Assembly (NCBI RefSeq): GCF_010500815.1
Contig: NZ_JAAAMG010000009.1
Span: forward strand, 124,001 to 188,000
Direction of reading: 5' to 3'
Origin: Jiella pacifica
GTDB taxonomy: Bacteria; Pseudomonadota; Alphaproteobacteria; Rhizobiales; Rhizobiaceae
Length of the DNA stretch: 64,000 nucleotides
Shown here: one piece after another, positions 1 to 64,000 of the stretch
How positions within the stretch are numbered: position 1 is the first letter of the stretch
Layout: the number at the start of each line of letters is the position of its first letter
Notes under the pieces: model-generated
Databases searched by the model: none
The model's input: only the letters and a program-made list of their open reading frames with translations
What the model was told of the DNA's origin: nothing
Position numbers and translations under genes: made by a program

Positions 1-40
1 GCTTGATTTCGTCGACCAAGGTCTCGATTTCGGCACGCAT
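1..40 (-). CDS. prfB: Peptide chain release factor 2, first codons only
   Basis: Only the first 13 codons are in the window, read leftward from ATG at 40-38: MRAEIETLVDEIK. This is the usual start of alphaproteobacterial RF2, which releases peptides at UGA and UAA. A good ribosome site, AAGGAGA at about 49-55, lies 8 bases before the ATG. mrcA lies directly upstream on the same strand, a common neighbour of prfB in Rhizobiales. The assignment rests on a short peptide plus context, and the frameshift site known in some prfB genes is beyond the edge. Confidence 0.75.
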   Translation of the reverse strand, partial: MRAEIETLVDEIK

Positions 41-170
41 GCCGCATTCTCCTTGAAATGGACGAGAGCGCCGTCGGGGATCCGAGGGTGCGGCGCTCTC
101 ATTGAAGCACAGGGTCTTAGCGGCGCAGCCGCCGGGCCGTCAACACGCGGCGCCGACACGGAGCGGCTGA

Positions 171-2621
171 TCAGAACAGCCCGCCAGCCCCTTGCGTGAT
201 CGCCTGTTCGGCCTGCTGGGACACCTGCCCCGTCCCGCCGAATCCGGTGCCCGCGACCTCGTCCTCGCCGATGACCTCATAGCTGTCGGCCGGGCCTGTG
301 CCGGGCTTGAAGGCTTCCATGATCACGTCGGAGCCGGAGCCCGAAGCGCGCATGCCGGTCTTGCGGTTGACGGCGATGAGTTCCATCCCCTCGGGCACCT
401 TGAAGTCCACCGGCTTCTTGCCCTTCAGCGCCTCCTTCATGAAGTCGATGAAGACCGGCGCGGCCATGCCGCCGCCGGTGGCGCCGCGGCCCATCGGCGT
501 CGGGTTGTCGTAGCCGAGATAGACGCCGGTGACGAGGTCCGGCGTGAAGCCGACGAACCAGACGTCCTTCTCGTCGTTGGTGGTGCCGGTCTTGCCGGCG
601 ATCGGCACGCCGAGTTCACGGACGCGGGTCGCCGTGCCGCGCTGGACGACGCCCTCCATCATCGAAGTGATCTGGTAGGCGGTCATCGGGTCGAGCACCT
701 GGTCGCGCTCGTCGACGAGCTGCGGCTCGGACTGGCCGTCGTATTCCCGGCTGTTGCAGTCGGCGCAGAACCGCTGGTCGTGCTTGTAGATGGTGCGGCC
801 GTAGCGGTCCTGCACCCGGTCGATCAGCGACGGCTCGATCGAGCGGCCGCCATTGGCGATCACCGAATAGGCCGTGACCATCCGCAGCACCGTCGTCTCG
901 CCCGCTCCGAGCGCCATCGGCAGATACGGCTTCAGGTGGTCGTAGATGCCGAAGCGCTCGGCATATTGCGCGACGAGATCCATGCCCATGTCCTTGGCGA
1001 GGCGCACGGTCATCAGGTTGCGGCTCTTCTCGATGCCGAGGCGCAGGGTCGAGGGTCCGGCAAAGCCGCCGCCGTAGTTGGAAGGCTCCCAATAGCCGCC
1101 ATTGCCGTCGGGCAGCGAGATCGGCCCGTCCATGATCACCGAGGCCGGCGTGTAGCCGTTGTCGAGCGCTGCGGAATAGACGAAGGGTTTGAACGAGGAG
1201 CCGGGCTGGCGATAGGCCTGGCTCGCCCGGTTGAACTCCGACTGGGCATAGGAGAATCCGCCGACCATGGCGCGCACCCGGCCGGTCTCCGGCTCCATGA
1301 CGACCATCGCGCCCTGGACCTTCGGCGGCTGGCGCAGCCGGTAGCCCTCGCCCTCGGCCTTTTTCTCGACATAGACGACGTCGCCGCGCGACAGGACGTC
1401 GTCGGCCGCGCGCACCGAGCCCTTCCTGTCCTTGGTGTTCAGCCGCAGTGCCCACTTCATGTCCGACAACGCGATCGTGCCGATCTCGCGTTCGCTGGAC
1501 AGCGAGCCGGACACCGTCCGGGGCGGTTGCAGTCCAACGCTGACCTGATCGGAGCCGGACTCGAGAACCACGGCGAGCTGCCATTCCGGCACGTCGGACA
1601 AGGCGCCGACCTTGCCGAGTTCGGCACCCCAGTCGCTGCCGATGTCGAGGGTGTCGACCGGGCCGCGATAGCCGCGCTGCTGGTCGTATTCGATCAGGCC
1701 GTTCTGCAACGCCGCCCGAGCCTCCTGTTGCAGAGTCGGATCGAGCGTCGTGCGCACCGACAGGCCGCCTTCGTAGAGGGATTTCGAGCCGTAACGCTGG
1801 ACGATCTCGCGCCGCACGTCCTCGGTGAAATATTCCGACGAGGCGAGATAGGTGCCGGAGGGGCGCGGATTGACATCGATCGGCGTCTCCTTCGCCGTCT
1901 CCGCCTGGTCCGCGGTGATGACACCGTTGGCCGCCATCTGCGCGATCACCCAGTTGCGGCGGTCGAGCGCCCGGTCGTAGTCGCGGAACGGGTTGTAGTT
2001 TTCCGGCGCCTTCGGCAACGCGGCGAGATAGGCGGCCTCGGCGACGGAAAGCTCCGTCACCGACTTGTCGAAATAGGCGAGCGCCGCGGCGGCGATGCCG
2101 TAGGACCCCATGCCGAGATAGATCTCGTTGAGATAGAGTTCGAGAATCTTGTCCTTCGAATAGGCCTGCTCGATACGAAGCGACAGGATTGCTTCCTTGA
2201 ACTTGCGGTCCAAGGTGCGCTCGTTGGTCAGAAGGAAGTTCTTGGCGACCTGCTGGGTGATCGTCGAGGCACCCTGCATCCGGCCGCCCTTGGCCAGCAC
2301 CATCACGGCCCGACCGACGCCTTCGATGTCGATGCCCGGATGGGTGTAGAAGTTCTTGTCCTCGGCCGAGAGGAAGGCGTTCTTGACCAGATCGGGAATC
2401 GCCTGGATCGGCAGGAACAGCCGCCGCTGGGTGGCGTATTCGGCCATCAGCTGGCCGTCGGACGCGTGAAAACGCGTGGTGACGGGCGGCTCGTATTTGG
2501 CCAGCACCTGATAGTCCGGCAGCCCCTCCGACATCCGTTCGACATACCAGGCGACGGCGCCGGCGACGAGAATGAAGAGAACGGCGCCAATGCCGAAGAA
2601 ATAGCCGATCAGCCTGATCAT
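171..2621 (-). CDS. mrcA: Penicillin-binding protein 1A, bifunctional transglycosylase/transpeptidase
   Basis: An 816-residue class A PBP that polymerises and cross-links peptidoglycan in the periplasm. A membrane anchor occupies about residues 5-27. The GT51 transglycosylase domain has the catalytic Glu in SAEDKNFY (Glu87) and the motif GASTITQQVAKN. The transpeptidase domain has the active serine in GSSFKP (near 475), SRN (near 532) and KTGT (near 675). Between the two lies a long insert (about residues 300-440), typical of alphaproteobacterial PBP1A. The length is normal for the family. prfB follows on the same strand after about 130 bases and amiC lies upstream, so wall synthesis and wall cleavage genes are adjacent. 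Confidence 0.96.
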   Translation of the reverse strand: MIRLIGYFFGIGAVLFILVAGAVAWYVERMSEGLPDYQVLAKYEPPVTTRFHASDGQLMAEYATQRRLFLPIQAIPDLVKNAFLSAEDKNFYTHPGIDIEGVGRAVMVLAKGGRMQGASTITQQVAKNFLLTNERTLDRKFKEAILSLRIEQAYSKDKILELYLNEIYLGMGSYGIAAAALAYFDKSVTELSVAEAAYLAALPKAPENYNPFRDYDRALDRRNWVIAQMAANGVITADQAETAKETPIDVNPRPSGTYLASSEYFTEDVRREIVQRYGSKSLYEGGLSVRTTLDPTLQQEARAALQNGLIEYDQQRGYRGPVDTLDIGSDWGAELGKVGALSDVPEWQLAVVLESGSDQVSVGLQPPRTVSGSLSSEREIGTIALSDMKWALRLNTKDRKGSVRAADDVLSRGDVVYVEKKAEGEGYRLRQPPKVQGAMVVMEPETGRVRAMVGGFSYAQSEFNRASQAYRQPGSSFKPFVYSAALDNGYTPASVIMDGPISLPDGNGGYWEPSNYGGGFAGPSTLRLGIEKSRNLMTVRLAKDMGMDLVAQYAERFGIYDHLKPYLPMALGAGETTVLRMVTAYSVIANGGRSIEPSLIDRVQDRYGRTIYKHDQRFCADCNSREYDGQSEPQLVDERDQVLDPMTAYQITSMMEGVVQRGTATRVRELGVPIAGKTGTTNDEKDVWFVGFTPDLVTGVYLGYDNPTPMGRGATGGGMAAPVFIDFMKEALKGKKPVDFKVPEGMELIAVNRKTGMRASGSGSDVIMEAFKPGTGPADSYEVIGEDEVAGTGFGGTGQVSQQAEQAITQGAGGLF

Positions 2622-2947
2622 CGAAACTCCGTCCGGACGGTCCCCAAATGTCTCCCGTCCGGGTGTCTGCGAACGGCCGCGTCCGGTCGTCCTGCCCCCG
2701 TCGGAACGGCCCTCGCCGTCCCCGCCCCCGATCGACGCCGTGAGACCTCGTCAGCCATGACCGCGAATTGCGGCATCGCCATGGATGAAGGCGATTATTC
2801 GGGATTCCGCGTCCGAAACTTGCCGAATTGCCACAGACGGCCGGTCGGCTGTCAAGCTCCACGCAACGCTGAACGCACCGTCGGTGGCCGCATTCTCGCT
2901 AAATCCACTGAAAAAGCTGGCGTAAAGCCCTCGCGGGATTGGAAAAT
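2622..2947. other. Intergenic region between amiC and mrcA
   Basis: 326 bases with no convincing gene. Open frames crossing it are antisense extensions of mrcA or amiC frames and have no ribosome site. The mrcA promoter must lie here or in amiC. I see no strong hairpin terminator for amiC and no repeat element. Confidence 0.5.
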
Positions 2948-4168
2948 TCACTCTTTCGCTTCGGCCGCCTTCAGCGCCTCCGCCTTGCCGCCGCGAAAGA
3001 ACTGGATGACCGATTCGGCGATGGCCATGCAGATCTTCCGCCGCCATTCGTCGTTCTTCAGAAGCTTCTCGTCCTCCGAATTGGACAGAAAGCCCATCTC
3101 GATCAGCACCGACGGCACGTCCGGGGACTTCAGGACCCTGAATCCCGCCGAGCGCTTCGGCCGGTTGATGAGGTCGATCTTGCGCTTCGAAAGATCGGTC
3201 ACGAGAGCCGCGGCGAAATGCTCCGAGAAGCTCACCGTCTCCCGCCGGGTGAGATCGAGGAGGATGTCGAAGACCTCGGGCGAGCTCTTCTGGAATCCCT
3301 CCGGCGCGAAGCGGTCCGCGGCATTCTCGTTCGCCGCGATCTGCCGGGAAAGATCGTCGGACGCGTCCTCCGAAAGGGTGTAGACGGTAGCGCCCCGCAG
3401 CGACTGGTAGTGGATGGAATCGGCGTGGATCGACAGGAACAGGTCGGCGCCGTGCCGGCGGGCGATCTCCGCCCGGTCGTCGAGCGGAATGAAGCTGTCG
3501 TCGTTGCGGGTGAGCTCGGCAGCGACGCCGGGATAGCCGTTGAGGATATCGCGGAGCATCCGCGCGCTCTCCAGATTGATGGTCTTTTCCATCGTTCCGG
3601 AGGGCGACACCGCCCCCTTGTCCTCGCCGCCGTGGCCGGGATCGATGACGATCGTCAGGCGCCTCTCCGCGGCCTGGTTGCGGTCGGCCTTCTTGGCATC
3701 GGGCCCAGGCTTCGTTGTGGCGGCGACTTCGCCGGACGGAGCCGGTGCACTGCTGCCGTCGCCGTCCCTGATGGTCAGTTCGACGATGTCGCTGCCGCCC
3801 TCGCTCCGCTCCGACAGCGTGCCGACCGCCGGCGCCTTCAGGCGGAATATCACCCGGTAGCGGTCGGCGGTGACGAGGCCGTGCCGAACAGCCGCGACCA
3901 ACGGGTTGTCGGGCAACGTGTCGAACGGCACCGCCGGAACGGCGCCCTCGAAATCGACGGCGATACGATCCGGATTCTCCAGGGCGAAGCTGCGCACCTT
4001 GGTCTTGCCGGTCAGGGTGAAGCGCACCGCAAGGCCGCCCTCGCTGGCCGCCGGCTCGATCTTGGTGATCACCTGTTCGTCCGCAGCCCTTGCCGAAATG
4101 GCGCCCAGCACGAACGGGAATGAAAGGACGAGTGCGAAGACGAGAGCCGAGAGGCGGCCGGTGGTCAT
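2948..4168 (-). CDS. amiC: N-acetylmuramoyl-L-alanine amidase, AmiC type
   Basis: A periplasmic zinc amidase that cuts the stem peptide from N-acetylmuramic acid, normally to separate daughter cells. I start it at ATG 4168, preceded by AAGGGGG, because this gives a clean signal peptide (about 1-29, ending SARAA); the frame is open further upstream without coding character. An AMIN targeting domain follows (about 33-140), then a low-complexity linker. The Amidase_3 domain shows VIDPGHGGED (zinc His, near residue 178), LFLSIHADS (near 243) and VLIEMGFLSN with the catalytic Glu (near 359). The product is 406 residues, normal for the family. Confidence 0.93.
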   Translation of the reverse strand: MTTGRLSALVFALVLSFPFVLGAISARAADEQVITKIEPAASEGGLAVRFTLTGKTKVRSFALENPDRIAVDFEGAVPAVPFDTLPDNPLVAAVRHGLVTADRYRVIFRLKAPAVGTLSERSEGGSDIVELTIRDGDGSSAPAPSGEVAATTKPGPDAKKADRNQAAERRLTIVIDPGHGGEDKGAVSPSGTMEKTINLESARMLRDILNGYPGVAAELTRNDDSFIPLDDRAEIARRHGADLFLSIHADSIHYQSLRGATVYTLSEDASDDLSRQIAANENAADRFAPEGFQKSSPEVFDILLDLTRRETVSFSEHFAAALVTDLSKRKIDLINRPKRSAGFRVLKSPDVPSVLIEMGFLSNSEDEKLLKNDEWRRKICMAIAESVIQFFRGGKAEALKAAEAKE

Positions 4169-5038
4169 TCCAACATCCCCCTTGATTCGTGTTGCCCGCC
4201 TTGGCGGCGCGGAGCCGCACGGGCGCAGTGCCCTCCCGGACGATGCCGAGGCAGTATCACATCGGCGAGCGGTCCGAGACGGGGGGACGACGCCAGGCCG
4301 CAGATTTGAAGTCAGTGGCGAAGACAGCCTCTGCCGACGGGCATCCGTTTCGATGGCCGACCGAAAGTGGAAACGGCACGGAGACGTGCATTGCGCGTCC
4401 ATCCCTCGCCGGCCCCATCGCTCACCCGTCTCTGCAGGCAAGTTCACGACGACGTCCGAGACGTCTAGGCGACGAGGCTTGCCCGGGGCTCGCCCGGCGG
4501 CCGCCAAACTTGCCTCTCGACGCCTTCCGAACAGGCAGTACCCTTGTCATGATCAATAACCCGTCATAAAAGCAGGAACGAGGTTCTAGGTGGCAGGGAA
4601 TCGCTCCTCGCCGGCAAGAGGTTCGGACGCCATTGCGGGCGACGTCCGTGGTGGCTGCCGATCATGCCCGACAGGCGATGCCGCATCCCACCATCCCCTC
4701 GTGTCGAGGATTTCCGTCGATGCCGCAGCTTGAACTGCGATCGACACGCTTCGTCCTTCAAGATGCGCAGGTCCGCTCGGCGGCAGCGCAATTGAGGCGT
4801 TCCATCGGCCGCCAGAAGGCGGTCACCTGTTGTTATAAGGTCGTGTTGTTGCCGCCGCTGTCCGATTCGCTCTGTATGCCATTGCCCTGCGCCCGCTTCG
4901 TCGCGGCCGGTCATCAGCGTGCGATCGACGCGTCGCGGTGCCAACGCACGACCCATTCGGGCTCGCGCCCTTCCAAAGACCGCCAGGCGACAAGATGCCG
5001 GATGCGTGTCCCTTGCGCGAGCGCCGGGGAGTCATCTG
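4169..5038 (+). other. Long region upstream of rne, probable 5' leader and promoter region
   Basis: 870 bases between the divergent amiC and rne genes. No open frame here has a good ribosome site or a recognisable product. Part of it should hold the amiC promoter. rne is known in several bacteria to carry a long 5' UTR through which RNase E controls its own mRNA. Such a leader here is inference from the gap length alone; I could not define a promoter or a conserved fold by eye. Confidence 0.4.
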
Positions 5039-8000
5039 ATGGCAAACAAAATGTTGATCGACGCGTCCCACCAGGAAGAGACGCGCGTCGTCGTCGTCCG
5101 CGGTAGCCGCATCGAAGAGTTCGATTTCGAATCGGAACACAAGAAGCAGCTCAAGGGAAACATCTATCTCGCCAAGGTCACGCGGGTCGAACCCTCGCTC
5201 CAGGCGGCCTTCGTCGAATATGGCGGCAACCGCCACGGCTTCCTCGCCTTCTCCGAAATCCATCCCGACTACTACCAGATCCCCAAGGCCGACCGCGAAG
5301 CCCTGATCGCCGAGGAACTGGCGCGCGGCGACGAGGACGACGACGCCGAGGAGGTCAAGCCTAAGGCGAGAAGCCGGAGCGGCGGTCGGTCCCGCAGCAA
5401 GGCGGCGAACCGCGAGGGCGGCGATACGATCGCCGAGGCGGTCGACGGAGCCGAGGCCGGCGAAAACGGCGACGAACGGACCGCTGCCCAAGGCCGTGAT
5501 GAGGGCGCGACGTCTTTTGCCGACGACGACCAGACTGAAGAAGCGGTCGAGGCTCGTCGCGGCGAAGGCGACGACGGCGAAACGTCAAAGAGCGACACGA
5601 CCAATTCCGGCGACGGTGAGGACAACGGTCAGGCCGACGGCGATTCCGACGAGAGCGACGAGGACGGCGGCCGCAATCGCAGGGGCCGGCGCAGCCGCAG
5701 GCCCCGTGGCCGCGGCCGCAATGCCGATTCCGACAATGGCGAGGAGGATACCGACGAGGCCGAGGAGATCGACGATCTCGGCTCCGAGGACGCCATGGAG
5801 GAAGTGCCGGTCCGCCAGGCCCGCTCGCGCAAGCAGTACAAGATTCAGGAAGTCATCAAGCGCCGGCAGATCCTGCTCGTCCAGGTCGTCAAGGAAGAGC
5901 GCGGCAACAAGGGCGCGGCACTCACCACCTATCTCTCGCTCGCCGGCCGCTATTCGGTGCTGATGCCGAACACCGCGCGCGGCGGCGGCATCTCCCGCAA
6001 GATCACCAATGCGGCCGACCGCAAGCGGCTGAAGGACGTGGTGCGCGAGCTCGAGGTTCCGCGCGGCATGGGCATCATCCTCAGGACCGCCGGCGCCAAC
6101 CGCACCAAGGCCGAGGTCAAGCGCGACTACGAATATCTGATGCGCCTGTGGGAAACGGTGCGCACCGTCACCCTCTCCTCGATCGCCCCTGCCCTCGTCT
6201 ATGAGGAAGGCAGCCTGATCAAGCGCTCGATCCGCGATCTCTACAACAAGGACATCGACCAGATTCTCGTCGCCGGCGAAGGCGGGTACCGCGAAGCGAA
6301 AGACTTCATGCGGATGCTGATGCCGAGCCAGGCGAAGGTGGTCCAGCCCTATCGCGATCCGACCCCGATCTTCGCGCGCCAAGGGATCGAGTCCCAGCTC
6401 GACAAGATGCTGCAGCCTCATGTGACGCTGAAGTCCGGGGGCTACATCATCATCAACCAGACCGAGGCGCTGGTCGCCATCGACGTCAATTCCGGCCGCT
6501 CCACCCGCGAGCATTCGATCGAGGACACCGCCTATCAGACCAATCTGGAGGCGGCCGAGGAGGTCGCGAGACAGCTGCGGCTGCGCGACCTCGCCGGCCT
6601 CATCGTCATCGACTTCATCGACATGGAGGAAAAGCGCAACAACCGCGCCGTCGAGAAGAAGATCAAGGACTGCCTGAAGGACGACCGGGCGCGCATCCAG
6701 GTCGGCAAGATCTCGCATTTCGGCCTGCTCGAGATGAGCCGCCAGCGCATTCGGGCGAGCGTCCTCGAATCCACCATGCAGGCCTGCCCGGTCTGCGGCG
6801 GCGCCGGCCATGTCCGCTCGGCCTCCTCGCTGGCGCTGCACGTCTTGCGCTGCATCGAGGAACATCTGCAGAAGCACGCCACCCACGACCTCGTGGTCAA
6901 GGTGCCGACAGCGACGGCGCTCTACGTGCTCAACGAGAAGCGCAAGCGGATCGAGGAGCTGGAGCAGCATTACGGCCTGAGGATCACCATCGAGGCGGAC
7001 GAGACCGCCGGCCACCAGGCGGTGTCGATCGAGCACGGCGCGCCGGCCGCGCAGCCGATCATCCGGCAGGAGGTTGTCAATCCGGAATCGGTTTCGGCCG
7101 AGGACGAGATCGAGATCGCCGAAGAGGAAGAGGTCGTCGTCGAGGCGGTCGAGGCGAAGGCTCCGGAGGAGCAGAAGGACGAGGGCGACGGCAAGCGTCG
7201 CCGGCGGCGGCGGCGGCGGCGGCGCGGCGAGCGCCCGGATGGCCGCGACAACGAGACGGATGCTGCGTCGAACGGCACCTCGAATGACGACGACCAGGAC
7301 GGCGAGGAAGACGACGACGCCGACGGTCGCGACGACGACGAGAGCGGTACGCAGGCAGGCACCGAGGCGGGCGCCGAATCCGACGAGGACGATCGCGGCT
7401 CGCGCCGTCGTCGGCGTGGCCGGCGGGGCGGTCGCCGCCATCGCGACGGAAGCGACGAAACCGGCGTCGAGGCCGGTGGCGACGGCCGCGAGGGAGCGTC
7501 CGAGGATCGGCCCGTCGAAGCGGTCGCCGCAGCGCCGGTCGAAGCTGCCGAGGCGGAGGTGTCGAACTTCGGCGTCTCGCCGATCGACGAGGCTGGCACC
7601 GAGGCTCCCGAAGGCGGCGTTTCGGCGGCGGTGACGGAAGCCGTCGTCGCGGAAACCGAAAGCGTCTTGCGCGACACCACCATCCAGGTGACCAGCACGA
7701 CGATCGAGCCCTCCGGACCCGCCGCGTCGGACAATGCCACCGCCCAGCCGACCGAGATCGGTTCGCAGGAGACCGGCGATCTCGACCCGGTCAGCACCGC
7801 GATGCCTGCCGCCGAGGTTGCGCAATCCACGCAAGAGGCAGCCTCGGCCATGGATCCTGCCGCGAACGCTCCGATGGAGCCGCTCCAGGTTTCTGGCGAG
7901 GTTTCTGGCGACGTTCCGGCCACCGAGCCGGCCTCGACCGAGGTCGAGGCGTCGGAGCAGCCGGCCGCCAACGACGATGCACCCGAACCGGAGGCGATGA

Positions 8001-8095
8001 AGGAGCCGGTGGTCACCTCCTCGCGCGAGGAGGAGTCCGACGAGGACGGAAAGCCGCGCCGCACCGGCTGGTGGGCCCGCCGCAGTTTTTTCTGA
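5039..8095 (+). CDS. rne: Ribonuclease E
   Basis: The endonuclease that scaffolds the RNA degradosome; 1018 residues. I start at ATG 5039 (MANKMLIDASHQEE), with GGGGA about 8 bases upstream; the frame is open further back without coding character. The S1 domain begins near residue 37 and is split by an acidic and Arg-rich insert from about 85 to 258, after which it resumes at KQYKIQEVIKRRQ. The catalytic core has AIDVNSGR (near 480) and VIDFIDM, the metal-binding Asp motifs. The Zn-link CPVCGGAGH sits near 583. The C-terminal third is disordered, with blocks such as RRRRRRRRRRGER. It ends in TGWWARRSFF; a GWW motif at this place binds PNPase in Caulobacter. Confidence 0.96.
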   Translation: MANKMLIDASHQEETRVVVVRGSRIEEFDFESEHKKQLKGNIYLAKVTRVEPSLQAAFVEYGGNRHGFLAFSEIHPDYYQIPKADREALIAEELARGDEDDDAEEVKPKARSRSGGRSRSKAANREGGDTIAEAVDGAEAGENGDERTAAQGRDEGATSFADDDQTEEAVEARRGEGDDGETSKSDTTNSGDGEDNGQADGDSDESDEDGGRNRRGRRSRRPRGRGRNADSDNGEEDTDEAEEIDDLGSEDAMEEVPVRQARSRKQYKIQEVIKRRQILLVQVVKEERGNKGAALTTYLSLAGRYSVLMPNTARGGGISRKITNAADRKRLKDVVRELEVPRGMGIILRTAGANRTKAEVKRDYEYLMRLWETVRTVTLSSIAPALVYEEGSLIKRSIRDLYNKDIDQILVAGEGGYREAKDFMRMLMPSQAKVVQPYRDPTPIFARQGIESQLDKMLQPHVTLKSGGYIIINQTEALVAIDVNSGRSTREHSIEDTAYQTNLEAAEEVARQLRLRDLAGLIVIDFIDMEEKRNNRAVEKKIKDCLKDDRARIQVGKISHFGLLEMSRQRIRASVLESTMQACPVCGGAGHVRSASSLALHVLRCIEEHLQKHATHDLVVKVPTATALYVLNEKRKRIEELEQHYGLRITIEADETAGHQAVSIEHGAPAAQPIIRQEVVNPESVSAEDEIEIAEEEEVVVEAVEAKAPEEQKDEGDGKRRRRRRRRRRGERPDGRDNETDAASNGTSNDDDQDGEEDDDADGRDDDESGTQAGTEAGAESDEDDRGSRRRRRGRRGGRRHRDGSDETGVEAGGDGREGASEDRPVEAVAAAPVEAAEAEVSNFGVSPIDEAGTEAPEGGVSAAVTEAVVAETESVLRDTTIQVTSTTIEPSGPAASDNATAQPTEIGSQETGDLDPVSTAMPAAEVAQSTQEAASAMDPAANAPMEPLQVSGEVSGDVPATEPASTEVEASEQPAANDDAPEPEAMKEPVVTSSREEESDEDGKPRRTGWWARRSFF

Positions 8096-8099
8096 AAAT

Positions 8100-8131
8100 A
8101 TTCGGGCTCGGCCAATAGGCCGGGCCCGAAT
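8100..8131 (+). terminator. Hairpin just after rne
   Basis: ATTCGGGCTCGGCC (8100-8113) pairs with GGCCGGGCCCGAAT (8118-8131) over 14 base pairs with one G-U, around the loop AATA. It starts 5 bases after the rne stop codon. There is no T run after it, so it may act as an mRNA 3' stabiliser or a weak terminator. Confidence 0.6.
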
Positions 8132-8347
8132 GGCATTCGGCAGGACTGCGAGACGCTCGGAACACGCCTCTTCGCTCGTCTGTCGACGTTTCCAGGCGAT
8201 TCGACGCTGAGCCGATCGCGGCGACGGCGGACGGTCAGGAAGAAACCGGACGTCGGCTAGCGTTTATTGCTCAACGCTCACGCAACGAAAGCAGTGGTTG
8301 CGCCCTTTCCGGCGCGGGACGCTGTCGTTCCCGTTGCGTGGGTGGCC

Positions 8348-9499
8348 ATGAATTGTGGTTTCAGCGATCTCGTCTCCCGGCATGGCGCGGATCTGACGTC
8401 CCTTGAACGTTGGCCTGGCCTCGCGCCGTCGACGCGATGGGTTGCCTGCATCCCGGCGCGCGACGAAGCGGCCAGGATCGCGGCCACGATCCTCGCGCTG
8501 GACAAAGAGTTCGGCCCCGTCCTGCACGTCCTCCTGCTGGTCAACGATACGTCCGACGAGACGCTCGCCGTCGTCCAGTCCGTTGTCGCCGGGCTCCAAT
8601 GCGCGCTGACGGCGGTTTGCGTCGAATGGCGTAACGCTTCGAGCTCCGCCCCGAAGGCGCGCGCGCTCGCCTTCGACCTGGCCGATCTCGCTGCGCCGAA
8701 TGCGACTTTCATCTTTTCGACCGATGCGGACACCGTCGTCCTGCCGGGACTGCGGCAGGCCTACGAGGACGCGTTCGCATGCGGCTTCGACATGGTCTGC
8801 GGCCAGATCACCTTCGACGAGGCGGAGGTCGCGGCGGTCGATCCCCTTCATCCCCAGCGCGATGCGGCGATCGGCGAGTATCGCGGGATCTGCCGTGAAC
8901 TGCAGGCGCTCTGGTTTCCTGATCCGGACAATCCCTGGCCCCACCATGGCGGCATCGGCGGTGCGAATTTCGCGGTGACGAGGACGGCCTATCGCCTCGC
9001 CGGCCCGATACCGGCCGTGCCGTTTGGCGAGGATTGGGCGCTGCGCCGCCGCTTCGAAGGCTTCGGCCTGCGGATCCGCCATGACGAGGCCCCGCGCGTC
9101 GCCACCTCCTGCCGGCTGGACAGCCGGACCGAAGGCGGCCTCTCGGCAGAACTAAGGCGCAACCGCGTGGAGGCCGACCCGATCGTCGACGAGGCGCTGG
9201 AGACGCCCTCCCGCCTCCACCGGCGGCTGCGATTGCGCCGCCTCGTCGAGGCCGAGACCGACCGCCGCCATGTCGCGTCCGCCCTTAGCGGCCACGGCCT
9301 CTCACCCGACCGGGCTGACGAACTCGCCGCGCTTCCGGCCCGCAAAATGGCGTGGTTCCACGCCGAAGCCGAGCTGCCCTGCCTGCGACGGACACCGATG
9401 CGGTTCAGCGAGTTGTGCCGTCACCTTCCATCCTTGCGGCACCTTCTGGCACGAACCGCAGCAGCTCGGCCACGTAGCGCTCGCGACGCCGGCAACTGA
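8348..9499 (+). CDS. Glycosyltransferase, GT-A fold (family 2 like)
   Basis: A probable sugar transferase of unknown substrate. The N-terminal part reads RWVACIPARDEAARI, the nucleotide-sugar binding start of family 2 enzymes, followed by TDADTVV with a DxD metal motif and HHGGIGGANFAV in the acceptor region. I start it at ATG 8348 (383 residues); the frame is open back to a TTG at 8267, and neither start has a strong ribosome site. It points at the deacetylase/methyltransferase fusion, and the two coding regions overlap tail to tail by 95 bases. In other alphaproteobacteria these families occur together, which suggests a shared glycoconjugate product. No membrane segments are evident. Confidence 0.75.
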   Translation: MNCGFSDLVSRHGADLTSLERWPGLAPSTRWVACIPARDEAARIAATILALDKEFGPVLHVLLLVNDTSDETLAVVQSVVAGLQCALTAVCVEWRNASSSAPKARALAFDLADLAAPNATFIFSTDADTVVLPGLRQAYEDAFACGFDMVCGQITFDEAEVAAVDPLHPQRDAAIGEYRGICRELQALWFPDPDNPWPHHGGIGGANFAVTRTAYRLAGPIPAVPFGEDWALRRRFEGFGLRIRHDEAPRVATSCRLDSRTEGGLSAELRRNRVEADPIVDEALETPSRLHRRLRLRRLVEAETDRRHVASALSGHGLSPDRADELAALPARKMAWFHAEAELPCLRRTPMRFSELCRHLPSLRHLLARTAAARPRSARDAGN

Positions 9500-10799
9500 T
9501 CGTCCGGCAAGCTTCGCCGAGACAGGCGACGAAGAGGTCGTGCGCCTCGCGGCCGGAGAGCGGCGTATCGGTCGGCCCGAGATAGCTGACGATCAGGATG
9601 TCGGCGCCCGGAGCGAGACGATCGGCCAGCCGCAGGGCGAGTGCCGCGATCGCCGCCTCGTCGAGAAAATACAGGATCTCCGACACGATCACGCAGTCGA
9701 ACCGCCCTTCCGGCAGATCCTCCGGCAGCGCGCCGGCGCGAAAGTGCAATCGCGCATCGTCCCCGTAGCGACGTTCGGCGCGGGCCACGATGGACGGGTC
9801 GCGGTCGAGACCGGCCATCGCGTCCACCTTGCCGGCCGCGATCAGTTCGGCGGCGAGATGGCCTTCGCCGCAGCCGATGTCGAGGCCTTCTCGATAATGC
9901 GACCGTGCGAGTTGATCGATATTGTCGGCCCGCTTTTCCACTTCATAGGGCGAGTTCTGCGCCTGCCAGGGATCGCCGTCATCGGCATAGAGCGCCGCGA
10001 AATGATCGGGACCCGGCGGCAGCCCTGGCTTCTTCGCCCAGACGTAGACCTCCGTCGGTTCGCCCTGCGCCTCCAGGAACCAGTCCGGAAGCGCGAAGCC
10101 GGAGGGATCGTCCTCGATCACCTCGCCGAGCTGCGAGCGATGGCAGGCGGTCGCCCGCGCCTTCATCTCAGGATCGGTGGCGATGCGGAACGGCAGCAGC
10201 CCGTTGCTGCGATAGGGCTCGCCGTCGCCGAGGCGCATCGACCAGATCGGGTAGAACAACAGCCGCAACGCCGGCCTTAGACGCAGCACGGTTTCGGCGA
10301 GGACTGCGGCGGCCTGGTGGTCGATGTGCGGATCGTCCGGATGCGGCGCGCAGAGCGTAGTTGCGGACATCTCGTCGCAGAACGCCGCAATCTTTTCCGC
10401 CGCTGCGGCGAAGCCGGCGGATCGGCCTGCCGCGCTGTCCGGAAGGCCCAGTCGCAGCCACCGCGCATCGGCGACACCGAAAGTCGCCACCGCTTCTTCC
10501 TGTTCGCCACGGCGGATTTCGGCGAGCTGCGCGCGCGACACAGCTTGCGAGTTCGGATGCGAGGCGTCTCCGTCGGTCAAGGCGACGATGCCGACGGCCC
10601 GGCCGCTCCGAGCTGCCTCCAGCAGGAGCGCAGAAGCGCCGAAAGTCTCGTCGTCTGGATGCGGCGCGAGGACGACGAGCCCGCCCTCGCCGACCAGCCG
10701 AGCCGCGTCGGTCAGCGGTGCCGCCTCGCAGCGGGCGCGAAACGCCCCCCACGTCTCAGCCCGAGCCTCGGGCCGCGTCTTCGGCGAAGTGTCGGCCAT
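9405..10799 (-). CDS. PIG-L deacetylase fused to NodS-like SAM methyltransferase
   Basis: A 464-residue two-domain enzyme. The N-terminal half is a LmbE/PIG-L type zinc N-acetylsugar deacetylase: LAPHPDDETFG supplies the His and Asp ligands, and APHPDDPHIDHQ supplies the later His ligand. The C-terminal half is a class I methyltransferase of the NodS family, with the SAM loop GLDIGCGEGHLA and IVSEILYFLDE. The start, ATG 10799, overlaps the stop of the upstream gene as TGATG, so the two should be translationally coupled. Known relatives suggest deacetylation followed by N-methylation of an amino sugar; the actual substrate is unknown. Confidence 0.85.
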   Translation of the reverse strand: MADTSPKTRPEARAETWGAFRARCEAAPLTDAARLVGEGGLVVLAPHPDDETFGASALLLEAARSGRAVGIVALTDGDASHPNSQAVSRAQLAEIRRGEQEEAVATFGVADARWLRLGLPDSAAGRSAGFAAAAEKIAAFCDEMSATTLCAPHPDDPHIDHQAAAVLAETVLRLRPALRLLFYPIWSMRLGDGEPYRSNGLLPFRIATDPEMKARATACHRSQLGEVIEDDPSGFALPDWFLEAQGEPTEVYVWAKKPGLPPGPDHFAALYADDGDPWQAQNSPYEVEKRADNIDQLARSHYREGLDIGCGEGHLAAELIAAGKVDAMAGLDRDPSIVARAERRYGDDARLHFRAGALPEDLPEGRFDCVIVSEILYFLDEAAIAALALRLADRLAPGADILIVSYLGPTDTPLSGREAHDLFVACLGEACRTISCRRRERYVAELLRFVPEGAARMEGDGTTR

Positions 10800-11842
10800 C
10801 AGAGATACGCCTCCGCCATCATCCGGCACTTGTTCAGCAGCAGCGCGTCGGGATTGGCCTGCCTGAGATAGACCGACAGATCCGCGATCGCTTCGCCGAG
10901 CGGATGATCGGTCGCAAAGGATGAAAGCCCGACGGCCCGCCGGGCGAGTTCCATCACCGCGAGCGCATCCTTCTCCACCTGCAGCCGCGTGTAGGACGCC
11001 GCCGCCACGGCCTGCGGGATCGCCTCGCCGGCTCGCGGTGCCTCGACCCGCCTCGCGGCGTCTTCGACCCACAGCCGGGCGCTCCGCGCATGCATCACCG
11101 CATGGCCGAGGCGCTCGGCCTGCAGCGGATGATCGAGCCGCCCGCTCCCGTCGAGCTGCCGGGCCATCAGGCTGACGATCGCCTCGACGGCGCCGAGATG
11201 CACCGCGGTGCAGCGCCAGATGCCGCCCTCGAAGAAGGGCTCGATCCTGTAGTCGCCGGGCTTGCCGAGGCGCGTCGCCCTGTCGGCGACGATCCCCTCG
11301 AGCGAAAACGTCCCGGACGCCGATTCCTGCATGCCGCTCATCCGCCAGGTCGACACGTCCTGCCGAAAGGCCTCGTCGGCGGGAACGAGGTAGAGCTGCT
11401 GGCCGCCGCCCTCGCCGGCGATCGGCACCAGCGCCAGCGAGACCGTTCCGAGCCCGGAGGCGTAACGTTTCGAGCCGGCGAGCATTGCGCCGCCCGCGCC
11501 GTCCTCGACGGCTGCCGGGGGAGATCCATCGGCGCCCCAGACGCCGAGAATGTGGTCGCGTTCCAGGGCTTCGTCCAGCCGCGCCCTCTGAACGTCACTG
11601 CCATAGAGACGCACGAGCTGAACCGCATTGGCATGACCCTCGAGCAGCCGGCCGAGATTGAGGTTTCGCCCGCCGACCTCGGCCAGATGGCCGAGAAGCA
11701 CCGGCCAGCGATCGCCGAGCCGGCCCGCGCCGTCGTAGAGCCCGCCCACCTCGCGGAACAGGCCCGCCTGCCGCGCCTCTGCGAAGGTGGTTTCGAAAGG
11801 CTGGTAGTCGAGCCGCGCGGCGGCAGAGAACGAACCGCTCAT
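10799..11842 (-). CDS. Acyl-CoA dehydrogenase-like flavoprotein
   Basis: About 347 residues with the acyl-CoA dehydrogenase fold: a middle beta domain with RYASGLGTVSLALVP and a helical C-terminal domain with LARRAVGLSSF. At the place where medium-chain dehydrogenases carry the catalytic base in YEGT, this protein reads LRQANPDAL, so ordinary alpha,beta-dehydrogenation is doubtful. It is the first gene of a pair with the deacetylase/methyltransferase (TGATG overlap). I start at ATG 11842 (MSGSFSAAARL); earlier starts up to 11923 are possible and none has a clear ribosome site. Confidence 0.75.
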   Translation of the reverse strand: MSGSFSAAARLDYQPFETTFAEARQAGLFREVGGLYDGAGRLGDRWPVLLGHLAEVGGRNLNLGRLLEGHANAVQLVRLYGSDVQRARLDEALERDHILGVWGADGSPPAAVEDGAGGAMLAGSKRYASGLGTVSLALVPIAGEGGGQQLYLVPADEAFRQDVSTWRMSGMQESASGTFSLEGIVADRATRLGKPGDYRIEPFFEGGIWRCTAVHLGAVEAIVSLMARQLDGSGRLDHPLQAERLGHAVMHARSARLWVEDAARRVEAPRAGEAIPQAVAAASYTRLQVEKDALAVMELARRAVGLSSFATDHPLGEAIADLSVYLRQANPDALLLNKCRMMAEAYL

Positions 11843-12172
11843 TGCGGTGCACCGGTGTGCGCGGCTGCCGACGGCCGTTTCGCGGCGCGCAGGGCGGCGC
11901 AGCGCAAGCATCTGGAAAGACAAGAGAGGTCCGTCAGCGTCGTCGCTCCGGGTGGAAAGCTCGCCCGAGGATCGGGGGCATGTCGCCGGTATCTGAAACG
12001 CCGCCGGGCGAAGTCAAAGCGCCTGCGCAAAGCCGGCTATGCTTCGCGCTCGGTCGCTCTTCCCGCCGGCTGGAAACGCCCTCGATCCTGCGCCGCACCG
12101 CTCACCTCTGCGGCACGGCCGACAGGACGATTGACAGCGGCGACCTCGCCATGATTGTTTGTATACGAACGA
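11843..12172. other. Divergent promoter region between acyl-CoA dehydrogenase-like and 6-hydroxynicotinate reductase genes
   Basis: 330 bases without a supported gene. For the rightward gene a consensus -35 TTGACA lies at 12131-12136. Seventeen to eighteen bases later a weak -10 (ATTGTT or TTGTTT, 12154-12160) runs into the shared operator box. No promoter for the leftward genes could be picked out by eye. Confidence 0.55.
12153..12171 (+). promoter_or_regulatory. Operator box A, before the reductase gene
   Basis: GATTGTTTGTATACGAACG. Its core TTTGTATACGAA is a palindrome with one mismatch to TTCGTATACGAA. The same box in the same orientation precedes the enamidase and transporter units. It overlaps the expected -10/start region, so a bound MarR protein would block transcription. 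Confidence 0.7.
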
Positions 12173-13678
12173 ATGGCGATCGAAGCGATGGTGGACATGT
12201 CTTCGCAACTAGGCGCCGAGCCGGCTCTCGACGACAAGATTCGCTGCGATGCCTGCCCGGTCATGTGCTACATCAAGCCCGGCATGACCGGTGCCTGCGA
12301 CCGCTATGCCAATCGCGCTGGCGAGCTGGTGCGCGTCGATCCGCACGTCCTGCTCGAACAGGCGATTTCCGGCGGCACCGAGCTCGTGCCCTTCACCCAG
12401 CCGGTGGACTGGGACGGCACCATCGTCCAGACCCCAGAACGCTTCGTCACGGCGATCGGCGCCGGCACCACCTATCCCGACTACAAGCCGGCACCCTTCA
12501 TCGTTTCGTCCGAGATCGACGGCGTCGACATGGTCACCGTCGTCACCGAGGGCATCTTCTCCTATTGCGGCGTCAAGGTGAAGATCGACACCGACCGCTT
12601 CGTCGGCCCGGAGACCAGCCCCGTCCGGGTGGCGGGCGAACAGATCGGCCACGTCACAACCGGCGAATACGGCTCGCAGATGCTGTCGCTCGGCGGCGTC
12701 CACCATCTCACCGGCGGATCCAAGAAAGAAGGCCGCGTCACCTGCCAGGCGCTGCTCGACCTCTCCAACGGCCATGCCGTCGAGATGTCCGTCGACGGCG
12801 GCGCGACGCTGATCGTCGAGGCTGGCAAGCCGCCCATCGTCAACGGCCAGACCGAGACCCGCATGCGGGTCGGCTGCGGCTCGGCCACCATCGGCATCTT
12901 CGCCAAGCAGTGGCTCGGCAAGGCCGACGAGGTGGTGGTGGTCGACGATCACATCACCGGCGTCCTTTCCGAGCACCAGGCCGGCAAGATGCTCGACATT
13001 CCGCCGACCGGCATCCGCCTCAAGGGGCGGCGCTCCACCCCCGGCCGTTATTTCCAGGTGGCCGAGCCCGGCACCGGCTGGGGCGGCACCAACATTTCCG
13101 ATCCGCTGTCGATCCTCGGCGACTTCGACCCCAAACACGCATTCCCCGGCCTGCGTCTCTTGATGGTCTCCACCACCGGCGAGCACGCCGCCTATTATGA
13201 GCTCGACGAGGCGCTTCGCCCGGTCGAGATGGCGATGCCGGAGCCGCTGATCGAGCCGGTCGAGCGGATCGCCGAGAATTGCGAACCGGCACTCTGCACG
13301 GTTCTCTTCATCGGCGGCGCCGGCGGCTCGCTGCGCGCGGGCGTCACGGAAAATCCGGTCCGGCTGACGCGCTCGATCAAGGACGCGCTCACCAACGTCA
13401 CCTGCGGCGGCGCGCCGGTCTATCTCTGGCCGGGGGGCGGCATCACCTTCATGGTCGACGTGACCCGGCTGCCCGACAACGCCTTCGGCTACGTCCCGAC
13501 GCCGGCCCTCGTCGCGCCGCTGGAATTCACCCTCCGGCTCTCCGACTACGCGGCGCTCGGCGGCCACATGGATCACGTCCGCCCCCTCGCCTCGCTGACC
13601 GGCGGCCAGAGCATCCCCAACCGCCGCGACAACCCCTGGCCCTTCGCCCGCCGCATCGCCGGCGAACTCAGCCACTGA
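12173..13678 (+). CDS. 6-Hydroxynicotinate reductase
   Basis: Matches the family of Eubacterium barkeri Hnr, an iron-sulfur flavoprotein that reduces 6-hydroxynicotinate to 1,4,5,6-tetrahydro-6-oxonicotinate. The N-terminus carries CDACPVMCYIKPGMTGAC (Cys25, 28, 32 and 42), a likely Fe-S site; other Cys lie in SYCGVK, VGCGSATIG and NVTCGGAP. No signal peptide or membrane segment is seen, so it is cytoplasmic. ATG 12173 lies only 3 bases after the operator core and has no ribosome site; ATG 12188 or 12197 may be the true start. It heads a unit with the UPF0280 and DUF1185 genes, but repeats separate it from them by 682 bases. Confidence 0.85.
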   Translation: MAIEAMVDMSSQLGAEPALDDKIRCDACPVMCYIKPGMTGACDRYANRAGELVRVDPHVLLEQAISGGTELVPFTQPVDWDGTIVQTPERFVTAIGAGTTYPDYKPAPFIVSSEIDGVDMVTVVTEGIFSYCGVKVKIDTDRFVGPETSPVRVAGEQIGHVTTGEYGSQMLSLGGVHHLTGGSKKEGRVTCQALLDLSNGHAVEMSVDGGATLIVEAGKPPIVNGQTETRMRVGCGSATIGIFAKQWLGKADEVVVVDDHITGVLSEHQAGKMLDIPPTGIRLKGRRSTPGRYFQVAEPGTGWGGTNISDPLSILGDFDPKHAFPGLRLLMVSTTGEHAAYYELDEALRPVEMAMPEPLIEPVERIAENCEPALCTVLFIGGAGGSLRAGVTENPVRLTRSIKDALTNVTCGGAPVYLWPGGGITFMVDVTRLPDNAFGYVPTPALVAPLEFTLRLSDYAALGGHMDHVRPLASLTGGQSIPNRRDNPWPFARRIAGELSH

Positions 13679-13894
13679 CGGGGGTGGTTACGACCATGGC
13701 CGGATGTCTCACGACTAAAGTCCTGCCGAACCGGGACTTCTTCTCGGACCGGGCATCAGATCGGCGCGCGACATCTTTCCGACGTCTCCGTGACGGGTCG
13801 TCGGCAATCCGCTGCCAAAAGGCCTCTGCGTGTCCAACCGGGCTGCGACATTCAAAGCTTCGTCATTCTCGGGCTCCATCCTTACACGACTCAC

Positions 13895-14101
13895 ACATCT
13901 CGGATGGGGCTTCATTGGCAAGCCGGTGCCAAGCGATATCTACGTTGACGGATGGTGGCGAAACCTCGCAGCTTCGTCATTCTCGGGCCCCGTCCCGAGA
14001 ATCCAGGGGCAGCCGCCGCGACGTCTGCCGCTTGCGCCTTCTGCAGCTGAAGCGGGACGCGCCCGACGATTCCTGGATTCTCGGGACGGGGCCCGAGAAT
14101 C
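13895..14101. repeat. Complete BIME-like hairpin repeat with conserved left flank
   Basis: The left flank (about 13895-13970, including TTGGCAAGCCGGTGCCAAG) recurs, in the opposite orientation, beside the copy ending near 26551. The core runs from GCTTCGTCAT, through the hairpin ATTCTCGGG-CCCCGT-CCCGAGAAT and an internal GC-rich stretch, to the mirror hairpin ending at 14100. The two ends are inverted repeats of about 28 bases. This is the structure of paired REP sequences. It encodes no transposase. Confidence 0.8.
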
Positions 14102-14182
14102 ACGACGCGTCGGGGCTGGTGCCTTCATTGTCCATGCCGGCATGCCGATCCGCCTGGACTAGTCGCTGTCTCGAAAGTGCCT

Positions 14183-14294
14183 TTCTTCACCCCAGGGGCA
14201 CCCGTCGCGACATCGGCCGCTTTGGCCTTCTGCAGCTGAAGCGGGACGCGCCCGACGATCTCTGGATTCTCGGGACGGGGCCCGAGAATGACGA
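14183..14294. repeat. Left-truncated copy of the hairpin repeat
   Basis: The internal stretch (CTTCTGCAGCTGAAGCGGGA and following) and the right hairpin GATTCTCGGGACGGGGCCCG match the copy at 13972-14101 closely. The left hairpin is missing and replaced by unrelated sequence. It ends about 65 bases before the UPF0280 start. Confidence 0.75.
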
Positions 14295-14360
14295 CGCGTT
14301 GGGGATAGCGCGCCCACTCCTGCATCTCGACATGTCGAACTTCCATCGGGAGCCGCTGTC

Positions 14361-15278
14361 GTGAAAGCGCTCTTTGAAAAATTCGAAGACAGTCAGCCCA
14401 GGCGAGTGCGGCCCCCGAAGCGTCCCGCCCCCCGGGCCGCGCTCCTGCCGGACGGCCGCCGGCTGCATCTGCAGGACGGCCCGATCGACCTCGTCATCGA
14501 GGCGAACGGCAGCGCCGAAGCAGTCGAGGCGGCATATCTCGCGGCAGTTGACCGGCTGACAGGCCTCCTCGATGGGCTCTGCGCCGAACTGCCCTTGCTG
14601 CGCGCGCCTTTCACCGCCGACGGCCCGATCCCGCGGGATCCGGTCGGCCGCCGCATGTATGACGCGGTAAAACCCTTGGCCGCATCCGGCTTCCTCACGC
14701 CCATGGCCGCCGTCGCCGGAGCCGTCGCCGAGGCGGTCCTCGCCGCCATGGTGGCGGCCGCGCCGCTGACACGCGCCTATGTCAACAATGGCGGCGACAT
14801 CGCCCTCGCTCTGTCGCCGGGGACGAGCTTCGCCATCGGCCTCGTCGACCGGCCGGACAAGCCCTCCCTCTTCGCCCGATCGCATATCCAGGCGGCAGAT
14901 CCGGTTCGCGGCATCGCCACCAGCGGCCGGCACGGGCGGAGCTTCTCCCTCGGCATCGCCGATGCCGTCACGGTCCTTGCCGAAACCGCCGCCGACGCCG
15001 ACGCGGCCGCGACCGTCATCGCCAATGCCGTCGACCTGCCCGACCACCCTGCCATCCGTCGCATTGCGGCGCGTGAGCTCCAGCCCGACAGCGATCTCGG
15101 CGATCGGCTGGTCACGGAGAGCGTCGGGCGGCTGGACCCAGCCGAGATCGATCTCGCACTGACGCGCGGCCTCGCCGTCGCCGATCGCCTCGCCCGCGAG
15201 GGTCTGATCACCGCCGCCGCGCTGCACCTGGCCGGCGCCACCAAGACGACCGGCGCGATGGCGCTGGCCGCAGCCTGA
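14361..15278 (+). CDS. UPF0280 family protein, ApbE-like fold
   Basis: 305 residues, starting with GTG at 14361 with GGGAG nine bases ahead. The motif AYVNNGGDIAL (near 140) resembles the NAGGD motif of ApbE flavin transferases, to which UPF0280 is related. Further motifs are GIATSGRHGRSFSLGIADAV (near 187-206) and DLPDHPAI. Members of this family sit in nicotinate clusters beside 6-hydroxynicotinate reductase, as here. The function is not established. Because the reductase is an iron-sulfur flavoprotein, attachment of its flavin is a reasonable but unproven role. The downstream DUF1185 gene begins 14 bases after the stop. Confidence 0.75.
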   Translation: MKALFEKFEDSQPRRVRPPKRPAPRAALLPDGRRLHLQDGPIDLVIEANGSAEAVEAAYLAAVDRLTGLLDGLCAELPLLRAPFTADGPIPRDPVGRRMYDAVKPLAASGFLTPMAAVAGAVAEAVLAAMVAAAPLTRAYVNNGGDIALALSPGTSFAIGLVDRPDKPSLFARSHIQAADPVRGIATSGRHGRSFSLGIADAVTVLAETAADADAAATVIANAVDLPDHPAIRRIAARELQPDSDLGDRLVTESVGRLDPAEIDLALTRGLAVADRLAREGLITAAALHLAGATKTTGAMALAAA

Positions 15279-15292
15279 GGGAGAACACGCCG

Positions 15293-15877
15293 ATGCCCGA
15301 AATCCAGGTCCGCAAGCGCCTGATCACCGTCGAGGAGATTTTTCACGAGGGCGGCCCGCCGGCTGAAACCCCGCTGCGCCGCGCCGCCGCGCTGGCCGTG
15401 GTGAAGAACCCCTATGCCGGCCGCTATGTCGAGGACATCCAGCCCTTCATGGAGGATCTGAAGCCCTTCGGCCTGACCATGGCCAAGGCGCTGATCGACG
15501 CGCTAGGCGGCGATCCGTCCGTCGTCGAGGGCTATGGCAAGGGCGCGATCGTCGGGTCGGCCGGCGAGATCGAGCACGGCGCCCTGTGGCACGCGCCGGG
15601 CGGCTACGCCATGCGCGAACTCCTCGGCGATGCCAAGGCGATCGTTCCCTCGACCAAGAAGGTCGGCGGCCCCGGCACGCGGCTCGACGTACCCGTCACC
15701 CACATCAACGCCTCTTACGTGCGCGGCCATTTCGACGCCATCGAGGTCGGCATCACCGACGCGCCGCGGGCCGACGAGATCGTCTTCGTCCTCGTGATGA
15801 CCACGGGCGCGAGGATCCACGACCGCGCCGGCGGGCTGAAGGCGAAGGACATCAAGGGAGAGGACGGACTGCGATGA
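15293..15877 (+). CDS. DUF1185 (amino acid synthesis family) protein, copy 1
   Basis: 194 residues, cytoplasmic, with GGGAGA ahead of ATG 15293. The family signature is visible in RAAALAVVKNPYAGRYVEDI, GKGAIVGSAGEIEHGA, DVPVTHINASYVRGHFD and DAPRADEIV. No enzyme activity is established for the family despite its name. The gene overlaps the second copy by ATGA, so both are made together. The two proteins are similar along their whole length and end alike in DIKGEDGLR and EIKGEDGLR, suggesting an old duplication and perhaps a two-subunit complex. Co-location points to a role in nicotinate breakdown. Confidence 0.8.
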   Translation: MPEIQVRKRLITVEEIFHEGGPPAETPLRRAAALAVVKNPYAGRYVEDIQPFMEDLKPFGLTMAKALIDALGGDPSVVEGYGKGAIVGSAGEIEHGALWHAPGGYAMRELLGDAKAIVPSTKKVGGPGTRLDVPVTHINASYVRGHFDAIEVGITDAPRADEIVFVLVMTTGARIHDRAGGLKAKDIKGEDGLR

Positions 15878-16458
15878 AGGCCGAGATCCGCAAGCTGGTG
15901 ACGATCGTTGAAGAGGTGTCGAGCGAGATGGGCCGCCCCATCGACCCGCCGACCCGCCGCGCCGCGGCGGTCGCCGTCATCAGGAACCCCTTCGCCGGCA
16001 CCTATGTCGAGAACCTGGAGCCGCTGATGGAGATCGGCGAGGAACTCGGCGGCCTCCTCGGGGAACGCGCCGTCGCCGCCCTCGGCATCGAAGGCGCGGC
16101 TGCCGAAAGCTACGGCAAGGCCGCCGCCGTCGGCGAGAACGGCGAACTCGAACACGCCGCCGCGATCCTTCATCCGAGGCTCGGCGCCCCCTTGCGCAAG
16201 GTGCTCGGCAAGGGCGCCGCGCTCGTCCCCTCCTCGAAGAAGCGCTGCGGCCTCGGCGGGGTCCTCGACGTGCCCCTCGGCCACAAGGACGCCGCCTATG
16301 TCCGCAGCCATTTCGACGGCATGGAGGTCCGCATCAACGACGCGCCCCGCGCCGACGAGATCATGGTGGCGATCGTCGTGACCGATTCGGGCCGGCCGCT
16401 GCCGCGTGTCGGCGGGCTGACGGTGGACGAGATCAAGGGCGAGGACGGGCTGCGCTGA
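15874..16458 (+). CDS. DUF1185 (amino acid synthesis family) protein, copy 2
   Basis: 194 residues, starting at ATG 15874, which overlaps the stop of copy 1. Conserved blocks are RAAAVAVIRNPFAGTYVENL, GKAAAVGENGELEHAA, DVPLGHKDAAYVRSHFDG and NDAPRADEIM. Blocks shared with copy 1, such as NP(F/Y)AG, ELEHA/EIEHGA and DAPRADEI, are probably the functional surface. This is the last gene of the rightward unit. A decayed copy of this gene's 3' end is found 1.3 kb downstream, beyond the Hint gene. The reaction is unknown. Confidence 0.8.
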   Translation: MKAEIRKLVTIVEEVSSEMGRPIDPPTRRAAAVAVIRNPFAGTYVENLEPLMEIGEELGGLLGERAVAALGIEGAAAESYGKAAAVGENGELEHAAAILHPRLGAPLRKVLGKGAALVPSSKKRCGLGGVLDVPLGHKDAAYVRSHFDGMEVRINDAPRADEIMVAIVVTDSGRPLPRVGGLTVDEIKGEDGLR

Positions 16459-16642
16459 CGAGGATGCTGGCGCGGCCGACGCAGGATGCGGCGTCGGCCA
16501 TTCCCGGGCTTACCTCCGGGGCGCCTTCAGATCAGCATGCCCCCACCACGTCGGCTTCTTTGCCGACACGGTTTGAAAGACGGGATCCTCGTTGTGTCTC
16601 GGCGGATGACGGGATCTTCCGCCGTCCGCCGTTTGCAACGAA

Positions 16643-17584
16643 CTAAAGAGCGGCGCGCTGTTCGAGCGTCGGCCAATCGCACTGCTCATTGAGGCTTGCA
16701 TAGAAGAGATCGGCAAGACGTTTGCGCTCGGCTTCGACCACTGGTCCATCCAGATGGACCTCACGGCAACGACCGTTACTGCCGGACCAGACGAGATCCG
16801 GATTTGCCAGAACGTCGTTCGATTCGCTTTCGAACCAGCTCCGCGAGCCCATGTCGAAGAAGCTCTCGGCAGCAAGGCCGTCGGCCAGGATGACGTCGTG
16901 CTGATCGAGCTCGACATGCCAATAGGTCACCGAGGGCATCGCGGTGCGCTCGATGGTGGTGCCGTTGATCAGATTCATGATCGGCACCAGAACCTCGGCA
17001 CCGTCCTGCTTCACCAGCACCGGATGGCCCGGCGAGAGAAACACGTCACGCGCGGGCACGCCGGGGCCGAAGGCATTCGCCATGACGCGAACCGGCGCCA
17101 TGCGAGAATTCTCGCCCGAACAGTCGATGGTCCGACTGGCGATCCAGACGACCGGCCGCTCGCTGCCTGACGCAGTCAGAGCCAGATCGCCAACGCGCAA
17201 ATCTTCGACTGCAATTTCGGTTTGATTCCCGCCGCAGATCACGCAGATATTCGTGCCCGTCGCGAAGCATAGCGGTTCATATTCACCTAGACTGGTCTCT
17301 GAAAATGAAAATACATGGCCGTCGGACGAGGGAGTATTGGAGAATACGAAGATATTCGTATTTTCACTGAATACTATGTTCCCCGAGTCATCAAATTCCG
17401 TAGCAACTAGCGTCCTAGGAAAACCATCGAAACTAGCAACTATAGTATCTCCTGGATTATTTATGGTGCCATTCATCGTAATTGTGTATGGCGATAGTTG
17501 AATTACAGTAAACTGATTGCCCGACTGCGTGGCTGAAGAGACGTATCCAGCTGGATATTCAACGTTATTGAAGGTAATCGGCAT
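16643..17584 (-). CDS. Hint (Hedgehog/intein) domain protein
   Basis: 313 residues. The Hint domain starts at CFATGTNICVICGG (near 106), followed by VEDLRVGDLAL, RPVVWIASRTI, SPGHPVLV and NLINGTTIERT, the order seen in Hint proteins of alphaproteobacteria; the Cys at the domain start is the expected self-cleavage nucleophile. The first 100 residues are rich in Asn, Thr and Ser, like a secreted beta-rich module, but no signal peptide is visible. The 5' half of the gene (about 17230-17600) is markedly AT-richer than its surroundings, a sign of transfer. It lies on the opposite strand between two parts of the nicotinate island. Function unknown. Confidence 0.75.
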   Translation of the reverse strand: MPITFNNVEYPAGYVSSATQSGNQFTVIQLSPYTITMNGTINNPGDTIVASFDGFPRTLVATEFDDSGNIVFSENTNIFVFSNTPSSDGHVFSFSETSLGEYEPLCFATGTNICVICGGNQTEIAVEDLRVGDLALTASGSERPVVWIASRTIDCSGENSRMAPVRVMANAFGPGVPARDVFLSPGHPVLVKQDGAEVLVPIMNLINGTTIERTAMPSVTYWHVELDQHDVILADGLAAESFFDMGSRSWFESESNDVLANPDLVWSGSNGRCREVHLDGPVVEAERKRLADLFYASLNEQCDWPTLEQRAAL

Positions 17585-18024
17585 ATCAATACTCCTAGTC
17601 GGCCCTTATTTTCGCCGATACCTATCCGAGAGTTAGCTGTCCAGAGGCGCAATGGAACAGTAACGATTGCGCTTGTAACCGAATGGAAACCTTTCAACAA
17701 TATGGCAGACAATCGAAATTCGATTTTTCATCCGCCGCTCGTCGATTCCATCGGCCGTGGCGCTTCTGGGCTGTCGTCCCGCCCGGTTTCCGCCGTCGCG
17801 ACCCGCATCCGCGGGCTGATGACGGCGGAGATCGAGGGTAAGGATGGGCTGCGCTGTGTGCGATAGCGGGGGCTGCAGCACGATGGGAGGGGCTCTGACG
17901 GCGTGACGCGCGTGCGTCAGCGCTCCGTGCTGCCGCACGCGATGATCCAGCTGTCGTCAGTATGATCGTCGAGGGAAGAAACGCGGCAAGGCAGAGTGGG
18001 CTTGCTGGACGCGGCTAACCTCGG
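17585..18024. other. Gap between Hint and DUF29 genes
   Basis: 440 bases. They hold the presumed promoter of the Hint gene, in AT-richer sequence near 17590-17720, and a DUF1185 gene remnant at about 17768-17866. Nothing else is recognisable. Confidence 0.5.
17768..17866 (+). pseudogene. Remnant of a DUF1185 gene 3' end
   Basis: Read in frame to TAG 17864-17866, the last codons give RIRGLMTAEIEGKDGLRCVR. This lines up with the end of DUF1185 copy 2 (VGGLTVDEIKGEDGLR) and less well with copy 1. At DNA level GGGCTGCGCTG and the preceding codons are also alike. No full reading frame precedes it. It looks like the tail of a lost third copy or of a partial duplication made when the Hint gene arrived. 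Confidence 0.5.
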
Positions 18025-18516
18025 TCATGCCGCGTCATCCGACTTCACGCGAAGCGCCACGATGTTTGCCGCCTCTCGGGGGCTGAAGTCTGGATCGAGG
18101 AGCTGATCCAAGGTCAAAGGGCACTCTTCGGACAAAGGCGGAACCGCGACACCGTACTCTCGGAGGGAATCCGCGGCATTCCTTCTGGCCAGCTTCCAGA
18201 TCGTGGGAAGGTCCAGACGCTGTCTCAGTCCCGGCGAATATGCCAAGACGGCGTCGGCTTGGAACCCGGAGGCTTCGCCCACCCAATGAGGGACGGACGG
18301 CGCCTCTCGACCGACTGCAATCTTGACGATATGGGTCAGAGTCTGGCGCAACAGGCTCGAGATTTCCTTGATCTCGGCGCGGCCCATATCCTCGATTTCA
18401 TCCGCCAGGTTGTCGATGTCGAGACTACTGGAGCTGCGCGGCAACGCTCGCAGAAGAGCCGCCTGATCCTGCGTCCAGCGATAGAAATCGGTCTCGTGCT
18501 GCTGCGACGGGGTCAT
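18025..18516 (-). CDS. DUF29 family protein
   Basis: 163 residues matching DUF29: FYRWTQDQAALLRAL near the start, then LDIDNLADEIEDMGRAEIKE, then HIVKIAVG. It is a small, all-helical family common in cyanobacteria and alphaproteobacteria, with no known function. No signal peptide. It sits alone, convergent with nothing, 207 bases from the enamidase stop, and probably came with the neighbouring Hint gene rather than belonging to nicotinate metabolism. The ribosome site (GTGAG) is weak. Confidence 0.8.
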   Translation of the reverse strand: MTPSQQHETDFYRWTQDQAALLRALPRSSSSLDIDNLADEIEDMGRAEIKEISSLLRQTLTHIVKIAVGREAPSVPHWVGEASGFQADAVLAYSPGLRQRLDLPTIWKLARRNAADSLREYGVAVPPLSEECPLTLDQLLDPDFSPREAANIVALRVKSDDAA

Positions 18517-18723
18517 GGCAATCTCACTTCTTCGCCTTGCTGCCTTGATACAGCAATCCAGCAGTCCGCAGAAGGCGCGGATGTGTCATATGCATTTGCC
18601 ATCGGGGCGAATGCCGGCAAAGTCGCCTGCTGCTTATGGCTCCTCTCGACCGACGGCGGCGCACCGGCCCGTCAATCCTGCCGGGCAGAGGCGCACGCGC
18701 AGGTCGCGACGTCCGAGCACTTC

Positions 18724-19926
18724 TTACGATCCCACCACCACGCTCGGAATCTTCTCCGCCGGCGGCGTATTCCGGCTGCGATGCGAGCGCACCACTCCGT
18801 CGATCACCGTCATGCCGACGCCCGGCAGATCGCCCAGCGCGATCGAGTGGAGGAAATCCCGTCCCGCCGAATGCTGCGCCTTGTCCATGAAGACGAAGTC
18901 AGCCGACTTGCCGGTCTCGATCAGCCCGCAATCGAGCGCGCGCATCCGCGCCGTGTTGCCGGTGGCGAAGCAGAAGGCAATCTCGGCCGGAACCTCGCCG
19001 AGCGACGACAGCATCGACACCATGCGGACGATGCCGAGCGGCTGGACGCCCGAGCCGGCCGGGCCGTCGGTGCCGAGGATCACCCGCTCGAGCTGGCCCA
19101 TCTCCTGCGCGATCCGCAGCGTGTAGAGGGCGGCGCGTTCGTTGCCGTTGTGAACGAGCTCGAGCCCGCGCTTGCAGCCCTCGCAGATGCAGCGGATCTC
19201 GCCGTCCGGCAGCGCCGTGTGGCCGCCGTTGACGTGGCCGATCACGTCCGGGTCGACCTCCAGCACCACATCGGCATCGATCAGCCCGGAACCGGGGATC
19301 GACGGCCCGCCGGTGTGGATCGTCGAGTTGAAGCCGTGCTTGCGCGCCCAGGCGACCATCTCGCGCCCGGTCGCCCCGTCCTTCACGCCGCCGAGGCCGA
19401 CCTCGCCGAGGAACTTCACTCCTTGCGCCGCCATCTCGGCAAAATCCTGTTCGACCATGCCGGGCTCGATCACCGGCGCCCCGGCGAGGACCTTCACGCC
19501 GCTCGGGCGAAAATTCGAGAAGATCCGCTGGGCGTAGATCGCCATGGCCTTGACGCCGGCGACGTCGCGCGGCCGCCCGGGCGTATGCACTTCGCCGGCC
19601 GAGATCATCGTCGTCACGCCGCCGTGGAGGGTGGAATCGATCCAGTTCAGCTGGCTCTGGCGCGGCGTCCAGTCACCGGCGACGGGGTGGACGTGGCTGT
19701 CGATCAGGCCCGGCGCCACCACCGTGCCGTTGGCGTCGATCACCGTGTCGGCGCCGCCCAGATCGAGGTCGGTGGCCTTGCCGATCGCGGCGATGCGTCC
19801 ACCCACGGAAACGATCGTATCGGCGTCGAGGATCGGCTTTGCGATGTCGCCCGACAGCATCAAGCCGACATTGCGGATCACCAGCTTCGCGTCCGGCTTA
19901 CCCGCCTGCTGCACCTCATGCGCCAT
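18724..19926 (-). CDS. Enamidase (amidohydrolase), opens the reduced nicotinate ring
   Basis: 400 residues of the amidohydrolase superfamily, close to Eubacterium barkeri enamidase, which hydrolyses 1,4,5,6-tetrahydro-6-oxonicotinate to 2-formylglutarate and ammonia. Metal ligands expected for the two-metal site are present: DSHVHP (His78, His80), STIHTGG (His204), IGHVNGG (His231) and LGTDGPAG (Asp287); Lys171 or Glu175 in VKFLGEVG could bridge the metals. Cytoplasmic. ATG 19926 has AGAGGGG ahead. It is transcribed away from the MarR gene, and operator box B lies 39 bases before its start. It supplies the step after the reductase encoded 5 kb away. Confidence 0.88.
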   Translation of the reverse strand: MAHEVQQAGKPDAKLVIRNVGLMLSGDIAKPILDADTIVSVGGRIAAIGKATDLDLGGADTVIDANGTVVAPGLIDSHVHPVAGDWTPRQSQLNWIDSTLHGGVTTMISAGEVHTPGRPRDVAGVKAMAIYAQRIFSNFRPSGVKVLAGAPVIEPGMVEQDFAEMAAQGVKFLGEVGLGGVKDGATGREMVAWARKHGFNSTIHTGGPSIPGSGLIDADVVLEVDPDVIGHVNGGHTALPDGEIRCICEGCKRGLELVHNGNERAALYTLRIAQEMGQLERVILGTDGPAGSGVQPLGIVRMVSMLSSLGEVPAEIAFCFATGNTARMRALDCGLIETGKSADFVFMDKAQHSAGRDFLHSIALGDLPGVGMTVIDGVVRSHRSRNTPPAEKIPSVVVGS

Positions 19927-19964
19927 GATCGGCCCCTCTTCTTCCCGCCAGTGTCTCGACTTAT

Positions 19965-19983
19965 CATTCGCATACGAACGATC
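19965..19983 (-). promoter_or_regulatory. Operator box B, before the enamidase gene
   Basis: On the minus strand, GATCGTTCGTATGCGAATG. The core palindrome TTCGTATGCGAA has one mismatch to TTCGTATACGAA. It lies in the divergent region between enamidase and the MarR gene, so it may control both. A weaker half-site, GCGAACGAT, follows near 19997-20005. Confidence 0.7.
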
Positions 19984-20185
19984 TTCGGACTATGATGCGC
20001 GAACGATACTTTGGCAACCGGGCGGAGGACGGCTTCCATTCGCATCGAGGGCGGCGGGTGCGACGCCAGGAGATTGCCGCCTCTGGCTGCCTCGGACGGG
20101 ACGGGTTGTCGGCATGTCCGGGCCGGTCCTCGGCAGCAGGCGACGCCTCGACGCTTGGCCGCCTGCCACTGGAAGGAACGACGGT

Positions 20186-20638
20186 TTGGACCCAGCAGGA
20201 CATCTTCAGGACGAGCAGAACGAACAGGACGACTACGTCCTCGACGAGCAGGTGGGCTTCCTGCTCCGCCAGGCCCAGCAGCGCCATGCCGGCCTGTTCT
20301 CGGATTGCTTCGGCGGCGACATGACGCCGACCCAGTGGGCCGTCCTCGCCAAGCTCGCCGAGATCGGCGAATGCTCTCAAAATCTCCTCGGCCGCTACAC
20401 CGCGATGGACGTCGCGACGATCAAGGGCGTCGTGCAGCGGCTTCTGGTCCGCCATCTGGTGCTGCGCCGGCGCGATCCGGACGACGGGCGCCAGCTGCTG
20501 ATTTCGCTTTCGCAGGAAGGGCGAGCAGCCTTCGACCGCCATCTCCCCGATGCCCGCAAAGCGAGCACGGCGACCCTTTCCGCCTTGAGCGAGCCGGACC
20601 GGGCGCTTTTTCTGCGCTGCCTGAAGGCGTTGCGGTGA
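20186..20638 (+). CDS. MarR family regulator, NicR/BpsR-like
   Basis: About 150 residues with a winged-helix DNA-binding domain. DYVLDEQVGFLLRQAQQRH at the start and CSQNLLGRYTAMDVATIKGV in the recognition region resemble NicR of Pseudomonas and BpsR of Bordetella, repressors of nicotinate catabolism that respond to 6-hydroxynicotinate. I choose TTG 20186 because GGAAGGA lies 8 bases ahead; ATG 20114 is in frame and would add 24 residues. The gene sits between the enamidase and the transporter/hydroxylase operon, with operator boxes on both sides. Repression relieved by 6-hydroxynicotinate is inferred from these relatives. Confidence 0.85.
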   Translation: MDPAGHLQDEQNEQDDYVLDEQVGFLLRQAQQRHAGLFSDCFGGDMTPTQWAVLAKLAEIGECSQNLLGRYTAMDVATIKGVVQRLLVRHLVLRRRDPDDGRQLLISLSQEGRAAFDRHLPDARKASTATLSALSEPDRALFLRCLKALR

Positions 20639-20720
20639 ACGTGCGGACCAATCACACTCGGGGCTCGACGTCGCAGGGCGGCGGCGCCTGAACAAATTCT
20701 GAGCGCAGACGCGAAGTGGC

Positions 20721-20756
20721 TTGACGGCGGGCAGAAAGATCGTTCGTATACTAACG
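20721..20756 (+). promoter_or_regulatory. Promoter and operator box C, before the transporter/hydroxylase operon
   Basis: A -35-like TTGACG (20721-20726) is followed by the box GATCGTTCGTATACTAACG (20738-20756). Its core TTCGTATACTAA has one mismatch to the TTCGTATACGAA palindrome. TATACT within it could serve as -10, although 20 bases from the -35 is long; TCGTAT at 17 bases is the alternative. Confidence 0.7.
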
Positions 20757-20825
20757 GCATGAACCGAGGATCGCCGCCAGCGAGGACGCTGCGGCTGGCA
20801 CGAGCAACGTAACGAGAGGCTGGAA

Positions 20826-22037
20826 ATGCTGAAGACATTGTCTCGACTGGGCTGCATCTCGATGCTGGTGGGCACCGGCCTGATGGCCTCCGCCTCCGCC
20901 GGATGGGCCGACGACATCAAGATCGGCGAGATCAACAGCTATTCGGCGCTGCCCGCCTTCACCGAGCCCTATCGCAAGGGCTGGCAGCTGGCCGTCGAGG
21001 AGATCAACGCGGGCGGCGGCATCAATGGCGACAACCTCGTCGTCATCTCCAAGGACGACGGCGGCAAGCCCGCCGCGGCGGTCACCGCGGCCAACGAGCT
21101 CGTCTCCCGCGACGGCGTGGTTCTCCTCACCGGCGGCTTCTTTTCCAATGTCGGCCTCGCCATCGCCGACTTCGCCAGCCACAAGAAGGTGCTCTATCTC
21201 GCCGGCGAGCCGCTGACCGACGCGATCACCTGGTCAGAAGGCAACAAATACACCTTCCGCCTCCGCCCCTCGAACTACATGCAGGCGGCGATGCTCGCCG
21301 AACAGGCGGCGAAGCTGCCGGCCAAGCGCTGGGCGACCGTCGCGCCGAACTACGAATACGGCCAGTCGGCCGTGAAGGTCTTCAAGGAACTCCTGACCAA
21401 GGCGAGGCCCGACGTCGAGTTCGTCGCCGAGCAGTGGCCGCCGCTCGGCAAGATCGATGGCGGCGCCGTCGCCCAGGCGCTCGCTGCCGCCGATCCGGAA
21501 GCGATCCTCAACGTCGAGTTCGGTGCCGATCTCGTGCAGTTCGTTCGCGAAGGCACGACCCGCGGCCTGTTCGAGGGCCGCGAGGTCGTCAGCTTCCTCA
21601 CCGGGGAGCCGGAATATCTGGAACCGCTGAAGGCCGAGGCGCCGGAAGGCTGGATCGTCACCGGCTATCCCTGGTACGCCATCGAGACCCCCGAGCACGA
21701 CGCCTTCATGAAGGCCTATGAGGCGAAGTACGGCGAGCATCCCTATCTCGGCTCGGTCGTCGGCTATGTCGAGTTCAAGCTGATCGCCGAGATCCTCAAG
21801 AAGGCGAAGTCGACGGAGGCGGACGATCTGGTCGCCGCCGCCGAGGGCCTGACCCTCGACACCCCCTTCGGCGAGATCACCATGCGCGAGATCGACCACC
21901 AGGCGACCCTCGGCGCCTTCGTCGGCAAGACCGCGGTCGAGGACGGCAAGGGCGTGATGGTCGACTTCACCTACAAGGACGGCGCCGACTACCTGCCGTC
22001 CGACGAAGAGGTGAAAACGCTGCGGCCGCAGGACTGA
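20826..22037 (+). CDS. ABC transporter substrate-binding protein, LivK type
   Basis: 403 residues with a signal peptide (about 1-28, ending ASAGWA) and a periplasmic type I binding fold: IKIGEINSYSALPAFTEPYR, then the long ligand-binding lobes with KVLYLAGEPLTDA and NYEYGQSAV. It is related to branched-chain amino acid receptors, but its position suggests nicotinate or a related pyridine carboxylate as ligand; this is inference. AGAGG precedes ATG 20826. It heads the operon of permease, two ATPases and nicotinate hydroxylase. Confidence 0.85.
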   Translation: MLKTLSRLGCISMLVGTGLMASASAGWADDIKIGEINSYSALPAFTEPYRKGWQLAVEEINAGGGINGDNLVVISKDDGGKPAAAVTAANELVSRDGVVLLTGGFFSNVGLAIADFASHKKVLYLAGEPLTDAITWSEGNKYTFRLRPSNYMQAAMLAEQAAKLPAKRWATVAPNYEYGQSAVKVFKELLTKARPDVEFVAEQWPPLGKIDGGAVAQALAAADPEAILNVEFGADLVQFVREGTTRGLFEGREVVSFLTGEPEYLEPLKAEAPEGWIVTGYPWYAIETPEHDAFMKAYEAKYGEHPYLGSVVGYVEFKLIAEILKKAKSTEADDLVAAAEGLTLDTPFGEITMREIDHQATLGAFVGKTAVEDGKGVMVDFTYKDGADYLPSDEEVKTLRPQD

Positions 22038-22083
22038 CCGCGGGCAGAGGCAACGAAATCGGCTCAGGGACTGCGAACCACCG

Positions 22084-23982
22084 ATGTCACTTTATGTCGT
22101 GCAGTTCCTGACCGGGCTCGCCAACGCCTCGTCGCTGTTCCTCGCCGCCTGCGGCCTGTCGGTGATCTTCGGGGTCACCCGGATCGTCAACTTCGCCCAC
22201 GGCGCCTTCTACATGCTCGGCGCCTATGTCGCCTATTCGCTGACGCTGCGGCTCGAAGGCGCCTTCGGCTTCTGGGCCGCGATCCTTCTCGCCGCGGCCT
22301 TCGTCGCGGTACTCGGCACGCTTCTGGAGATGCTGCTCCTGCGCCGTATCTACCAGGCGCCGGAACTCTTCCAGCTCCTCGCCACCTTCGGCGTCACGCT
22401 GATGGTCGAGGATCTCGTCCACATCATCTGGGGTCCGCAGGATCTCGTCGGCCCCCGCGCGCCCGGCTTTGAAGGCGCGGTGCCGGTCTTCGGCCTGCCG
22501 GTGCCGACCTACGATCTCCTGTTGATCGTCCTCGGCCCCCTCGTCCTCGGGGGGCTCTGGCTCCTGATGCACCGCACCCGCTGGGGCGTCCTGGTTCGCG
22601 CCGCGACCCAGGACCGCGACATGGTGGCAGCGCTCGGCGTGAACCAGAAATGGCTGTTCACCGGCGTCTTCACCCTCGGCATCTTCCTCGCCGCCTTCGG
22701 CGGCGCGCTGCAGATCCCGCGCACGGCCGTCACCCATCAGATGGACCTGACGATCATCGCCGAGGTCTTCGTCGTCGTCGTCATCGGCGGCCTCGGCTCG
22801 ATCACCGGCGCCTTCCTCGCCGCCGTCCTGATCTCCGAGCTCAACGCCTTCGGCATCCTCGTCTTCCCCGGTATCTCGCTCGTCCTGATGTTCCTGGTCA
22901 TGGCCGTCGTCCTGGTCATCCGGCCTTGGGGTTTCCTCGGCAAGCCGATCCAGACGGGCGTCACGACCATCGGCGAGGCCACGCGGCCCTGGCGCCCCTG
23001 GTCGAACACCACCGGCATCGCCGTCGCCGTCGCCGTCCTGGTCGCCGCCCTCCTGCCCGTCGTCCTCGGCTCCTACGGCCTCAGCGTCGGTTCGCAGATC
23101 CTCATCGCCGTGGTCTTCGCCATGAGCCTGCAGTTCCAGATGTCCACCGGCGGCCTCGATTCCTTCGGTCACGCCGCCTATTTCGGCCTCGGCGCCTATG
23201 GCGCGGCGATGACCGTCGAGTGGTTCGATCTGCCGATGGAGCTGGCGCTCCTCGTCGGCCCGCTGACCGGCCTCGTCGGCGCGCTGGTCTTCGGCTGGTT
23301 CTGCGTCCGCCTCTCCGGCGTCTATTTCGCCATGCTGACGCTGGCCTTCGCCCAGATCACCTGGTCCATCGCCTTCCAGTGGGTCGAGGTGACCGGTGGT
23401 GACAACGGCATCCTCGGCGTCTGGCCGGCCGACTGGGCGTCAAGCCCCGCCAACTTCTACTGGCTGACGCTCACTGTTGGCGTCGTCGCGGTGCTGGCCC
23501 TGCGCCACCTCGTCTTCTCGCCCTTCGGCTACCGCCTCCGGGCCGTGCGGGATTCGACCGTCCGCGCCGAGGCGATCGGCATCTCCCGCCAGCGTACGCA
23601 ATATGTCGCCTTCGCCATCTCCGGCACGGCGGCAGGCCTCGCCGGCGCGCTCTTCGCATTTCTCAAGGGCAGCATCTTTCCCGACGTCCTCGCCATCCCG
23701 ACCTCGATCGACGCGCTCGTCATGGTGCTGCTCGGCGGCGTCGCTACCGTCTCCGGCTCGGTCGTCGGCGCCATCGTCTACACCATGGCCTCGATCTGGC
23801 TGATGAGCGCCACCGACCTGTCGCGGCTGGTGCTCGGCGGCTTCATCGTCTTCCTCGTCGTCGCCTTCCCGCAAGGCATCGTCGGCTCGCTCTCGGCCTT
23901 CGTCTCGGGGCCGTTCGAACGCTGGCGCACCCGCGGGCGAACCGAACGAACCATCGCCGTATCGGCGGAGGGCTCCCGATGA
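22084..23982 (+). CDS. ABC transporter permease, LivH-LivM fusion
   Basis: 632 residues, about twice the length of a single permease. The first half (to about 295) is LivH-like: FGVTRIVNFAHGAFYMLGAY and VVIGGLGSITGAF. The second half is LivM-like: LDSFGHAAYFGLGAYGAA, RAVRDSTVRAEAIGI and LGGVATVSGSVVGA. Each half has several membrane helices, so one chain provides both halves of the pore. The stop overlaps the next start by ATGA. Confidence 0.9.
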   Translation: MSLYVVQFLTGLANASSLFLAACGLSVIFGVTRIVNFAHGAFYMLGAYVAYSLTLRLEGAFGFWAAILLAAAFVAVLGTLLEMLLLRRIYQAPELFQLLATFGVTLMVEDLVHIIWGPQDLVGPRAPGFEGAVPVFGLPVPTYDLLLIVLGPLVLGGLWLLMHRTRWGVLVRAATQDRDMVAALGVNQKWLFTGVFTLGIFLAAFGGALQIPRTAVTHQMDLTIIAEVFVVVVIGGLGSITGAFLAAVLISELNAFGILVFPGISLVLMFLVMAVVLVIRPWGFLGKPIQTGVTTIGEATRPWRPWSNTTGIAVAVAVLVAALLPVVLGSYGLSVGSQILIAVVFAMSLQFQMSTGGLDSFGHAAYFGLGAYGAAMTVEWFDLPMELALLVGPLTGLVGALVFGWFCVRLSGVYFAMLTLAFAQITWSIAFQWVEVTGGDNGILGVWPADWASSPANFYWLTLTVGVVAVLALRHLVFSPFGYRLRAVRDSTVRAEAIGISRQRTQYVAFAISGTAAGLAGALFAFLKGSIFPDVLAIPTSIDALVMVLLGGVATVSGSVVGAIVYTMASIWLMSATDLSRLVLGGFIVFLVVAFPQGIVGSLSAFVSGPFERWRTRGRTERTIAVSAEGSR

Positions 23983-24767
23983 GCGCCGCGCCGCTGCTCC
24001 AGGTCGAGCACCTGTCGAAGTCCTATGGCGGCGTCCATGCCGTTCAGGATGTCTCCTTCAGCCTCGTTCCCGGCGAGATGCTGGCGATGATCGGGCCGAA
24101 CGGCGCCGGCAAGAGCACCTGCTTCAACATGGTCGGCGGCCAGATCCCTGCCGGCTCCGGCCGCGTCCGGATCGACGGCCGCGACGTCTCGGGCCTGTCG
24201 CCCCGCCAGATCTGGCGGCTCGGCGTCGGCCGGACATTCCAGGTGGCGCAGGTGTTCAAGTCGATGACCGTCCGCGAGAACGTCCAGGCCGTCTTTGCCT
24301 CGCGCGAAAGCGGCTGGGGTTTTCTCGCCCGCGCCGGCAGCGCCCACCGCACCGAGGCCGAAGCCGTGCTCCACCTCATCGGCATGGCCGACTTCGCCGA
24401 CCGCCCCTGCGCCGACATGGCCTATGGCGACGTCAAGCGGCTGGAACTCGCCATGGCGCTCGCCAACGATCCGAAGCTTCTTCTGATGGACGAGCCCGCC
24501 GCCGGCATGGCACCGCTGGAGCGGGTCGAGCTGATGGGCCTGACCGCGCGGATCGCCAAGGAAAGGCAGATCGGCGTCCTCTTTACCGAGCACGACATGG
24601 ATGTCGTCTTTGCCCATGCCGACCGGATGATGGTGCTCAATCGCGGCCGGCTGATCGCCGAAGGCAGGCCGGAAGACGTCCGCCAGGACACGCAGGTCAG
24701 GGCCGTCTATCTCGGCGAGGGCCTCGTCTACGACCAGGCGGCGGCGGCAAGGAGGGCGAGCGCGTGA
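23979..24767 (+). CDS. ABC transporter ATP-binding protein, LivG type
   Basis: 262 residues. Walker A is GPNGAGKST (near 38), the signature position reads ADMAYGDVKRLELAMAL, which is MAYGD rather than LSGGQ as is common in LivG proteins, and Walker B is LLLMDEPAAGM. The switch His is in FTEHDMD. It powers the fused permease together with the next gene. It overlaps both neighbours by 4 bases, so the transporter is translated as a coupled unit. Confidence 0.92.
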   Translation: MSAAPLLQVEHLSKSYGGVHAVQDVSFSLVPGEMLAMIGPNGAGKSTCFNMVGGQIPAGSGRVRIDGRDVSGLSPRQIWRLGVGRTFQVAQVFKSMTVRENVQAVFASRESGWGFLARAGSAHRTEAEAVLHLIGMADFADRPCADMAYGDVKRLELAMALANDPKLLLMDEPAAGMAPLERVELMGLTARIAKERQIGVLFTEHDMDVVFAHADRMMVLNRGRLIAEGRPEDVRQDTQVRAVYLGEGLVYDQAAAARRASA

Positions 24768-25483
24768 CGAGTGCAGCGGCAAAGCTTGACGTCGCCCGGC
24801 TGAACGCCTTCTACGGGCCGATCCAGATCCTCTTCGACGTCGGCTTTTCCGTCGGCCGCGGCGAGGTCGTCGCCCTTCTCGGCCGCAACGGCGCCGGCAA
24901 GTCCACCACCTTCAAGTCGCTGATGGGCCTCGTCGACCGGCGCGAGGGCGAGATCCGCTTCGAGGACGCCGAGATCTCCCGCCAGCCGACCTACGAGATC
25001 GCAAGGCGCGGCCTCGGCTACGTGCCGGAGGACCGGCGGGTGTTCGGCGAACTCACGGTCGAGGAGAACCTCGAGGTCGGCCGCCAGCCGGCCCGCGACG
25101 GCGTCACCACCTGGACGCCGGAGCGCCTCTACGCCCTCTTTCCCAATCTCGCCGAGATGCGCCGGCGGCCCGGCGGCCAGATGAGCGGCGGCGAGCAGCA
25201 GATGCTGACGATCTCGCGCACGCTGATGGGCAATCCGTCGCTCGTCCTCCTGGACGAACCGTCGGAGGGCCTTGCCCCGAAGATCATCGAGCAGATGGCC
25301 GACGCGATCCTGGCCATGAAGCGCGAGGGCCTCGGCATCCTTCTCTCCGAGCAGAACCTCCACTTCGCCCGGCTGATCTCCGACCGCGCCTACATTCTGG
25401 AAAAGGGCCGCATCCGCTTTTCCGGGACGATCGCCGAGCTCGAGGCGAACACGGCGGTGCGCGACCAGTATCTCGCCGTCTGA
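24764..25483 (+). CDS. ABC transporter ATP-binding protein, LivF type
   Basis: 239 residues, starting at GTG 24764, which overlaps the previous stop (GTGA). Walker A is GRNGAGKST (near 43), the signature is QMSGGEQQML, Walker B is LVLLDEPSEGL, and the switch region reads LLSEQNLHF, with Gln where many ABC ATPases have His, as usual in LivF. It is the second ATPase of the proposed nicotinate importer. The hydroxylase small subunit starts 9 bases after the stop. Confidence 0.92.
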   Translation: MTSAAAKLDVARLNAFYGPIQILFDVGFSVGRGEVVALLGRNGAGKSTTFKSLMGLVDRREGEIRFEDAEISRQPTYEIARRGLGYVPEDRRVFGELTVEENLEVGRQPARDGVTTWTPERLYALFPNLAEMRRRPGGQMSGGEQQMLTISRTLMGNPSLVLLDEPSEGLAPKIIEQMADAILAMKREGLGILLSEQNLHFARLISDRAYILEKGRIRFSGTIAELEANTAVRDQYLAV

Positions 25484-25492
25484 CGAGACGCC

Positions 25493-26170
25493 ATGATGCC
25501 CGCCCCGGACGCCGAGATCACCCTTTCCGTCAACGGCATCGCCCATCGCATCGCCGTCCCGGCGACGGCGCCGCTCCTCACCGTCCTGCGCAACGATCTT
25601 CAGCTGAACGGCCCGAAATATGGCTGCGGCCTCGGCCAGTGCGGCGCCTGCACCGTTCTGATCGACGGCATGGCGGCCAGAGCCTGCACGATCCCCGCAG
25701 GCTCCGTTGCCGGCCGCGACATCCTCACCCTCGAAGGCCTGGCGAAAGAGGACCGGCTCGATCCGGTGCAGGAGGCCTTCGTCGCCGAGCAGGCCGCGCA
25801 ATGCGGCTACTGCCTGAACGGCATGATCATGGCGCTGAAGGCGCTGACCCTTCGCAACCCCGCCCCCGACGAGGAGACGATCCGCGAGGCACTCCGCTAC
25901 AATCTCTGCCGCTGCGGGACCCATCTGGAGATCCTCGCCGCCGCCCGCCGGGTGTGCGGGCTCGTGCCCGGTGGGCGACCCCATGGCATTCACACGGGTG
26001 AGCAAACGGCTTCAAGACAGCAGCTGCCGATGAGAATTTCGGATGGTGCGGGGCATGAACTCGAGGCGCCAGCCTCGACGCTTCGTCATTCTCTTGGGCC
26101 GTCCCTGCGAAATCCACACGTCTCAGATCGGCCTCATGGAGAGACCGGCACCGATCGGTGTCACCGTTGA
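25493..26170 (+). CDS. Nicotinate hydroxylase small subunit, 2Fe-2S (NicA-like)
   Basis: The first 155 or so residues are a complete two-cluster [2Fe-2S] subunit of the xanthine dehydrogenase family. The plant-type cluster is GCGLGQCGACTVLIDG plus a further Cys in RACTIP. The second cluster is CGYCLNGM with LCRCGTH. In Pseudomonas, NicA (about 157 residues) pairs with NicB to hydroxylate nicotinate at C6. Here the frame continues to 225 residues, and the tail after about RRVCGLVPGG has low-complexity codons that run into the hairpin repeats from about 26040. The normal stop was probably lost through the repeat insertion or a frameshift (a TGA lies in another frame at 25999-26001). Confidence 0.85.
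   Translation: MMPAPDAEITLSVNGIAHRIAVPATAPLLTVLRNDLQLNGPKYGCGLGQCGACTVLIDGMAARACTIPAGSVAGRDILTLEGLAKEDRLDPVQEAFVAEQAAQCGYCLNGMIMALKALTLRNPAPDEETIREALRYNLCRCGTHLEILAAARRVCGLVPGGRPHGIHTGEQTASRQQLPMRISDGAGHELEAPASTLRHSLGPSLRNPHVSDRPHGETGTDRCHR
26040..26110. repeat. Degenerate half copy of the hairpin repeat
   Basis: CTCGAGGCGCCAGCCTCGAC then GCTTCGTCATTCTC, followed by a damaged hairpin. The same flank, GGAGGCGCCAGCCTCAACGC, precedes the copy at 26414. It lies inside the extended tail of the small-subunit frame. Confidence 0.6.
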
Positions 26171-26317
26171 CGGGTGGTGGCGAAACTCCGCAGCTTCGTC
26201 ATTCTCGGGCTCCGTCCCGAGAATCCAGGAATCGTCGGGCGCGTTCCGCTTCAGCCGCAGAAGGCGGAGGCGGGCGATATTGCGGCAACCGCCCCTGGAT
26301 CCTCGGGACGGGGCTCT
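26115..26317. repeat. Hairpin repeat, copy with damaged right end
   Basis: The left flank includes GTTGACGGGTGGTGGCGAAA, also found at about 13944-13963. The core GCTTCGTCATTCTCGGGCTC starts at 26192; the hairpin and an internal stretch in reverse orientation to the 13972 copy follow. The right hairpin is reduced to GGATCCTCGGGACGGGGCTC. Confidence 0.7.
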
Positions 26318-26384
26318 ACAGCATTCACATGACGCAAAAAGCCATGCCAAGACAGTGCCTTGCGAAGGAAGCTCGAGAGGCGGG

Positions 26385-26645
26385 GGGCAGAAACTGGAGG
26401 CGCCAGCCTCAACGCTTCGTCATTCTCGGGCCCCGTCCCGAGAATCCAGAGATCGTCGGGCACAGTTCGCTTCAGCTGCGGAAGGCGCAAGCGGCAGACG
26501 TCGGGGCTGCTGCCCCTGGATTCTCGGGACGGGGCCCGAGAATGACGAAGCTGCGAGGTTTCGCCGCCCCCTTCAACGGTAAGATCACTTGGCACCGGCT
26601 TACCAATGTAGCCTCGCTGAGATGTGTGAATCTTGTAGGGACGGG
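26385..26645. repeat. Most complete copy of the hairpin repeat, with both flanks
   Basis: The core from GCTTCGTCATTCTCGGGCCC (26414) to the mirrored end GGGCCCGAGAATGACGAAGC (26551) is bounded by matching inverted ends. The right flank (CTGCGAGGTTTCGCC, CACTTGGCACCGGCTTACCA, AGATGTGTGAATC) is the reverse complement of the left flank at 13895-13970. The repeated unit is therefore longer than the core, about 230 bases. Confidence 0.75.
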
Positions 26646-26666
26646 GCCCGAGAATGACGAAGCTTC
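26637..26666. repeat. Single hairpin-end fragment
   Basis: AGGGACGGGGCCCGAGAATG then ACGAAGCTT, the right end of the repeat alone, 28 bases before the ATG at 26694. Confidence 0.65.
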
Positions 26667-26762
26667 AAATGCCGCCGCTAACCGTCATCGCGGATGCCGC
26701 GGCTCGCGAAGCGTTGGCGAGACCGGCTCATCCTGCAAGGCTCAGCTCGAAAGTCCCGCCCG

Positions 26763-29700
26763 ATGAAGGACGAGCGGAACCCGGCCTCGGAGGGTGGGAG
26801 CCTCACCGTCGAACGCGCGTCGGCGAATGGCGCCTCTGAAACCTTCCTCGTTCTCCATGCCGACGGCCATGTCACCGGCTACAACGGCCATGTCGATCTC
26901 GGCACCGGCATTGCCACCGCCCTCGCCCAGATCGTCGCCGAGGAGCTGGACGTCCCCGCCGACCGCGTCGCAATGGTGCTCGGCGACACGGCGCGCACGC
27001 CGGACCAGGGCCCGACGATCGCCAGCGAGACGATCCAGGTCGCGGCTGTGCCGCTGCGCCGGGCGGCCGCGACGGCGCGGCAACTGCTGCTCGCTCGCGC
27101 CGCCGCGATCCTCGACGTTTCGCCTGAAGAGCTGCGGATCGACGACGGCCTCGTCTTCGCGCCGGCCAGCAACCGCCGGCTCGGCTTCGGCGAACTCCTC
27201 GCCGGCGAGACGATCCGGGTGGCGCTGGACGAGCGCGCCCCGGTCAAGTCGCCGGAAACCTACCGGCTGGTCGGCACCTCGCTGCCGCGCGTCGACATAC
27301 CGGACAAGGCATCAGGCCGCGCGATCTATATCCACGACGTCCGCGTGCCCGGCATGCTGCACGGCCGCGTCGTCCGCCCGCCCTATGCCGGGCGAGACAG
27401 TGGCGACTTCATCGGCAAGAGCCTGATCGCCGTCGATCGCGCCTCCGTCGCCGGGCTGCCGGGTTTCGTCGATCTCCTCGTCATCGGCGATTTCGTCGGC
27501 GTGATTTGCGAGCGCGAGGAACAGGCGGGGGAAGCTGCCCGTCTGCTGAAGCTCGAATGGGCCGTCCCGCCGCCGCTGCCGGATCTGGACGATCTCGCCG
27601 AGACGCTGCAGAACCACCCGGGCAAGCCGCGCACGCTGTCCGAGATCGGCGACGTCGACGTCGCCCTCGAAGGCGCCGCCACCCGGCTCACCCGGCGCTA
27701 TGTCTGGCCCTATCAGATGCATGCCTCGATCGGCCCCTCCTGCGCAGTGGCGGATTTCAGAGGCGATTTCCTGACGCTGTGGTCCGGCACCCAGAACCCG
27801 CACATGCTGCGCGGCGACCTCGCCCGGCTCCTCGACATGCGCCCCGAATCGATCGACATCCGCCGGCACGAAGCGGCCGGCTGCTACGGTCGCAACTGTG
27901 CCGACGACGTCAGCGCCGATGCCGCGCTTTTGTCCCGCGCCATCGGCCGCCCCGTCCGCGTGCAGCTCACCCGCGAGCAGGAACATGCCTGGGAGCCCAA
28001 GGGCGCGGCGCAGCTGATCGACATCGACGGCGGTCTCGGCGAGGACGGCGATCTCGCCGCCTACGATTTCCAGACCCGCTATCCCTCCAATCGCGGGCCG
28101 AACCTCGCGCTGCTTCTCACCGGCGCGATCCCGCCGGACCCGCAACCGTCCGACATGGGCGACCGCACCGCGATCCCGCCCTACCATTATGAAACTGAAC
28201 GCATCCGCGTCCACGACATGGCGCCGATCGTCCGCGCCTCCTGGATGCGCGGCGTCTCCGCGATGCCGAACTCCTTCGCCCACGAAAGCTACATCGACGA
28301 GCTCGCCACCGAGGCCGGCGTCGATCCGGTCGCCTTCCGGCTGAAGCATCTGAAGGATCCCCGCGCCGCCGACCTCGTCAGGGCGACGGCGGAGCGTGGT
28401 AATTGGGTCGAGCGGACGGGGCCTCGCCGCACGAGCAACGGCAGGGGCGACGGCGAGACGCTCTACGGCCAGGGCTTTGCCTATGCCGTCTATGTCCACG
28501 GCACCTTTCCCGGCACGGCCGCCGCCCATGCCGCCTGGATCGCCGAGGTGGCGGTCGACAGGCGGACCGGCGAGGTGGCGCTGGAGCGGGTCGTCGTCGG
28601 CCACGATGCCGGCATGATGATCAACCCCGCCGGCGTTCAGCATCAGATCCACGGCAATGTCGTCCAGTCGGCGAGCCGGGTGCTGAAGGAAGAGGTGTCG
28701 TTCCAGAACTCCACCGTCGAAAGCCGCGACTGGGGCAGCTATCCGATCGCCAACTTCCCGGAGGTGCCGGACGTCGAAGTCCTGATGCTGCCACGACCTG
28801 CCGAGCCGCCGCTCGGCGTCGGCGAGTCGGCCTCTGTCCCGAGCGCCGCGGCCATCGCCAATGCGATCTTCGACGCGACCGGCGTGAGGTTCCGCGAACT
28901 GCCCTTCACGCCGGAGAGGATCAAGGCCGGCCTCAATGCGGCTGCAGACGCGAAGCCCAAAGCTGCGAAACTCGGCGGCCATCCATCAGATCGGCCAGCG
29001 GCTTCGGCCCCTCCCGCGCGCCCAAAACTCTGGCGCCGGCTGGCCGCGCCGCTTGCTGCCGGCCTTGCCGCGACGCTCGGCACCGCCGCCATCGGCCTAA
29101 CGCTGCGGGCGCCGATCGCCCCGGTCGCGCCGCCAAGCTCCTCCGTCTATTCCGCCGAAACCTTGGAGCGCGGCCGCCTCCTCGCCGCCCTCGGCGACTG
29201 CGCCGTCTGCCATACCGCCACTGGCGGCGCGACCAATGCCGGCGGCCGGGCGATTGAGACCCCCTTCGGCACCGTCTATTCCACCAACATCACGCCGGAC
29301 GCGGAAACCGGCATCGGCGCTTGGTCCTATCCGGCATTTGCGAGGGCGATGCGCGAAGGCGTCTCCCGCGACGGCCGGCATCTCTATCCGGCCTTCCCCT
29401 ACACGTCCTTCGCCAAAACCTCCGAAGCCGACCTCCATGCGCTCTACGCGCATCTGATGGCGCAGCCGCCGGTGCGCGCCGAAACGCCGAAGACGACCCT
29501 CGCCTTCCCGTTCAATATCCGCGCGCTGATGGCCGGCTGGAACACGCTGTTCCACAAGGCTCAACCCTTCGTGCCCGATCCCGCGCACAGCGCCGAATGG
29601 AACCGCGGCGCCTATCTCGTCGAAGGGCTCGGCCATTGCAGCGCCTGCCACTCGCCGAGGAATGCGCTGGGCGCGGAAAAGCGCGGCGCAGCGCATCTTG

Positions 29701-30344
29701 CCGGCGGCTTCGTCGACGGCTGGCAGGCGCCGGCCCTCGGCAAAGTGAGCGATGCCCCGGTGCCTTGGACCGAAGACGCGCTCTACGCCTATCTGAGGAC
29801 CGGCCGCTCCGCCGAACATGGCGCCGCCGCCGGGCCGATGGCGCCCGTCGTCGCGTCGCTCGCCGAATTGCCGGACGCCGACATCCGGGCGATGTCCGTC
29901 TATCTCTCAGCTCGTCGCGAAACCGCGCCCGGGATCGACGGCACGGCGTTGGCGGAAAAACTCGTCGCCGAGAGCGAGGCGGACATCCGGCCGGCCCGCA
30001 GCGTCGGTGCCAGGCTCTATGACGGCGCCTGCGCCGTCTGCCACCGCAGCGAAGCGCAGGGCGCGCTGTTCAATGCCGGCACGCCGCTCGCCCTGACGAG
30101 TGCCCTCCATGCCGAGCAGCCGGACAATCTGATCCAGGTGGTTCTCTCCGGCGTCGAGCCGGCGAAAAGCGGCGCGCACAGCGCCATGCCAGGCTTTGCC
30201 GACACCTTCACGGACCGGCAGATCGCCGAACTCGTCCGCTACGTCCGCAGCCAGTTCGCCCGCTCCCGTCCCGCCTGGCAGGACGTCGAGACGGCCGTGG
30301 CGAGCGTCCGCCGTTCGACGACCCGGCTCGCTCGGGGACCATAG
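26763..30344 (+). CDS. Nicotinate hydroxylase large subunit, molybdopterin plus tri-heme cytochrome c (NicB-like)
   Basis: 1193 residues, close to the size of Pseudomonas NicB. The N-terminal two thirds are a xanthine-dehydrogenase type molybdenum domain: GYNGHVDLGTGIATALAQIV, SGTQNPHMLRGDLARLL, VRASWMRGVSAMPNSFAHES and, near the end, PPLGVGESASVPSAAAI with the catalytic Glu. A hydrophobic stretch (LAAPLAAGLAATLGTAAIG, near 765) leads into three c-type heme sites, CAVCH, CSACH and CAVCH (near 812, 959 and 1090), with distal Met in the cytochrome domains. Electrons from C6 hydroxylation should pass through the hemes to the respiratory chain. ATG 26763 is the conservative start; ATG 26694 would add 23 residues. 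Neither has a ribosome site. Confidence 0.88.
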   Translation: MKDERNPASEGGSLTVERASANGASETFLVLHADGHVTGYNGHVDLGTGIATALAQIVAEELDVPADRVAMVLGDTARTPDQGPTIASETIQVAAVPLRRAAATARQLLLARAAAILDVSPEELRIDDGLVFAPASNRRLGFGELLAGETIRVALDERAPVKSPETYRLVGTSLPRVDIPDKASGRAIYIHDVRVPGMLHGRVVRPPYAGRDSGDFIGKSLIAVDRASVAGLPGFVDLLVIGDFVGVICEREEQAGEAARLLKLEWAVPPPLPDLDDLAETLQNHPGKPRTLSEIGDVDVALEGAATRLTRRYVWPYQMHASIGPSCAVADFRGDFLTLWSGTQNPHMLRGDLARLLDMRPESIDIRRHEAAGCYGRNCADDVSADAALLSRAIGRPVRVQLTREQEHAWEPKGAAQLIDIDGGLGEDGDLAAYDFQTRYPSNRGPNLALLLTGAIPPDPQPSDMGDRTAIPPYHYETERIRVHDMAPIVRASWMRGVSAMPNSFAHESYIDELATEAGVDPVAFRLKHLKDPRAADLVRATAERGNWVERTGPRRTSNGRGDGETLYGQGFAYAVYVHGTFPGTAAAHAAWIAEVAVDRRTGEVALERVVVGHDAGMMINPAGVQHQIHGNVVQSASRVLKEEVSFQNSTVESRDWGSYPIANFPEVPDVEVLMLPRPAEPPLGVGESASVPSAAAIANAIFDATGVRFRELPFTPERIKAGLNAAADAKPKAAKLGGHPSDRPAASAPPARPKLWRRLAAPLAAGLAATLGTAAIGLTLRAPIAPVAPPSSSVYSAETLERGRLLAALGDCAVCHTATGGATNAGGRAIETPFGTVYSTNITPDAETGIGAWSYPAFARAMREGVSRDGRHLYPAFPYTSFAKTSEADLHALYAHLMAQPPVRAETPKTTLAFPFNIRALMAGWNTLFHKAQPFVPDPAHSAEWNRGAYLVEGLGHCSACHSPRNALGAEKRGAAHLAGGFVDGWQAPALGKVSDAPVPWTEDALYAYLRTGRSAEHGAAAGPMAPVVASLAELPDADIRAMSVYLSARRETAPGIDGTALAEKLVAESEADIRPARSVGARLYDGACAVCHRSEAQGALFNAGTPLALTSALHAEQPDNLIQVVLSGVEPAKSGAHSAMPGFADTFTDRQIAELVRYVRSQFARSRPAWQDVETAVASVRRSTTRLARGP

Positions 30345-30706
30345 GAAGATGCCGGAGCGCATCCGCGCAGATGCCGCCGGGGATCGGCTCGAAAGGGCGC
30401 CGCCTGCAAGAATGATCGCGACGCCTGAAGCTTCGTCATCCCGGCCACCGAGCCGGATCCATTCCTCTGCGTGGAAGCGGCATTTCGCCTCAGAATACAG
30501 TGCATTGGCAACGGCAGGCGAAACGCCGTCACCGATTTGGAATGGGTCCCGGGTCAAGCCCGGGATGACGAAGCGGGGATGCTTGCGCCAACTCTGCGGC
30601 GTCGATGCGCCGGGCCGAACGCCTGGCGTCAGGGATGGCGGTATGACCGCCGCGACCGCGCGGCCAGCGAGAGCGAGCCCAACGACCGCCGCACGCCTCT
30701 GCCAGA
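30345..30706. other. Intergenic region after the hydroxylase operon
   Basis: 362 bases between two genes that converge. It contains one copy of a different inverted repeat (30430-30574) and no supported gene. No classical terminator with a T run is visible. Confidence 0.55.
30430..30574. repeat. Second inverted-repeat family (TCATCCCGG type)
   Basis: Begins GCTTCGTCATCCCGG and ends CCCGGGATGACGAAGC, with inner parts GGATCCATTCC and GGAATGGGTCCCGGG, so the ends are inverted repeats. The right end also folds on itself (GGTCCCGGGTCAAGCCCGGG). Palindromes of this type are scattered in many alphaproteobacterial genomes. It shares the GCTTCGTCAT tip with the other repeat family. Confidence 0.75.
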
Positions 30707-31288
30707 TCAGATCAGCCCGAGCGTCCAGGTGACGATCTCACCCGAGATCTGGTCGAAGGCCCGGTTGAGCGCCGCCACATAGGCCGAATTGCCGGCGCCG
30801 CCGACCGGCGCGGCGGCGGAGAAGATCTTCGTTTGCCGGACGCTGCCGGTGCGGTCGTTGAGGGCCTTCACCGAAATGTCGATCCGCGCCGTCGCAGCGC
30901 CTGCCGTTTCGATCTCGAAGCGGCGGATCTCCATGATCAGCTGATAGTCGATCGCCAGCCCCTGGCCCGGCACGCCGACGGCGCCGATCCGGCCGGTGTT
31001 CTCGAAGGCCTGCAGAAGCCGCAGCTGCACCATGCGCGGCAGCCGGTCGCTCCACTGGCTCTGCGCGAGATATTCGATCGCATAAGGCGCGGTCTTGACG
31101 ACGATCTTTTCGCTGTCGAGCGTCTTGATCGCGGTCGGTTCGGGGATGAGCAGCTGCGCGCGGCTGCCGCTCTGGACGGAGACGTTGGTTGGAGAGGCGA
31201 TCTCGAACGTGTCAGGCGGCACCGACGTGCAGCCGGCGAGCAGTGCTGCCACGAATGCGGCAATCATCGGTAGCTTCACGGCGGTCAT
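30707..31288 (-). CDS. ABC-type transport auxiliary lipoprotein (PqiC/ABC_trans_aux type)
   Basis: 193 residues, starting at ATG 31288 with AGAGGGA ahead. A lipoprotein signal with lipobox LLAGC puts the acylated Cys at about residue 19. The domain shows YLAQSQWSDRLPRMVQLRLL, and FENTGRI and DYQLIMEIRRFE, typical of the auxiliary component that works with MCE transport systems at the outer membrane. It lies downstream of mlaD on the same strand, after a 246-base gap, and probably functions with it. The upstream extension of the frame has no ribosome site. Confidence 0.85.
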   Translation of the reverse strand: MTAVKLPMIAAFVAALLAGCTSVPPDTFEIASPTNVSVQSGSRAQLLIPEPTAIKTLDSEKIVVKTAPYAIEYLAQSQWSDRLPRMVQLRLLQAFENTGRIGAVGVPGQGLAIDYQLIMEIRRFEIETAGAATARIDISVKALNDRTGSVRQTKIFSAAAPVGGAGNSAYVAALNRAFDQISGEIVTWTLGLI

Positions 31289-31534
31289 CGTCGCGATCGT
31301 CCCTCTTCCAACGGCGCGGCGGCATCGTCGTCCGTCATGCACCTGGAAGCCTGCCGGTTGTGCAGGCTATTCCGTTGCTTGCATCCGCAACCGGGGCTGT
31401 CAATCGCACCGATCGCCGCGGCCGGGCGGCTCCAGCACAAACTTCCGCGGCGGGACGAGATTGCCACAAACCCACCGCCGGACGCAGCGTTTGATCGAGG
31501 TCCGAGCGCCGAGGCTGGCGGACCCGAGGGCCTG

Positions 31535-34060
31535 CTACCGCCGCGTCCGTCCGTCGAACTGCTTCACGTCGTCGCCGCCATAGAGGATGCGGCTCGGATT
31601 GTTGGAGAAGTCGGTGACGGCATCGTCGATCCGGTTCACCGTCCGGTCGACCGAGCGCATCAGCGACTGAAACTGCTGCAGACCCTGGCTGGAGAAGCGC
31701 TGCAGGTTGGCCGAGATCGGGGTCACCTGCTCCTGGATCGACTGCGCCGCCCCGCGCACCGACTGCAACGCGCCGGAAAGGTCGGATCCGAGCTGCTGTC
31801 CGTTGCCGGCGCCGGCGAAGACGCCGTCGATCGAATTCAGCACCCCGTCGATCTTCGCCGAGGCGGTTTTCAGGCTCTCGCTGGTCGCCTGGACGTTCTC
31901 GATGATGCTGTCGATCTGCGGCCGCTTCTCGCCGATGTCGTTGGCGACGCCGGCGATCGAATCGGCCGCCTTGGCGACGTTGTCGGTCGCCGCCGAGACG
32001 TTCTCCACCGCCTGGTTGACCTTGCCGGGGTCGATGCTGGCGAGCAGCGTGTCGAGCTGCGCCCGCGTCTCGGAAAAGCCCTTGACCGCGCCGTCGATGG
32101 TGAGAACCGCCGAATTGACCCGATCGACGATCGACTGGATTTCCGGCGTCTTCTCGCGCACTGCGTCGGTAATGGCGCCGACGTTGTCGATCGACTTGTT
32201 GATCATCGCCGTGTCGACCGAATCGACCATTCCCTTGGCGCTGTCGAGCGTCGAGTTCAGCTTGGTCGAGGCTTCGGTGACATTGGCGCTGATCGGGCCG
32301 AGGCTGGCGAGCAGCTGGTCGATGGCGTCGACCCGCTGGGCGACGGTCGTGGTGATCTGGTTGACGTTCTGAGCCGAGTTGGCAAAGCCGCTGATCGCCG
32401 AGGAAATCGCCTCCTTCTGCTGATCGACCGTCCGGGTGATCGAGGCGACGTCGGTCGCCGCGCTGGAAACCTGGTCCAGCGTCGCGGAAACCTTTGCGGG
32501 ATCGACCGCCGCAACCACCTTGTTGGCCGAGTCGAGCGTCTGGTTCAGGGTCGTCGCCGCCTGGCCGACCTGATCGGAAACCGGCCCGAGATTGGCGAGC
32601 AGCGCGTCGATGTCGTCCGAGCGCTGGGCGACGGTCGTGGTGATCCGGTTGACGTTCTGGGCCGAGTTCGAAAGCCCGCTGATCGCCGAGGAGATCGCCT
32701 CCTTCTGCTGGTTCACCGTCTCGGTGATCGACGCGGCGTTGCTGGCGACCGAGGAGAAGGAATCGATCGCCGAGGTGACTTTCTCCGGGTCGATCGAGGC
32801 GACCACCCGATCGGCGTTCTGCAGCGTCACGTCGAGACGGTTGGCGACCCGGTTCGCCGTGTCGGAGAGCGGCGCCAGATTGGCCAGCGTCCGGTCGAGA
32901 TCCTCGCGCCGGTCGGCGACGGTCTTGGTGACGGTCTCGACATTGGCGACGGCGTTCGACGCGCCCTGCATGATCGTGTCGATGGCGCCGGACTGGTCGC
33001 TCAGCCGCTGGCTCAGCGCCGCGACGTTCGTCGCCGTGGTCGAGACGCCGTCGAGGGTGGTCGACACCTTCTGCGGATCGACCGCGGCGATCACCCGATC
33101 GGCGCTCTGGAGCGTCGTGCCGAGCTGGTTCGCGACGGTCGTCGCCGTATCGGCGAAGGGACCGAGCGCGCCGATGAACTGGTCGATCCCATCGGCATTG
33201 CGGGTGATGACGTCGCCGACCGTGCCGACGCCGTTCGCCGCTGCCTGGACCGAATCGACGACCTCGCCGATCCGGTCGGACTGGGCGCGGAAGTTCGCAG
33301 TCACGGCCGTGACGTTGTCGACGATCTGGCCGACCTCGTCGGTGTTGACGGCTGCGAGGATATCCTGGGCCCGCTGGATCGCACCGGGCAAGGCGTCGGC
33401 GACGTTGCGCGCGCTGACGGTCAGGGCCGACAGGCTGTCGACGAAGGAATCGATGTTGTCGGTGTTGCGGGCGAGCGCGGCGGTGAAGGTCTCGACGTTC
33501 TCCGACGTCTTGGCGACGTTGGCGACGGTGGTCTGGACGCCCGGAGCGGCGCCCTTCACGATGCTCTCGAACTCGCCGAGAATCGTGTTCGCCCGGTCGG
33601 CGATGTCGCGCGCCGTCGCCAGGATGTCCGTCACATCCGAGGGATTGGCGCGGATGACCGGGGTGACACCCTGCTGGCGGGCTTCGTCGATGAGATTGTC
33701 GCCCGAAGGATCGCCGCCCTTCAGCTCGATGAAGGCGTAACCCGTGAGGCCCTGGAAGCCGATATTGGCCTGGGTGTTCTCCTTGATCGGGATCGACGGG
33801 TCCACCATCGTGGTGGCGATGACGACGCTCGGATTGTTGTTGTCGATCCTGAGCGAGGTCACTTGGCCGACCGGCAGGCCGTTGAAGAGGACCTGGCTGC
33901 CCTGCTGGAGCCCGGTCACCGACCCATCGATCCTGACCAGCAGCGGCACACGGTTGTCGCCGCTTGAGGCGAAGACGCTCCAATAGGTGAAGCCCACCGC
34001 CAGCGCGAGGACGAGGAGCGTGAAGATGCCGACGCGGACGTAGTTGGCTTTGGTTTCCAT
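31535..34060 (-). CDS. mlaD: MlaD/MCE family lipid-transport protein, repeat-expanded
   Basis: 841 residues, roughly twice the usual rhizobial length. An N-terminal membrane anchor (about 9-30) is followed by one MCE domain (about 38-120) with GSQVLFNGLPVGQV and GLTGYAFIELKGG. The remaining 700 residues are a helical, Ala/Ser/Asp/Val-rich region built of repeats about 99 residues long. Each contains a form of hDPxKV: AVDPQKV, SIDPEKV, AVDPAKV, SIDPGKV. Two repeats share QQKEAISSAISG nearly identically. The start ATG 34060 overlaps the mlaF stop (TGATG). It should carry phospholipids across the periplasm, the long helices perhaps spanning it. Confidence 0.9.
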   Translation of the reverse strand: METKANYVRVGIFTLLVLALAVGFTYWSVFASSGDNRVPLLVRIDGSVTGLQQGSQVLFNGLPVGQVTSLRIDNNNPSVVIATTMVDPSIPIKENTQANIGFQGLTGYAFIELKGGDPSGDNLIDEARQQGVTPVIRANPSDVTDILATARDIADRANTILGEFESIVKGAAPGVQTTVANVAKTSENVETFTAALARNTDNIDSFVDSLSALTVSARNVADALPGAIQRAQDILAAVNTDEVGQIVDNVTAVTANFRAQSDRIGEVVDSVQAAANGVGTVGDVITRNADGIDQFIGALGPFADTATTVANQLGTTLQSADRVIAAVDPQKVSTTLDGVSTTATNVAALSQRLSDQSGAIDTIMQGASNAVANVETVTKTVADRREDLDRTLANLAPLSDTANRVANRLDVTLQNADRVVASIDPEKVTSAIDSFSSVASNAASITETVNQQKEAISSAISGLSNSAQNVNRITTTVAQRSDDIDALLANLGPVSDQVGQAATTLNQTLDSANKVVAAVDPAKVSATLDQVSSAATDVASITRTVDQQKEAISSAISGFANSAQNVNQITTTVAQRVDAIDQLLASLGPISANVTEASTKLNSTLDSAKGMVDSVDTAMINKSIDNVGAITDAVREKTPEIQSIVDRVNSAVLTIDGAVKGFSETRAQLDTLLASIDPGKVNQAVENVSAATDNVAKAADSIAGVANDIGEKRPQIDSIIENVQATSESLKTASAKIDGVLNSIDGVFAGAGNGQQLGSDLSGALQSVRGAAQSIQEQVTPISANLQRFSSQGLQQFQSLMRSVDRTVNRIDDAVTDFSNNPSRILYGGDDVKQFDGRTRR

Positions 34061-34935
34061 CAGGCGGCTCCATCGGAGGGCATCGGCTGCGCCGGTGTCG
34101 CGTCGTCGGTGACGATGGTGCGGGCGCGCTTGCCGTGGAAATAGGATCTCACCCAGGGGTGATCGGACTGCAGCATCTGAGACAACGGGCCTTCCACCAG
34201 CACCTTCCTGTCGCCGAGCACGGCAATGCGGTCGCAGGCCTGGAACAGGCTGTCGAGATCGTGGGTCACCATGTAGACGCTGAGACCCAGCGTGTCGCGC
34301 AGCGTCATGATCAACTGGTCGAAATCGGCCGCGCCGATCGGATCGAGGCCGGAGGTCGGTTCGTCGAGGAAGACGATCTCCGGATCGAGGGCCAGCGCCC
34401 GCGCCAGCCCGGCGCGCTTGATCATGCCGCCGGAGAGCTCGGAGGGATACTTGTCGGCCGCGTCCGGGGCGAGACCGACGAGATCGATCTTCAGCCGGGT
34501 CAATTCGCGCATCAGCTTGGGCGACAGGTCGAGATACTCGCGCATCGGCACTTCGATGTTCTCGGCGACCGTCAGGGCCGAGAACAGTGCGCCCTGCTGG
34601 AACAGGACGCCCCAGCGCCGCTCCACCGAGAGCTTCTCGCGCTCGCTCGCCTGGTGATAGTCGATGCCGAAGACCTCGATCGTACCGCCTTGCTTGGGAT
34701 TGAGGCCGAGAATGGTGCGCAGAAGCACCGACTTGCCGGCGCCGGACGGGCCGACGAAGCCGAGGATCTCGCCGCGCCGGACGTCGAGCGACAGGTTTTC
34801 GAGGATCTTCTTGCGGCCGAAGGAAACGTTGACGCCGCGGGCGCGGATCAAAACGTCCTCGTCCGCCGCTTCCGGCGCCGATGATGCGGCCTTCGCCGCA
34901 GCTTCTCCGTTCGCAGCCGCAGTGTCGAGTGTCAC
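34060..34935 (-). CDS. mlaF: MlaF-type ABC ATPase
   Basis: About 291 residues. Walker A is GPSGAGKSV, the signature is ELSGGMIKRAGLARAL, Walker B is IVFLDEPTSGLDP, and the switch His is in VTHDLDS. GGMxKR and the start of the nucleotide domain match MlaF (retrograde phospholipid transport). I choose GTG 34935 because it lies 4 bases after the permease stop; longer forms overlapping the permease are possible. The first 28 residues are Ala-rich and not part of the fold. It is coupled to mlaD by TGATG. Confidence 0.92.
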   Translation of the reverse strand: MTLDTAAANGEAAAKAASSAPEAADEDVLIRARGVNVSFGRKKILENLSLDVRRGEILGFVGPSGAGKSVLLRTILGLNPKQGGTIEVFGIDYHQASEREKLSVERRWGVLFQQGALFSALTVAENIEVPMREYLDLSPKLMRELTRLKIDLVGLAPDAADKYPSELSGGMIKRAGLARALALDPEIVFLDEPTSGLDPIGAADFDQLIMTLRDTLGLSVYMVTHDLDSLFQACDRIAVLGDRKVLVEGPLSQMLQSDHPWVRSYFHGKRARTIVTDDATPAQPMPSDGAA

Positions 34936-34939
34936 CAGG

Positions 34940-36127
34940 TCAAAGTCCCATCGAGGCGTAGAAGATCGCGAACAGGCCATCCATGACGATGACGAGGAAG
35001 ATCGCCTTGACCACGGACGCGGTGACGTGAAGGCCGAGGCTCTCGGCACTGCCGCCCACCTTCATTCCCTCGAGGGCGCCGACGATGCCGATGACGATCG
35101 CCATGAAGGGTGCCTTGATCAGGCCGGAAAAGACAGTGAACAAATCGACGCTGTTCTGGATTCCCTGCATGTAGTTGGCGAAGGAGATGTCGGAGTAGAG
35201 CTTCAGCGTCAGCATGCCGCCGAGCAGCGCCGACAGATTGGCGAGGACCGTCAGCAGCGGCAGCGCGATGGTCAGGGCGACGAGACGCGGAAACACCAGG
35301 ACGCCGATCGGGTTCAGCCCGATGACGTGCAGCGCGTCGATCTCCTCGCGCATCTTCATCGAGCCGATCTCGGCGGTGATGGCGCTTCCCGAGCGGCCGG
35401 CGATCATGATCGCGGCAAGCAGCACGCCGATTTCCCGCAGCACCAGGATGCCGACGAGATTGACCGCATAGACCTCGCCGCCGAATCGGCGCAGCTGGAA
35501 GGCGCCCTGCTGGGCGATGATGCCGCCGATAAGAAAGGTGATGAGGACAATGATGGGGATCGCCTTCACCCCCATCTGGTCGAGCTGGTTGAACACGGCG
35601 GCCGGCCGGCTGCGGCTCCGCCCGGCCAGGCGGTAGCCGGCCCCGTAGATCGCCCCGCCGATGATGTTGAGCCACGCCACGGCCTCGTCGCGGACCCCGT
35701 AGACCCCCCCGCCGATCGCGCCGAAAAAGCTCGTCAGGGGAGAGACGTGCGGCGGCTTGCTGATCGGAACTTCCCGGTCCATCGTTCCGCGCACGGCGTC
35801 GAAGAGCGCTTCGTCCCGCTGCGAGATGCCGGCGAGGTCGACCGTGCGCCCGTCGGCCGAAAGCTCGCGCGACAGCCGTTCGAGGACGAAGGCACCGGCG
35901 GTATCGATCCGGCCGACCTTCGAGCAGTCGACGGTGATCTGCTTGCCGAGATCGGAGCCGGCGGTCTCGGCAAGCAGCGGCTCCATGGCCCCGATGGTGC
36001 GGGCCAGCCAGTCGCCGCTGGCGACCAGCCGCACGCCGCCGTCCCGCTTCTCGCCTTCGAGAGCAGGCTTGACGGCAGACAGGCGACCGCGCCCGGCGGT
36101 CTCGTCAGGCTTCGCAGCCTCCAGCAT
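34940..36127 (-). CDS. mlaE: MlaE-type permease with N-terminal STAS-like domain
   Basis: 395 residues. The first 120 or so form a STAS-like domain (QITVDCSKVGRIDTAGAFVL), which in other bacteria is the separate protein MlaB, so this is the common alphaproteobacterial fusion. The rest is the MlaE membrane domain: GVKAIPIIVLITFLIGGIIA, LVGILVLREIGVLLAAIMIA, GRSGSAITAEIGSMKMREEI and GLNPIGVLVFPRLVAL. First gene of the mlaE-mlaF-mlaD unit; GAGGA lies ahead of ATG 36127. Confidence 0.92.
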   Translation of the reverse strand: MLEAAKPDETAGRGRLSAVKPALEGEKRDGGVRLVASGDWLARTIGAMEPLLAETAGSDLGKQITVDCSKVGRIDTAGAFVLERLSRELSADGRTVDLAGISQRDEALFDAVRGTMDREVPISKPPHVSPLTSFFGAIGGGVYGVRDEAVAWLNIIGGAIYGAGYRLAGRSRSRPAAVFNQLDQMGVKAIPIIVLITFLIGGIIAQQGAFQLRRFGGEVYAVNLVGILVLREIGVLLAAIMIAGRSGSAITAEIGSMKMREEIDALHVIGLNPIGVLVFPRLVALTIALPLLTVLANLSALLGGMLTLKLYSDISFANYMQGIQNSVDLFTVFSGLIKAPFMAIVIGIVGALEGMKVGGSAESLGLHVTASVVKAIFLVIVMDGLFAIFYASMGL

Positions 36128-36288
36128 CGTTCCTCGATCCGCATCCGTTTCGGCCGCCGGGAGCCGCCGTTCCCCGAGGTTTCCCCGAAGATCCGCGGCG
36201 ACCCGTCCGGCGAAGTCGCGGTACCCCCTTCACTGGCACAGGCCTTCGTGGGAATAAACCGGAGCCATCCTGAAGGAGATCATTTACC

Positions 36289-37269
36289 ATGCCGCGTCGT
36301 CTTTCGGTCACAGTGGAGCATTTTCCGCTGCGCGAGCCGTTTCGGATCGCGCGCGGGGTCAAGACCGAGGCGGCGGTGGTGACGTGCGAAATTGCCGACG
36401 AATACGGCAGGGGCCGAGCCGAGTGCGTGCCCTATCCCCGTTACGGCGAAAGCCTCGAGAGCGTCTGCGACCAGATCGAAGGCATGCGCGATCTGATCGA
36501 GCGCGGCGGCTCGCGAGACAGCCTCGGCGCCGCGCTCGCGGCCGGCGCGGCACGCAACGCCCTCGACTGCGCGCTGTGGGATCTCGAGGCGAAATCGACC
36601 GGCGGGCGCGTCTCGGCCATCGTCTGCGGCCAGACGCCGCGGCCGGTCGAGACCGCCTATACGATCAGCCTCGACAGCGCCGACGCGATGGCCAGCGCCG
36701 CCAGAGCCTCCGGCCGCGACCTTCTGAAGATCAAGCTCGGCACCGCCGACGATCGCGAGCGCATCCGTGCGGTGCATGCGGCAGCCAGGGGCGCGCGGCT
36801 GATCCTCGACGCCAACGAGGGCTGGACGGACGCCAATCTGCGGGACCATCTCCTCGCCGCCGCGGCCGCCGGCGCCATTCTCGTCGAGCAGCCGCTGCCC
36901 GCCGGCCAGGACGCGATCCTCGCCGATATCCCCCATCCGGTGCCGGTCTGCGCCGACGAATCCCTGCATGTCGGCGAGGACCTCGACCATCTCCTCGGCC
37001 TTTACGACTACGTCAACGTCAAGCTCGACAAGACCGGCGGGTTGACCGAAGCGGTGCGGCTGACGCGCGAAGCGAGGCGACGCGGCTTCGGCGTGATGGT
37101 CGGCTGCATGGTCGGTTCGTCGCTGGCCATGGCGCCCGCCATCCTCCTCGCTCAGACCGCCGACATCGTCGATCTCGACGGCCCGCTGCTCCTGGCACGA
37201 GACCGTCCGCATCCCCTCACCTATGCCGGCTCGATGGTCTCCCCGCCCGACCCGCGACTGTGGGGGTGA
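36289..37269 (+). CDS. Dipeptide (L-Ala-D/L-Glu) epimerase, enolase superfamily
   Basis: 326 residues with a strong ribosome site (AAGGAGAT). The barrel residues of the muconate-lactonising/dipeptide epimerase group are all present: LLKIKLG (base pair of the KxK motif), LDANEGW, VEQPLP and CADES as metal ligands, and NVKLDKTGG with the second Lys. The N-terminal capping domain reads FPLREPFRIARGVKTEA. The likely substrate is the murein dipeptide L-Ala-D-Glu in wall recycling. It stands alone, divergent from the mla operon. Confidence 0.88.
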   Translation: MPRRLSVTVEHFPLREPFRIARGVKTEAAVVTCEIADEYGRGRAECVPYPRYGESLESVCDQIEGMRDLIERGGSRDSLGAALAAGAARNALDCALWDLEAKSTGGRVSAIVCGQTPRPVETAYTISLDSADAMASAARASGRDLLKIKLGTADDRERIRAVHAAARGARLILDANEGWTDANLRDHLLAAAAAGAILVEQPLPAGQDAILADIPHPVPVCADESLHVGEDLDHLLGLYDYVNVKLDKTGGLTEAVRLTREARRRGFGVMVGCMVGSSLAMAPAILLAQTADIVDLDGPLLLARDRPHPLTYAGSMVSPPDPRLWG

Positions 37270-37320
37270 TGCGCCTCCGGGCGATACCAATTTACTGGCC
37301 TTGCAGCCAACGGTAGCGCC

Positions 37321-37369
37321 CTGCAGCCCCCCTGCGGGCTGCAGCCATCTCCCCCACAGGGGGGGAGAT
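37321..37369. repeat. Tandem GC hairpins after the epimerase gene
   Basis: CTGCAGCCC (37321-37329) pairs with GGGCTGCAG (37336-37344), and ATCTCCCCC (37347-37355) pairs with GGGGGAGAT (37361-37369). A related stretch, ATCTCCCCC...GATGTCCGGCAAGAC, follows at about 37459-37494. These resemble widespread rhizobial intergenic repeats and may help end transcription of the epimerase gene. The surrounding 37270-37552 holds no gene. Confidence 0.6.
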
Positions 37370-37552
37370 CATGCAGCTGCTGCGCCAGAGCGTTTTTTTC
37401 GTATCGTCGGATGCCGACCCCGACATCCGCTGTTTCGCGCAGTCCCCGCGGCGATATCGATCTCCCCCAAAAAAGGAAGATGTCCGGCAAGACAGAGGGG
37501 GCGCGAAGGCGCCACCCCCTCCGCAGGAGAACCGACCTTCGCCCGCAGCCGC

Positions 37553-39616
37553 TCAGATCGCCCGGATCTTCTCCCGCAGCCGTGCCTCGACGTCTTCCCG
37601 CTGGCTCTTCAGCGTCGCGATCTCCCGGTCGATTGCCTTGAGCTGATCCTCCTGGTCGCGCATCGCGTCGAGATATCGGTCGCGCAGATCCCCGGGCCCA
37701 ACCGCCTTGACGTTCTCGCGGATGCGGTCCTGGGCGGCATAGATGTCCTGCTTCTGGTTGCTGAGGGTGTCGATCCTGCGGTCGAGGTCGGTCTTTTCGC
37801 CCTGGATCTCGGCGATTGCCTTCAGGTCGGCCGAAAGCGCCGGATCGCGCGACTGGCTGGAGAAGCGCAGGAGTTCGGACTGGCTGGCATCGACCAGCGC
37901 GAAGCCCTCGTCGCGGACGAAGCGATAGGTCGCCGCGATGTCGTGGGTGCCGCCCGCCGGGATCACCGCTTCGAGGCGATAGGCGTCTTCCGTCTCGCCC
38001 ACCTCGTCCTCGGCAATCAGCTCCCAGCCTGACAGCTTGGGATGATTGACGACGAGTTTGCGCTCCTCCTCGGCCGCGTTCGCCGCCGTATAGACGGTGC
38101 GGCGCTCCTGGATGGACTTGTAGCGCAGCACCCCGTCGACGACGCGCAGCTCGCTGACGAGCTCCTGCGGGTTTTCGGTGGTGTTGACGGTCAGCTTGCG
38201 ATCGAGGGCGAACTGCACCTGCCGCTCCTGACCCGCCGGCACCGGCAGAAGCGTCGAATCGCCGACATAGCCGGAGGTGTCGTAGACCGTGACGATCCCC
38301 GCCGGCAGGGCCGAGCCGGTCTCGTTGTCGAGCTGAACGGCGGCGGTCGGATGGATCTCGCCGCGCCCCGGCGTGAACACGGCGATCCGCTCGGCCGGAA
38401 CGTCCGCGTCGACCACCGGCACGGACAGCGTCGAGCCGGCGTCCAGCGTCACCGGTTGCGGCAGCGGATAGGTGACGGAAACGTCGCCCTCGACCGCCTC
38501 ACCGACCTCGCTCGCGCCGCCGATCGCGAACTCCGCGGCCTCCGGCATCGGCGCTGCGGCCATCAGATTGTCGGCAAAAGCGGCGGCGCCATCGGCCGAG
38601 CGGTAGGACTTGGCCTGCTGCACCGACGGGCTCGGCACGGCGCCGCGATCGGCGTCCGGAACCGACTGCCTGTCAACGAAGACAGGCACTTCCGGCCGTT
38701 CCTTGAAAAACGGATCGAACAGGTTCTGGCGCAGCGTCACGGGCGAGCCCGAGGACAACGCGACCTTGACGTCGTTCCAGTTCTCGCCGGTGGCGTTCTC
38801 GATCACCGCCCAGCTCTGCAGCCGGCCCTTGCCGTCCTTGCCGAGCACCAGTCGGTGCGAGGACTTCCACACCGGCGCCGCGACGACATAGTCGAACTCG
38901 ACGTTCCGCGTGCCGGTCCCGTCGACCTTGACGGAGACGAGGCGGCTGTCGTCGGACAGGCTGCGCGACAGCGAGGCGACGGCCTTCTGCAGTTCCTCGG
39001 CGGTCTCCGCGTCGAGGATCTCGACCGACGTGTCGGCGAAGACCGGCAGCGAGCGGACGGAGCCGGTCTCGTCGAGAACCGCCACGATTGCGACCGGCCG
39101 TTGCGACTTCTCGGCGCTTTCGCCCGCGGGCGGCTGGGAAATGCCGAGCACGGTCCCGGTCACCGAGCGGTCGCCCTCGATGCGCACCCTGGCGCCCTTC
39201 AGCCTGTTCAGGAGCAGCGGCAGCGAATCGAGATCGGCGGGGGTGAACAAGGCGGCGCGCGACAGCTCCTGCGCGTTGACCGAGCCCTCCAGCGACACCT
39301 GGCCGACGCCGCCGCCGGGATTGCGGACGACGAGGCTCTTCAGGACGTCGTTCACCTGGTCGAGCGGGACCTCCATGCCGATCGTCGCATCGCCGGAGAC
39401 CTCGGCCGAGCGGACGATCTCGGCGACGCCGCCCGAAAAGAGCACGATCGAGCGGATGTCGCCGGTGCGCGTCGGCTCGGCCGCAGCCGCCGCATCGCCG
39501 GCTCGGCTCGCCGCCGGTGCCGGGGCGGCCGCTTGGGAGGACTGGGCGCCGGCGAGCGCAGTCGTCGCCAGGAGCGCTGCGACGGTGGCCGTGGTGATCA
39601 GGTGGATTTTTCGCAT
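37553..39616 (-). CDS. DUF4139 domain protein, exported
   Basis: 687 residues from ATG 39616, preceded by GGAG; this start gives a signal peptide (about 1-24, ending ALAGA). The mature part is a large beta-rich protein with an N-terminal DUF4140-like region (IVLFSGGVAEIVRSAEV) and the DUF4139 region in the second half. A helical stretch at the C-terminus (AEIQGEKTDLDRRIDTLSNQ and REIATLKSQREDVEARL) predicts a coiled coil. The family is found across bacteria, with unknown function in the envelope. It stands alone on its strand. Confidence 0.8.
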   Translation of the reverse strand: MRKIHLITTATVAALLATTALAGAQSSQAAAPAPAASRAGDAAAAAEPTRTGDIRSIVLFSGGVAEIVRSAEVSGDATIGMEVPLDQVNDVLKSLVVRNPGGGVGQVSLEGSVNAQELSRAALFTPADLDSLPLLLNRLKGARVRIEGDRSVTGTVLGISQPPAGESAEKSQRPVAIVAVLDETGSVRSLPVFADTSVEILDAETAEELQKAVASLSRSLSDDSRLVSVKVDGTGTRNVEFDYVVAAPVWKSSHRLVLGKDGKGRLQSWAVIENATGENWNDVKVALSSGSPVTLRQNLFDPFFKERPEVPVFVDRQSVPDADRGAVPSPSVQQAKSYRSADGAAAFADNLMAAAPMPEAAEFAIGGASEVGEAVEGDVSVTYPLPQPVTLDAGSTLSVPVVDADVPAERIAVFTPGRGEIHPTAAVQLDNETGSALPAGIVTVYDTSGYVGDSTLLPVPAGQERQVQFALDRKLTVNTTENPQELVSELRVVDGVLRYKSIQERRTVYTAANAAEEERKLVVNHPKLSGWELIAEDEVGETEDAYRLEAVIPAGGTHDIAATYRFVRDEGFALVDASQSELLRFSSQSRDPALSADLKAIAEIQGEKTDLDRRIDTLSNQKQDIYAAQDRIRENVKAVGPGDLRDRYLDAMRDQEDQLKAIDREIATLKSQREDVEARLREKIRAI

Positions 39617-39837
39617 GGGATCTCCGAATGTCATGACCCAAGACGCCTGCGACCGCCGATGGCGCTACGCCACCTGACCGGCGTCGTCGAAGACGTCTGA
39701 AGCCCCGCACGCCTCTTGCCTGTGATTCATGGCGAGTTGAAGAAGGCGGCGGTCAGGGGGCCGAGATCGTTTCCCGGCAAAGGGCCGGTAACCTCCCGGT
39801 GCTTGCCTTCCGGGTGCGCTTGTTCGAAAGTGAGGCC

Positions 39838-40089
39838 ATGGAAACCACCGACGCAACGCCCCCCGGCCCACCGAAAACCATCCTTGCTCGGGCGAAGGCC
39901 GCGGCCGAAATGTTGAACGCCGCGCTGCGCGAGGCTGCCCGCGACGATCTCGCCCTGACGGTTGCCATTTCGAGCCAGCCGCTGGAGCCCGGCCTCCCCG
40001 GTCCGGAGGTGAGCGTCGTCGAACTCATCCATCACGCCCATCAGGAAGGCACGCGGCCGGAGGATCTTTCCTCCGCCAACGACGGCTGA
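39838..40089 (+). CDS. Small hypothetical protein
   Basis: 83 residues from ATG 39838, with GAGG five bases ahead. The sequence (METTDATPPGPPKTILARAK at the start, then a predicted helix KAAAEMLNAALREAARDDL) has GC-rich third positions like a real gene of this genome. No signal peptide and no known family. An antisense frame covers the same stretch but has no ribosome site. Confidence 0.5.
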   Translation: METTDATPPGPPKTILARAKAAAEMLNAALREAARDDLALTVAISSQPLEPGLPGPEVSVVELIHHAHQEGTRPEDLSSANDG

Positions 40090-40271
40090 ACCGCGGCCCG
40101 GCGACTCATACTCTCGGCCGAACCGCGGCCAACCAAAGCGCCGGCTGGCGCCAGGCGCGGCCCCCGCGCCTCCGCGCCGAACACCATCACGTGCAATTGA
40201 CCCGGCGGGAGGTTTTCGCGCCGACGAGATGAGCGATTCTCCTCCCGGTCCAGACCACCGGAGAATTGCCG

Positions 40272-40688
40272 ATGAAATCCGCCTCCACCCTCGTTCTTTG
40301 CGCCGCCCTCGTCTTCGCCGCGCCGCTTGCCGCCCGGGCCGACGATGCCGGCGACATCCAGGCGACGATCTCCGCCCAGCTCGGAGCCTTCAACGCCGGC
40401 AACGGCGCCGAGGCCTATTCCTATGCCGCGCCGAACATCCAGACGATGTTTCCGAGCCCCGGCCAGTTCATGGGCATGGTCCAGTCCGCCTACGATCCGG
40501 TCTATCGCTCCGAGAGCGCCGTCTTCGGCGCGCTGAAGCCCGAGGGCAGCGGCTTTCGCCAGGAGGTTCACCTGACCGACCGCAAGGGCAAGAGCTGGAT
40601 CGCCAGCTATACGCTCCAGCGCCAGCCGGACGGTTCGATGAAGATCACCGGCTGCTCTTTGCGCAAGGGCGACGACGTCGCGGTCTGA
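40272..40688 (+). CDS. DUF4864 protein, exported
   Basis: 138 residues from ATG 40272 with GGAGA ahead. A signal peptide (about 1-23, ending LAARA) precedes a single small domain with IQATISAQLGAFNAGNGAEA and YAAPNIQTMFPSPGQFMGMV, the DUF4864 pattern, which resembles SnoaL/NTF2 folds. Periplasmic, function unknown. It ends 40 bases before the convergent tgt stop. Confidence 0.8.
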   Translation: MKSASTLVLCAALVFAAPLAARADDAGDIQATISAQLGAFNAGNGAEAYSYAAPNIQTMFPSPGQFMGMVQSAYDPVYRSESAVFGALKPEGSGFRQEVHLTDRKGKSWIASYTLQRQPDGSMKITGCSLRKGDDVAV

Positions 40689-40728
40689 TGGATCCTATCC
40701 ACGCTGAGCTGCGGCAGGCGCGACAGCG

Positions 40729-41862
40729 TCAGCCGAGCGGCGGCAGGTCGCCCTTTGCCCAGGCTTCGCTGGTCTCGGCCATGAAATCGGAATAGCGCCC
40801 TGCCTCGATCGCGGCGCGGATGCCGGCCATCAGCTGCTGGTAATAGGCGAGATTGTTCCAGGTGAGCAGCATGCCGCCGAGGGATTCGTCCGACCGCACC
40901 AGGTGGTGCAGATAGGCCCGCGAATAGTCGCGGGCCGCCGGGCAGCCCGATTCCTCGTCGAGCGGACGATGATCCTCGGCATGGCGGGCGTTCTTCAGGT
41001 TGATCTTGCCGCGCCGCGTATAGGCGAGGCCGTGCCGCCCCGCCCGCGTCGGCATCACGCAGTCGAACATGTCGATCCCCCGCGCCACCGACTGGATGAT
41101 ATCGTCGGGCGTGCCGACGCCCATCAGATAGCGCGGCTTGTCCTGCGGCAGGACGGGAAGCGTCTCATCGAGGGTCGTCAGCATGACGTCCTGCGGCTCG
41201 CCGACCGCCAGCCCGCCGACGGCGTAGCCCTTGAGATCCATCGCCGACAGGCCCGCCGCCGAACGCTGGCGCAGGTCGATCTCGGTGCCGCCCTGGACGA
41301 TGCCGAACATCGCCTTGCCCGGCTGCTCCCCGAAGGCGATCTTGCAACGCTCCGCCCAGCGCAGCGAAAGCTCCATCGCCCGCTCGATCTCGGCCCGCTC
41401 CGCCGGCAGGCGGATGCACTCGTCGAGCTGCATCTGGATGTCCGAATCGAGCAGACCCTGGATCTCGATCGAGCGCTCCGGCGTCAGCGCATGGACCGAC
41501 CCGTCGACGTGAGAGCGGAACGTCACGCCCTTCTCGTCGAGCTTCCTCAGAGCGGCGAGCGACATCACCTGGAAGCCCCCGGAATCGGTCAGGATCGGAT
41601 GCGGCCAGCGGGCAAATTCGTGCAGGCCGCCGAGCCGCGCCACCCGCTCGGCGCCCGGCCGGAGCATCAGGTGGTAGACATTGCCGAGGATGATGTCGGC
41701 GCCGAGCTCGCGCACCTGATCGAGATACATCGCCTTGACCGTGCCGGCGGTCCCGACCGGCATGAAGGCCGGCGTACGCACCGTCCCACGAGGCATGGTG
41801 ATCTCACCGCGGCGGGCTTTGCCGTCGGTGGTGGAAAGGCGAAAGGAAAAGCGTTCTGTCAT
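40729..41862 (-). CDS. tgt: tRNA-guanine transglycosylase
   Basis: 377 residues from ATG 41862. The enzyme exchanges guanine-34 for preQ1 in tRNAs with GUN anticodons, the step before QueA. Substrate and catalytic motifs are intact: [12 protein letters not shown] with the general Asp, [16 protein letters not shown], and [14 protein letters not shown] with the nucleophile Asp. The zinc motif, usually CxCxxC plus His, reads [17 protein letters not shown], so two of the three Cys are Ser and Ala. ATG 41871 is an alternative start. queA is transcribed in the same direction upstream, separated by the DUF1236 gene on the other strand. Confidence 0.95.
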
Positions 41863-42070
41863 GGCCGGCATCCGGTAGCGCGCTCGGCAGCTGCTGGCAA
41901 CGCGCCTCGTCTCCCGATGGTCGGGCTGCCGATGCCCTGTTTCGGTATGGCCCCGAGGCTGTGCCTCGAGAATTGTTGCGAAGCAAAACGATACGCGATC
42001 AGGCCGTGGGAACGGGAATGGCATTGACGGAGTTTTCGGGCCGGGACGAAATCCGAAAGGAACCAATAGG

Positions 42071-42388
42071 ATGAAACGCCTTCTCCTCGTTGCCGCACTG
42101 GCGCTTGGCGCACCCGTCGCCGCTCTTGCCCAGACGACGACCACCACTACCACGACCGTCGAGACGACCGACCCCGACTACGGTACGATCCAGACCTATG
42201 TCACCAAGGAGCGGCGCGAATCGGTGCCTGCGCCGGATGGCTACACGGTCACGGTCGGCACCCCGCTGCCGGAGCCGGTCCCGCTCTACCGCCTGCCGGA
42301 CGACGTTGGACCTTATGAATATGCTGTCGTTGACGGGCACACCGTCCTGGTCGACGAGAACCGAAACATCGTGAAGATCATCGACTGA
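42071..42388 (+). CDS. DUF1236 family exported protein
   Basis: 105 residues with a signal peptide (about 1-21, ending AALAQ) followed by a Thr-rich stretch ([12 protein letters not shown]). The DUF1236 core reads [20 protein letters not shown] and ends with a [20 protein letters not shown] beta hairpin. AAAGGAA lies ahead of the ATG. A small periplasmic or cell-surface protein of unknown role, common in Rhizobiales. A strong terminator follows. Confidence 0.85.
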
Positions 42389-42420
42389 GACGGTCCGGAT
42401 GCTGGTCCGAGACGTGAGGA

Positions 42421-42443
42421 CGGGGCCGCAAGGCCCCGTTTTT
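42421..42443 (+). terminator. Rho-independent terminator after the DUF1236 gene
   Basis: CGGGGCC-GCAA-GGCCCCG followed by TTTTT. A perfect 7-bp GC stem with a GCAA tetraloop and a T run, 33 bases after the stop codon. Confidence 0.92.
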
Positions 42444-42500
42444 CGTGTGGGCGGCACCATCGTCGCGGCATGCTCTGCCTTGCGCTCTCAGATCCCGCAG

Positions 42501-43595
42501 TCAGCCGTCCGCCCGCTCGAGCAGGCAGGCGTCTCCATAGGAGTAAAATCTGTATCCGCTTTTGATCGCATGGGCATAGGCCGCCTGCATCGTGGGAAGT
42601 CCGGAAAAGGCCGAGACCAGCATGAACAGCGTCGAGCGCGGCAGGTGGAAATTGGTCATTAGCCGGTCGACGGCGCGGAACCGGTAGCCCGGCGTGATGA
42701 AGATGTCTGTCGGCCCGGAAAAAGGCCGGATCACTCCGTCCTCGCCTGCCGCGCTTTCGAGCAGCCGCAGCGACGTCGTGCCGACCGCGACGATCCGTCC
42801 GCCTTCGCGCCGCGCCGTGTTCAGCCGCTCGGCCGTCGCTTCGTCCACATGGCCGATCTCGGCATGCATCTTGTGGGCGCCGGTGTCCTCGGCCTTCACC
42901 GGCAGAAAGGTCCCCGCCCCGACATGTAGCGTCAGGAAGGCGGTGCCGACGCCGCGCGCCGCCATCCGGTCCATCAGCTCCGGCGTGAAATGCAGCCCCG
43001 CCGTCGGCGCGGCGACGGCGCCGCTCTCGCGCGCGAACATCGTCTGGTAGTCGCGCCGGTCGGCCTCGTCCTCGGGCCGCTTCGAGGCGATGTAGGGCGG
43101 CAGCGGAATATGGCCGACCGCGGCGATCGCCTCGTCGAGCACCGGTCCCGAGAACTCAAAGCGGAGGGTCGCCTCGCCGCCCTCGCCGCGCTCTTCAACG
43201 ACGCCGACGAGGCTCGACAAGGCGCAGGCTGTCTCCCGCTCGGCGCCGAAGACGATCCGGTCACCGATCTTCACCCGCTTGGCGGGACGGACGAACGCTT
43301 TCCACCGCTCGGGCGAAAGCCGCATGTGCAGCGTCGCCTCGATCCGCGCCACGCCCTCGCCGTCGACCGAGCCTTCTCGGCGACGCAGGCCGGTCAGCCG
43401 TGCGGGAATGACTTTCGTATCGTTGAAGACGAGGATATCGCCTGGGCCGAGCAGTTCGGGCAGGTCGCGGACATGACGGTCGGCCAGCATGCCGGCAGCA
43501 CCGACGTGCAAAAGCCGCGCCGCTTCGCGCGGCACGGCGGGCCGGAGCGCAATCCGCTCCTCCGGCAGTTCGAAATCGAAAAGATCGACGCGCAT
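42501..43595 (-). CDS. queA: tRNA preQ1(34) S-adenosylmethionine ribosyltransferase-isomerase
   Basis: 364 residues. The enzyme moves ribose from SAM to preQ1 in tRNA, giving epoxyqueuosine. Family motifs are [13 protein letters not shown] at the start, [15 protein letters not shown], the block [27 protein letters not shown] and the C-terminal [20 protein letters not shown]. The length is normal. It belongs to a leftward block coaD - two cyclophilins - queA, with tgt further on. Confidence 0.96.
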
Positions 43596-43681
43596 GTCTT
43601 CGCGCTCTCAGCGACGCATCATCTTCGACGGCGACGGCACCAGTCGGCGCCATCCGGCCATGATGACGCGAGCGGACTGCC

Positions 43682-44152
43682 CTAAAGGTCGGCTGCCACG
43701 CGCATGGTGGTGATGGCATCGGGATCGCGCACCGGCTCGCCGCGCTTGATCGTGTCGACGACGTCCATACCCTCGATCACCTCGCCCCAGACCGAATACT
43801 GCTTGTTCAGCCAGGGTGCGTCGGTAAAGCAGATGAAGAACTGCGAATTGGCCGAATTCGGATTGGCGGTACGCGCCGCCGAGACGGTGCCGCGCTTGTG
43901 CGACTCGTCGGAGAACTCGGCCTTGAGGTCCGGCTTGTCCGAACCGCCGCTGCCGGTGCCCGTCGGATCGCCGGTCTGCGCCATGAAGCCGTCGATCACA
44001 CGGTGGAAGACGACGCCGTCGTAGAAGCCTTCGCGCGCGAGTTCCTTGACCCGCGCCACGTGGTTCGGCGCGAGATCCGGCCGAAGCTTGATCACCACCT
44101 TGCCCTTGGTGGTTTCCAAAACGAGCGTGTCTTCGGGGTTTTCGTAAGCCAA
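43682..44152 (-). CDS. ppiB: Peptidyl-prolyl cis-trans isomerase, cytoplasmic cyclophilin
   Basis: 156 residues, starting at a TTG codon (44152) with AAGGA seven bases ahead. Cyclophilin core: VVFHRVIDGFMAQTGDPTGT, NPNSANSQFFICF, and KQYSVWGEVIEGMDVVD. No signal peptide, so it is the cytoplasmic partner of the exported cyclophilin encoded just upstream. The two are clear paralogues (VIDGFMAQTGD, PNSANSQFFI in both). Confidence 0.93.
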   Translation of the reverse strand: MAYENPEDTLVLETTKGKVVIKLRPDLAPNHVARVKELAREGFYDGVVFHRVIDGFMAQTGDPTGTGSGGSDKPDLKAEFSDESHKRGTVSAARTANPNSANSQFFICFTDAPWLNKQYSVWGEVIEGMDVVDTIKRGEPVRDPDAITTMRVAADL

Positions 44153-44314
44153 TGTGTCGTCCTTTTTGCCGTTGCGGTTGCGGGGGCGTCGATGCGCCCC
44201 GGCTGCTCATGGCGGCTGTTTGGGGGTTTTTGCCCCAACGTGCAAGGGGAAGAGCCCTAACGTCTGCGACGCCTCGCCCTCACGCAAAGCCCGATCCGCC
44301 CTTCGACGGCCAGC

Positions 44315-44905
44315 CTATTTTTCGTCAGCCGCGACGCGGACGCTCAGCATCTTGTCGGGTTTGTCGACGGCGCCGTTCGCCTGAGCGTCGCCCTTCTTGA
44401 TCTTGTCCACGACATCCATGCCTTCGACGACGTCGCCGACGACGGTATACTGACCATCGAGGAAGTCGCCGTCGGCGAGCATGATGAAGAACTGCGAATT
44501 GGCGGAATTCGGGTCCTGCGACCGGGCCATGCCGACCGTGCCGCGATCGAAGGTCTCCTGCGAGAACTCGGCCTTGAGGTCCGGCTTGTCGGATCCGCCC
44601 ATGCCGGCCCGGCTCGGATCGAAGCCCGCGGCGCCTTCCTTGCCGAATGCGACGTCGCCGGTCTGCGCCATGAAGCCGTCGATCACCCGGTGGAAGACGA
44701 CGTCGTCATAGGCCTTCTCGCGGGCGAGTTCCTTGATCCGCTCGACGTGCTCCGGCGCCAGATCCGGCCGCAGCTGGATGTCGATTTCGCCGTCCTTGGT
44801 CGTGATCACCAGCGTGTTTTCCGGATCGGCCGAGCCTTGCGAAAAGGCCGGCATGGCGGCAATCGAGATCGCGGCCGCAAGGCCGAGCGTTGCGAAGAGT
44901 TTCAT
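44315..44905 (-). CDS. ppiA: Peptidyl-prolyl cis-trans isomerase, exported cyclophilin
   Basis: 196 residues from ATG 44905. A signal peptide (about 1-23, ending PAFSQ) directs it to the periplasm. The cyclophilin core has VVFHRVIDGFMAQTGD, then an insert FGKEGAAGFDPSRAGMGGSD longer than in its cytoplasmic neighbour, and NSANSQFFIMLADGDFLDG. The frame extends upstream, but that part lacks coding character. It lies between coaD (28 bases) and ppiB (162 bases). Confidence 0.92.
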   Translation of the reverse strand: MKLFATLGLAAAISIAAMPAFSQGSADPENTLVITTKDGEIDIQLRPDLAPEHVERIKELAREKAYDDVVFHRVIDGFMAQTGDVAFGKEGAAGFDPSRAGMGGSDKPDLKAEFSQETFDRGTVGMARSQDPNSANSQFFIMLADGDFLDGQYTVVGDVVEGMDVVDKIKKGDAQANGAVDKPDKMLSVRVAADEK

Positions 44906-44933
44906 TCTGTCACCCCAATCGATGTCCGGTCCG

Positions 44934-45428
44934 CTAGCGCGGACTGCGTTTCCCCCTGATCGCCGTCGCGACATGGGCCGGAACGAAACGCGAAACATCC
45001 CCGCCCATGGCCGCGATCTGGCGAACCAATGTGGCGGTAATAGGCCTCGTCTGCGGAGTCGCGGGGAAAAACAGCGTCACGATCTCCGGGCGCATCGCGC
45101 CGTTCATCCCGGCCATCTGCATCTCGTAGTCGAGGTCGGTGCCGTCGCGTACGCCCCGCACCAGCGCCACCGCGCCCGCCTCGCGCGCCGCCTCGACGAC
45201 GAGGCCGTCGAAGGAGACGACCGTGACGGCGGCTGCAGTGTCTATGCCGACGACCGCCTGCCGAATCAGATCCGCTCGCTCGTCGAAGGAAAACAGCGGC
45301 GTCTTGCCGGGGTGGACGCCGATCGCCACGACGACCTCGTCGAACAGCCGCATAGCCTGCTCCAACACGGCCAGGTGACCGTTGGTCATCGGATCGAAGG
45401 ATCCCGGATAAAACGCCCGTCTAGTCAT
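44934..45428 (-). CDS. coaD: Phosphopantetheine adenylyltransferase
   Basis: 164 residues; makes dephospho-CoA from 4'-phosphopantetheine and ATP. The nucleotidyltransferase motif [14 protein letters not shown] (T/HxGH), [13 protein letters not shown] and [11 protein letters not shown] are all present. GAGGAG lies ahead of ATG 45428. First gene of the leftward coaD-ppiA-ppiB-queA block. Confidence 0.96.
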
Positions 45429-45635
45429 GTCTCACTCCTCATCACGCCGAGTTGCGCATCAAAGACGGAATTTTATTGGCATCCGACGAGCCGCATATAC
45501 ACTTTCATGAGGTCCGCGGCCGGATGATGAATGTGTCTGCGTGTCGGCAAGCAACCCCGTCATGGCACGCAGTCGCTAAAACTTGGAACGAATTGCATCC
45601 TTCGGCAGTTTGAGGGTCAAAATGGAGATGCGCAA

Positions 45636-45776
45636 ATGCTGATGATCGCCTTGTCGATGACCATGATCGTGACCCTCGTGACGGCGACTGCCATCGCGCT
45701 CAACGAAGAACGCCAGGATGCCCGGGTAAAAGTTCTGGCCAAGAGCCGCTCCGGTTTCGGCGTCGGCCGCCGCTGA
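45636..45776 (+). CDS. Small single-span membrane protein
   Basis: 46 residues from ATG 45636 with GGAG about 9 bases ahead. It consists of one hydrophobic helix, MLMIALSMTMIVTLVTATAI, followed by a basic tail (EERQDARVKVLAKSRSGFGV). The third codon positions are GC-rich and no stop interrupts, so it looks translated. No family recognised. Confidence 0.5.
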   Translation: MLMIALSMTMIVTLVTATAIALNEERQDARVKVLAKSRSGFGVGRR

Positions 45777-46112
45777 GGCGTCGAACCGTCCGATAATTAG
45801 CCGAGCCCATTGGCTTGGGAAAGAAAACCGCATCATCGCCACGACGCCGTCCGTGGCGATCAAACGAATTACCAGCGGTACCGAGGCCGCTGTTACGTTC
45901 GTCGATACCATGCACCATCTTTGCCCGCGACTTTCGGGAGATCTCTCGCTTTTATGTGTCGAAGATCTGTCGCGTTTCGGTGTGGGTGCTCCCTCCTATC
46001 CATCCGCCCACACTCTTTGCCCGTCATCTTGACGAGCATCGGTTTGTAACGGCCGGCGCGAGTGGTGGAGCCTGCCGGCGGTAGGCGCGCAACAACCACA
46101 GTCTGATAACCA
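45777..46112. other. Intergenic region between the small membrane protein and the gyrA terminator
   Basis: About 336 bases. Overlapping short frames on both strands have no ribosome sites. I recognise no RNA gene or repeat in it. Confidence 0.45.
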
Positions 46113-46146
46113 AAAGGCCATTCCGCATTGCCGCGGAATGGCCTTT
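46109..46146 (-). terminator. Rho-independent terminator of gyrA
   Basis: AAAGGCCATTCCGC (46113-46126) pairs perfectly with GCGGAATGGCCTTT (46133-46146) around a 6-base loop. Read leftward from gyrA the stem ends in TTTT. It lies about 42 bases after the gyrA stop. Confidence 0.85.
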
Positions 46147-46187
46147 CGTCGTTTCGAGCCTGTCGTCTTCGGATCGGCCGTGCTTGA

Positions 46188-49061
<2,874 letters not shown>

Positions 49062-49338
49062 GAGAGGTCCTGATCAGCGGGAATTTGCTCGCTTCGCTAT
49101 AGCGCGGCAGGGCCGCGAGCGCAAATGACGCGGGTGCCGCGAAGGGACGAAACGTCCATCGAAATCAATCGCTTGTGAGCAGCGCCAAAGAAACCCGCAA
49201 AAGCTGTGTGTTCGCCGGGTGCCGGCGGGCCGTGACGGGCGAATCGCCGCTTCGCGCGGCGCGGGATACCTGCGCCTAGCCCGTTCGCCAGGAAGCTGTT
49301 ACGCCGGGCTCACCACTTCCGGAACGGGGCTCGAGCGA

Positions 49339-49989
49339 ATGTTCGACATCCTCCTCAATGGCTTCGTCACGCTCTTCGTGATCCTCGATCCGTTCGGGCT
49401 GGTCCCGCTCTTCCTCGCCTTGACTCCGGGAGCGAGTTCCACCGAGCGCAGCGCCATCGCGCTGCGAGCCTCGATTATTTCCTTCGCCATCCTCGCCCTC
49501 TTCGGGCTCACCGGCCTGGCGCTGCTCGAGGTGCTGGGCATCACTCTCGGCGCCTTCCGCATCGCCGGCGGCCTGTTCCTCTTCTGGATCGGCTTCGAAC
49601 TGGTCTTCGAGCGGCGCTCGGAGCGCAAGCAGAAAAGCGCCAGCCAGGCGGTCGAGGATACCGATGGCCACGACGTCGCAGCATTCCCCCTGGCGATCCC
49701 GCTGATGGCCGGTCCCGGCGCGATTTCGGCGGTGATCCTGCTGTCCGGCAATCTTCCGGGCGTCGTCGGCACGGCCGCGTTGCTCGGCGTGATATTCGTC
49801 GCCGTCGCCGCGACCTTCGCCTTTCTCGCCGTCGCCCACCAGCTGGACCGCTTTCTTGGCGTCACCAGCCGGGCGGTGATCTCCCGCCTCCTCGGCGTCC
49901 TTCTCGCCGCGCTCGCGGTGCAGTTCGTTGCCGACGGTGCGGCGGTACTCGTCCGGTCGGGCGGCTTTGCCGCCGGGGCGACGGGCTGA
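49339..49989 (+). CDS. MarC family integral membrane protein
   Basis: 216 residues with about six hydrophobic helices. The MarC pattern is clear: FVTLFVILDPFGLVPLFLAL at the start, GITLGAFRIAGGLFLFWIGF in the middle and FPLAIPLMAGPGAISAVILL in the second half. The name comes from the E. coli mar locus, but the family's transported substrate is not known. ATG 49339 is chosen because upstream codons are non-hydrophobic. It is divergent from gyrA. Confidence 0.88.
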   Translation: MFDILLNGFVTLFVILDPFGLVPLFLALTPGASSTERSAIALRASIISFAILALFGLTGLALLEVLGITLGAFRIAGGLFLFWIGFELVFERRSERKQKSASQAVEDTDGHDVAAFPLAIPLMAGPGAISAVILLSGNLPGVVGTAALLGVIFVAVAATFAFLAVAHQLDRFLGVTSRAVISRLLGVLLAALAVQFVADGAAVLVRSGGFAAGATG

Positions 49990-50110
49990 CCACGGCTGGC
50001 TGACGGCTCGAGAGGTCATCCGGTCACGGAACGCTCGGCGAAGAACGTAATCAACGCAACGTTTCGCCGCCTGCCGTGTTGTGTCCTCGATCACGACTTG
50101 GAGAGCACGA

Positions 50111-51103
50111 ATGGCGAAGGCAGGACGTGGGGGCCATGACGCAAGCGGCTCCGAGGGCAGCAAGGGCGCCATCATCGCCGCGGCCGGCGCCAATCTCGCC
50201 ATCGCCGTCACGAAATTCGCCGCCGCCGCCTTCACCGGCTCCTCGTCGATGTTCGCCGAGGGCGTCCATTCGGTGATCGACACCGCCAATCAGGGATTTC
50301 TCCTGATCGGCCTCGCCCATTCCAAGAAACCGGCCGACGAGAAACACCCGTTCGGCTACGGCGCCGAAGTGTATTTCTGGTCCTTCCTCGTCGCCATCTT
50401 CCTCTTTGCCCTCGGCGCCGGCTTCTCGACCTATGAGGGGGTGATCGGCATCGTCTCCGGGGAAGCGGAGCTGACCTCGCCGCTCATCGCGCTGGGCGTC
50501 CTGTTCCTCGCCTTCTGCTTCGAGGGCTATTCCTGGTCGATCGCCTTTCGCGAGTTCCAGCACCGGCGACGCGGCAAGGGCCTGCTGCGCGACTTTCACG
50601 ACATGAAGGACCCGTCGATTTTCGTCGTCCTGTTCGAGGACACGGCGGCATGCATCGGCATCGTCATCGCCGCGATCGGCATCGGCCTGTCATGGGCGAC
50701 CGGAAACCACGTCTTCGACGCGATCGGCTCGATCCTCATCGGTCTCCTGCTCGGCGTCACGGCGATCCTGCTGGCCATCGAGGTGAAGAGCCTTCTGATC
50801 GGCGAAACGGCCGACCCCGAGATCGAGGCACTGATCCGCGAGAAGCTCGGCGCCCGCCCGGAAATTCTTGCGATCAACGAGTTCAAGACCCTCCATCTCG
50901 GCCCGCAGGACGTCCTCCTCACCATGAGCATCGACTTCCAGGATGGCGTCGTCTCGCAACGCATCGAGGCCCTCGTCAGCGAGATCGAGCGGCGGATTCG
51001 CGAGCGGTTTCCCATCGTCCGCAAGGTCTATGTCGAGGTGCAGTCACAATCGGGCCATCGCGATCTGGCCCGGGAGGACCAGGAGACGCATTCCGCCGGT
51101 TGA
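50111..51103 (+). CDS. Cation diffusion facilitator family transporter
   Basis: 330 residues from ATG 50111 (GGAGAG ahead). Metal-site motifs of the family are visible: FAEGVHSVIDTANQ (HxxxD in helix 2) and FEDTAACIGIVI in helix 5. Six membrane helices occupy about residues 18-210. The cytoplasmic C-terminal domain reads HLGPQDVLLTMSIDF. It probably exports a divalent metal such as Zn2+ or Mn2+ in exchange for protons. The metal cannot be told from the sequence. Confidence 0.9.
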   Translation: MAKAGRGGHDASGSEGSKGAIIAAAGANLAIAVTKFAAAAFTGSSSMFAEGVHSVIDTANQGFLLIGLAHSKKPADEKHPFGYGAEVYFWSFLVAIFLFALGAGFSTYEGVIGIVSGEAELTSPLIALGVLFLAFCFEGYSWSIAFREFQHRRRGKGLLRDFHDMKDPSIFVVLFEDTAACIGIVIAAIGIGLSWATGNHVFDAIGSILIGLLLGVTAILLAIEVKSLLIGETADPEIEALIREKLGARPEILAINEFKTLHLGPQDVLLTMSIDFQDGVVSQRIEALVSEIERRIRERFPIVRKVYVEVQSQSGHRDLAREDQETHSAG

Positions 51104-51257
51104 ATCTCACACGCATCGCTGCCGCGTCCTCGGTGTCGCGTCATCCACCCGTGGCCGGCCGTGGACCACCCTTGGCCGAGCGACGTCTCAGGCGTGTCAT
51201 CCCGACATTGCATGGGCGCCCATCATCCGCCGCCTCGCCCGTCGCTGGAGACTTGCG

Positions 51258-52307
51258 TCACTTCCCGCCCGTCGGCATCGCCGCGACGAAGGCCTTCACC
51301 ACCCGCGCGGAGTTTTCCGAGGCCAGAGCGAAGAACGTCGCCATCTCGTTCTCGCCCTCACCGCCGCCGGCAAGATCGGAGAGGCTGCGAAAGGCGATGA
51401 AGGGGACGGCGTTGGCATAGGCGACATGGGCGACGGCGGCGCTCTCCATGTCGAGCACCGAAGCGTCGAAGGCCTCGGCCACATATTGCCGGAACTCGGC
51501 ATTGTCCACGAAGACCGGGCCGGAGACGCCCGAACCGCCGACAACGACATGCGGCGCCCGCGTCAGACAGGCCTCTCCGGCACAGCGCTCGAGTGCGACC
51601 TTTCCGGCAACCTGGCGTGCCACATTGAGAAGCGTCCCGTCGGCCTCGAACCAGAAAATCTCCTCCGCGGTCTCCGCCCGCCTGGAGCGAACCTCAACCG
51701 GCTGCGGAAAGATCATGCCGTGATTGGGCATCGCCCTCTTGGCGTAGGAGGGCAGCTTCCAGTCCTCGCCATCCTTCCTGGCGAAAACCGCTTCCAGATA
51801 TTGCGCCCAGCGGTCCGCCACCACGACGTCGCCGATGTCGAGCGCCGGATCGACGCCGCCGGCGATCCCCGAAAAGACGATCGCCTCGATGCCGAACCGA
51901 TCGAGCGCCAGCTGCGTCGTCATCGCTGCGTTGACCATGCTGACGCCGCTGAGGAACAGCACGACGTCCTTGCCGGCGAGCTTGCCCGTCACGAAGTCGA
52001 CGCCGTTGATCCTCACCGTCTCGGCGTCGGAGAGGTCGGCCTTGAGGCTTTGCCATTCCGGCTCGAAGGCCGAAACCACCCCGATCCGCGACAGGTTCTT
52101 GGCGGGCCACTCCACCTGCGAGACCGCAGCCGCTTCCGCCCCCGGCGTCGCTGTGTCCTCGCCTGCTGCACCAGCAGCGGCAGCAGCGCTCGCAGCACCA
52201 CCGACTGGCGAGACGGCGAGGCTTGCCGCCAGGGCGATCATCGGCGCCATTCGCCGGACGACCGCGACGGCTGCCGCAGACCTCGCTACGACCGGTTTCG
52301 TCGGCAT
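51258..52307 (-). CDS. Exported MTA/SAH nucleosidase-like phosphorylase
   Basis: 349 residues. The N-terminus has basic residues, then MIALAASLAVSPVGGAASAA, a signal peptide, so the protein is likely periplasmic. The PNP/UDP fold follows: RIGVVSAFEPEWQSLKADL, VVFLSGVSMVNAAMTTQLAL-like core, FSGIAGGVDPALDIGDVVVA, then SVLDMESAAVAHVAYANAVP with the substrate-binding Met-Glu, and FRSLSD with the catalytic Asp. GGAGG lies before ATG 52307. Typical MTA/SAH nucleosidases are cytoplasmic and about 230 residues; this one adds a leader and loops. Its nucleoside substrate is unknown. Confidence 0.85.
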   Translation of the reverse strand: MPTKPVVARSAAAVAVVRRMAPMIALAASLAVSPVGGAASAAAAAGAAGEDTATPGAEAAAVSQVEWPAKNLSRIGVVSAFEPEWQSLKADLSDAETVRINGVDFVTGKLAGKDVVLFLSGVSMVNAAMTTQLALDRFGIEAIVFSGIAGGVDPALDIGDVVVADRWAQYLEAVFARKDGEDWKLPSYAKRAMPNHGMIFPQPVEVRSRRAETAEEIFWFEADGTLLNVARQVAGKVALERCAGEACLTRAPHVVVGGSGVSGPVFVDNAEFRQYVAEAFDASVLDMESAAVAHVAYANAVPFIAFRSLSDLAGGGEGENEMATFFALASENSARVVKAFVAAMPTGGK

Positions 52308-52361
52308 CCGCCTCGCCTCCGCCGCTTCAGCCTCTCTGCACCAAGCTCCCGATCACGGGGC

Positions 52362-52886
52362 TCAGAACGGGATCTCGTCGTCGAGGTCGTTGGACCGGCC
52401 GCCACCACCATAGTCGCGATCGTTGCCGCCGCCGCCACGATCGGGGCCGCCGCGATCGTAACCGCCGCCGCCACCACCGCCGCCGCGATCATAGCCGCCA
52501 CCGCCCCGGCTGCCGCCGCCTTCGCCGCCGTCGCCCCGGCCGCCCAACATCTGCATCTCGCCGCGGAAGCGCTGCAGGACCACTTCGGTCATGTATTTCT
52601 TCTGCCCGGACTGATCGTCCCAGGAGCGGGTCTGGAGCTGGCCCTCGATATAGACCGTCGAGCCCTTCTTCAGATACTGCTCCGCGACCTTCACGAGGTT
52701 CTCGTTGAAGATCACGACGTTGTGCCATTCGGTGCGTTCGCGGCGTTCGCCAGACGCCTTGTCACGCCAGGTCTCGGACGTGGCGATGCGCAGATTGGCG
52801 ACGGCATCGCCGGAATTCAGCCGCCGGATCTCCGGGTCGGCACCGAGATTACCCACCAGAATGACCTTGTTGACGCTTCCCGCCAT
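52362..52886 (-). CDS. ssb: Single-stranded DNA-binding protein
   Basis: 174 residues. The OB fold occupies the first 110: [20 protein letters not shown], then [20 protein letters not shown] and [15 protein letters not shown] Gly/Arg/Asp-rich linker (about 115-165) ends in the DLDDEIPF tail that binds partner proteins. GGAG lies ahead of the ATG. It is divergent from uvrA, with a LexA box in between, the classical ssb-uvrA arrangement. Confidence 0.97.
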
Positions 52887-53274
52887 GATCGAACTCCAAC
52901 TTCGAAAAAACTTGGCAAGACCCTAGACGAGCGCCCGCTCCGGCGAAAGCCGGCGGGCCGTCCCATCCCCATCTTCCGCGCGCAAGCCCAATTTTGTGCA
53001 CGACACGCAATCATCAGAGCGGAGCCCGACAACTTGGACGCACCACATTCCTGCACCAGACAGGCCCCGCGCCGTCCCGTACGGCCCTCACCTCCGCCGA
53101 TGCTCGGCCTGCCGGAGCCACTTGCACCGGCAGCAGGGACGCTATAGAACAAAGAAGGAACACGCAAGAGGCGAGTCGCGAAAAACCGTTTCTCCAACGC
53201 ATCGCCTTGGAGTCGCGCGGGCCGGGCCTTAAGTAGGGGCCTGCCCTTCAGACAGAGATAGTAGACGGACCGGC
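52887..53274. other. Divergent ssb-uvrA promoter region
   Basis: 388 bases without a supported gene. It contains the SOS box at 53147-53161. The hairpin CCGGCGAAAGCCGG-like stretch near 52941-52954 could belong to the ssb leader. Confidence 0.6.
53147..53161 (+). promoter_or_regulatory. LexA (SOS) box
   Basis: GAACAAAGAAGGAAC is an exact GAAC-N7-GAAC direct repeat, the alphaproteobacterial LexA site. It lies 114 bases before the uvrA start, so DNA damage should induce uvrA and possibly ssb. Confidence 0.85.
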
Positions 53275-56196
<2,922 letters not shown>

Positions 56197-56238
56197 CGTT
56201 TGCAGGCTGCAGCGCCAGCGCCACTGGGGCATCCGCGC

Positions 56239-56625
56239 CTACCACAGTCGTGTGATACCAAACTGGTCGAAGGCTTGGTCTACTGTAATCAAAGCCAGTT
56301 CTTCGGTCCTCGCCTGCGCGGCGAGAAGACGGTCAAACGGGTCCTTATGAACCCTGAGCATCTGGCCAGCCAGGAGGGCATGGGAATGGGTGACGTCCAA
56401 TTTGGCGAAACAGCCTTGCGCAATGAAGTCATCGAACCTCTCAATGATATCCCGCGCAGCCTCCAGCTTCCCAGTTCGGACTTTATTCGCAAGGTCGAAG
56501 GCCGTGACTGCGCTTACATAACGATCCATTTCGATGTCCTCGATTGCCGATCTGGCCGAATCGCTGAGATGCGGATCGGCGGTGAGCCATCAGAGAAATG
56601 CGTGAGTATCGAGAAGGACTCTCAC
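56239..56625 (-). pseudogene. VapC-type PIN toxin with an in-frame TGA
   Basis: From GTG 56625, overlapping the antitoxin stop as GTGA, the frame reads VRVLLDTHAFL, then TGA (56592-56590), then WLTADPHLSDSARSAIEDIE, and continues uninterrupted to the stop at 56239. The whole is 128 codons, the normal length of a PIN toxin. The motif LLDTHAFLWWL is standard, so the TGA replaces a TGG Trp codon at position 12. Later acidic residues of the nuclease site (DPFDRLLAAQA, ITVDQAFDQF) are intact. A product starting inside, at ATG 56526, would lack the first catalytic Asp. Most likely an inactivated toxin. Confidence 0.8.
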
Positions 56626-56894
56626 TCGCCATTATCGCCGGGGAACGAGTACTCGCCTTCCCGAGCCGCCAGTTCGTCTTCGGACATCGGCTGGAGAAAC
56701 AGGTCGGACGGGATTTTGTCGCGCAGATGGGCAAGTGCGCCATATCCCCGAACCTTGGGCTTGGCGGGATCGACCCGCACCAGCTTCGCCACCGGTTCGT
56801 CGCCCCGTGCGATCACGATCTCCTCGCCCGCCTCGACCCGGTTGAGCAGTTCGGACAGGCCTGTCTCGGCTTTTTGAATGGTGACGACCGTCAT
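56622..56894 (-). CDS. Phd/YefM-type antitoxin
   Basis: 90 residues from ATG 56894, with GGAG six bases ahead; ATG 56906 would add four residues. The N-terminal domain TVVTIQKAETGLSELLNRVE and GEEIVIARGDEPVAKLVRVD is the standard Phd antitoxin fold that binds DNA and represses its own operon. The C-terminal part (DLFLQPMSEDELAAREGEYS) is the toxin-binding tail. It overlaps the toxin gene by 4 bases. Confidence 0.88.
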   Translation of the reverse strand: MTVVTIQKAETGLSELLNRVEAGEEIVIARGDEPVAKLVRVDPAKPKVRGYGALAHLRDKIPSDLFLQPMSEDELAAREGEYSFPGDNGE

Positions 56895-56960
56895 CGTCTG
56901 CTCCATCGACACGTCATCAATGTAGCGAGCGTATCCGCCAACCACAATCGGGAGACGATC

Positions 56961-57770
56961 ATGAGCGGCACCATCCGCGCCGGCATCGGCGGCTGGACCT
57001 TCGATCCCTGGAACGAGTCCTTCTATCCGGCCGATCTGCCGAAGAAGCGCCAGCTGGAATATGCCGCCTCGAAGCTGACGACGATCGAGGTCAACGGCAC
57101 CTTCTATCGCAGCCAGAAGCCGGAAACCTACGCCAAATGGGCGAGCGAGGTGCCGGAGGGCTTCGTCTTCTCGCTGAAGGCGCCGCGCTTTGCCGTCAAT
57201 CGCAAGATCCTGGCCGAAGGCGGCGAATCGATCGAGCGCTTCGTGAACTCCGGCATCGCCGAACTCGGCGACCATCTCGGCCCGATCCTCTGGCAATTCG
57301 CCGCGACCAAACAGTTCGATCCGGCCGACTTCGCCGGCTTTCTGGCGCTGCTGCCCAAATCTGCCGGCGGCATCCCGCTTCGCCATGTCGTCGAGCCGCG
57401 CCACGAGAGCTTCGTCGTTCCCGAATTCGCCGCACTCTGCCGCAAGGCCGGCGTCGCCATCGTCTGCGCCGACAGCGACGACCATCCGCAGATCGCCGAC
57501 GTCACCGCCGATTTCGTCTATCTGAGGCTGCAGCGCGGCGACGAGAGCGTCGAGAGCTGCTATCATCCCGACGTGCTGGACGAATGGGCGCAGCGGCTCG
57601 AGACCTTTGCCGCGGGCGGCGAGCCCGGCGACCTGCGCAAGGCCGATCCGGAGGTGTCTGCCGAAAAGACGCCGCGTGACGTCTTCACCTATTTCATCCG
57701 CTCCGGGAAACCCCGTGCGCCCCACGGCGCCATCGCACTGATGCAACGGCTCGGCCCGCAAGCCGGCTGA
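56961..57770 (+). CDS. DUF72 family protein
   Basis: 269 residues with GGGAGA ahead of ATG 56961. A TIM-barrel-like family with IRAGIGGWTFDPWNESFYPA at the start, TIEVNGTFYRSQKPETYAKW, GPILWQFAATKQFD and VEPRHESFVVPEF. Its biochemical role is unknown. Cytoplasmic and complete. It is divergent from the toxin-antitoxin pair. Confidence 0.9.
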   Translation: MSGTIRAGIGGWTFDPWNESFYPADLPKKRQLEYAASKLTTIEVNGTFYRSQKPETYAKWASEVPEGFVFSLKAPRFAVNRKILAEGGESIERFVNSGIAELGDHLGPILWQFAATKQFDPADFAGFLALLPKSAGGIPLRHVVEPRHESFVVPEFAALCRKAGVAIVCADSDDHPQIADVTADFVYLRLQRGDESVESCYHPDVLDEWAQRLETFAAGGEPGDLRKADPEVSAEKTPRDVFTYFIRSGKPRAPHGAIALMQRLGPQAG

Positions 57771-57966
57771 GACGGGCACCGCAAGGCGGTGGCACCTGTT
57801 TGTGGCAAGCCGCCATGTGTGGCTGCTGGGGGCCTCCGCCCGGCTACGATCCCCTCGTCCCGGGCGGTTCGCAACTCACGTCACGTGGGGTAGCGATCAA
57901 GACGACGTCGAGGCCCGGTGTGGTGCGTTCTGCGGCCGGACGCGTCAGCCTCCTTGCCGCTCCACA

Positions 57967-60111
57967 TCACGTCTTCGCCTGCCAGGCCTTCAGCGCGTCC
58001 TTGACGACGCGTTCGCCCGGAATGCCCTTCTCGACCGAGATCAGCGCTCTGCGGCCGCTCTGATAGGCGATCGGAATGTCGATCCATTTCTGGTTCTCGA
58101 GCAGCGAGAGATTGTTCTGGACGGCCTGGTCGAGATTGTTCAGCGCGATGATGAAGTAATTGTCGGAGATCTTGCCGGCGACGCCGATCAGCGGCTCGCC
58201 CCGCGCCTGTTCGGTCTCCTTCAGCGCCAGCCGCTGGACGTTGGCGACGCTGCGACCGGAAAAGTCCGACGGCACGTCGAATTCCAGTTCGATGACGTGG
58301 CTGGCCGGTAGCGTCGAATCGGCATTGCGCTTGATCGTCATGGTCATCTTGAGCTTCTCTTCCGGCACGTCGACGACGGCGCGCACGGCAGGCTCGGCGG
58401 GTGAGCCGTCCGATCCAGGCTCGTCCACCAGCGACCAGACGACCGTTCCGGTCTCCTGCGTGGCCGGAAGATCCTCGGTCTTTTCCTGATAGAATACGGC
58501 CTTCTGAGCGACGGGCAGGCCGGCGCTGCTCTGGGCGACGCCCGGCTCGTCCGACGGCGTGGAAGCGGCGGGCTCCGTCGCCGCGCCGTCCGCATTCTCC
58601 GCATCCGCGGCCGCACCGGTTTCAGGCGTCGCGACGCCCGGCGCCTCGGCGCCGACGATGGCCGGGTTCTCGCCGATCTCGCTCGAGATCGTCGGCGTCG
58701 CGCCAGCTGGTGCCGCGCCCGGGTCGACGTTCGTCGCCGCAGCGACGTTGGTGCCCTCGTCGAAGGCATTCGGCGTCTTCCGCGCCGGTCCCTCGTCCAC
58801 CTCCGTTCCGTCCGGCAAAAGCCGCTGCGTGAACCGCCGGGTCGATGCCGGTGGTTCCTCGGCGGAGGCAGTCTCACTCTCCGCCTCGCCCGCGGTCGTG
58901 GTGCTCTCGTTCGCTGCGGGCGGCGTTTCGGTGCCGGACCGCTCGGCGATCGTGCCGATATCCGCTGGAGCGACGAGAAGAGCCTCGATGTCTTCGCGAT
59001 AGATCCAGCCCGCCGTGCCCGCGGCACCGAGCAGCAGCACGACGGCAGCCGCCGCAGCGACCTTGCCGGCGCGGCCGGATGAGCGCCCCGAGCGGCGCGC
59101 GGAATAGCGCGGCGCGCTGACGTCCGCCTCCGGAATGTCGTTGTCGTCGAGACGGATGTCGTGGGGAACGCGCAGGTCGTCGTCGCCGTCGACCGCCTCG
59201 TCCCGCGCCGGCTCGTGCGCCGCGGGACCGGATGCCGGGGCGCCGGATCGGCGGGCGCTTCGCTCCTCCGGCACCAGGAACGGCGCGCCGATTGCCGGCG
59301 GGTGATCGCCGGCATCGGGTTCCACTGTCTCGGGGGGGAAAAACGGTGCAGCCGCCTCGCCTCGCGCGTCGGCAGGCGCTTGTGCTGCGCCCGGCATGGT
59401 CGCCGCGGGAAGCGTCGGTCGCGCCGGTGGCGGCGGCGCCTGCCTCGGGCTTGCGCCGCCATCGCCCGGCCGCTGCGCCGCCGCGGGGGCCGCAGGTGCC
59501 GGCTGGTCGGCCTTCGGGGGAGCCGCCGGCCTCGGCGCCGGTTGGGTGGGAGCCTGCTCGGCCTTGGGCGGTCCTTGTTCCGGCGCCGGGCGTGCCTGCG
59601 GCGGCTGGGCCGGCGCGGCCTTCGCCGGTTCGGGTTCCGGCTTCCGTACCGGCGGTGATTGGGGCGCCGGAGCGGCCACCTGTGCGGGATTCGGGCCCTG
59701 CGCCGCCGGCCGATTCGCGGCAGGTTGCGTCACCGTTGGAGGCTGGGGCTGCGGCACTTGGGCCGGTTGGGCGGCGGATGGCTGGTCAGGTTGCGGGCGC
59801 GCCGGCTGCGGTGACGAGGCGCCAGCCGGTTTCGGCGCGGCGGGCTGCGCTGCGGCGGGCGAGGTCGACGCTCCCGCCTGCTCCGCGGCGGCCGCCTCCT
59901 GGGCGACGTAGTGCTCCTCGGTGCGGGTGATCGCGTCTTCGAGCGCGGCGAGCCGCGCCGTCACGACGTTCTCGGCCAGCGGCGGATTGGCCGCGCCGAT
60001 CTGACGCTGGATCGCGGCCCGGGCCTTTTCGTAGACCTTCTCCCGCATTTGCGGCGAGGCGCGCGGAAGGCCGTCGATGGTCTTGCGTAGAACGCCGCTT
60101 AGATCCGCCAT
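57967..60111 (-). CDS. Pro/Ala-rich membrane protein of unknown function
   Basis: 714 residues. An N-terminal helical part (MADLSGVLRKTIDGLPRASP, then EKARAAIQRQIG and a further helix to about 75) is followed by some 200 residues of Pro/Ala/Gln-rich disordered sequence. One membrane helix, KVAAAAAVVLLLGAAGTAGW, lies near residue 350. A further acidic, low-complexity region follows, then a folded C-terminal domain (about 560-714) with QKAVFYQEKTEDLPATQETG and KWIDIPIAYQSGRRALISVE. It lies upstream-to-downstream after purA on the same strand, 52 bases apart, as seen in relatives. Topology suggests a periplasmic C-terminal domain. Confidence 0.75.
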   Translation of the reverse strand: MADLSGVLRKTIDGLPRASPQMREKVYEKARAAIQRQIGAANPPLAENVVTARLAALEDAITRTEEHYVAQEAAAAEQAGASTSPAAAQPAAPKPAGASSPQPARPQPDQPSAAQPAQVPQPQPPTVTQPAANRPAAQGPNPAQVAAPAPQSPPVRKPEPEPAKAAPAQPPQARPAPEQGPPKAEQAPTQPAPRPAAPPKADQPAPAAPAAAQRPGDGGASPRQAPPPPARPTLPAATMPGAAQAPADARGEAAAPFFPPETVEPDAGDHPPAIGAPFLVPEERSARRSGAPASGPAAHEPARDEAVDGDDDLRVPHDIRLDDNDIPEADVSAPRYSARRSGRSSGRAGKVAAAAAVVLLLGAAGTAGWIYREDIEALLVAPADIGTIAERSGTETPPAANESTTTAGEAESETASAEEPPASTRRFTQRLLPDGTEVDEGPARKTPNAFDEGTNVAAATNVDPGAAPAGATPTISSEIGENPAIVGAEAPGVATPETGAAADAENADGAATEPAASTPSDEPGVAQSSAGLPVAQKAVFYQEKTEDLPATQETGTVVWSLVDEPGSDGSPAEPAVRAVVDVPEEKLKMTMTIKRNADSTLPASHVIELEFDVPSDFSGRSVANVQRLALKETEQARGEPLIGVAGKISDNYFIIALNNLDQAVQNNLSLLENQKWIDIPIAYQSGRRALISVEKGIPGERVVKDALKAWQAKT

Positions 60112-60163
60112 GGAATGCAGTCACTCGCTTGTCGTGGTGGATTAAGTCCGTCCGATTTCGACT

Positions 60164-61456
60164 TTAGTCCTGAAACGGATCGCGAACAAGTATTGTGTCC
60201 TCGCGCTCGGGCGACGTCGACAACAGCGTCACGGGCGCCGCCACGAGCTCCTCTATGTGCCTGACATATTTGATCGCCTGGGCCGGCAGGTCGCTCCAGC
60301 TGCGGGCGCCGGCCGTCGTCGCCTGCCAGCCTTCGAAGCTTTCGTAGATCGGTTCGACGCGCTTCTGCTCGGATAGACTTGCCGGCAGATAGTCTATCCG
60401 CCTTCCGTCCAGTTCGTAGCCGGTGACGACCTTGATTTCCTCGAGCCCGTCAAGCACGTCGAGTTTGGTCAGGGCCAGCCCGTCGATGCCGTTGATGGCC
60501 ACCGCCTGGCGCACCAGCACGGCGTCGAACCAGCCGCAGCGGCGCTTGCGCCCCGTCACCGTGCCGAACTCGCGGCCCTTTTCGCCGAGGAACTGGCCGA
60601 TCTCGTTGTCCTGTTCGCTCGGAAACGGCCCCTCGCCGACCCGCGTCGTATAGGCCTTGGTGATGCCGAGAACGAAGCCGAGGCTGCCCGGTCCGAGACC
60701 GGACCCCGCCGCCGCCTGGCCGGCCACGGTATTGGACGAGGTGACGAAGGGGTAGGTGCCGTGATCGATGTCGAGAAGCGTCCCTTGCGCGCCCTCGAAC
60801 AGGATGCGCGCGCCGGCCTTGCGCCGCTCGTCGAGCAGCCGCCACACCCGGTCCATATAGGGCACGATCTCGCCGGCGACCGAGGTCAGCTCCTCGAGAA
60901 TCGCCGCGGCGTCGATCTCCTCCTGGCCGAGACCCCGGCGCAGCGCGTTGTGATGGGCGAGCAGCCGCTCGATCCGCTCAGGCAGGGATTCGGGATGGGC
61001 GAGATCCATGACGCGGATGGCCCGGCGGCCGACCTTGTCCTCGTAGGCCGGGCCGATCCCGCGCCCGGTCGTGCCGATCTTGGTGCCCGAATTGGCGTTT
61101 TCGCGGGTGGCGTCGAGTTCGCGGTGCAGCGACAGGATCAGCGCGGCGTTGTCGGCGATGCGAAGGCTCGACGGATCGATCGTCACACCCTGCTCGGTCA
61201 GCCGCTTGCGCTCGGCGACGAAGGCGTGCGGGTCGAAGACGACGCCGTTGCCGATGACGGAGAGCTTGCCCTGGCGCACGACGCCCGAAGGCAGGAGCGA
61301 CAGCTTGTAGGAGACACCGTCGACGACGAGCGTGTGCCCGGCATTGTGGCCACCCTGGAAACGCACGACGACGTCGGCCCGCTCGGAGAGCCAGTCGACG
61401 ATCTTGCCTTTTCCTTCGTCACCCCACTGCGATCCGATGACCACGACGTTTGCCAT
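60164..61456 (-). CDS. purA: Adenylosuccinate synthetase
   Basis: 430 residues from ATG 61456 with GGGGAAG ahead. It joins IMP and aspartate in AMP synthesis. Motifs: [17 protein letters not shown] (GTP loop), [50 protein letters not shown] and [10 protein letters not shown]. Complete and of normal length. Confidence 0.97.
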
Positions 61457-61787
61457 GTACTTCCCCACGAAATCCAACCGGCAGCGCTCCTGGCGCGCCG
61501 GCCGAGCAACGGCGACGAGATGCCGCCGAAGGTTTGCGATACGAGACCTTCGTCAAGCTTGACGGCCCAAATGCCAGTTGGCCTGTAACGCGTCGATGCC
61601 CTGCCTGTCCATGAAGGCGGACGATCAACGTCGTAGACTCACAGAACTTGCCAATAATGCGTCGGCCAGGCGAGTTCTGTGAAACAATAAGGGGGTCTGG
61701 CCAGTTCCGGCAATCCCGACTAGACGGGACACCGCCGCGACTGCCTCCGGCGCACGAGAGGATGGCGTCGGCGATCGGGAAGAGAAA
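61457..61787. other. Divergent region between purA and the DMT transporter gene
   Basis: 331 bases holding the purA promoter region. Short frames inside have no ribosome site. I see no hairpin or operator I can name. Confidence 0.45.
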
Positions 61788-62681
61788 TTGCCGCGCGTCC
61801 ACCCTTATCTCGTTCTCACCGCAGTTGCGCTTCTCTGGGCCGGCAATGCCGTCGCCGGCAAGATGGCCGCAGGCCACATATCGCCCATGCTGCTGACGCT
61901 GGTGCGCTGGTTCTTCGCGACGCTTATCGTCGCCCCCTTCGCCCTGCCCCACGTTCGGACCGACTGGCCGGTGATCCGCCCGCGCCTCGTCTATCTGTCG
62001 ATCCTCGGGATGGTCGGATTCGCATCGTTCAATGCGATCTTCTATCTCGCGGCCAACTTCACCACCGCGATCAACATCACCATCGAGCAGTCGGCGATGC
62101 CGCTGGTGGTCTTCCTGGCCAATTTCATCCTGTTTCGGATGCGCGTCGCCTGGCTGCAGATCGTCGGCTTCGCCCTGACGCTGGTCGGCGTGGCTGTGAC
62201 GACGGCGAACGGCGATCTGTCGACGCTCCTGTCCCTCGACCTCAACCGCGGCGACGCCTTGATGGTGCTCGCCGTTCTGTTTTACGGCGGCTACACGGTG
62301 GCGCTGAGGTTCAAGCCACCGATTCACTGGCTGTCGACGATCTTCGTCCTCTCCTGCGCCTCGCTGGCGATCTCCATCGTCTATGCAGGCATCGAATTCG
62401 CCCTCGGCATGACGCAGCTGCCGGATTTCCAAGGCGCGGCGGCGGCCCTCTACACGGTCATCTTCCCGTCGCTGATCGCCCAGTCGCTCTATATCCGCGG
62501 CGTCGAGATGATCGGCCCGAACCGCGCCAATCTCTTCATCAATCTGGTGCCGGTCTTCGGTGCCCTGCTCGCCGTCCTGATCGTCGGCGAGGAGCTCCAT
62601 CCGTTCCACGTCCTGGCGCTGGCCTGCGTCCTCGGCGGCATCACGCTGGCCGAGCGGGGTGCCAGAGGCCGCGGGGCCTGA
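61788..62681 (+). CDS. DMT superfamily transporter, EamA type
   Basis: 297 residues with ten hydrophobic helices in two EamA repeats: HPYLVLTAVALLWAGNAVAG opens the first, and GDALMVLAVLFYGGYTVALR opens the second. The motif PLVVFLANFILFRMRVAWLQ and the end FINLVPVFGALLAVLIVGEE are typical. Probably a metabolite exporter with unknown substrate. The start is TTG 61788 with GGGAAGAG ahead; no better in-frame ATG exists nearby. Confidence 0.87.
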   Translation: MPRVHPYLVLTAVALLWAGNAVAGKMAAGHISPMLLTLVRWFFATLIVAPFALPHVRTDWPVIRPRLVYLSILGMVGFASFNAIFYLAANFTTAINITIEQSAMPLVVFLANFILFRMRVAWLQIVGFALTLVGVAVTTANGDLSTLLSLDLNRGDALMVLAVLFYGGYTVALRFKPPIHWLSTIFVLSCASLAISIVYAGIEFALGMTQLPDFQGAAAALYTVIFPSLIAQSLYIRGVEMIGPNRANLFINLVPVFGALLAVLIVGEELHPFHVLALACVLGGITLAERGARGRGA

Positions 62682-62751
62682 GAACCGATCGGAAGATCGA
62701 GACCGCAGGTCCGAGCGCGTGGAATCGAACTGAAGGACGCGGGCTACAAAC

Positions 62752-62787
62752 AAAGAAAAGGCCCGAGGCGTTGCCGCCCCTGGCCTT
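62752..62787 (-). terminator. Rho-independent terminator of rpmE
   Basis: Read leftward: AAGGCCAGGGGCG, loop GCAA, CGCCTCGGGCCTT, then TTCTTTG. The stem has a 3-base internal mismatch flanked by GGCC/GGCC and GGCG/CGCC pairs. It lies 36 bases after the rpmE stop. Confidence 0.8.
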
Positions 62788-62822
62788 GTCGAAAACACTC
62801 GTTTGTCGTTGCCGACGAAAGC

Positions 62823-63044
62823 TCAGATCCCGAAACCGTCGTAGCGCTTCTTGAAGCGCGAGACGCGGCCGCCGCGGTCGAGCAGGTGCTGGTTGCCGCC
62901 GGTCCAGGCCGGATGGCTGGTCGGGTCGATGTCGAGGTTCAGCTTGTCGCCCTCGGAGCCCCAGGTCGAGCGGGTCTGGTACTCGGTGCCATTGGTCATC
63001 ACCACGGTGATGGCGTGGTACTTGGGATGGATGTCTTTCTTCAT
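62823..63044 (-). CDS. rpmE: 50S ribosomal protein L31
   Basis: 73 residues from ATG 63044. [20 protein letters not shown] at the start and [15 protein letters not shown] at the end are the L31 signatures. The Cys residues that bind zinc in E. coli L31 are absent, so this is the zinc-independent form. AGGACCAGG lies before the start. A terminator follows. Confidence 0.96.
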
Positions 63045-63255
63045 CGCGCCTGGTCCTTGAACTTCTTTCGCCAAAACATCCCCGACGCATCGGAAAGCCA
63101 CGGCCTGTCGCCGAAGAGCCTGTCCGGATGTCGCGGGGATCGCAGAGCTTTGATCGCTTCCAAAATCGGGTTCGAGCCTATACATCAGACCCGGGGCCGG
63201 CACAAGGTCCGGGCGGCCCGACATGGACCGCTCGTGAACGGACGCCTCTGACTGG

Positions 63256-64000
63256 ATGACGGAGTTTGTTTTGCGCGACGATGAGACGGCGATCCAAGGC
63301 CGGGACAAAACGCGCCGGAAACTGAAGCCCCTCGGCAGCCTCGTTCCCTACATGATGAAGTACAAGGCCATGGTGGCCGGGGCCTGCTTCTTCCTGGCCC
63401 TGGCGGCGGTGACGACGCTGTCGGTGCCGTTGGCCGTTCGCCGGGTGATCGATCACGGCTTCATCGAATCGGACTCCGGGCTGATCAATGCCTATTTCGG
63501 CATGCTGATGGTGCTCGCCGCCGTCCTCGCGCTGGCCAGCGCCGGCCGCTACTTCTTCGTCATCACCCTCGGCGAGCGGGTGGTGGCCGATCTTCGCAAG
63601 GCGGTCTTTTCGCATCTGACGAAACTGTCGCCGACCTTCTACGACACCGCCCAGTCGGGCGAGCTCGTCTCGCGGCTTTCCGCCGACACCACGCAGGTGA
63701 AGGCCGCCGTCGGCTCCACCGCCTCGCTGTTCCTGCGCAACGCAATTCTCTTCCTCGGGGCGCTCGCCATGATGGTGGCGACGAGCCCGGCGCTGTCGCT
63801 CATCGTCATTGCGGCGATTCCCTTCATCGTCCTGCCGCTTGTCGCCTTCGGCCGCGGCGTCCGGCGCCGTTCGCGCCATGCCCAGGACACGCTGGCGACG
63901 GCCACCGCCTATGCGTCGGAAGCCATCGGGGCGATGCGCACCGTCCAGGCCTTCACCTCCGAACGCGTCGTCGCCGGCCATTTCGGCACCTCGGTCGACG
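63256..64000 (+). CDS. ABC exporter, fused permease/ATPase, N-terminal part
   Basis: The first 248 residues from ATG 63256; the gene runs off the window. They form a type I exporter membrane domain of the MsbA/multidrug kind: [20 protein letters not shown] as the first helix, [20 protein letters not shown] as the intracellular helix, and [20 protein letters not shown] as the coupling-helix region. The ATPase half is not in view. The substrate cannot be told. It starts 211 bases from rpmE, divergently. Confidence 0.88.

Follow-up and report, generated by a model that had tools for sequence, protein, structure and literature searches.

Gene content of the island

The window analyzed here, a stretch of 64,000 nucleotides from Jiella pacifica, carries a nicotinate island between 12.15 and 30.34 kb that comprises hnr, ena, an ABC importer, a NicAB-type hydroxylase, and a BpsR-like MarR gene. 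The initial annotation had placed this gene set in the interval 12153-30344, and every gene that it named was recovered in or close to its place. The first gene, hnr (positions 12173 to 13678, forward strand), was assigned by homology to a 6-hydroxynicotinate reductase without a ferredoxin domain. Its open reading frame (ORF) opens at 12155, and the ATG at 12173 is the more likely start because the first codon of the ORF adjoins an operator. Family matches identified two further forward genes, absent from the initial annotation, one for a UPF0280 protein (PRK04334.1-2; 14361 to 15278) that is related to ApbE and is proposed, also from its co-occurrence with Hnr, to be a maturation or partner protein of Hnr, and one for a DUF1185/AA_synth protein conserved in the pathway (15293 to 15877). 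A fold search with the DUF1185 protein gave good matches to 3byq and 2qtp only; a tRNA synthetase, matched at an E value of 7.8e-4, was rejected as a fold relative at a TM score of 0.22. The gene for the enamidase, an amidohydrolase, lies on the reverse strand (ena, 18724 to 19926), divergent from the forward gene for the BpsR-like MarR regulator (20115 to 20638), whose start is uncertain and whose conserved part begins at about 20234.

The remaining pathway genes, all forward and all assigned by family matches, encode the importer and the predicted hydroxylase. The ABC importer consists of a substrate-binding protein (20826 to 22037), a permease with two BPD_transp_2 stretches in one protein (22084 to 23982), a LivG/UrtD-like ATPase (23979 to 24767), and a UrtE/LivF-like ATPase (24764 to 25483). 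A nicA-like gene for a 2[2Fe-2S] hydroxylase subunit (25493 to 26170), its tail encoded by repeat DNA, is followed by a nicB-like gene for a molybdopterin subunit with three CxxCH motifs (26694 to 30344, the start possibly being the ATG at 26763). The specificity of this NicAB-type enzyme for nicotinate is putative, from its architecture and context. Repeat analysis showed that palindromic repeats of one kind form two arrays in opposite orientation, the first separating hnr from the UPF0280 gene (13842 to 14318) and the second at 26034 to 26678. The ORFs at 11090-12154, 13279-14364, and 26158-26766 were rejected as genes, having no family match and failing a codon-position GC filter, which also missed nicA and the MarR gene and is thus not decisive.

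Comparison with known nicotinate clusters

The features of an Azorhizobium-type reductive cluster were found together in the window: an Hnr ortholog, an enamidase with conserved metal-site residues, a hydroxylase of the cytochrome type predicted by sequence to be orthologous to that of Azorhizobium, and an ABC transporter along with two conserved genes of unknown function, the last two inferred to be those of PMC3511419. The corresponding stretch of Azorhizobium doebereinerae has Hnr, UPF0280, DUF1185, NicA, NicB, and Ena at 53 to 76% identity to those of the window (NicA, 53%; NicB, 60%). Unlike in that type of cluster, however, the repeat arrays of the window split hnr from the UPF0280 gene and nicA from nicB, and the A. 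doebereinerae stretch shows no match to the MarR regulator or the importer of the window. The fermentation cluster of Eubacterium barkeri likewise encodes homologs of Hnr, enamidase, UPF0280, and DUF1185, at 34 to 48% identity, the UPF0280 gene adjoining hnr and the DUF1185 gene adjoining ena. Its downstream frames, which we take to be B12-route genes, were not seen in the island of the window.

The initial annotation had called the genes and regulation of a related Azorhizobium caulinodans route little characterized. The joining of an aerobic hydroxylase to ring reduction is not supported as a novelty, since the same combination was published in 2012 (PMC3511419). That paper depicts the cluster for A. 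caulinodans, Bradyrhizobium, Rhodopseudomonas, and strain SG-6C and refers to a pathway of A. caulinodans that runs via glutarate. The gene combination is already known, and the window is a further example. Within the paper collection searched, we found no other work on the genes by which aerobes would break down nicotinate reductively, and nothing that joined 6-hydroxynicotinate reductase with enamidase or nicotinate with Bradyrhizobium and enamidase.

Hnr and its electron supply

Over 455 positions, the product of hnr shares 40% identity with that of E. barkeri hnr, and its conserved cysteines are present. The reductase is as annotated in its homology, but it departs from the E. barkeri enzyme in lacking the N-terminal 2[4Fe-4S] ferredoxin domain. 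This domain was present in 41 of 86 Hnr loci (from Bacillota, sulfate reducers, Archaea, and others) and missing in 43, the window included, with 2 undecided. The Hnr core had no sequence match in the PDB (best E value, 0.48); the significant matches of an Hnr profile, judged from the best 60 of 197, cover positions 2 to 86, which is the ferredoxin part. A search of PDB folds with the Hnr model gave no match at an E value of ≤0.001 (best, 0.025), and the best 50 matches had TM scores of at most 0.11 normalized to the query and at most 0.23 normalized to the target. Homology to GCV_T_C was set aside as a weak signal (E value of 0.0076 for the window protein; ≤0.01 in 17 of 53 members, best 0.0004). 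A conserved GCGSA(T/S) segment was considered as a flavin site of Hnr but cannot be a universal one, because it ends in T or S in 75 of 84 aligned rows and in some other residue in 9.

The absence from the window Hnr of the ferredoxin domain built into the E. barkeri enzyme suggests that its electron donor would be a separate ferredoxin, itself reduced by a ferredoxin-NADP reductase. A ferredoxin-NADP reductase match occurred in the stretch from 9 of 41 sources and an FdxA-like frame in 2 of 41, both families being named from locus L148. In six related loci (L105, L109 from A. doebereinerae, L148, L150, L151, and L153) the reductase gene lies near ena, unlike in the window, and neither fpr nor fdxA was found in the island. 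The best Fpr homolog in the organism's own genome has 48% identity, and the match is reported to contain one TGA.

UPF0280 as a proposed partner of Hnr

Among 398 genomes, UPF0280 was present in exactly the Hnr-bearing ones (32/32); in a set of 50 genomes, 37 had an Hnr-type protein and all 37 of these had UPF0280. The UPF0280 gene lies directly downstream of hnr in 75 of 86 loci, the gap in the window being 686 nucleotides. Four loci (L040, L056, L065, and L067) were rejected as cases of Hnr without UPF0280; the gene is missing from their flanks, yet present in their genomes. UPF0280 appears to be a remote homolog of ApbE (PF02424). The window protein scored 20.4 bits against the Pfam model, below the gathering score of 25.6 (E value, 0.00042), 37 of 47 members matched it at an E value of ≤0.01 (best, 7.2e-8), and hhalign aligned UPF0280 to a two-row ApbE alignment with a probability of 70%, compared with less than 0.5% in five unrelated comparisons. 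The equivalents of the ApbE serine and aspartate are invariant in 47 UPF0280 rows, and histidine is kept in at most 17 of them in any column, so that the serine, histidine, and aspartate set of ApbE is incomplete for want of the histidine. Set against the ApbE flavin transferases as described in a review (PMC12052999), UPF0280 by the same hhalign alignment keeps the equivalents of Ser241 and Asp285 and the NGGD motif, but it has no conserved equivalent of His257 and no visible leader peptide. The proposed substrate does not carry the ApbE target motif either: D-x-x-[ST]-G-A-[ST] occurred in 0 of 84 Hnr rows and the short form [ST]GA[ST] in 4 of 84. The literature search found nothing on UPF0280 and nothing on a covalently bound flavin together with 6-hydroxynicotinate.

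A role of UPF0280 as the flavin maturase of Hnr is the boldest reading of these data and is proposed here with the ApbE histidine and target motif absent. The protein might instead be a subunit of Hnr with a part in catalysis or electron transfer, for instance by providing a docking site for a flavin or an electron donor. Strict co-occurrence and a mostly direct downstream position suit a subunit as well as they suit a maturase, and the lack of a kept histidine column would fit a subunit too. The relationship to ApbE points to flavin transfer, however, and we consider a subunit role unlikely, if by no means far-fetched. We prefer to regard UPF0280 as a putative partner that is dedicated to Hnr and serves its maturation or flavin handling.

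Enamidase and a possible substitute

The enamidase is 48% identical to 2VUN, the E. barkeri protein (phmmer E value, 1.5e-112) and keeps the residues H66, H68, E163, H192, H219, and D275 of that structure, which we take to be its metal ligands. The annotated full set of metal ligands is borne out to that extent. Elsewhere, each of Hnr and Ena was found in the absence of the other, so these modules come in different combinations. In all 14 Hnr genomes without an enamidase, a caprolactamase-like HyuA was present; the literature search found nothing joining caprolactamase with nicotinate.

A MarR regulator and its candidate operators

The best PDB matches of the MarR protein were 2nnn and the BpsR entries 6pcp and 6pco. 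Like Bordetella BpsR (PMC6837509), it is a MarR family protein with Tyr15, Arg26, and His32 of the site that binds 6-hydroxynicotinate (6-HNA); unlike in BpsR, His23 is replaced by phenylalanine, and the regulator accompanies the reductive route rather than, as in Bordetella, the nic cluster. In the MarR matches of 28 related loci, Y15 and R26 were each kept in 28, H32 in 21, and H23 in 6. With three of the four contacts kept, the protein does not belong strictly to the BpsR type, but the claim that it would work like BpsR stands. It had been annotated as NicR/BpsR-like, and the resemblance is to BpsR at the effector residues, which according to the same paper are not shared by Pseudomonas putida NicR.

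Upstream of each of hnr, ena, and the importer genes is a palindrome close to CGTTCGTATACGAACG. The initial annotation did not include these shared sites. The candidate operators are TGTTTGTATACGAACG (12156 to 12171, upstream of hnr, with 2 mismatches to CGTTCGTATACGAACG), CATTCGCATACGAACG (19965 to 19980, upstream of ena and also of the divergent marR), and CGTTCGTATACTAACG (20741 to 20756, upstream of the importer genes). Three such sites in the window compare with 0.19 expected, and 0 of 100 shuffles reached three. The pattern RTTYGYATACDAAY, which was written to fit the three island sites, had exactly three matches in the 5.77-Mb genome, all of them these sites, and its control had 0. Allowing up to 3 mismatches, 11 of 39 related loci had operator sites (18 in total, 16 of them within 450 nucleotides upstream of a pathway-gene match), and none was found in the stretches of the other 28, A. 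doebereinerae included. The shared operators, together with the three kept 6-HNA residues of the regulator, support regulation as one unit.

Proposed pathway and alternatives

The island is very probably an Azorhizobium-type nicotinate catabolic regulon. The analysis shows its genes, their homology, the operator-like sites, and the co-occurrence; from these we infer the substrates, the fluxes, the binding of MarR to its sites, and the MarR effector. The ABC system would take up nicotinate, which the NicAB-type enzyme would convert to 6-HNA by hydroxylation, passing the electrons to its c-type hemes. Hnr would reduce 6-HNA to 1,4,5,6-tetrahydro-6-oxonicotinate (THON), the enamidase would open THON to 2-formylglutarate and ammonia, and the carbon would continue towards glutarate via enzymes encoded elsewhere. 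The BpsR-like MarR protein may repress three promoters through one palindrome and be released by 6-HNA. The route had been annotated as ring reduction in place of maleamate formation. The sequence supports its hydroxylation, ring reduction, and enamidase ring-opening steps, and a Pfam scan of 30 window ORFs, some of them not real genes, found none of the family types of nicC, nicX, nicD, nicE, and nicF, an absence that covers those ORFs only.

The homologs might have shifted specificity and degrade another N-heterocycle of the pyridine or lactam-forming kind, such as a substituted nicotinate or another hydroxypyridine carboxylate. The substrate cannot be read from an importer of the urea/amino-acid type, phenylalanine takes the place of H23 in the BpsR pocket, and Hnr and Ena each occur without the other elsewhere. 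Yet here the hydroxylase, Hnr, Ena, and a BpsR-like MarR stand together under one operator type, the nicotinate cluster published for relatives of A. caulinodans has this same set, and strain SG-6C feeds 6-chloronicotinate into this same route through a separate chlorohydrolase (both from PMC3511419), all of which makes another substrate improbable. Still less credible is an island decayed or silenced by the arrays, even though these insert about 0.5 and 0.6 kb into otherwise compact transcription units, leave 686 nucleotides between hnr and the UPF0280 gene, and supply the tail of nicA: the pathway ORFs listed above are open, with their conserved cysteines, metal-site residues, and heme motifs, and three operator-like sites are present.

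For the nicotinate regulon that we favor, a joint reading can be offered tentatively, as a possibility short of an even chance. Hnr would be a redox enzyme with a fold not yet described, and a noncanonical ApbE relative of the cytosol, UPF0280, would be dedicated to installing its cofactor without the ApbE histidine or target motif; the aerobic Hnr without a built-in ferredoxin would be fed from NADPH through Fpr and FdxA; and an ATP-dependent caprolactamase-like HyuAB would replace the enamidase on the THON lactam in many proteobacteria. The Hnr model is confident yet matches no solved fold significantly, which makes this protein a structural target, and a pathway can be given to UPF0280 and DUF1185, two families to which the libraries used assign no function. 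The comparison thus yields answers that can be tested: UPF0280 would serve Hnr, Fpr and FdxA may replace the fused ferredoxin in aerobes, HyuAB may open the ring where there is no enamidase, and one operator would define the regulon.

Gene content of the nicotinate island

The nicotinate island noticed in the initial annotation proved to be real, with the named genes present in order over 12155-30344. It lies on a contig of 208,892 bases in a host genome of 5.77 Mb (74 contigs), with an RNase E gene (4919-8095) to its left and a Mla-type transporter to its right. On the plus strand, the 6-hydroxynicotinate reductase (Hnr) gene hnr (open reading frame, 12155-13678) is followed by a UPF0280 gene (14361-15278) and a DUF1185/AA_synth gene (15293-15877). 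The enamidase gene, ena (18724-19926), is on the minus strand, and a marR gene ending at 20638, ABC importer genes (20826-25483), and NicA-like and NicB-like hydroxylase genes (25493-30344) are again on the plus strand. The NicB-like protein combines molybdopterin-binding domains of two types with CxxCH motifs at residues 836, 982, and 1113.

The enamidase matched the Eubacterium barkeri crystal structure 2VUN (E value, 1.5e-112; 48% identity) and keeps H66, H68, E163, H192, H219, and D275, which we take to be the metal ligands. Hnr is 40% identical to the E. barkeri hnr product over 455 positions. The nicotinate pathway reading of the island was judged sound. Five cysteines are shared by all 84 aligned Hnr sequences, and four of these belong to a CxxCPxxC...C motif; a sixth is found in 80 of the 84. 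The structural model of Hnr was confident (mean pLDDT, 84.9; pTM, 0.82) and had no match at an E value of ≤0.001 among 350,542 PDB chains searched with Foldseek, which suggests that Hnr may have a new fold.

The joining of an aerobic hydroxylase to the Hnr/enamidase route, described in the initial annotation, holds as an arrangement. It is not new, because such clusters are already drawn in PMC3511419, where the same cluster was identified by BLAST in Azorhizobium caulinodans ORS571, Bradyrhizobium japonicum USDA110, Rhodopseudomonas palustris HaA2, and strain SG-6C. The cluster thus belongs to an already known type.

Several features of the island stand apart from the pathway genes. A Hint-domain gene (16643-17584) and a DUF29 gene (18025-18516), both on the minus strand and without evident relation to the pathway, split the island between DUF1185 and the enamidase. 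Two mutually inverted arrays of palindromic repeats lie at 13842-14318 and 26034-26678, with 179-nt arms that are 89% complementary and 12,257 nt apart; six of the seven repeat copies in 368 kb of the organism's own sequence fall within them, and the 12-kb segment between them might be able to invert through the arrays. The nicA reading frame extends for approximately 65 to 70 residues into DNA that carries the repeats (25960-26170). DUF1185, in which many residues are invariant across relatives, was matched in 68 of 80 enamidase loci (the best 80 of at least 509), from Bacillota to Archaea, and fold comparison gave it no functional neighbor.

Pairing of UPF0280 with Hnr

A survey of 398 genomes from the phylum recovered Hnr in 32 and UPF0280 in the identical 32. 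The enamidase genome scan yielded E. barkeri (L032) and 79 other named loci as the best 80 of at least 509 stretches encoding relatives, and from these a further sample of 50 genomes was taken (Bacillota, Desulfobacterota, Archaea, Acidobacteria, and others). Of the 50, 37 have Hnr, and the same 37 have Hnr-type UPF0280 (E value below 1e-70). The search profiles include rows from some of the sampled genomes (20 of 50 for UPF0280, 23 of 50 for Hnr), which aids finding and does not force absences. In G420, one of the genomes without Hnr, the sole UPF0280 is a distant one (5e-22) from a second subfamily, which nine Hnr genomes also have; the pairing is therefore a property of the Hnr-type subfamily rather than of UPF0280 as a whole. 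Across 86 Hnr loci (duplicate L001 left out), UPF0280 lay in the fetched flank of 82, on the same strand in 81, and directly downstream in 75; the gap of 686 nt in the window is larger than usual. The enamidase is less tied to Hnr, being found in 20 of the 398 genomes, 18 of them among the 32 with Hnr (E value, ≤1e-40), and Hnr was absent from 13 of the 50 enamidase genomes, many of which are metagenome bins and perhaps incomplete. These 13 genomes, mostly metagenome bins in which no Hnr-type UPF0280 was found either, are those of L037, L043, L050, L078, L083 to L089, L091, and L092 (Rokubacteria, Actinomycetes, and others).

By profile comparison, UPF0280 is a remote relative of the ApbE flavin transferases. 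Pfam ApbE matched 37 of 47 members at an E value of ≤0.01 (best, 7.2e-8), and hhalign gave 70% (E value, 4.1e-5) with an alignment of two ApbE rows from the window's own genus, five unrelated comparisons staying below 0.5%. In the PDB, UPF0280 matched 2o34 (E value, 1.9e-19), and the match to the FAD:protein FMN transferase 6nxj was not significant (E value, 0.06). Alhapel and colleagues are said to have reported in 2006 that E. barkeri Hnr bears a covalently bound flavin. If the Hnr flavin is covalent, UPF0280 would be a natural candidate for attaching it in the cytosol; no leader is visible in UPF0280, and two canonical ApbE proteins are encoded in the Jiella genome (L132 with an apparent twin-arginine leader). 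The equivalent of ApbE His257 is missing in UPF0280, where histidine columns reach at most 17 of 47, and the D-x-x-[ST]-G-A-[ST] target motif was found in none of 84 Hnr rows. By the ApbE residues and motif given in the review PMC12052999, UPF0280 and Hnr thus do not fit the canonical ApbE mechanism. From the genetics, UPF0280 is likely a maturase or partner of Hnr.

Proposed electron supply and ring opening

At 41 of the 86 Hnr loci, the N terminus of the protein is extended by a segment carrying two CxxCxxCxxxC motifs; 43 loci lack this extension, and 2 (L033 and L069) are undecided. Pfam Fer4 was found in 39 of 53 aligned members, one below the motif count for the same rows, a shortfall probably due to a start placed too far downstream. 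Sources of the long form include Eubacterium, Sporomusa, Clostridium, Desulfospira, Treponema bins, and two archaeal bins, all taken to be anaerobes, along with less informative names (e.g., L042, Paenibacillaceae; L056, Actinomycetes; L063, Armatimonadetes; and another four named just "bacterium"). The short form comes from 30 loci of the own-phylum search, 10 named Pseudomonadota loci, two Acidobacteria bins, and one unnamed bacterium (L079), hosts that we infer from kinship to be aerobes. Because it has no ferredoxin-type extension, short-form Hnr would probably depend on a separate electron carrier. The fetched stretches of 9 of 41 sources contained a match to ferredoxin-NADP reductase (L105, L109, L135, L137, L140, L148, L150, L151, and L153), lying near the enamidase in six of the nine, and those of L109 and L148 also contained an FdxA-like frame; by NCBIfam, the L148 reductase fell below the cutoff and its FdxA above. 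No ferredoxin-NADP reductase is found in the window island, and the closest homolog in the same genome reaches 48% identity, its match being reported to contain one TGA.

Enamidase is absent from 14 of the 32 Hnr genomes. All 14 encode a HyuA at least 61% identical to that of L137, the query itself coming from one of them, and they represent eight genera and are not independent, so that there were fewer events than the count implies. Such a HyuA was found in 2 of the 18 genomes with both Hnr and enamidase (G123 and G194, of genus g3, as are six of the 14) and in none of 12 Hnr-less controls, the best in the others of these 44 genomes being 46% and 40%. Within the 14 fetched stretches (approximately 20 kb), HyuA lay near Hnr in eight, HyuB in five, and a nicotinamidase gene in seven, the L137 nicotinamidase matching PRK11609 above its cutoff. 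The nearest NCBIfam models are caprolactamase alpha for HyuA (1e-150) and beta for HyuB (7e-95), both below curated cutoffs. An ATP-dependent lactamase is the natural candidate for opening 1,4,5,6-tetrahydro-6-oxonicotinate in these enamidase-free Hnr genomes (L134 to L147), where caprolactamase-like HyuA/HyuB may replace the enamidase.

Operator-like sites and MarR regulator

The palindrome CGTTCGTATACGAACG (≤3 mismatches) has three sites in the window (0.19 expected; no shuffle out of 100 had as many), upstream of hnr (12156-12171), ena (19965-19980), and the importer (20741-20756). The pattern RTTYGYATACDAAY, composed to fit these three sites, has no other exact match genome-wide, and its reversed control gave none. 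Scanning 39 related loci (L093 to L111 and L134 to L153; ≤3 mismatches) gave 18 sites in 11 loci (L102, L103 [2], L105 [2], L140, L141, L143, L145, L147, L148 [3], L150 [3], and L151 [2]) and none in 28, including L109 from Azorhizobium doebereinerae. Sixteen of the 18 lie ≤450 nt upstream of an hnr, nicA or other hydroxylase, ena, fpr, marR, hyuA, or nicotinamidase match, with sites 31 nt (L141) and 147 nt (L147) before HyuA matches. Dinucleotide shuffles of seven loci chosen after the first scan (L103, L105, L109, L147, L148, L150, and L151) gave means of ≤0.10 sites.

The window MarR keeps three of the four residues that bind 6-hydroxynicotinate in the Bordetella regulator BpsR (Tyr15, Arg26, and His32), with His23 replaced by Phe. 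Among MarR matches in 28 related loci, Tyr15 and Arg26 are kept in all, His32 in 21, and His23 in 6 (Phe in 18, Tyr in 4). This conservation supports, short of proof, an inducer role for 6-hydroxynicotinate or a closely similar compound.

Origin and significance of the cluster

Among 48 Hnr proteins placed in a tree, the one from the window groups with that of G382, a genome from another family (support, 97/96), outside the group holding the own-family genera g3 and g7. A wider group with Azorhizobium, Afipia, and genomes of family f3 is weak (85/67), and a long-branch warning applies elsewhere in the tree. This placement suggests horizontal gain or differential loss of hnr; the only same-genus genome in the 398-genome sample, G392, has no Hnr. 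The main value of the cluster lies in the comparison with its relatives, by which several loosely defined aspects of the reductive route in aerobes become testable.
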